From Candidatus Saccharimonadota bacterium (GTDB taxonomy: Bacteria > Patescibacteriota > Saccharimonadia > Saccharimonadales > Saccharimonadaceae), in NCBI GenBank assembly GCA_905373345.1, contig CAJPSU010000006.1:1-20680 (forward strand): a DNA stretch of 20,680 nucleotides. Reading direction: 5' to 3'. Within the stretch, counting starts at the first letter, position 1. Every line of letters begins with the position of its first letter. The translations under genes were made by a program, and so were the position numbers. The notes below the pieces were generated by a model that worked only from the letters and a program-made list of their open reading frames with translations, was not told the origin of the DNA and ran no database searches. Shown piece after piece: positions 1 through 20,680 of this stretch.

Positions 1-32
1 CCAAAAGAATAACACCGCTCATTTTTTGTTGT

Positions 33-512
33 CTAGAGGGTTGTGCAACAATGCCAAACGAGCAGCTGATTCATTGTAAAATCCTGCCGGTTCATGTACT
101 GCTCCGGCGTCTCTGCAACACTAACGCCATGACTATGCGAGTAATCATCTGGAGATAATCTTTCTGCTAATAATTCAAGAGTATCGTACGCACCATGCGA
201 GGAGTCGCTGTCAGCTGCTTGTAAAACTTGTATAAAGTCAACGTCGCGCGGACGGCGTGTTCTGCATCCATCATACAACGCTGCCAGCAGCACGTTGCGC
301 CCCGCTCCCCCTCGGAAGCCACCAGAGACAGGAATATCATCAAGATTGACTCCCAGGTTAGCACGCTCAAGTGTCTCCTCGTTGAGAGTAATCTGGCATA
401 AACCTTCGTGCGAGCAATCTGCTTGTTCAATAAGCATTTTATCTGCGGATTGACGTAGCCAATATGGCATTGCGTCTTTTGGGCTTGGAATGTGATTGAG
501 CGTAAGAGGCAT
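33..512 (-). CDS. Nucleotidyltransferase-like protein (poly(A) polymerase/CCA-enzyme head domain), short or truncated
   Basis: The ORF encodes 159 aa. Three motifs occur in the order and rough spacing of the class II poly(A) polymerase/CCA-adding enzyme head domain: a Gly-rich GGFRGGAGRN (residues 64-73), an acidic pair in RDVDF (89-93) that would bind metal, and RQDFTMNQ (142-149), close to the family's RRDFTINA. Members of that family attach nucleotides to RNA 3' ends or to other acceptors. Here the reading frame stops only ten residues after the last motif, so the neck and body that bind tRNA are missing. It may be a stand-alone minimal nucleotidyltransferase, or a gene broken by a frameshift or stop near position 33; another frame stays open to the window edge. 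The ATG at 512 is chosen because a -10 TATCAT ends 7 nt upstream, which predicts a leaderless mRNA. The substrate is unknown. The motif assignment is by eye and moderately sure. Confidence 0.6.
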   Translation of the reverse strand: MPLTLNHIPSPKDAMPYWLRQSADKMLIEQADCSHEGLCQITLNEETLERANLGVNLDDIPVSGGFRGGAGRNVLLAALYDGCRTRRPRDVDFIQVLQAADSDSSHGAYDTLELLAERLSPDDYSHSHGVSVAETPEQYMNRQDFTMNQLLVWHCCTTL

Positions 513-519
513 AGCTTAT

Positions 520-528
520 ATGATAACA
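520..528 (-). promoter_or_regulatory. Extended -10 promoter of the nucleotidyltransferase-like gene
   Basis: Read on the minus strand, TGT precedes TATCAT, giving a TGn-extended -10. The hexamer ends 7 nt before the ATG at 512, so transcription should start at or within a base of the start codon. No convincing -35 is seen. Confidence 0.5.
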
Positions 529-692
529 CTAAATGGCATATATGTCAAATAATAAGCCTCGTCTTGGATAAATTAAGGTTCAGTAAACTAAAACGGACCA
601 TCTCTTCTCGAATTAGCTGTTGTACGTATGTGCCTTAACTGCTTATGTTTATCAACCATACTTTATCAGCAAACACAAGTACTCAAGGAATA

Positions 693-723
693 TTCCCCGC
701 TTTTGAGAAACCAGAGCGGGGAA
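693..723. repeat. Inverted repeat / stem-loop
   Basis: TTCCCCGCT at 693-701 is perfectly complementary to AGCGGGGAA at 715-723, with a 13-nt loop. Neither strand has a T-run after the stem, so it is not a standard intrinsic terminator. It lies downstream of the ORF at 880-1212 on the minus strand and could protect or end that transcript. Confidence 0.5.
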
Positions 724-879
724 ACTGGGTGAATCATGCCAGTGGCGTAATGCTTATAAGTAGCGAACTATTTCACATGCGTTCAACGGCTTTAGCCTAG
801 ATACAGGCGAATGAATTTTAGCAAATACCAAAATCCATCATGTCCGGGTTTACTGCCCGTTCAGTGCGGTACCGAGGCA

Positions 880-1212
880 TCAGAGCCGCGCGAACGCGCG
901 GCAGCCGATGATCCGACCCTGGCTGTCGCGGACAGCCCCGCTCGTAACGAGCAGGTCGTCCGTTGAGCGACCCTGGGCCTGCGCTGCCTCCACCGTGATA
1001 CGACTCACGATGTAAACGATGCCCTCAGCGGGCTCGGGCAGGCCAAGAACCTCGCCGAACTCGGTCTTAACGACCGGGATCGACTCGATCTCGCCTACCA
1101 GCACATTGTGCTGGCTAGCCCGCGCCACCCCGCTACTGGGGAAAGTCGCGATGACGTTATCGTCGTCATCGAGGACCTTCACCTCGTGCGGGGTGAGATT
1201 CACGATCTCCAT
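880..1212 (-). CDS. Small conserved hypothetical protein, probably horizontally acquired
   Basis: The product is 110 aa and begins MEIVNLTPHEV. From memory it resembles small uncharacterised proteins of Actinobacteria and phages that share a start of the NLTPH type, a central EFGEVLGLPEP segment (here about residues 71-81), a YIVSRITVEAA segment and a C-terminal GRIIGCRAFAR. No catalytic motif, signal peptide or membrane segment is seen, and the function is unknown. The start is fixed by an excellent Shine-Dalgarno GGAGG placed 7 nt before the ATG, unlike most genes in this window, which look leaderless. Base composition is clearly richer in G+C than the AT-rich flanks, with many GCG, GTC and GAC codons. 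Isolation, composition and different initiation style together suggest recent import, perhaps from an actinobacterial host or its phage; that origin is inference. Confidence 0.7.
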   Translation of the reverse strand: MEIVNLTPHEVKVLDDDDNVIATFPSSGVARASQHNVLVGEIESIPVVKTEFGEVLGLPEPAEGIVYIVSRITVEAAQAQGRSTDDLLVTSGAVRDSQGRIIGCRAFARL

Positions 1213-1244
1213 TTCCCTCCCTCCAAGGGTGAGCGCGCATAACC

Positions 1245-1286
1245 CCGCAAAGTACTTTCAGAAACCCCGAAAGCTATTCTTTGCGG
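1245..1286 (-). promoter_or_regulatory. Structured leader element of the ORF at 880-1212
   Basis: Two nested perfect helices are visible. CCGCAAAG (1245-1252) pairs with CTTTGCGG (1279-1286). Inside it CTTTC (1255-1259) pairs with GAAAG (1269-1273). On the minus strand the structure sits about 20 nt upstream of the Shine-Dalgarno site. It does not match a riboswitch class that I recognise, and it may act in mRNA stability or translation. Confidence 0.45.
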
Positions 1287-1303
1287 TGCGCGAGATCGCT
1301 TTT

Positions 1304-1328
1304 CCTGATAAGACTAGTCTTGATCAGG
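1304..1328. repeat. 25-bp near-perfect palindrome, operator-like
   Basis: CCTGAT (1304-1309) and ATCAGG (1323-1328) flank a perfect 12-bp palindrome AAGACTAGTCTT (1310-1321); a single extra G at 1322 breaks the symmetry. A symmetric site of this size upstream of the ORF at 880-1212 would suit a dimeric repressor, although a hairpin in the RNA is equally possible. Confidence 0.45.
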
Positions 1329-1617
1329 TTGCCGGCCTCTAGAATCGCCAGCAATCCAACCAAACGCTATATTTATTAATAATTGCTGCCCCAGCGTATG
1401 TTTACCATCCCGCAATAGTAACAATTACACGCAACCTACGTTTTGCCTATTACGCTCACCTCGCACATAGCCGTCGCGTGTTATACTGCGAAACACATCG
1501 TTTGTCAATAGTATCATATTTTTTCGCGTTCATAGTAAAACCAATAATTCTAAGAAATTAAGAAATAATGATAACTAGCTAATTTAAGCTATGAATTGAG
1601 CGCGCAAATAAAGACCC

Positions 1618-1707
1618 TGGCGGAGAGACAGGGATTCGAACCCTGGGTACGATTGCTCGCACACACGCGTTCCAGGCGTGCACCTTCAACCGCTCGGTCA
1701 CCTCTCC
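1618..1707 (-). tRNA. tRNA-Ser (anticodon GGA, reads UCC/UCU)
   Basis: The minus strand folds into a class II tRNA of 90 nt including an encoded 3' CCA (1618-1620). The acceptor stem GGAGAGG pairs with TCTCTCC with one G-T pair, and the discriminator is G. The anticodon loop reads CTGGAAC with anticodon GGA. A long variable arm follows, as expected for serine, and the T arm is CAGGG-TTCGAAT-CCCTG. Confidence 0.95.
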
Positions 1708-1717
1708 GCGTATTTTT

Positions 1718-1723
1718 AGTATA
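1718..1723 (-). promoter_or_regulatory. Promoter -10 of tRNA-Ser(GGA)
   Basis: TATACT on the minus strand lies 10 nt upstream of the mature tRNA 5' end, a good position for a -10 hexamer. No clear -35 is seen. Confidence 0.5.
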
Positions 1724-1786
1724 ACGCATTACGCTATGGATCGCCCGTTCTCCGCGTAAAGTTGTATTTTATACATTATTTAACGG

Positions 1787-1816
1787 TTGCCTTATCTTGC
1801 ATGACGCTTTTATAAT
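1787..1816 (+). promoter_or_regulatory. Promoter of the MacB-like operon
   Basis: TTGCCT (1787-1792) and a perfect TATAAT (1811-1816) are separated by 18 nt. The -10 ends 7 nt before the ATG at 1824, so the mRNA should be leaderless or nearly so. The AAAGGAG between the -10 and the ATG abuts the start codon and cannot work as a normal Shine-Dalgarno site. Confidence 0.65.
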
Positions 1817-1823
1817 AAAGGAG

Positions 1824-2759
1824 ATGATTGCGAAAACTGGCACAGCGCCCGTCATTCAATTGAAAGGGCTCACTAAGCGTTACGGTATCGGCGACACGGC
1901 GCGCGATGTTCTCGACTCGGTGAACCTGAAAATTGAGCAGGGCGAATTTATCGCCGTTATGGGTCCATCTGGGTGCGGCAAAACGACATTACTTAACGTT
2001 ATCGGTCTGCTTGACCGGCCTGATAGCGGCGAATATTCTTTGAATGGCACATCGGCGGCGCGGTTGTCGGGTGCGCAGCGGGCGCGAGCGCGGGCGACGC
2101 AAATCGGTATCGTCTTTCAAAGTTTTAATTTAATAAACCGCCTGACGGTACTCGAAAACGTTGCGCTTCCCCTCACCTATCAAGGTGTTTCCCGCGTAAA
2201 ACGATTGGAGCGCGCAAGTGAAATTTTGAAGACGTTTCATCTGCAAGAACGCGAGTACTACATGCCGTGGCAATTGTCTGGTGGACAAATGCAGCGCGTT
2301 GCGATCGCGCGGGCACTCGTCAGCAAACCAAGCATTATTCTCGCAGACGAACCGACAGGCAACCTAGACAGCCGCTCCAGCCATGTCATCATGGAAGAAT
2401 TAGCGCAGCTTCACAAGCAAGGCAATACGATTATCATGGTGACGCACAATCCGAATCTCACGAGTTACGCTAGCCGCGTTATCAATATGCTTGATGGTAA
2501 AATCGCGAGCGACACCAAAATACGTATCGCGAGCGGCAATGAAAGCGAGAAACCGGTAAAAGTCTCGCTCAACGCGCGCCGCGCCGCTAAAGAAGAAAAG
2601 AGCGAAACGCGCTCCGCAAAAAAGAAGCCGGCGAAAGAGGCAAAAAACGACGATCAGCCTGCTGCAAACGACCCTGAGCCATCTGAGCCAGACGGCGCCG
2701 AAGCATCATCTTCCGGTCAACCATCAGACCAAACCGAACGAAAGAAGGCAGAATCATGA
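1824..2759 (+). CDS. MacB-type ABC transporter, ATP-binding protein
   Basis: This 311-aa protein is the ATPase of a MacB/LolD-like exporter and energises the permease encoded next. Walker [10 protein letters not shown] is at 47-55, the Q-loop near 99, the signature LSGGQ at 141-145, Walker B IILADE at 161-166 and the switch His at about 198. Residues 225-311 form an extra, highly charged low-complexity tail rich in Lys, Glu, Ala and Ser; typical LolD/MacB ATPases end near residue 225-240. The frame is open to a TTG at 1797, but the TATAAT at 1811-1816 would then lie inside the gene, so ATG 1824 is preferred. The stop overlaps the permease start by 4 nt (ATGA), showing a two-gene translationally coupled operon. 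Substrates of this family include peptides, lipoproteins and macrolides; which applies here cannot be told. Confidence 0.93.
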
Positions 2760-3982
2760 GTTTACTTTCCGAACATATCAGCGGCGCGTACCGCACTTTA
2801 CGCCGAACGCGGGCGCGCACCGTTTTAACGACGCTTGGTATCGCGATCGGCGTCGCAAGCGTGACATGTATTTTGGCGATCAGCGACGGCGTCACGCGCA
2901 TGTTTGATAAGCAAATATCGCATTACAACGGCCGCCTCGTCGTGGTGCGCCCGGGTATGCAATCGCGCGATCCGAATATGCTTTTGAGCGCTATGTCTCA
3001 GCAGATGTTTGGCGCAAGCACCCTAACCGACGCCGACGTTGACGCAGTGGCAAAAACGCAGCACGTGCAGTCCGTTGCGCCGCTAATGACGCTGAACGCA
3101 ACAATTACAGCAAAAGGACAAATGGCAAAAAATAACGTTGTGCTTGCAACAACGCCTGGATTTGCAAAAATAGCTGATGCCGATATTACCGCTGGACAGT
3201 TTTTAGGCGAAGAGACGAAAGATACAACAGCGGTAATAGGCGACCAGCTGTCGATTAAACTATTCAATACCGACAGCTCTGTCGGGCAGGTCTTTACTAT
3301 GCATGGGCAGCGTTTTACGGTGATTGGCGTGATGAAACAAAAAACAAGTGCAGTCAATTACAACAACATTGACTATGGTAATGCAGTGATTGTTTCATAC
3401 GATCAGGGCAAACAGCTGCTAAAAGGCAGCACGCAAATCCAGCAAATTGACGTATTAGTCGACGATGCGAAGTCGAGCAATAATGTTGTGGCAGAGCTAA
3501 AAGATAAGTTAAGTAAATTGCATCTAGGCGAAGAAGACTTTTCGGTACTCACCGGGCCAGAAATTGGCCGCCCGACGAATCAGCTCTTTACGGCGCTCAT
3601 TGCAACGATGGCGGCGATTGCTGCAATCTCGCTTGTCGTTGGCGGCATCGGTATTATGAATATTATGCTTGTCGGCGTGGCTGAGCGTACGCGCGAAATC
3701 GGCATCCGCAAGGCGGTCGGTGCGAGCCATCGCAATATCATCGGGCAATTCATGGTGGAATCGTTGATGATTAGCATTCTTGGCGGTGCTATTGGCTATG
3801 TTGGCGGCTATATTATCGCGTTTATCGCTAGTACATTCCTATATTTCTCGCCGGCATTCACATTGCAGACAGCGCTGATGGCAGTGCTGATGACAATCGG
3901 CGTCGGCGTCGTGTTTGGCACGTATCCAGCAGTTAAGGCGGCACGCAAGGATACAATTGAGTCGCTGCGGCAATATCATTAG
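2756..3982 (+). CDS. MacB-type ABC transporter permease (MacB_PCD + FtsX domains)
   Basis: The 408-aa permease shows the MacB architecture. One N-terminal membrane helix (about 22-43) is followed by a large extracytoplasmic domain (about 45-270) and three C-terminal helices (about 278-307, 332-358 and 370-392) forming the FtsX domain. The conserved cytoplasmic loop ERTREIGIRKAVGAS (about 310-324), which contacts the ATPase, is intact, as is the C-terminal PAVKAARKDTIESLR. It overlaps the ATPase gene by 4 nt and is followed by an intrinsic terminator, so the transporter is a self-contained two-gene unit. No periplasmic adaptor (MacA-like) gene is adjacent, which fits a single-membrane cell. 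The likely role is export or membrane extraction of a peptide or lipid-linked substrate; specificity is unknown. Confidence 0.93.
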   Translation: MSLLSEHISGAYRTLRRTRARTVLTTLGIAIGVASVTCILAISDGVTRMFDKQISHYNGRLVVVRPGMQSRDPNMLLSAMSQQMFGASTLTDADVDAVAKTQHVQSVAPLMTLNATITAKGQMAKNNVVLATTPGFAKIADADITAGQFLGEETKDTTAVIGDQLSIKLFNTDSSVGQVFTMHGQRFTVIGVMKQKTSAVNYNNIDYGNAVIVSYDQGKQLLKGSTQIQQIDVLVDDAKSSNNVVAELKDKLSKLHLGEEDFSVLTGPEIGRPTNQLFTALIATMAAIAAISLVVGGIGIMNIMLVGVAERTREIGIRKAVGASHRNIIGQFMVESLMISILGGAIGYVGGYIIAFIASTFLYFSPAFTLQTALMAVLMTIGVGVVFGTYPAVKAARKDTIESLRQYH

Positions 3983-4012
3983 AAGCGGTTTATTTTATTA
4001 TATTTCAAACAG

Positions 4013-4043
4013 CAGGAGCGGTCGTAATTGCCGTTCCTGTTTT
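4013..4043 (+). terminator. Intrinsic terminator of the MacB-like operon
   Basis: CAGGAGCGG (4013-4021) pairs with CCGTTCCTG (4031-4039), nine pairs including one G-T, and TTTT follows at once. A second outer match, AAACAG with CTGTTT, can extend the structure across a bulge. It lies between convergent genes and may act on both strands. Confidence 0.75.
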
Positions 4044-4101
4044 GCTGTTTAATAGTTGCTAGACTCTACGCGCAACCTTCGCGGCAAATCTTCAGTTATT
4101 T

Positions 4102-5145
4102 CTACTCTGCTAGTGCTTTTTTGAATTTCTCAATCAAATCAACGCGCGTCGGGTCGACATTATTCAAGATTCCAACGTAAATACTAACAAAATCGGCGAG
4201 GATACTCCCCCATAGCATCTGCTCAAGAATAGTCTCGCCTTGCAGCGGTACGACGGTAGACTTGGGACGTTTGCCTGACAGCATCTTATCGCTTAGCGCA
4301 AACCGCTTAAGGATCCGCGGATTTTCTAGATTGCTAATCAAGTCAAATACCGCAAACGGCTTCTCGACCGGGTGGCTCGTCCAGCCGATGAATTCATTAT
4401 GGCTAAACTCCGGAAAATAATTCCAAAATGCCACGTTTTTTGCATTTTCGTTCCAGCTAATTTTCCACTTATAGGCAACTGGCGCCATTAAGCTGCCTGC
4501 ATAGAATACTGGCGTTTTACCGACGGCGATAAGAGCTAACTGCTTGGCGTAATTGCGTTTGGTCGGAATGTCTTTGCGCCAGAGAGCGCTTTCGCGCGCG
4601 ATCCACGGCTCGGCATCGTCAAGTTGCCTGAGCCATGAACTTGATAACAGATTAAAATTATGCAGTAACGTGAATAATCCGCGTAAATTATACAACATGC
4701 CCATACGCGGCTGCGTATCGTTCGGAATGTGCGCAAACGCGATCTGGTGTTGCTCGGCGATGCGCACAACTTCCCCGCCCGTTGCGATAACGGCAATTTG
4801 ACAGCCGCGCTTGATTGCCTGGCGCAGGCACGACACGGTTTCTTCAGTATTGCCAGAGTGGCTGCTCGCAATTACTAATGTATGCTCGGCAGCGTAGGCG
4901 GGCAACGTATAGTCTTTCACGATTTCAAGCGGAATTGGTAGCGTATCGCGCAGCAGTACTTTTGCGGCGTCGGCAGCAAGCGCCGAGCCGCCCATGCCGG
5001 CAACAATTACGTGGCGTAATTCCCGCCCGTCGTGATCTTCATTTACTACTGGAATCTCGCGAGAAATTTGCGCATGCAGCTTTGCCGCAACATCAAGCGC
5101 TCCTAAGCGGTCGCGCTGTTTCAAAATCTGTGCGTCATCGAGCAT
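4102..5145 (-). CDS. Bifunctional phosphoglucose/phosphomannose isomerase
   Basis: The 347-aa protein belongs to the SIS-fold Pgi/Pmi family, which interconverts glucose-6-P or mannose-6-P with fructose-6-P and is much shorter than classical Pgi. GMGGSA is at 50-55, the phosphosugar-binding SSHSGNTEET at 94-103, PEFSHNEFIGW near 245-255 (compare the family's PELNHNE), and the C-terminal DPTRVDLIEKFK matches the family end. The upstream GTG at 5166 would add seven residues, but the ATG at 5145 is preferred: AAGGTGG on the minus strand lies 8 nt before it and the family normally begins near there. The gene is divergent from the one at 5199, and the two promoters are packed together. The product links central sugar metabolism to nucleotide-sugar and cell-wall precursors. 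Confidence 0.9.
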   Translation of the reverse strand: MLDDAQILKQRDRLGALDVAAKLHAQISREIPVVNEDHDGRELRHVIVAGMGGSALAADAAKVLLRDTLPIPLEIVKDYTLPAYAAEHTLVIASSHSGNTEETVSCLRQAIKRGCQIAVIATGGEVVRIAEQHQIAFAHIPNDTQPRMGMLYNLRGLFTLLHNFNLLSSSWLRQLDDAEPWIARESALWRKDIPTKRNYAKQLALIAVGKTPVFYAGSLMAPVAYKWKISWNENAKNVAFWNYFPEFSHNEFIGWTSHPVEKPFAVFDLISNLENPRILKRFALSDKMLSGKRPKSTVVPLQGETILEQMLWGSILADFVSIYVGILNNVDPTRVDLIEKFKKALAE

Positions 5146-5185
5146 TCTTAAAACCACCTTTTCCACTTGCGATACATTCTTTATC

Positions 5186-5191
5186 TATGAT
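5186..5191 (+). promoter_or_regulatory. Promoter -10 of the gene at 5199
   Basis: TATGAT ends 7 nt before an in-frame ATG at 5199, the leaderless spacing seen throughout this window. It lies within 3 nt of the opposing -10 of the pgi/pmi gene. Confidence 0.5.
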
Positions 5192-5193
5192 AC

Positions 5194-5199
5194 AGTATA
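5194..5199 (-). promoter_or_regulatory. Promoter -10 of the pgi/pmi gene
   Basis: TATACT on the minus strand would start transcription near 5187, giving a leader of about 42 nt that carries the AAGGTGG ribosome site at 5154-5160. It overlaps the space needed by the opposing promoter, so both cannot be occupied together. Confidence 0.4.
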
Positions 5200-5708
5200 T
5201 GAGAAAGCATAACAAGAATGATAGTAATGAGGTGGGAATGAATATAAAACCGCAAACGACACAACCAATCAGTGACGACCAAGAGCTCGCAAAGGTATTG
5301 GCCGGCGTAAACGATGATGCCGCTGCCGCGCAGCCGCAAGCCGCCCTACCTCCAACGCCGCCGCCGATGCCGCCAGCGCCGGCAGATGATACTGCGCCAG
5401 CAAGCGTTCCCGCTAAAGCCGCGGCTTCAATAAAAGCCCCGGCAGCGCCTACTTCATCAGGCGACGCCTCGCTTGACGCGGTCAAGAAAGACGCCATCAC
5501 TGAGCTGCGCCCGCTTGTTGATAAACTCAATATCGCTCCCGACGAAAAATTTGACACATATCTCCTGCTAATTCGTTCTACTGATGACCGTTCGCTCATC
5601 GCACCCGCACACGAAGCCGCCAAAGCGATCCCCGACGAAGGACGGCGCGCCCAAGCATTACTCGACATTATTAAAGAAATTGACTATCTTTCAAACCCGC
5701 AAAGTTAG
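5199..5708 (+). CDS. Unknown protein: Pro/Ala-rich linker plus C-terminal helical domain
   Basis: The 169-aa product is not recognised. Residues 40-87 form a Pro/Ala-rich, probably disordered linker with runs such as LPPTPPPMPP. Residues 91-165 look like a compact helical domain with regular hydrophobic spacing (AVKKDAITELRPLVDKL, then YLLLIR, then ALLDIIKEIDYL). There is no signal peptide or membrane helix, so it should be cytoplasmic. Two starts are possible: ATG 5199, placed 7 nt after a TATGAT (leaderless, chosen), or ATG 5238 after a GAGGTGG that is rather close to it (156 aa). It may be a lineage-specific protein; a role beside the divergent sugar isomerase cannot be inferred. Confidence 0.7.
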   Translation: MRKHNKNDSNEVGMNIKPQTTQPISDDQELAKVLAGVNDDAAAAQPQAALPPTPPPMPPAPADDTAPASVPAKAAASIKAPAAPTSSGDASLDAVKKDAITELRPLVDKLNIAPDEKFDTYLLLIRSTDDRSLIAPAHEAAKAIPDEGRRAQALLDIIKEIDYLSNPQS

Positions 5709-5806
5709 GCTATAAACGTACAGCATACCAAGTATACGTTGATAATGTGTATTTGGTTACTGAGTTAAACTATTTCTTCGAGAGCAGCGACGATTTCGAA
5801 CAGGTT

Positions 5807-5815
5807 TGCTATAAT
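5807..5815 (+). promoter_or_regulatory. Extended -10 promoter of FemAB-1
   Basis: TGC precedes a perfect TATAAT (5810-5815), which ends 6 nt before ATG 5822. A leaderless transcript is predicted. This also rules out the longer reading frame that begins at 5747. Confidence 0.6.
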
Positions 5816-5821
5816 TTACCT

Positions 5822-6859
5822 ATGATACATTTCGCGGCGCCCGCTGAAATTAGCCAGTGGGACGAATTAGTGAGTAAAAATCCAAACGGCGGTGATTTTT
5901 TCCAGTTGGCAGCATTCGCACATATCAAGCAGCAGCGCGGGTGGACACCGCGGTATATCGTGACAGATCGCGCAGCACTGTTAGCACTCGAAAAGCGTGC
6001 GGCCGGTTTCGGTAAGTTATGGTATTGTCCGCAAGGTGTAGGTGCTGCGAACGCTGAGGATACGGCAATGATTTTGCATGATTTACAAGCGTTTGCGCGC
6101 ACACAAGGCGTGTTTGCGGTGAAATGCGAGACGCAACTCATTGACGCACCAGAAACACGCCAAGCGCTGCTACAAGCGGGCTTACAGCGTTCTACTGATG
6201 TACAGCCGACGATGTCGACGATTTGGCTTGATATCCGCCCAGAATTAGCGGTTATCGAAGCACGTTTCAATAGTAAAGTTCGCTATAATATTCGCCAAGC
6301 ACGCAAGGGCGAGGTGCGCTGCCGTGTTATGCCAGCAGAGGAATCGACGTACCGGGCGTTTTATGAATTATTTGCCGAAACAGCGAACGGGCGTTTCGTG
6401 ATTCGCCCCTACGAATACTACCGGAAGTTTTGGAGCGAATACTGCGAGAGCGGGCATGGATTTATCATATTTGCCTACGATGACGGACAACTTGCGTCGG
6501 CAGATTTCGTTATGACGCTCGGGCACAAAGCTAGCCGCAAAGACGCTGGCAGCACGCGCCGTAAAACTACGCGCGGCATTCCTGCTCTTTTGATTCTCGA
6601 AACGATCCGCGAGCTGAAAAAGCGCGGCATCACCGACTACGACCTCTGCGGCGCGCCGCATTCAGCGCACATCAAAGATAAAAGCCACCCGCTATACGGC
6701 GTCGGACAATTCAAAGCGGGATTCAACGACCATGTTACCGATCATGCTGGTACATACTTGTTGCCGGTGCGTCCATGGCGGGCGAAGTTATGGCAGCGTT
6801 TCGTTGAAAAAATCGTGCGCGCTATATATTATCGCCTGAAACACCAAGCATGGTACTAG
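5822..6859 (+). CDS. FemAB-family peptidoglycan bridge aminoacyltransferase (copy 1)
   Basis: The 345-aa protein belongs to the FemABX/MurMN family, which adds amino acids from aminoacyl-tRNA to the stem peptide of lipid II, building cell-wall cross-bridges at the cytoplasmic face of the membrane. It has the two GNAT-like halves. The first ends near the conserved SKVRYNIRQARKGEV segment (about 151-165). The second contains a GIPALLILETIRELKKRGI helix (about 252-270), then YDLCGAP (273-279) and YGVGQFKAGFN (about 292-302), the usual FemAB C-terminal signature. ATG 5822 is chosen because a TATAAT ends 6 nt upstream. The gene is convergent with the Mur ligase, sharing four bases (CTAG) at the stops. 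The amino acid transferred cannot be predicted. Confidence 0.88.
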   Translation: MIHFAAPAEISQWDELVSKNPNGGDFFQLAAFAHIKQQRGWTPRYIVTDRAALLALEKRAAGFGKLWYCPQGVGAANAEDTAMILHDLQAFARTQGVFAVKCETQLIDAPETRQALLQAGLQRSTDVQPTMSTIWLDIRPELAVIEARFNSKVRYNIRQARKGEVRCRVMPAEESTYRAFYELFAETANGRFVIRPYEYYRKFWSEYCESGHGFIIFAYDDGQLASADFVMTLGHKASRKDAGSTRRKTTRGIPALLILETIRELKKRGITDYDLCGAPHSAHIKDKSHPLYGVGQFKAGFNDHVTDHAGTYLLPVRPWRAKLWQRFVEKIVRAIYYRLKHQAWY

Positions 6860-8148
6860 GTTTTCTTGAGTAATTCTTTCACGACTTCGGCATCATTCCA
6901 CGGGACGCGCTCGCCGTTGATAATGCGGTAGACTTCGTGCCCCATGCCGGTGATAAGTACTGTATCGCCTTTCGCGGCAAGACGAAGCGCTTTTGCGATT
7001 GCATCGCGCCGGTCGGGGATTTCAGTTGTTTTTACTGCGCCGCTTCTTACGCGTTCTATACCGTCGTAAACCATTTTACGAATTGCTGCCGGATCTTCAT
7101 TGTAGCTTTCTTCGTCGGTCAAAAAAATACGATTAGCAAGGCGCGCAGCGATTTCGCCCATAATCGGGCGCTTTTCTTTATCGCGGTCGCCCGTCGCGCC
7201 AAAAACGAGCAGCACGCGGTTTTTTGTGATTGCTTTGACAGCAGTGAGGATTTTCTCAAGTCCGTCTGGCGTATGCGCATAATCAACGATCACATCATAC
7301 GGCGTGTTAGTGTTGACGCGCTCAAATCGCCCCGGCACGCTTTCGAGATTCGCGGCGCCCTCAACAATGTCCTTCAGCGATACGCCAAGCAGATACGCGG
7401 CACACACCGCAGCAGTCATGTTGTATACATTAAATTTGCCCGGCAGATTTGTGGCAAGTTCTAGCTTAGTTTGATGGTCGATTGTGATGGACGCCTCTGT
7501 TCCCTTGCGGTACAATTTTACGCGGTCAATATGCGCTTCGGCATCGGCATGTTCGCCGTAAGTAATTTTCTGAGCTTGCGCGGGGAATTTGTTAAAATAC
7601 TCAAACCATTCGTCGTCGCGGTTCAGGACAATATATTTTGGATTTTGCGCAAACAAGCGGCTTTTTACCTCGGCGTATGCATCCATCGTTTTGTGGTAAT
7701 CTAAATGATCTTGCGTCAGATTGGTCATAATTGCCATCTCGACCGGCACGCCTTCAAGCTTATGCTGATGAATCGCATGGCTCGGAAATTCCATTACTAC
7801 AAAATCAACACGCGCTTTCTTGGCGCGACGGAAGAATCGCTGCATTATTGCTGTGCTCGCGACAGTAGCGTTCAATTCGTTGCGTCTTGTTTGCCCGGCA
7901 ATCTCAATTGTTGCGGTGCTAAACATCGCTGTTGTGTAGCCAGCCTCTTTGAGAATTTCGTTCAGGTAATTAACTGTCGTTGTTTTGCCGTTCGTGCCGG
8001 TTACAGCGATGACGCGAAGATGTTTCGCTGGATTACCATATCGCATACGCACCAGCCGAACGCGCATTTTGCGATACCGCTCCTCTAGCTGATGCACCAA
8101 ACGAACAGGCAGTATTGCTCGCACGCCTCTCACTAACAGCTGCTTCAT
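6856..8148 (-). CDS. Mur ligase family protein, MurE-like but lacking the N-terminal UDP-binding domain
   Basis: The 430-aa product has the central ATPase and C-terminal domains of Mur ligases: P-loop GTNGKTTT at 51-58, TNLTQDHLDYH at 142-152, PGRFE near 263, DYAHTPDGL at 279-287 and GATGDRDKEKRP at 307-318. These are most like MurE, which adds the third stem amino acid to UDP-MurNAc-Ala-Glu. The P-loop lies only about 50 residues from the start, against about 110 in MurE, so the normal N-terminal UDP-MurNAc domain is replaced by a short basic segment. The meso-DAP motif DNPR is not present; the corresponding site reads DEESYNEDP (335-343). The substrate may therefore be unusual. A TACGAT with TGG extension ends 7 nt before the ATG, predicting a leaderless mRNA. 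The gene is divergent from tsaD and convergent with FemAB-1. Confidence 0.87.
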   Translation of the reverse strand: MKQLLVRGVRAILPVRLVHQLEERYRKMRVRLVRMRYGNPAKHLRVIAVTGTNGKTTTVNYLNEILKEAGYTTAMFSTATIEIAGQTRRNELNATVASTAIMQRFFRRAKKARVDFVVMEFPSHAIHQHKLEGVPVEMAIMTNLTQDHLDYHKTMDAYAEVKSRLFAQNPKYIVLNRDDEWFEYFNKFPAQAQKITYGEHADAEAHIDRVKLYRKGTEASITIDHQTKLELATNLPGKFNVYNMTAAVCAAYLLGVSLKDIVEGAANLESVPGRFERVNTNTPYDVIVDYAHTPDGLEKILTAVKAITKNRVLLVFGATGDRDKEKRPIMGEIAARLANRIFLTDEESYNEDPAAIRKMVYDGIERVRSGAVKTTEIPDRRDAIAKALRLAAKGDTVLITGMGHEVYRIINGERVPWNDAEVVKELLKKT

Positions 8149-8155
8149 ATATTCT

Positions 8156-8164
8156 ATCGTACCA
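8156..8164 (-). promoter_or_regulatory. Extended -10 promoter of the Mur ligase gene
   Basis: On the minus strand TGG precedes TACGAT, which ends 7 nt before the ATG at 8148. It is paired with the divergent tsaD promoter about 50 bp away. Confidence 0.5.
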
Positions 8165-8207
8165 CTTTTTGCGGCAAACCGGCTAGTATCTAGGCGTGCT
8201 CCCCGGG

Positions 8208-8216
8208 TGGTATAAT
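8208..8216 (+). promoter_or_regulatory. Extended -10 promoter of tsaD-tsaC
   Basis: TGG precedes a perfect TATAAT (8211-8216), ending 7 nt before ATG 8224. A leaderless start is predicted, so the adjacent TTG at 8221 is probably not the initiator. Confidence 0.6.
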
Positions 8217-8223
8217 AAAGTTG

Positions 8224-9315
8224 ATGAAAATTTTGGGAATTGAGTCGAGTTGCGACGAGACAGCGGCGGCGGTCGTTGAGGATGGCTTTCGCGTATTGTC
8301 AAGCGTGGTAAATTCGCAAATTGATATTCACGCGCAGTACGGCGGTGTTGTGCCAGAAATAGCCGCACGCAGCCATATCGAAGTGATAAATCCGGTGATT
8401 CGCGAAGCGCTAACGCAGGCGCAGTGCAATTGGGGTGATCTTGATGCGATTGCCGTCACTTACGCGCCCGGTTTAGTTGGCTCATTGCTGGTCGGCGTAC
8501 TTGCCGCGCGGACGCTCGCAATTTTACGCGATAAGCCGCTCTACGCGATTCACCATGTCGAGGCGCATGTGTATGCGAATTTTATTACCGAGAGCAATGG
8601 CTCGGCGCTACAGCTACCGTCAAAGCAACCGGAATTCCCCCTGCTTGCGCTTATTGTATCAGGCGGACATACGCAACTGGTATTGTTTCATGGTCACGGC
8701 GATTATGAATTGCTCGGGCAAACGCAAGACGACGCCGTTGGCGAAGCCTTTGATAAGGTCGCGAAAATTCTTGGACTCCCCTACCCTGGCGGTCCGTCAA
8801 TTGCCGCTGCTGCTCGGCATGGTGACCCCGAAAAATATCATTTGCCAAAGGCAAAGCTTGATAATCCGTATAATTTTTCGTTCTCTGGGCTTAAAACAGC
8901 CGTTCTACGGGCAGTGCAGCATGCAGTAGGCAAAGACTTCACATTCCCATCGCACGAGCTTCCAAAGCTCATAAATGATGTTCAGCGGGAAGATTTCGCG
9001 GCGAGCTTTCAGCGCGTGGCGGTCGAGACATTAGTAGAGCGCACATTGCGTGCGTATAACGACTTTGCGCCGCGGTCAGTCGTGATTGCTGGCGGCGTGG
9101 CGGCGAATCAGGAACTGCGGCGTCAACTATCGGCTCGCTTGCCAATTGCAATCGAATATGCGCCGATGCAGTTTTGTACGGATAATGCAGCGATGATTGC
9201 TACGCTCGGGTTTTTTCATACTCAATACGGCATACCTGCTGATCCATATACTCTTGATGTCGTTCCAAGCTTATCCATGGTAAATACAGCCTGGAATTCT
9301 ACAAAGGTGTTGTAA
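8224..9315 (+). CDS. tsaD: tRNA N6-adenosine threonylcarbamoyltransferase TsaD (Kae1/Qri7 family)
   Basis: The 363-aa protein is TsaD, which transfers the threonylcarbamoyl group from TC-AMP to A37 of ANN-reading tRNAs, forming t6A. The N-terminus MKILGIESSCDET is the family hallmark. The metal-binding HHVEAH is at 110-115, with the His pair 111/115. SGGHTQL, DDAVGEAFDKVAKILGLPYPGGP, SFSGLKTA and the C-terminal FCTDNAAMIA segment are all intact. Length is normal for bacteria. ATG 8224 gives the canonical N-terminus and fits the promoter. The tsaC gene starts directly after the stop, so both steps of t6A synthesis are made from one transcript. TsaB and TsaE partners are not in this window. Confidence 0.97.
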   Translation: MKILGIESSCDETAAAVVEDGFRVLSSVVNSQIDIHAQYGGVVPEIAARSHIEVINPVIREALTQAQCNWGDLDAIAVTYAPGLVGSLLVGVLAARTLAILRDKPLYAIHHVEAHVYANFITESNGSALQLPSKQPEFPLLALIVSGGHTQLVLFHGHGDYELLGQTQDDAVGEAFDKVAKILGLPYPGGPSIAAAARHGDPEKYHLPKAKLDNPYNFSFSGLKTAVLRAVQHAVGKDFTFPSHELPKLINDVQREDFAASFQRVAVETLVERTLRAYNDFAPRSVVIAGGVAANQELRRQLSARLPIAIEYAPMQFCTDNAAMIATLGFFHTQYGIPADPYTLDVVPSLSMVNTAWNSTKVL

Positions 9316-9906
9316 ATGGCACAACTATTTACCTCTGTTGCTGACAAGAACTTAGCCGCATTGTTGCACGGTGGCGCGATTGGCATATTGCCAACCGATA
9401 CGGTGTATGGCTTAGTGTCGGTTATTGCCCCCGAGCCGGTTAAACGCCTCTATGCGGCGAAGCCGCGCCAGTCGCATGCCGGTACGGTTATCGCATCGTC
9501 GGTTGATGATTTGATCGCACTTGGGCTTGATGAGGCAGCCTTGCGGCATGTTTCACATTTGTGGCCGGCATCTCTGAGCGTGGTGATTGCGGCGCAGCAT
9601 GTTCCTAAGTTTTTGCGCGAGGAACGTGGTAGTCTCGCGGTCAGGATACCAGAAGACAATACGCTACGGTCGCTGCTACAAAAGACCGGTCCGCTCATGA
9701 CGACAAGTGCGAATAAACACGGCGAAAAGACAGCGGCAACCATCTCGACGGCACAGCGTATTTTTGGTGATTCCGTTGATTTTTATGTTGATGGCGGCGA
9801 TTTGAGTAACCGCCCGCCTTCAACGATTATTACGGTAGATGCTCATGGAGCTATAACAGTACTGCGTGAAGGTGCTGTGCCAGTGCAATCGCTTGCTGGT
9901 GCTTAG
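9316..9906 (+). CDS. tsaC: L-threonylcarbamoyladenylate synthase TsaC/Sua5 (YrdC domain)
   Basis: This 196-aa YrdC-domain enzyme makes threonylcarbamoyl-AMP from threonine, bicarbonate and ATP, the substrate of TsaD. Visible signatures are GAIGILPTDTVYGLVS (20-35), the ATP-binding AKPRQSHAG region (48-56, Lys49 and Arg51), HLWPASLSVVI (81-91, compare WPGPLT), TTSANKHGE (129-137) and RPPSTII (166-172). It lacks the extra C-terminal Sua5 domain, so it is the short TsaC form. It begins immediately after the tsaD stop (TAAATG) and is therefore translationally coupled. Its stop shares four bases, TTAG, with that of the convergent FemAB-2 gene. Confidence 0.95.
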   Translation: MAQLFTSVADKNLAALLHGGAIGILPTDTVYGLVSVIAPEPVKRLYAAKPRQSHAGTVIASSVDDLIALGLDEAALRHVSHLWPASLSVVIAAQHVPKFLREERGSLAVRIPEDNTLRSLLQKTGPLMTTSANKHGEKTAATISTAQRIFGDSVDFYVDGGDLSNRPPSTIITVDAHGAITVLREGAVPVQSLAGA

Positions 9907-10880
9907 TGTTTGATATATCGGATTATTTTTTTAGCGGCTGGCAGCAATCTTGTCCAGACGCCATAAAGCGGACTGAGCGGATAGTCGTACGTACCAGCGA
10001 GCATATCCTCATGATTAGCAAAACCGCGTTTGAAATTACTAATACCGTCATTAAGCAGCCCGTTCATGTCATAGCGGTTAATCCCCCACTCTTTGCACTT
10101 GCGGATAGCAAACCACTTCAGCGCGTAGTTTGCTCGTAGCGCCTGCCCGCGCTCGTTCATGCCGCCATATAACTCAAAAGAAGTTTCCTGACTGGCAGCG
10201 AGCCAGACGAATGCGATCGGCTCGCTGCCTTCGTAGGCGGCAAAGATAAGCGACGAGTCGCCCAGGTTGATGTGGACGTCACGGTAATATTGATCGTCGT
10301 GAAGAGCAAAACCAGCACGTTCTGCTGTCTGATGATAAATTTCGAGTAATTTTTCGATATCGTCCATCGCTTTGACACGGCGCAACGTGATACCTGCTCG
10401 TTCTGATTTACGGATATACTGGCGTGTTTTTTTCGCCATTGCGGCAAGCAACTCCTCTTCGCTGTGGCGCAAGTCTAAAATTAATGTTTTTGGGATCAGG
10501 ATCGTATTTGACGATCGCCGCCACCCCGCTGCCATTGGAGCTAGCTCTGTATCGGGTTCGACGGTTAGCAGCGTGCCGGGTAAATGCTGCGACACGTACG
10601 TTGCGAGCGCGTCGTATACTGCTGCGGCGTCCCCTTCCCTGCAGACTGGACCGCGCGGCACGTAACAGAGGCGGCGAAAAGGCTTTGGCAGTATTCTCTC
10701 TAAAATCTGTGCGGCACCGGCAACTCCGCCCTGCTGATCGGTAAACAATACGCGGTGCGCGTGCCAGTTGTGCGCCGATTTTACCTCTCCCCACCCCCAC
10801 AGCTGAAGCGGGTGTCCGCCTAAATCGTATATCACTTCGTTCCACACCGTTGATTCGGCGCATTCATTCCCTTGTAACAT
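9903..10880 (-). CDS. FemAB-family peptidoglycan bridge aminoacyltransferase (copy 2)
   Basis: The 325-aa product is a second FemAB/FemX-like protein, clearly diverged from the copy at 5822. It shows an N-terminal half with LCYVPRGPVC (71-80), the junction segment KKTRQYIRKSERAGI (about 150-164), a second half with IAFVWLAAS, then a YGGMNERGQALRANYALKWFAI helix, YDMNGL (280-285), and the closing SNFKRGFANHE region typical of the family. The frame is open to 11018, but a TATACT ends exactly 6 nt before ATG 10880, and the upstream part would overlap the valS leader, so ATG 10880 is chosen. It is divergent from valS and convergent with tsaC. Two such enzymes may add successive bridge residues. 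Confidence 0.88.
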   Translation of the reverse strand: MLQGNECAESTVWNEVIYDLGGHPLQLWGWGEVKSAHNWHAHRVLFTDQQGGVAGAAQILERILPKPFRRLCYVPRGPVCREGDAAAVYDALATYVSQHLPGTLLTVEPDTELAPMAAGWRRSSNTILIPKTLILDLRHSEEELLAAMAKKTRQYIRKSERAGITLRRVKAMDDIEKLLEIYHQTAERAGFALHDDQYYRDVHINLGDSSLIFAAYEGSEPIAFVWLAASQETSFELYGGMNERGQALRANYALKWFAIRKCKEWGINRYDMNGLLNDGISNFKRGFANHEDMLAGTYDYPLSPLYGVWTRLLPAAKKIIRYIKH

Positions 10881-10886
10881 ACACTC

Positions 10887-10892
10887 AGTATA
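10887..10892 (-). promoter_or_regulatory. Promoter -10 of FemAB-2
   Basis: TATACT on the minus strand ends 6 nt before ATG 10880 and predicts a leaderless mRNA. It lies only about 11 bp from the opposing valS -10, so the two promoters must compete or cooperate. Confidence 0.5.
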
Positions 10893-10902
10893 CACGGAGT
10901 TA

Positions 10903-10911
10903 TGGTATAAT
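10903..10911 (+). promoter_or_regulatory. Extended -10 promoter of valS
   Basis: TGG followed by a perfect TATAAT (10906-10911). The start would be near 10918, giving a leader of about 130 nt before valS, in contrast to the leaderless genes around it. Confidence 0.6.
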
Positions 10912-10917
10912 GAAAAG

Positions 10918-11049
10918 GAATACAAACACGTGAGAAAATAAAAGGTGCAAGGATAACAGAGGTGAGGGCGCTTATGCTGAGCGATTCCTGGGTTATCTTT
11001 TTGATTTTTAGTTTTCACGTGAATAACCTAATGAATAAGAAGAGCCGAT
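10918..11049 (+). promoter_or_regulatory. Structured 5' leader of valS, possible attenuator
   Basis: Three nested helices are visible. CACGTGAGAA (10927-10936) pairs with TTTTCACGTG (11012-11021), ten pairs with one G-U. AAGGATAAC (10949-10957) pairs with GTTATCTTT (10992-11000), nine pairs with one G-U. CGCT (10969-10972) pairs with AGCG (10980-10983). The second helix is followed by TTTTTGATTTTT, so it could work as a terminator. The T-box consensus AGGGTGG-ACCGCG is absent, and I recognise no known riboswitch. The coordinates run from the predicted transcription start to the codon before valS. Confidence 0.5.
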
Positions 11050-11081
11050 ATGAATTTAGCAAAAGCTTATACACCGAATGA
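10974..11081 (+). CDS. Possible 35-codon leader ORF overlapping the valS start
   Basis: An ATG at 10974 is preceded, 8 nt upstream, by GAGGTGA (10959-10965), a seven-base match to the extended anti-Shine-Dalgarno, which is better than the site before valS itself. The frame runs 35 codons and ends at TGA 11079-11081, 32 bases inside valS in another frame. The peptide begins MLSDSWVIFLIFSFHV and has a hydrophobic core. Only two early Val codons are present, so classic attenuation by Val codon run is unlikely. It may instead couple or limit valS translation. It could be chance; confidence is low. Confidence 0.25.
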   Translation: MLSDSWVIFLIFSFHVNNLMNKKSRYEFSKSLYTE

Positions 11082-13605
11082 CTACGAACCAACAATCTAT
11101 GCGATGTGGGAGAAATCGGGGGTTTTCGCGCCAAAAGGCGAGGGCGAGCCGTACGCGATCGTCATGCCGCCGCCAAACGCGAATGGCAATTTGCACGTTG
11201 GGCACGCGCTCGGGTCGGCGATCCAGGATATTTTAGTACGTTATCACCGAATGCGCGGCTATGATGCTGTGTATATTCCTGGGGCAGATCATGCGGGCTT
11301 TGAGACGTGGGTAGTGTACGAACGCGAGCTCGAAAAGCAAGGGAAGACACGGTTTAATTTCGACCGCGAAGATTTGTACGCCCAAGTATGGGACTTTGTG
11401 GCGGCGCGGCGCGGCGATATGGAATTGCAGCTACGCGCAATTGGCGTGAGCGCCGATTGGGATCATTTAGTGTTCACACTGGACGAAAAGGTGATCGACA
11501 CAGTATACGATACGTTTGAAGCGATGTGGCGCGATGGACTTATCTACCGTGGCGAGCGCATTGTGAATTATTGCACCAAACACCAGACAAGCTTTTCGGA
11601 TTATGAAGTTGTCTATAAAAATGAAAAGAGTAAGCTTTGGAAAATTGCCTATCCGTTAATTGATAGGGTAGGGGAGATTATTATCGCAACAACGCGCCCA
11701 GAAACATTATTAGGCGATGTGGCGGTGGCGGTTCATCCGGATGATGAGCGCTATAAAGATCTAATTGGCAGCAAAGTGCAGTTGCCGATTGTACATCGCG
11801 AAATTCCGATCATCGCCGACGAATACGTCGACCGTACTTACGGGACGGGCGCGGTGAAGATTACGCCGGCGCATGACCCGAACGACTTTGAGATTGGGCA
11901 GCGCCATAATCTCAAGACAGTGCAAGTAATTAATTTTGACGGCACCATGGTAAACGTACCGGCGCAGTTTAAAGGACTAACCGTTGAAGAGGCGCGTAAA
12001 CGCGTGCTAACAGCGCTTGATATTGACGAGCTGCGTCGCGGTGAAGAGAATATTGAGCACCAAGTTGGGCACTGCTATAAGTGTGGCACAGTGATTGAAC
12101 CGCTCGTCAAAGAGCAGTGGTTCGTGAAAATGCGCGGGTTGGCTGATCGGGCGATTGCAGCAATCCAAAACGGCGATGTTACTTTTACGCCAGAAAATAA
12201 AGGCGCGGTTGTCGTTAATTATCTGAAAGATATCAAGGATTGGAACATTAGCCGCCAAATCCCGTGGGGAATTCCAATTCCGATGTTTCAATCGCAGGAT
12301 AATCTAGATGATTGGCGCTTTGATCGCCGCGTCGATCAGAAACATATTGTTGTAGATGGTACAACATATCGCCGCGAAGAAGACACGCTTGACACGTGGT
12401 TTAGCAGCAACCAATGGCCGTATATCACCACCGACTACCTAGCAAAAGGCGATTTAAGCCGCTTTTATCCAACGGCGGTCATGGAGACGGCGGGCGATAT
12501 TTTGTTCGTCTGGGTGGCGCGCATGATTATGATGGGTCTGTATCGCACCGATAAGGTACCGTTCCGCCACGTGTACTTGCACGGGCTTGTGCTTGATGAA
12601 AAGGGCGTGAAGATGAGTAAAAGCAAGGGTAATGTTATCAACCCGATGGAATACGTGTCAGAGTATGGCTCTGACACGCTGCGTATGGGTGTGATTTCGA
12701 GTCGCTCTGCTGCGCAGCCGCAAGCCTTTAACACTGGTAAAGTTATCGCGGCGCGTAATTTCTGCAATAAGTTGTGGAATGTTGCGCGCTATATTGAAGC
12801 ATCTGTTGCAGACGAAACACCTGCAGCCGAGCCGGTTCCGCAGTCGCTGGCGGATCACTGGATTTTGAGCCGGCTTGATGAAGCGGCGCAGCAGGTTGAA
12901 AAACAACTTGAAACCTATCATTTCGCTGAAGCTGCTGAAACGATTTATCACGTCGTATGGGATGATGTTGCCGATTGGTTCGTCGAAGTGAGCAAAGTTG
13001 AGCAGAATATCAGCATGAACGCGTATGTTCTTGACACTATTCTGCGTTTATCGCACCCATTTGCGCCGTTCGTGACTGAGACAATTTGGCAAGCGCTGCC
13101 GTGGCACGATACGATCCTGGCGGGCGAAGCATGGATGAAACCCGCCGAATACGATGATATCGCTGCTGGGCAGTTCAGCCGGCTGAAAGATTTGGTAAGC
13201 GAAGCGCGCTACGTGATGAGCGAACTGCCGGGCAATAAGCGGTGCGGCATGCTGTATATGGACGATTCGCTCGTAGCGGATAATGCTGAGTTGATTCAAA
13301 AGCTTGCGCGTGTGAAATCAGTTGAGCATGTTGACCAGGCGAGGGGATTGCGTTTAGCAGCAAGCGGACGCGACGCCTGGCTTGACTTAGACGACAATAC
13401 GCTGTACGAGCATCAAACGAATCTCGAAAAGCGTTTAGCGAACGTGCGCCAACAGGTAAAAACGCTTGAAGCGCGCTTGGCAAATGAAAACTACACAGCG
13501 AAAGCGCCGGCTCATCTAGTGGAAGAATCGCGCCGCCAATTGGCGGAAGAGCGGGCGCTTGTGAAGCGCTTGCAAACTGAGTTGCAAGTTATTGCGCGCA
13601 GCTAG
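11050..13605 (+). CDS. valS: Valine--tRNA ligase
   Basis: The 851-aa class I synthetase charges tRNA-Val. The catalytic HIGH motif is HVGH at 49-52 inside PPPNANGNLHVGHAL, which is typical of ValRS rather than IleRS. KMSKS is at 521-525 (GVKMSKSKGN). The CP1 editing domain is present, with TTRPETLLGDVAVAVHP and TYGTGAVKITPAHDPNDFE. A CYKC pair (342-345) may be part of a zinc site. The segment DWNISRQIPWGIPIP replaces the commoner SRQLWWGHRIP. The C-terminus from about 785 is a heptad-rich coiled coil, the ValRS tRNA-binding arm. The start is the first ATG giving the usual N-terminus; only a weak AAGAAGAG lies upstream. The stop shares CTAG with the convergent gene. Confidence 0.97.
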   Translation: MNLAKAYTPNDYEPTIYAMWEKSGVFAPKGEGEPYAIVMPPPNANGNLHVGHALGSAIQDILVRYHRMRGYDAVYIPGADHAGFETWVVYERELEKQGKTRFNFDREDLYAQVWDFVAARRGDMELQLRAIGVSADWDHLVFTLDEKVIDTVYDTFEAMWRDGLIYRGERIVNYCTKHQTSFSDYEVVYKNEKSKLWKIAYPLIDRVGEIIIATTRPETLLGDVAVAVHPDDERYKDLIGSKVQLPIVHREIPIIADEYVDRTYGTGAVKITPAHDPNDFEIGQRHNLKTVQVINFDGTMVNVPAQFKGLTVEEARKRVLTALDIDELRRGEENIEHQVGHCYKCGTVIEPLVKEQWFVKMRGLADRAIAAIQNGDVTFTPENKGAVVVNYLKDIKDWNISRQIPWGIPIPMFQSQDNLDDWRFDRRVDQKHIVVDGTTYRREEDTLDTWFSSNQWPYITTDYLAKGDLSRFYPTAVMETAGDILFVWVARMIMMGLYRTDKVPFRHVYLHGLVLDEKGVKMSKSKGNVINPMEYVSEYGSDTLRMGVISSRSAAQPQAFNTGKVIAARNFCNKLWNVARYIEASVADETPAAEPVPQSLADHWILSRLDEAAQQVEKQLETYHFAEAAETIYHVVWDDVADWFVEVSKVEQNISMNAYVLDTILRLSHPFAPFVTETIWQALPWHDTILAGEAWMKPAEYDDIAAGQFSRLKDLVSEARYVMSELPGNKRCGMLYMDDSLVADNAELIQKLARVKSVEHVDQARGLRLAASGRDAWLDLDDNTLYEHQTNLEKRLANVRQQVKTLEARLANENYTAKAPAHLVEESRRQLAEERALVKRLQTELQVIARS

Positions 13606-13949
13606 TCAAGGATTGGCAAATTAGCATTGTCAAATGCGTGGCGTCCGCCTTCTTCAAGAACGGCGAGAATGCGCTTGTGGTGATGGCGGCGATCCGGCGC
13701 GATGCTCGGCGACTGGTACGTAAAGCTATGTGATAACATTGAACTGCTCGCATCGTGGTCGGAATGCGTATGCGGCGTACGCGCTTCGCTAATCGCTTTC
13801 ACATCCAGCGAGGTTAGCTTGCTTATCTTTGCCTGCTTCGCCGTTTCAATCACGTGCTCAACATGGCTGTCGTGCACTGCAACACCGCTAGTGATACACA
13901 GGCTCAGTGTGGCGATGAATATTCGGGCTAGGTAGTCAAAATATGTCAT
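13602..13949 (-). CDS. Small His-rich exported protein of unknown function
   Basis: The 115-aa product is not recognised. Residues 7-24 form a hydrophobic stretch (LARIFIATLSLCITSGVA) that looks like a signal peptide or N-terminal anchor, with possible cleavage after VA at 24. The rest is polar and unusually rich in His: 11 of about 90 residues, including HTHSDHD (60-66) and RRHHHKR (87-93), suggesting metal binding or a pH-dependent role. It ends with a hydrophobic tail. The stop shares CTAG with the valS stop, the same arrangement seen at two well-supported gene pairs, which supports it as a real gene. No Shine-Dalgarno or clear leaderless -10 is seen before the ATG. Without homologues the call stays moderate. 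Confidence 0.5.
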   Translation of the reverse strand: MTYFDYLARIFIATLSLCITSGVAVHDSHVEHVIETAKQAKISKLTSLDVKAISEARTPHTHSDHDASSSMLSHSFTYQSPSIAPDRRHHHKRILAVLEEGGRHAFDNANLPILD

Positions 13950-14036
13950 TGTCTATTGTTTGTGTTTAATAGTATCGTGCTACTTAATTTAGCATAAACT
14001 TTATTAAAAGTCAATAGAATGATATGATTAATTTTG

Positions 14037-14064
14037 TTGATGAGCTTAGAAAGAGCGGTATAAT
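14037..14064 (+). promoter_or_regulatory. Orphan promoter-like site
   Basis: TTGATG (14037-14042) and a perfect TATAAT (14059-14064) are 16 nt apart, one of the better-formed promoters of the window. No intact plus-strand gene follows before the convergent rlmH, only a coding-like remnant. It may be left from a lost gene or drive a small RNA. Confidence 0.4.
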
Positions 14065-14274
14065 GAGACCCATAACAATTTTGCTTGTTGCTGGACAATA
14101 TCTGATTCCGGCTTCTGTGTGAATATCGGTACAATCACTAATCTAAACAATCCTAAATCGTAAGTAAACTCTACCCGCGAGAGACTGACGGGGATTGTTG
14201 AGCAAGAGCTGGAAGCTATCACTACTCTGGCGGATGACAGTAATTATAAAAATCTAGAGAACTATTCGTGGTGA
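14050..14274 (+). pseudogene. Coding-like remnant with an internal stop
   Basis: The interval between the gene at 13602 and rlmH has no intact gene. One plus-strand frame reads as plausible protein from 14050: it contains CWTISDSGFCVNIGTITNL, then a TAA at 14161-14163, then continues in the same frame with RERLTGIVEQELEAITTLAD and ends at TGA 14272-14274, overlapping the rlmH stop by 13 bases. No start codon suits the first part. The composition looks like a secreted or pilin-like protein, but I cannot name a family. It may be a decayed gene or chance. Confidence 0.22.
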
Positions 14275-14717
14275 TATTTTCCGCCTCGGGCGATTTCTTG
14301 TGCGCGATATAGTTGCTCGACAAGGATAAGCCGCACCAATTGGTGAGGAAATATGAGCGGGCTGAGCGACCATACTAGATTAGCACGAGCACGCAATGCA
14401 TCGGTAACGCCATATGCGCCGCCGATAACAAAGGTGGGTGTGCGGTTGCTTGTGAACGCTTGATCAAGCGATTGCGACAGGGCGGGGGAATCGAGCGGTT
14501 TCCCGCGTTCATCAAGGACGATAACGAAATCATCTGCTCGGCAATGAGACAATATACGTTCAGATTCATCGCGGCGAGCCTTATTGCCATCAAGCGGGCT
14601 GTGCGGCAATAACTCCCACGTGATATTCCATGGGCGCTGCAGGCGTTTTTGATAACGCTCTATGCCGGCAGCAACCCAGGGTTCGTGTTTTTTACCTATA
14701 GCAATGATTTTAAGCAT
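14262..14717 (-). CDS. rlmH: 23S rRNA (pseudouridine1915-N3)-methyltransferase RlmH
   Basis: The 151-aa SPOUT methyltransferase methylates pseudouridine 1915 in helix 69 of 23S rRNA on assembled ribosomes, using SAM. The N-terminus MLKIIAIGK, the FVIVLDERGKPLDS segment (64-77), the knot GGAYGV (99-104), LSPLIFPHQLVRLILVEQLYRA (118-139) and the closing KYHHE are family hallmarks; the second position of the knot loop usually reads GGADG or GGPYG. Length is typical (about 155 aa). The ATG at 14717 is chosen because it gives the canonical N-terminus; it overlaps the end of the upstream HIT gene by 8 nt, so the two are translationally coupled. A longer frame to 14762 has no support. Confidence 0.95.
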   Translation of the reverse strand: MLKIIAIGKKHEPWVAAGIERYQKRLQRPWNITWELLPHSPLDGNKARRDESERILSHCRADDFVIVLDERGKPLDSPALSQSLDQAFTSNRTPTFVIGGAYGVTDALRARANLVWSLSPLIFPHQLVRLILVEQLYRAQEIARGGKYHHE

Positions 14718-15108
14718 TAGTTCGCAGTTTTTCTGCCATAGCCGCAAGCGCGTCATGATCAACTGGCGACTCTGTGTCCTGTGGCTGCTTTAATTCCGCT
14801 TCGCTACCGATCGGAATTAGATGGATATGCGCATGCGGTACGCCATATCCCATCACGACCGAGGCAACGCGCGGGCGAATCTTGAGGCGTTCAATGTGTT
14901 TCGCAAGACGCTTTGCAACGTTCCAGAGGTGAGCGTACGTGTCGTCGTCTAAGTCCCACAAGCTATCAACTTGTTTTTTTGGAATAACGAGTGTATGTCC
15001 CTCAACTTGCGGATGAATGTCAAGAAATGCAATCGTTTTGTCGTCTTCGTAGATTTTATGGCAAGGCAGTTCGCCTTTAATGATTTTAGTAAAAATTGAA
15101 TCTTCCAT
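14710..15108 (-). CDS. HIT family (histidine triad) nucleotide hydrolase
   Basis: The 132-aa protein is of the HIT superfamily, Hint branch, which hydrolyses purine nucleoside phosphoramidates or related adenylates. It starts MEDSIFTKIIKGELPCHKIYED, a classic Hint N-terminus, has an HTLVIPKKQ strand (38-46), and carries the catalytic triad H92-x-H94-x-H96 in VPHAHIHLIP. About 25 further residues follow. ATG 15108 is preferred over longer frames because a TATAAT ends 6 nt upstream and because it gives the family N-terminus. It is the first gene of a two-gene unit with rlmH (8-nt overlap) and is divergent from tRNA-Ser(CGA). Cytoplasmic housekeeping role. Confidence 0.93.
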   Translation of the reverse strand: MEDSIFTKIIKGELPCHKIYEDDKTIAFLDIHPQVEGHTLVIPKKQVDSLWDLDDDTYAHLWNVAKRLAKHIERLKIRPRVASVVMGYGVPHAHIHLIPIGSEAELKQPQDTESPVDHDALAAMAEKLRTNA

Positions 15109-15114
15109 ACCTAT

Positions 15115-15120
15115 ATTATA
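15115..15120 (-). promoter_or_regulatory. Promoter -10 of HIT-rlmH
   Basis: A perfect TATAAT on the minus strand ends 6 nt before ATG 15108, predicting a leaderless mRNA. It is back to back with the tRNA-Ser(CGA) promoter. Confidence 0.6.
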
Positions 15121-15131
15121 CACTGTGCATC

Positions 15132-15140
15132 TGGTATAAT
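15132..15140 (+). promoter_or_regulatory. Extended -10 promoter of tRNA-Ser(CGA)
   Basis: TGG followed by a perfect TATAAT (15135-15140), 13 nt before the mature tRNA 5' end. No -35 is evident. Confidence 0.6.
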
Positions 15141-15153
15141 ACGTAGGCAACAT

Positions 15154-15241
15154 GGAGAGGTGCAGGAGTGGTTGAACTGGCCGCTCTCGAAAAGCGGTAT
15201 GGGGCAACTCATCGAGGGTTCGAATCCCTCCCTCTCCGCCA
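15154..15241 (+). tRNA. tRNA-Ser (anticodon CGA, reads UCG)
   Basis: An 88-nt class II tRNA with encoded CCA (15239-15241). The acceptor stem GGAGAGG pairs perfectly with CCTCTCC and the discriminator is G. The anticodon stem CCGCT/AGCGG encloses the loop CTCGAAA with anticodon CGA. A long variable arm follows, and the T arm is GAGGG-TTCGAAT-CCCTC. The 5' seven bases are identical to those of the other serine tRNA at 1618-1707. Confidence 0.96.
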
Positions 15242-15243
15242 TG

Positions 15244-15277
15244 AATAATACGCGAGACTTGCTCGCGTATTATTTTT
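15244..15277 (+). terminator. Intrinsic terminator of tRNA-Ser(CGA)
   Basis: AATAATACGCGAG (15244-15256) is perfectly complementary to CTCGCGTATTATT (15262-15274) across a 5-nt loop; the T-run extends to 15277. The stem starts 3 nt after the tRNA. Because the NatB-like gene converges on it from the other side, it may end both transcripts. Confidence 0.9.
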
Positions 15278-15297
15278 GCAGCATAACTAAAACCCTC

Positions 15298-16503
15298 TTA
15301 CCGCCGCGCGAACATTTCTTTAAGCGACACCTTGCGACTGTACTCAAGTGCACCGAAGCGGAATACGCGTACGGCGAGTATTAGTACAAATATTGATGAG
15401 GCAAGTAAAATGAGCGTGCCTGCAGCAATTTCCCATGGTTGCAGGTTACCGGCAGCATTGCGCATGAGCAGGGGAATTGGCGAAGTAAGCGGAAAAAGAC
15501 TCAAAAATCGTACGATCGGTGCATCTGGCATTGAGATAAACAGCGATACGGCATAGAGTGGTCCATATAGTGCGATCATCACGAATCCCATAAATTGATT
15601 TGCCTCGCGTGCGGTCGGCATAGTGGCGCCAATTAGTACGAGTACGCCGGTGAAAAATGCAAAACTAAGAGCAAAAATTACCGCAGCTACTCCAATTCGT
15701 GCCCAATCGACCGGTAAGCCTGACAAATCAATATTCGGTAGATTGAGCTGATTGCGGAACAGCAGGTAGCCGATTAGTACGGGCGCTACCACAAGAACAC
15801 CTTGGATTAGCATGAGGATAATGAGCGAAATGATTTTGCCGATAATTAGTGTGCGCGCTTCAATTGTTGTGAGAATCATCTCAATCACGCGATTCTCTTT
15901 TTCCTCGGTCGTACTAGTAAGCGCTTGTCCAGCAAAGAATGACATTAGTACATAAAACAGCACAAGGAATATACCTGGCAGGATCATTTCTTTGAATGGG
16001 TCGTAAGCACGCCCGTCGCGGTAAATAGTTGTGTCGCTAGCTGCTGCATTTTGTAAAACAGTGCGAATCTGTGGCGATACGGTGTTTTGCACTGACTGGC
16101 TAAGTAATGCTAATGCTACCGAACTGTACCGTCCGTTCTCAAATAGGCCGACATTCTTGCCGTAGATTTCTATATGGTGAGCACTCACATCAGCAGGGTA
16201 GTAAAAATAGGCGTCGACCGTGCCGTTTTTAACCGCAGCGATGCCAGCTTCTTTAGTTGTCATTTTGGCATGAAATGCGCTTGTTATCTGCGGGCTTAGT
16301 AAATGAGAATCATCGGTGATGGCGATACTGAACGTTTGCTCTTTCAGCTTGTCGGCGGCATCTCGTGTGGCGTTATTCGACAAAAACACGATACCGAATA
16401 CCGCACCGATCATAATCGGGAAGCCGAACACCATCGCCCAAAACGATTTCTTTTTGAGTACGCGAATGACTTCAAAGGTTATAACGGTCGATAAATTATG
16501 CAT
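15298..16503 (-). CDS. ABC-2 type transporter permease (NatB-like)
   Basis: The 401-aa membrane protein is the permease of an ABC-2 exporter. It has one N-terminal helix (about 20-42, after a basic VLKKKS), a large extracytoplasmic domain (about 45-180) and about five further helices in the C-terminal half, the layout of NatB/YhaP-type ABC-2 permeases. An ATG at 16527 lies inside the natA-like gene, but ATG 16503 is chosen since a perfect AGGAGG sits 6 nt before it. The Shine-Dalgarno overlaps the stop codon of the ATPase gene, so the two are coupled. NatAB exports Na+ in Bacillus; other relatives export peptides or drugs. The substrate here is not known. Confidence 0.87.
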   Translation of the reverse strand: MHNLSTVITFEVIRVLKKKSFWAMVFGFPIMIGAVFGIVFLSNNATRDAADKLKEQTFSIAITDDSHLLSPQITSAFHAKMTTKEAGIAAVKNGTVDAYFYYPADVSAHHIEIYGKNVGLFENGRYSSVALALLSQSVQNTVSPQIRTVLQNAAASDTTIYRDGRAYDPFKEMILPGIFLVLFYVLMSFFAGQALTSTTEEKENRVIEMILTTIEARTLIIGKIISLIILMLIQGVLVVAPVLIGYLLFRNQLNLPNIDLSGLPVDWARIGVAAVIFALSFAFFTGVLVLIGATMPTAREANQFMGFVMIALYGPLYAVSLFISMPDAPIVRFLSLFPLTSPIPLLMRNAAGNLQPWEIAAGTLILLASSIFVLILAVRVFRFGALEYSRKVSLKEMFARR

Positions 16504-16513
16504 GGCGCGCCTC

Positions 16514-17248
16514 CTATTCTTGATCATTTTCGTTGCCGTATACGCTTAGGAAAATGTCGTCAAGCGATTTGCCGCCAAATTGTTTGCGTATTGCCGCGAC
16601 CGTTCCGTAAGCACGCGCTACGCCATCTTTCAGCAGGATAACGCGGTCACACAAGCGTTCAACTTCTTCCATTTGGTGCGTGATCATAATAACGGTCGCA
16701 CCTTTAGCTTGGTGTTCCTCAATGATCTCCATGAGCAATCGGCGATTTACTGGGTCAAAACCTTTCGTTGGTTCATCCAAGATGAGTAGTTCGGGGTCAT
16801 TCATAATTGTAATACCAAGCTGTACTTTTTGTTGTTGTCCGCCCGATAATTTATCAAGGCGGGTTGTCGCTTTGTCTGCCAGATTTACGCGCTGCAAAAA
16901 TGCCATTGAGCGTGCTCGCGCTTCGCTTTTGCTGAATTCCTTCAGCCGACCAAAATATACCATTGTATCAATGACGGTTTCTTTTTTATACAGCCCGCGC
17001 TCTTCTGGTAGATAGCCAAGTTTCACGCCGCCCGACACGCTGTACGGCTTGCCGTTTACTAATAGCGTGCCGCTCGTCGGCGCGTAAATGCCAAGCAGCG
17101 CGCGGATTGTCGTCGTTTTACCCGATCCGTTGCTGCCGAGAAACCCGAATGTTTCGCCGCGTTTCACTGTAAAACTCAGATCTTTTATTACTTCAATGTC
17201 GCCGAATTTCATCTGGAAATGGTCGACTGCTACAATTGCATTGCTCAT
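16514..17248 (-). CDS. ABC transporter ATP-binding protein (NatA-like)
   Basis: The 244-aa ATPase powers the NatB-like permease encoded next. Walker A GSNGSGKTT is at 38-46, the signature LSGGQ at 134-138, Walker B LLILDE at 154-159 followed by PTKGFDP, and the switch His at 201 (THQMEEVE). PEERGLYKKETVIDTMVYFG (81-100) is typical of the NatA/EcsA-like DUF4162 group, although the C-terminal extension is short. The frame is open to 17461, but a TACAAT ends 6 nt before ATG 17248 and the standard N-terminus begins there, so that start is used. It is divergent from the spermidine-synthase-like gene. Confidence 0.92.
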   Translation of the reverse strand: MSNAIVAVDHFQMKFGDIEVIKDLSFTVKRGETFGFLGSNGSGKTTTIRALLGIYAPTSGTLLVNGKPYSVSGGVKLGYLPEERGLYKKETVIDTMVYFGRLKEFSKSEARARSMAFLQRVNLADKATTRLDKLSGGQQQKVQLGITIMNDPELLILDEPTKGFDPVNRRLLMEIIEEHQAKGATVIMITHQMEEVERLCDRVILLKDGVARAYGTVAAIRKQFGGKSLDDIFLSVYGNENDQE

Positions 17249-17254
17249 ACGTCC

Positions 17255-17260
17255 ATTGTA
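17255..17260 (-). promoter_or_regulatory. Promoter -10 of the NatAB-like operon
   Basis: TACAAT on the minus strand ends 6 nt before ATG 17248; a leaderless mRNA is predicted. Confidence 0.45.
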
Positions 17261-17302
17261 ATATGCGGCAGCTATCTGTAGCAATAGACGAACGAAATGC
17301 GA

Positions 17303-17308
17303 TATGAT
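17303..17308 (+). promoter_or_regulatory. Promoter -10 of the spermidine-synthase-like gene
   Basis: TATGAT ends 7 nt before ATG 17316, again the leaderless spacing. The ATG at 17304 lies inside this hexamer and is not a likely start. Confidence 0.5.
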
Positions 17309-17315
17309 AGAAGAT

Positions 17316-18749
17316 ATGAAATCATCGTGGAGGCTAGGCGCGGCAGCGTGCGTCGGCGGCTTTGCGCTAATGGCGTATGAGTTGGTGGCAGCGCGGCTGC
17401 TTGCGCCGTCGGTTGGTAGTTCGACATACGTATGGACGGGCGTGATCGGCGTGATTATCATTGCGCTGAGTGCAGGTTGCTGGCTGGGCGGACGTGTTGC
17501 GGACTATCGGCATGCGCCGCAAGACGTTGGACTGCTGCTAATAATTGCTGCTGTGCTGGTGGTGGCGACAATGTTGAGCGCAAACGATGTGCTGCGCTGG
17601 CTGACGACGACCCTAGACGAGCCGCGCATACAAGCGGTTATTGCGGCGCTGGTGTTGTTTGCACCGGCAAGTTTCGTGCTTGGTGCGGCGTCGCCCTACT
17701 TAGCAAAATTGAATGTATCATCGCTCAACACGGCGGGACGGTCGGTGGCAAATTTGAGTGCGCTTGATGCGGTAGGCGGCATCGCCGGAACGTTTGTCAC
17801 TGGGTTTGTGCTGCTCGGCGCGATTGGACTAAACGAAACGTTAGCGCTGGTAGCAGGCATCTTGTTAGCAACGAGCTGGTTGTTTATGCCGCGGTGGCAG
17901 TGGCGGCTGCGGGCATTGATGGTTGGAGTGGTAATTATCGCAGCATTGAGTGGATTGTGCGCGCCGAAGCGCGGCGACGTGTCGGTAGAGACTCCAAGCG
18001 CGCATTATTCCATCGTTAATTACACGAATAACGGCAGGCAGATCCGCGGCCTCGTGACTGGACCGACCGGCGTGCAGTCCGGCGTATATCTTGATGGCGC
18101 AAAGGACTTACCGTTTTGGTATACGCGGCGTATGGTTGAAACGACAATCGCCGCTAAACCGCACACGGTGCTACTGCTTGGCGGCGGCGCATTTACAATG
18201 GCAGAGTATATGGCGCGGCAATTGCCAAACACGCACATTGACGTAGTGGAGATTGATCCGGGGCTGGAAAATATATCGCGTCAGTATTTCGGCTATCAGT
18301 CGCTGCCGAACGTGAAGCTAATTTTTAATGACGCGCGCACGTACATCCAGCGGACGAATCGGCACTACGATGTCGTATTAATCGACGTATACAACGGTGG
18401 TGAAATTCCGTACTCGCTATTGACAGCAGAGTATGGTAACGAATTGGCGCGAATCGTGCGCGAAGATGGACTTGTGGTGGCAAATCTTATTGCCGGGCTG
18501 AATAATACACCGTGCTGCGAGTTATTTGCGGCGTTTGATGCGGTATACCGTCGCACCTGGCCGCATGCGTGGTACGCAGCGCAGCACCGTGATTTATCGC
18601 GCGGCAATTATGTTATCGCGTACAGCAAAAAACCGCGGACAATGCCTGCAGCAATGTCTCCGCTGCAGCCGCTTGGCGGCACGCTTTATACCGATAATTT
18701 CATTCCGAACGACAGACTATATGAAGCTTGTCGCACAGCGACACGTTAA
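17316..18749 (+). CDS. Membrane protein fused to a spermidine-synthase-like domain
   Basis: The 477-aa protein has an N-terminal membrane part of about seven helices (roughly 8-30, 38-60, 70-90, 105-130, 150-170, 172-192 and 198-216) and a C-terminal Rossmann-fold domain like spermidine synthase (about 225-455). The nucleotide-binding loop reads LLLGGGAFTMAEYMAR (276-291) instead of GGGDGG, VEIDP is at 301-305 and NDAR at 338-341. The catalytic DSxDP of true aminopropyltransferases is replaced by LIDVYNGGEIP (355-365), so polyamine synthesis is doubtful. Fusions of this kind are widespread and mostly uncharacterised; methyltransferase-like or aminopropyl chemistry at the membrane is inference. 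ATG 17316 follows the leaderless promoter. The gene stands alone. Confidence 0.85.
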   Translation: MKSSWRLGAAACVGGFALMAYELVAARLLAPSVGSSTYVWTGVIGVIIIALSAGCWLGGRVADYRHAPQDVGLLLIIAAVLVVATMLSANDVLRWLTTTLDEPRIQAVIAALVLFAPASFVLGAASPYLAKLNVSSLNTAGRSVANLSALDAVGGIAGTFVTGFVLLGAIGLNETLALVAGILLATSWLFMPRWQWRLRALMVGVVIIAALSGLCAPKRGDVSVETPSAHYSIVNYTNNGRQIRGLVTGPTGVQSGVYLDGAKDLPFWYTRRMVETTIAAKPHTVLLLGGGAFTMAEYMARQLPNTHIDVVEIDPGLENISRQYFGYQSLPNVKLIFNDARTYIQRTNRHYDVVLIDVYNGGEIPYSLLTAEYGNELARIVREDGLVVANLIAGLNNTPCCELFAAFDAVYRRTWPHAWYAAQHRDLSRGNYVIAYSKKPRTMPAAMSPLQPLGGTLYTDNFIPNDRLYEACRTATR

Positions 18750-18787
18750 TGCGCGTGGTAAAAAATACATAAGCAAAATGCTTGCAA

Positions 18788-18838
18788 TATCCATATATAG
18801 TGTCTATAGTTTATAGGCAGACGCTACATATATAGCAG
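18788..18838 (+). promoter_or_regulatory. Possible NrdR boxes upstream of the ribonucleotide reductase gene
   Basis: The 16-mer TATCCATATATAGTGT (18788-18803) agrees with the published NrdR consensus acaCwAtATaTwGtgt at 12 positions. A second, weaker copy, GCTACATATATAGCAG (18823-18838), shares the CATATATAG core 35 bp on. NrdR represses nrd genes when dATP is high. Tandem boxes are usual, but normally about 30 bp apart, so this remains tentative. Confidence 0.35.
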
Positions 18839-18950
18839 TCGAGTAAATAAACATGTGCGCAAATAATTAGTACGACAGCTTATTTCGCCAGAATAAAGGC
18901 GGGGTTAGTTTTTTTGCGCTCTAATAGGCATCAATAATAAACGGGGGAAT

Positions 18951-20680
18951 ATGAGCGACATTACAGTCATCAAGCGCGACGGTAGTAAAGAGCCGTTTGA
19001 CGCGAACAAAATCAATCGTTCACTCATGGAGGCGAGTGAAGGTTTGCCGGATCAAATCTCGAAAGTTGTGCAAGTCGCGAGCGAATTGCGGCTGACACTT
19101 TTTGACGGCATGACGACAGAGCAACTAGAGGAAGCGGTGATCCAGACGGCACTGCAAAACGTCAAAGACGATCCAGACTTTGATACAATTGCGGCGCGAC
19201 TGCTGCTTAAAACAATGTACAAAACGCTACTCGGCGACTACGAAACGGACGATGAGCTGAAAGCGCTGCATGCGCGCGAGTTTCCAAAATATATTAAATG
19301 CGCAGTGAAAGATGGGTTGCTTGACGTTCGCATGGCCGATACAAACGTGTTTAATGTGAAAGCTCTAGCGATGGCGCTTGATCCAACACGCGACCGCTTG
19401 AGCAAGTATCTCGGCGTCATCACGAACAAAAACCGCTACGCACTGCGTAAAAACGACGGCTCGCCGCTTGAGGTACCGCAATTCACGAACATGCGCATCG
19501 CGATGGGGCTAAGCTTTAACGAGCCAAACCCGACCGAGGCAGCGATTCGCTTCTACCGCCACATGAGCAACTTAGAATATAGTCCGGGCGGCAGTACGCG
19601 CGTCAACGCTGGCGGCACATTCCCGCAGTTAAGTAATTGTTTCGTCATTGACGTTGAGGACGATATGGAGTCAATCGCAAAAAGCATTCACGATACTATG
19701 TGGATTGCTAAAGGTACAGGCGGTATCGGCATTAGCATGAGTAAGCTGCGTGCTGCCGGCAGTCCGGTAAAGACTACGAACACGGAATCGACCGGTCCAA
19801 TTCCGTTTATGAAGATGATCGATACGGCACTGTTTGCCGTTAGTCGCAAGGGTAAGAAGGCTGGGGCGGCGGCACTCTATATGGAGAACTGGCATCTTAA
19901 TTTTCCGCAATTTATAGACCTGCGCCAAAACTCAGGAGACCCGTATCTGCGTACGCGTTTCGCAAACACAGCGGTATTTTTATCAGACGAGTTCATGAAG
20001 CGTGCCGAAAATGATCAGGATTGGTATTTGTTTGACCCAGCAGAGGCGAGCGATTTAACTGAACTATACGGCGCAGCGTTTAGTAAACGCTATCGCGAGT
20101 ACATTAAGTTAGCGGAGGCCGGTAAATTACGCACATTCAAGAAACTATCGGCGCGGCAGCAATACCGCCAGATTCTGATGAGCCTACAGGCCACGAGCCA
20201 CCCGTGGCTCACCTGGAAAGACGCAATCAATGTGCGGGCGCTCAATAATAACTCCGGTACAATTCACCTGAGCAACCTCTGCACCGAAATCACGCTGCCG
20301 CAAGACAGTAAAAATATTGCGGTATGCAACCTCATTAGCTTAAACCTGTCGGCGTTTTTGCAGCACGATAAGACATGGGCTTGGGATCGGCTTGAGCAGG
20401 CGACCCGCTCGGCAGTGCGCCAACTGGATAACCTTGTTGATATTACTAGTACGCCAGTTGAAGAAGCTATGCATTCAAATATGCAAAATCGTGCGGTTGG
20501 GCTCGGCTATATGGGATTTGCAGACATTCTTGAGAAGCTTGAGATCAGCTATGAATCAGATACGGCGTACGAGTTGATTGATCAGCTGAGTGAGTTTATC
20601 AGTTACTATGCAATCGACGAATCGGCAAACCTAGCAAAGGAGCGCGGCAGTTATCCGACTTTCAAAGGCAGCGGCTGGAG
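18951..20680 (+). CDS. Ribonucleoside-diphosphate reductase, alpha (large) subunit, cut by the right edge
   Basis: The visible part is 576 codons, open to the end of the window. The N-terminus (VIKRDGSKEPFDANKINRSL) is an ATP-cone, the allosteric domain sensing ATP/dATP. All three key cysteines of the class I barrel are present: Cys230 in QLSNCFV, Cys444 in NLCTEI, which would carry the thiyl radical, and Cys459 in VCNLISLN, in good agreement with E. coli NrdA Cys225, 439 and 462. GTGGIGISMSKLRAAGSPV and SPGGSTRVNAGG are also family motifs. The last visible residues, TFKGSGW, are the usual segment shortly before the C-terminal third. The ATG is preceded by CGGGGGAAT, a poor but possible ribosome site, and by a 200-nt upstream region with NrdR-like boxes. 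The small subunit is presumably further right. Confidence 0.95.
   Translation, partial: MSDITVIKRDGSKEPFDANKINRSLMEASEGLPDQISKVVQVASELRLTLFDGMTTEQLEEAVIQTALQNVKDDPDFDTIAARLLLKTMYKTLLGDYETDDELKALHAREFPKYIKCAVKDGLLDVRMADTNVFNVKALAMALDPTRDRLSKYLGVITNKNRYALRKNDGSPLEVPQFTNMRIAMGLSFNEPNPTEAAIRFYRHMSNLEYSPGGSTRVNAGGTFPQLSNCFVIDVEDDMESIAKSIHDTMWIAKGTGGIGISMSKLRAAGSPVKTTNTESTGPIPFMKMIDTALFAVSRKGKKAGAAALYMENWHLNFPQFIDLRQNSGDPYLRTRFANTAVFLSDEFMKRAENDQDWYLFDPAEASDLTELYGAAFSKRYREYIKLAEAGKLRTFKKLSARQQYRQILMSLQATSHPWLTWKDAINVRALNNNSGTIHLSNLCTEITLPQDSKNIAVCNLISLNLSAFLQHDKTWAWDRLEQATRSAVRQLDNLVDITSTPVEEAMHSNMQNRAVGLGYMGFADILEKLEISYESDTAYELIDQLSEFISYYAIDESANLAKERGSYPTFKGSGW

Follow-up and report, generated by a model that had tools for sequence, protein, structure and literature searches.

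Promoters adjoining start codons predict leaderless mRNAs in a Saccharibacterium and its relatives

Leaderless gene starts have precedents in other bacteria and in archaea. What is known of Saccharibacteria and other Patescibacteria derives largely from sequence, so that their gene starts and 5' UTRs are predictions. The leaderless mode has already been described in Actinobacteria and Deinococcus-Thermus (PMC3160421, PMC12340547). In the TA-led genes of Zheng et al. 2011, a TANNNT signal precedes the start by about 12 nt and was read as a −10 element; the survey covered 953 bacterial genomes of 2010, and the available part of its text lists no candidate phylum (PMC3160421). For Deinococcus-Thermus, Zhong et al. 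2025 described a −10 motif adjoining the ORF, which reporter assays identified as the −10 of leaderless genes; bacteria were scanned by phylum, and 'Patescibacteria' does not occur in the paper's main text (PMC12340547). In Sulfolobus solfataricus, single and first genes are leaderless, while distal operon genes are SD-led (cited in PMC3160421). No earlier report of the leaderless mode in Saccharibacteria was found in a library of open-licence papers.

The window analysed here, a stretch of 20,680 nt, comes from a Saccharibacterium (Patescibacteria), a tiny and uncultured bacterium. Genome-wide tests were run on G001, a relative of the window's host and not the window's own genome; with 864 kb and a nucleotide identity to the window of 96%/93%, it is the nearest genome compared. 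A sequence-only reading had pointed to ten −10-like hexamers in the window, located 6 or 7 nt before named ATGs, and all ten could be verified, with the tally as given (TATAAT four times, TATGAT twice, and TATCAT, TACGAT, TATACT and TACAAT once each). Its view that this spacing is beyond chance was also borne out. Accepting a −10 at a log-odds of at least 3.5 before any in-frame ATG, 10 of the window's 15 first-of-unit genes (site 5199 among the ten) carry one at 6–7 nt, compared with 0–3 of 15 at 22 other two-base spacings (mean 0.6). The number of starts differing from the longest frame, put at six, has to be revised to eight of ten for ATG/GTG/TTG frames or four of ten for ATG-only frames. 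A TG extension is present at four of the ten sites, and the pyrimidine before ATG is absent at starts 1824 and 8224.

For five of these genes, the start codon is backed by evidence independent of the promoter and is shared by the homologues. With starts placed by protein homology, orthologues in diverged Saccharibacteria mostly keep the near −10. A FemAB-family protein identified by Pfam (5822..6859, +) is predicted to be leaderless, with TATAAT and a TGC extension at 5810..5815 (+), 6 nt before its ATG; a −10 at 6–9 nt is found in 8/9 homologues. The divergently oriented pair of a Mur ligase (Pfam; 6856..8148, −) and a TsaD-like protein (8224..9315, +), assigned from homologues with the annotation of the best plasmid match, tsaD, as a naming aid, is likewise predicted to be leaderless. 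Here, TACGAT (8156..8161, −) and TATAAT (8211..8216, +), both with a TGG extension, lie 7 nt before ATG 8148 and 8224 and are retained in 10/14 and 9/14 homologues, respectively. TATACT at 10887..10892 (−), 6 nt before ATG 10880, precedes a second predicted leaderless FemAB-family gene (Pfam; 9903..10880, −) and has counterparts in 10/10 homologues. Finally, TATAAT at 15115..15120 (−), 6 nt before ATG 15108, belongs to an ORF from the ORF listing (14710..15108, −), presumably HIT-like and predicted to be leaderless, which is followed by an RlmH-like gene (14262–14717, Pfam SPOUT_MTase); 9/11 homologues keep the −10 and the remaining two are SD-led. Control means for these five genes are 0.2–1.0, and in a contrast set of operon-internal and valS genes a near −10 was found in 0/6, 1/4, 1/10 and 0/12.

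Promoter-independent evidence for the start is partial for 1824, 17248 and 17316. A MacB-like ABC transporter ATPase (Pfam ABC_tran; 1824..2759, +), predicted to be leaderless, has TATAAT at 1811..1816 (+), 7 nt before ATG, with the −10 at 6–9 nt in 3/5 homologues and at 10–11 nt in the others. TACAAT at 17255..17260 (−) lies 6 nt before ATG 17248 of a predicted leaderless ORF from the ORF listing (16514..17248, −), the first of a two-gene unit, which we take to be an ABC ATPase; 12/19 homologues outside G001 have a −10 at 6–8 nt and two are SD-led. TATGAT at 17303..17308 (+), 7 nt before ATG 17316, is kept in G001 and precedes a predicted leaderless protein with a spermine/spermidine synthase domain (Pfam; 17316..18749, +); judged by eye, a −10 at 6–8 nt is present in 4/9 of the other N-terminal homologues. 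For start 512, the evidence comes from G001, where both the start and its −10 are kept, farther relatives being few and ambiguous. This predicted leaderless ORF (33..512, −; ORF listing, no Pfam match) has TATCAT at 520..525 (−), 7 nt before ATG, with a TGT extension and a perfect TTGACA 17 bp upstream.

The tenth site behaves differently. TATGAT at 5186..5191 (+) is present, but start 5199 finds no support from relatives, eight of which begin at an ATG matching 5238, after a conserved SD. This SD, GAGGTGGGA, occupies 5229..5237 (+), and GGTGGG before the ATG is conserved in 8/8 relatives. The gene is therefore most likely leadered and SD-led, with the ORF running from 5238 to 5708 (+); the version starting at 5199 has no Pfam match. 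The TATGATACAGTAT block in the promoter region of 5199 is conserved with variation in relatives, and TGA-TACAGT (5191..5196, +) may be read alternatively as the extended −10 of a leadered mRNA.

Across G001, exact TATAAT precedes ATG at 6, 7 and 8 nt with 37, 43 and 32 matches, compared with about 11 at other distances, so that the peak expected by the sequence-only reading at 6–7 nt was found at 6–8 nt. TATACT and TACAAT likewise peak near ATG, while TATGAT, found in the window at 5199 and 17316, lacks a clear peak in this genome (14, 13 and 7 at 6–8 nt versus up to 22 elsewhere). The near −10 is not enriched before the other start codons of this genome, with 7/263 GTG candidates (controls 2–8) and 4/267 TTG candidates, the latter not above controls. 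As a proxy for first-of-unit genes we used the divergent genes of G001 for which an ATG candidate exists, 221 in all. A near −10 (6–8 nt) is present in 84 of them, compared with 5–17, about 10, in 14 control distance windows; an SD of at least 5 bases occurs in 36, a 4-base SD without near −10 in 13 more, and neither signal in 89. SD of at least 5 bases is nearly exclusive of the near −10 (1/84 versus 35/137 other divergent genes, p=3e-7). Among 268 genes at most 25 nt from a same-strand upstream gene, a leaderless start is indicated in 20 (control about 4) and an SD of at least 5 bases is present in 106.

Two promoter marks lay outside the selection criteria. The TG extension accompanies 35/84 near −10 hexamers versus 187/1552 other such hexamers (p=5e-11), and the base directly preceding the A of ATG is a pyrimidine in 72/75 genes at 6 nt, 42/53 at 7 nt and 21/28 at 8 nt, compared with 289/460 other G001 genes (p=2e-10 for the 6-nt class). 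In addition, a TTGACA-like element (4 of 6) at spacer 17 was found in 11/84, versus 0–5 at other spacers. Counting exact TATAAT at two spacings only, enrichment of the same sign was observed in 23/23 Saccharibacteria genomes (p<0.001 in 19), while other Patescibacteria show it patchily and two gammaproteobacteria not at all. In a second genome, G110, of which contig 1 alone was used (190,729 bases of about 700 kb), TATAAT peaks at 6 and 7 nt (26 and 13) and not at 8 (2); neither TATACT nor TACAAT peaks on this contig.

Chance hexamers in AT-rich upstream DNA, with starts picked to fit, could produce a similar picture at individual genes. The sequence-only reading did pick its starts by motif, wrongly so at 5199, and weak TANNNT matches are frequent at every distance if all ATGs are counted. 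However, the peak is confined to 6–8 nt both with all in-frame ATG candidates and with longest-frame starts alone, and the motif is conserved in diverged relatives at homology-placed starts. Chance is thus refuted as a general account, where we regard it as highly improbable, but could still apply to individual sites, for example 512 or 1824. A genuine −10 could also be combined with a transcription start slightly off the ATG, the true start often being a later SD-led ATG. This is demonstrated at 5199, and some homologues of 1824, 15108 and 17248 have a more distant −10, or an SD in its place. We nevertheless consider it improbable as a rule, given that an SD before any candidate start lying within 60 nt was found in just 1/84 near −10 genes and that homologues of 5822, 8148, 8224, 10880 and 15108 begin at the same codon. 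That the motif acts as an A/T-rich translation enhancer and is no promoter element, for which non-SD AT-rich signals of other bacteria would be a precedent (PMC9581028), is scarcely credible. While TATAAT, TATACT and TACAAT peak, the scrambled AT-rich hexamers AATATT, TTATTA and ATTATA show no peak in G001 at the same spacing, and the enhancer reading was therefore rejected; the TG extension, the −35 signal at 17 bp and the rarity of the motif in closely following genes argue against it as well.

The motif, its spacing, the preference for ATG alone, the near-exclusion of SD, the position at unit starts and the conservation at homology-placed starts were observed directly. Beyond these, we propose a model in which the start codon of many first-of-unit genes is fused to a promoter of the housekeeping type, giving leaderless mRNAs. 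We hold this to be very probable, and it accommodates nine of the ten listed genes. In the layout (TGn)TATAAT, 6–8 nt, ATG, RNA polymerase would initiate on, or 1–2 nt from, the A of AUG, a placement that the pyrimidine before this A supports indirectly, and ribosomes would begin at the 5' AUG without SD, as on known leaderless mRNAs. Operon-internal genes and the remaining first genes with longer leaders would rely on an SD or lack any recognisable signal. For nine of the ten proposed sites, all except 5199, and as a genome-wide mode in G001 and relatives, the prediction of leaderless transcription has good support from TATAAT enrichment, the unselected promoter marks and orthologue conservation. 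The description of this mode as the default is too strong, since the share that looks leaderless in G001 is roughly 40–50% among clear first-of-unit genes and about 18% among all genes.

With the TA-led genes of Zheng et al. 2011 the system shares the TANNNT position, the first-of-unit genes, the enrichment over other distances and the near-absence of SD, and the signal of their medium-GC genomes, TAtaaT, is the same. The net leaderless share of about 18% of genes in G001 is close to the mean of 19.2% in Actinobacteria and lower than the 39.4% of Deinococcus-Thermus (PMC3160421). As in Deinococcus-Thermus (PMC12340547), an ORF-adjacent −10 exists beside a separate SD class (GGAG in that phylum) within one genome; the Saccharibacterium belongs to a different phylum, and a TG extension and a weak −35 can be measured in G001. 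In mycobacteria, start codons at the mRNA 5' end are common genome-wide (Shell et al. 2015), as predicted here, but mycobacteria use ATG or GTG whereas GTG is unenriched in G001, whose ATG preference is closer to E. coli, where ATG is optimal according to the same study (PMC4633059). Compared with Sulfolobus solfataricus, the operon-position split in G001 is a strong tendency and not clean, many first genes being SD-led or without signal, and the promoter is a bacterial −10 or extended −10 instead of an archaeal TATA box.

More tentatively, and as a reading we lean slightly against, leaderless AUG initiation may be the majority mode of first-of-unit genes across Saccharimonadia, a deep Patescibacteria inheritance lost or weakened in some classes, with promoter and start fused, SD mainly operon-internal, and leaderless mRNA a main ribosome substrate of these reduced epibionts. 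Should the latter hold, their small ribosomes would be a good test case for the mechanism of leaderless initiation, and leaderless promoters would be usable in genetic tools for Saccharibacteria. An ATG-fused promoter would make exact starts and promoters readable from sequence alone, and caution is advised in SD-based start calling in Saccharibacteria and Patescibacteria.

An Rfam search of 6/44 G001 pieces returned tRNAs and nothing else. The rpsA profile TIGR00717 gave sub-cut-off matches in 7/7 Saccharibacteria genomes and likewise in most of 14 controls (above cut-off in 2), and is therefore uninformative on the translation machinery. The 16S 3' region of G001, located via a short conserved pattern, retains the anti-SD CCTCC, and loss of the anti-SD was therefore ruled out as the cause of the leaderless mode.

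Each of the ten -10-like hexamers proposed in the sequence-only reading was found in the window at its proposed spacing of 6 or 7 nt before a start codon, and we consider the leaderless feature real, with nine of the ten sites standing as well supported. By our own count, the window holds 15 first-of-unit genes, starting at 512(-), 1212(-), 1824(+), 5166(-), 5238(+), 5822(+), 8148(-), 8224(+), 10880(-), 11050(+), 13949(-), 15108(-), 17248(-), 17316(+) and 18951(+). In ten of these, site 5199 included, a -10 lies 6–7 nt from some in-frame ATG, compared to 0–3 genes (mean 0.6) for each of 22 other two-base spacings. A T directly precedes the ATG at all sites except 1824 and 8224 (8/10), the hexamer carries a TG extension at four of ten, and only site 512 displays a perfect -35. 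Six of the starts had been said to disagree with the longest frame; the actual number is eight of ten if ATG, GTG and TTG are allowed and four of ten for ATG only. The divergent leaderless pairs 8148/8224 and 17248/17316 share just 75 and 67 bp of upstream DNA between their start codons, leaving room for two complete promoters. Two tRNA-Ser genes lie in the window, at 1618–1707 (-, anticodon gga) and 15154–15241 (+, anticodon cga), the latter divergent from the neighbouring leaderless promoter of 15108.

Genome-wide figures refer to G001, the nearest relative compared, and to further relatives; G001 is a single contig of 864,133 bases whose alignment with the window shows 96.0% identity across 12.6 kb and 92.7% across 6.4 kb. 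The peak expected of a genome-wide count of -10 motifs relative to ATG is present in G001, at 6–8 nt: exact TATAAT occurs 37, 43 and 32 times at 6, 7 and 8 nt and about 11 times at most of the other distances, counted out to 39 nt. Both TATACT (41, 23, 16) and TACAAT (19, 18, 8) also rise there, while no rise before ATG was observed in G001 for TATGAT (14, 13, 7), TAGAAT, AATATT, TTATTA or ATTATA, and no hexamer peak before GTG, TTG, CTG or four other triplets. SD words likewise peak in G001, 4–10 nt before ATG, and CCTCC is kept in its 16S 3' region.

For a count by gene, 833 genes were taken from our own gene caller (38 of them, having no ATG candidate, were left out), and a -10 profile trained on divergent genes was applied at a fixed threshold, comparing hits at 6–8 nt with control distance windows. 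Such a -10 was found for 84/221 divergent genes (14 control windows, 5–17) and, among same-strand genes, for 32/151 with gaps above 100 nt (controls 2–17), 40/155 with gaps of 26–100 nt (1–9) and 20/268 with gaps of at most 25 nt (2–7), in total 176/833 or, minus mean controls, about 152 (18%). A mixture estimate for divergent genes assigned 135 of 433 candidate starts against 17–40 in control windows, thus about 110 net, which is no more than half the divergent genes. Leaderless initiation can be regarded as the commonest recognisable mode for first-of-unit genes, while its description as the default is, at 84/221, too strong.

Three signals independent of gene selection were considered. A pyrimidine before ATG, expected if the A of ATG is the first RNA base, is present in 72/75 genes with the -10 at 6 nt, 42/53 at 7 and 21/28 at 8, and in 289/460 other genes. 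The TG extension accompanies 35 of the 84 near hexamers of divergent genes versus 187 of 1552 other hexamers, and a TTGACA-like sequence lies 17 bp upstream in 11/84, with 0–5 at the other spacers from 12 to 23. These independent marks agree with a promoter placed at the start codon. An SD of at least five bases was observed in only 1/84 genes with a near -10 versus 35/137 others, i.e. near-exclusion.

Protein homology was also used to set the starts at 18 Saccharibacteria loci, with a -10 rule (log-odds of at least 3.3 at 6–9 nt) looser than that of the G001 gene count. The -10 is kept in 10/10 homologues of 10880 and 8/9 of 5822 (both FemAB-family, loci L049 and L083 returning an identical site for both queries), 9/11 of 15108, 10/14 of 8148, 9/14 of 8224 and 3/5 of 1824, with control means of 0.2–1.0; paralogues may be among the hits of low identity, and a homologue was dropped if no ATG lay within 3 codons (1 for 8148, 4 for 8224, 3 for valS, 7 for 5199). 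For operon-internal genes it was found in 0/6 homologues of the macB permease, 1/4 of the gene at 9316 and 1/10 of rlmH, and for valS, its own unit, in 0/12. Site 17248 displays a -10 at 6–8 nt in 12/19 non-G001 homologues (8/14 at identities of at least 53%), two being SD-led and five neither, and 17316 in 4/9 other N-terminal homologues, judged by eye; for 512 the informative comparison is G001 only. Since two homologues of 15108 are likewise SD-led, the leaderless mode switches over evolution.

The leaderless start at 5199 had to be given up, as eight non-G001 relatives carry no ATG there. In five of these eight, in-frame stop codons lie shortly before the shared start, and every one of the eight carries an ATG matching 5238 with GGTGGG ahead of it. 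The -10 block near 5199 is conserved in relatives, and we infer that it would give the gene at 5238 a leader of about 35–40 nt with SD. For the neighbouring sugar-isomerase gene at 4102–5166 (-; Pfam bact-PGI_C), ATG 5145 is a more probable start than GTG 5166, since the ATG of several homologues lies 7 codons further downstream.

Spread was measured as TATAATN{6,8}ATG versus TATAATN{16,18}ATG, with p values taking matches as independent. The ten genomes of G001's class gave 797 versus 276, and 135 genomes from the phylum's other classes gave 7502 versus 4669 (ratio at least 2 in 54, below 1.2 in 30); p<0.001 was reached in 47/145 phylum genomes, seven of them from G001's class. Named genomes came from the TsaD homologue search (26 of 39 loci), in which homologues of 59–78% identity lie on contigs of Candidatus Saccharibacteria or Patescibacteria. 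Thirteen taken as Saccharibacteria, three of them titled Patescibacteria and assigned by TsaD identity only, gave 1055 versus 360, 12/13 at p<0.001; this set may overlap the ten class genomes. Six other named Patescibacteria showed ratios of 1.1–1.55, none at p<0.01. The Anaerolineae (Chloroflexota) behind homologue loci L060, L062 and L075 are also enriched (Anaerolineales 75/17 and 125/54, one Anaerolineae 65/36), and one acidobacterium gave 13/5. TATAAT is not enriched 6–8 nt before ATG in a Dehalococcoidia genome (57/61), and two gammaproteobacteria gave 34/32 and 29/25.

Many bacteria have been described as possessing leaderless genes whose -10 lies about 12 nt ahead of the start (PMC3160421); experimental studies cover Deinococcus-Thermus (PMC12340547) and mycobacteria (PMC4633059), and leaderless genes have been predicted for 21.6% of bacterial species (PMC9581028). 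In the open-licence literature we found no report of leaderless initiation in Saccharibacteria, TM7, Patescibacteria or the candidate phyla radiation, nor did looking for transcription start sites in Nanosynbacter bring one up. The word 'leaderless' concerns YchF in PMC12641178 and belongs to a protein-secretion reference in PMC6851277.

The ORF at 33–512 (-) encodes 159 aa in the window, compared to 222 aa in the matching open frame of G001, with identity ending at residue 153, suggesting that one of the two sequences has changed frame. The valS-like gene (11050) is preceded by the palindrome TTTTCACGTGAATA at 11012–11025. Copies of TTTTCACGTGAAAA with at most two mismatches occur in 13/18 Saccharibacteria loci, often 1–3 before valS; the G001 genome has only three such hits, the valS-upstream copy being one, roughly 49 kb away from the GC-skew minimum. 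The palindrome is reminiscent of a ParB parS site and could be the marker of a centromere-like site.
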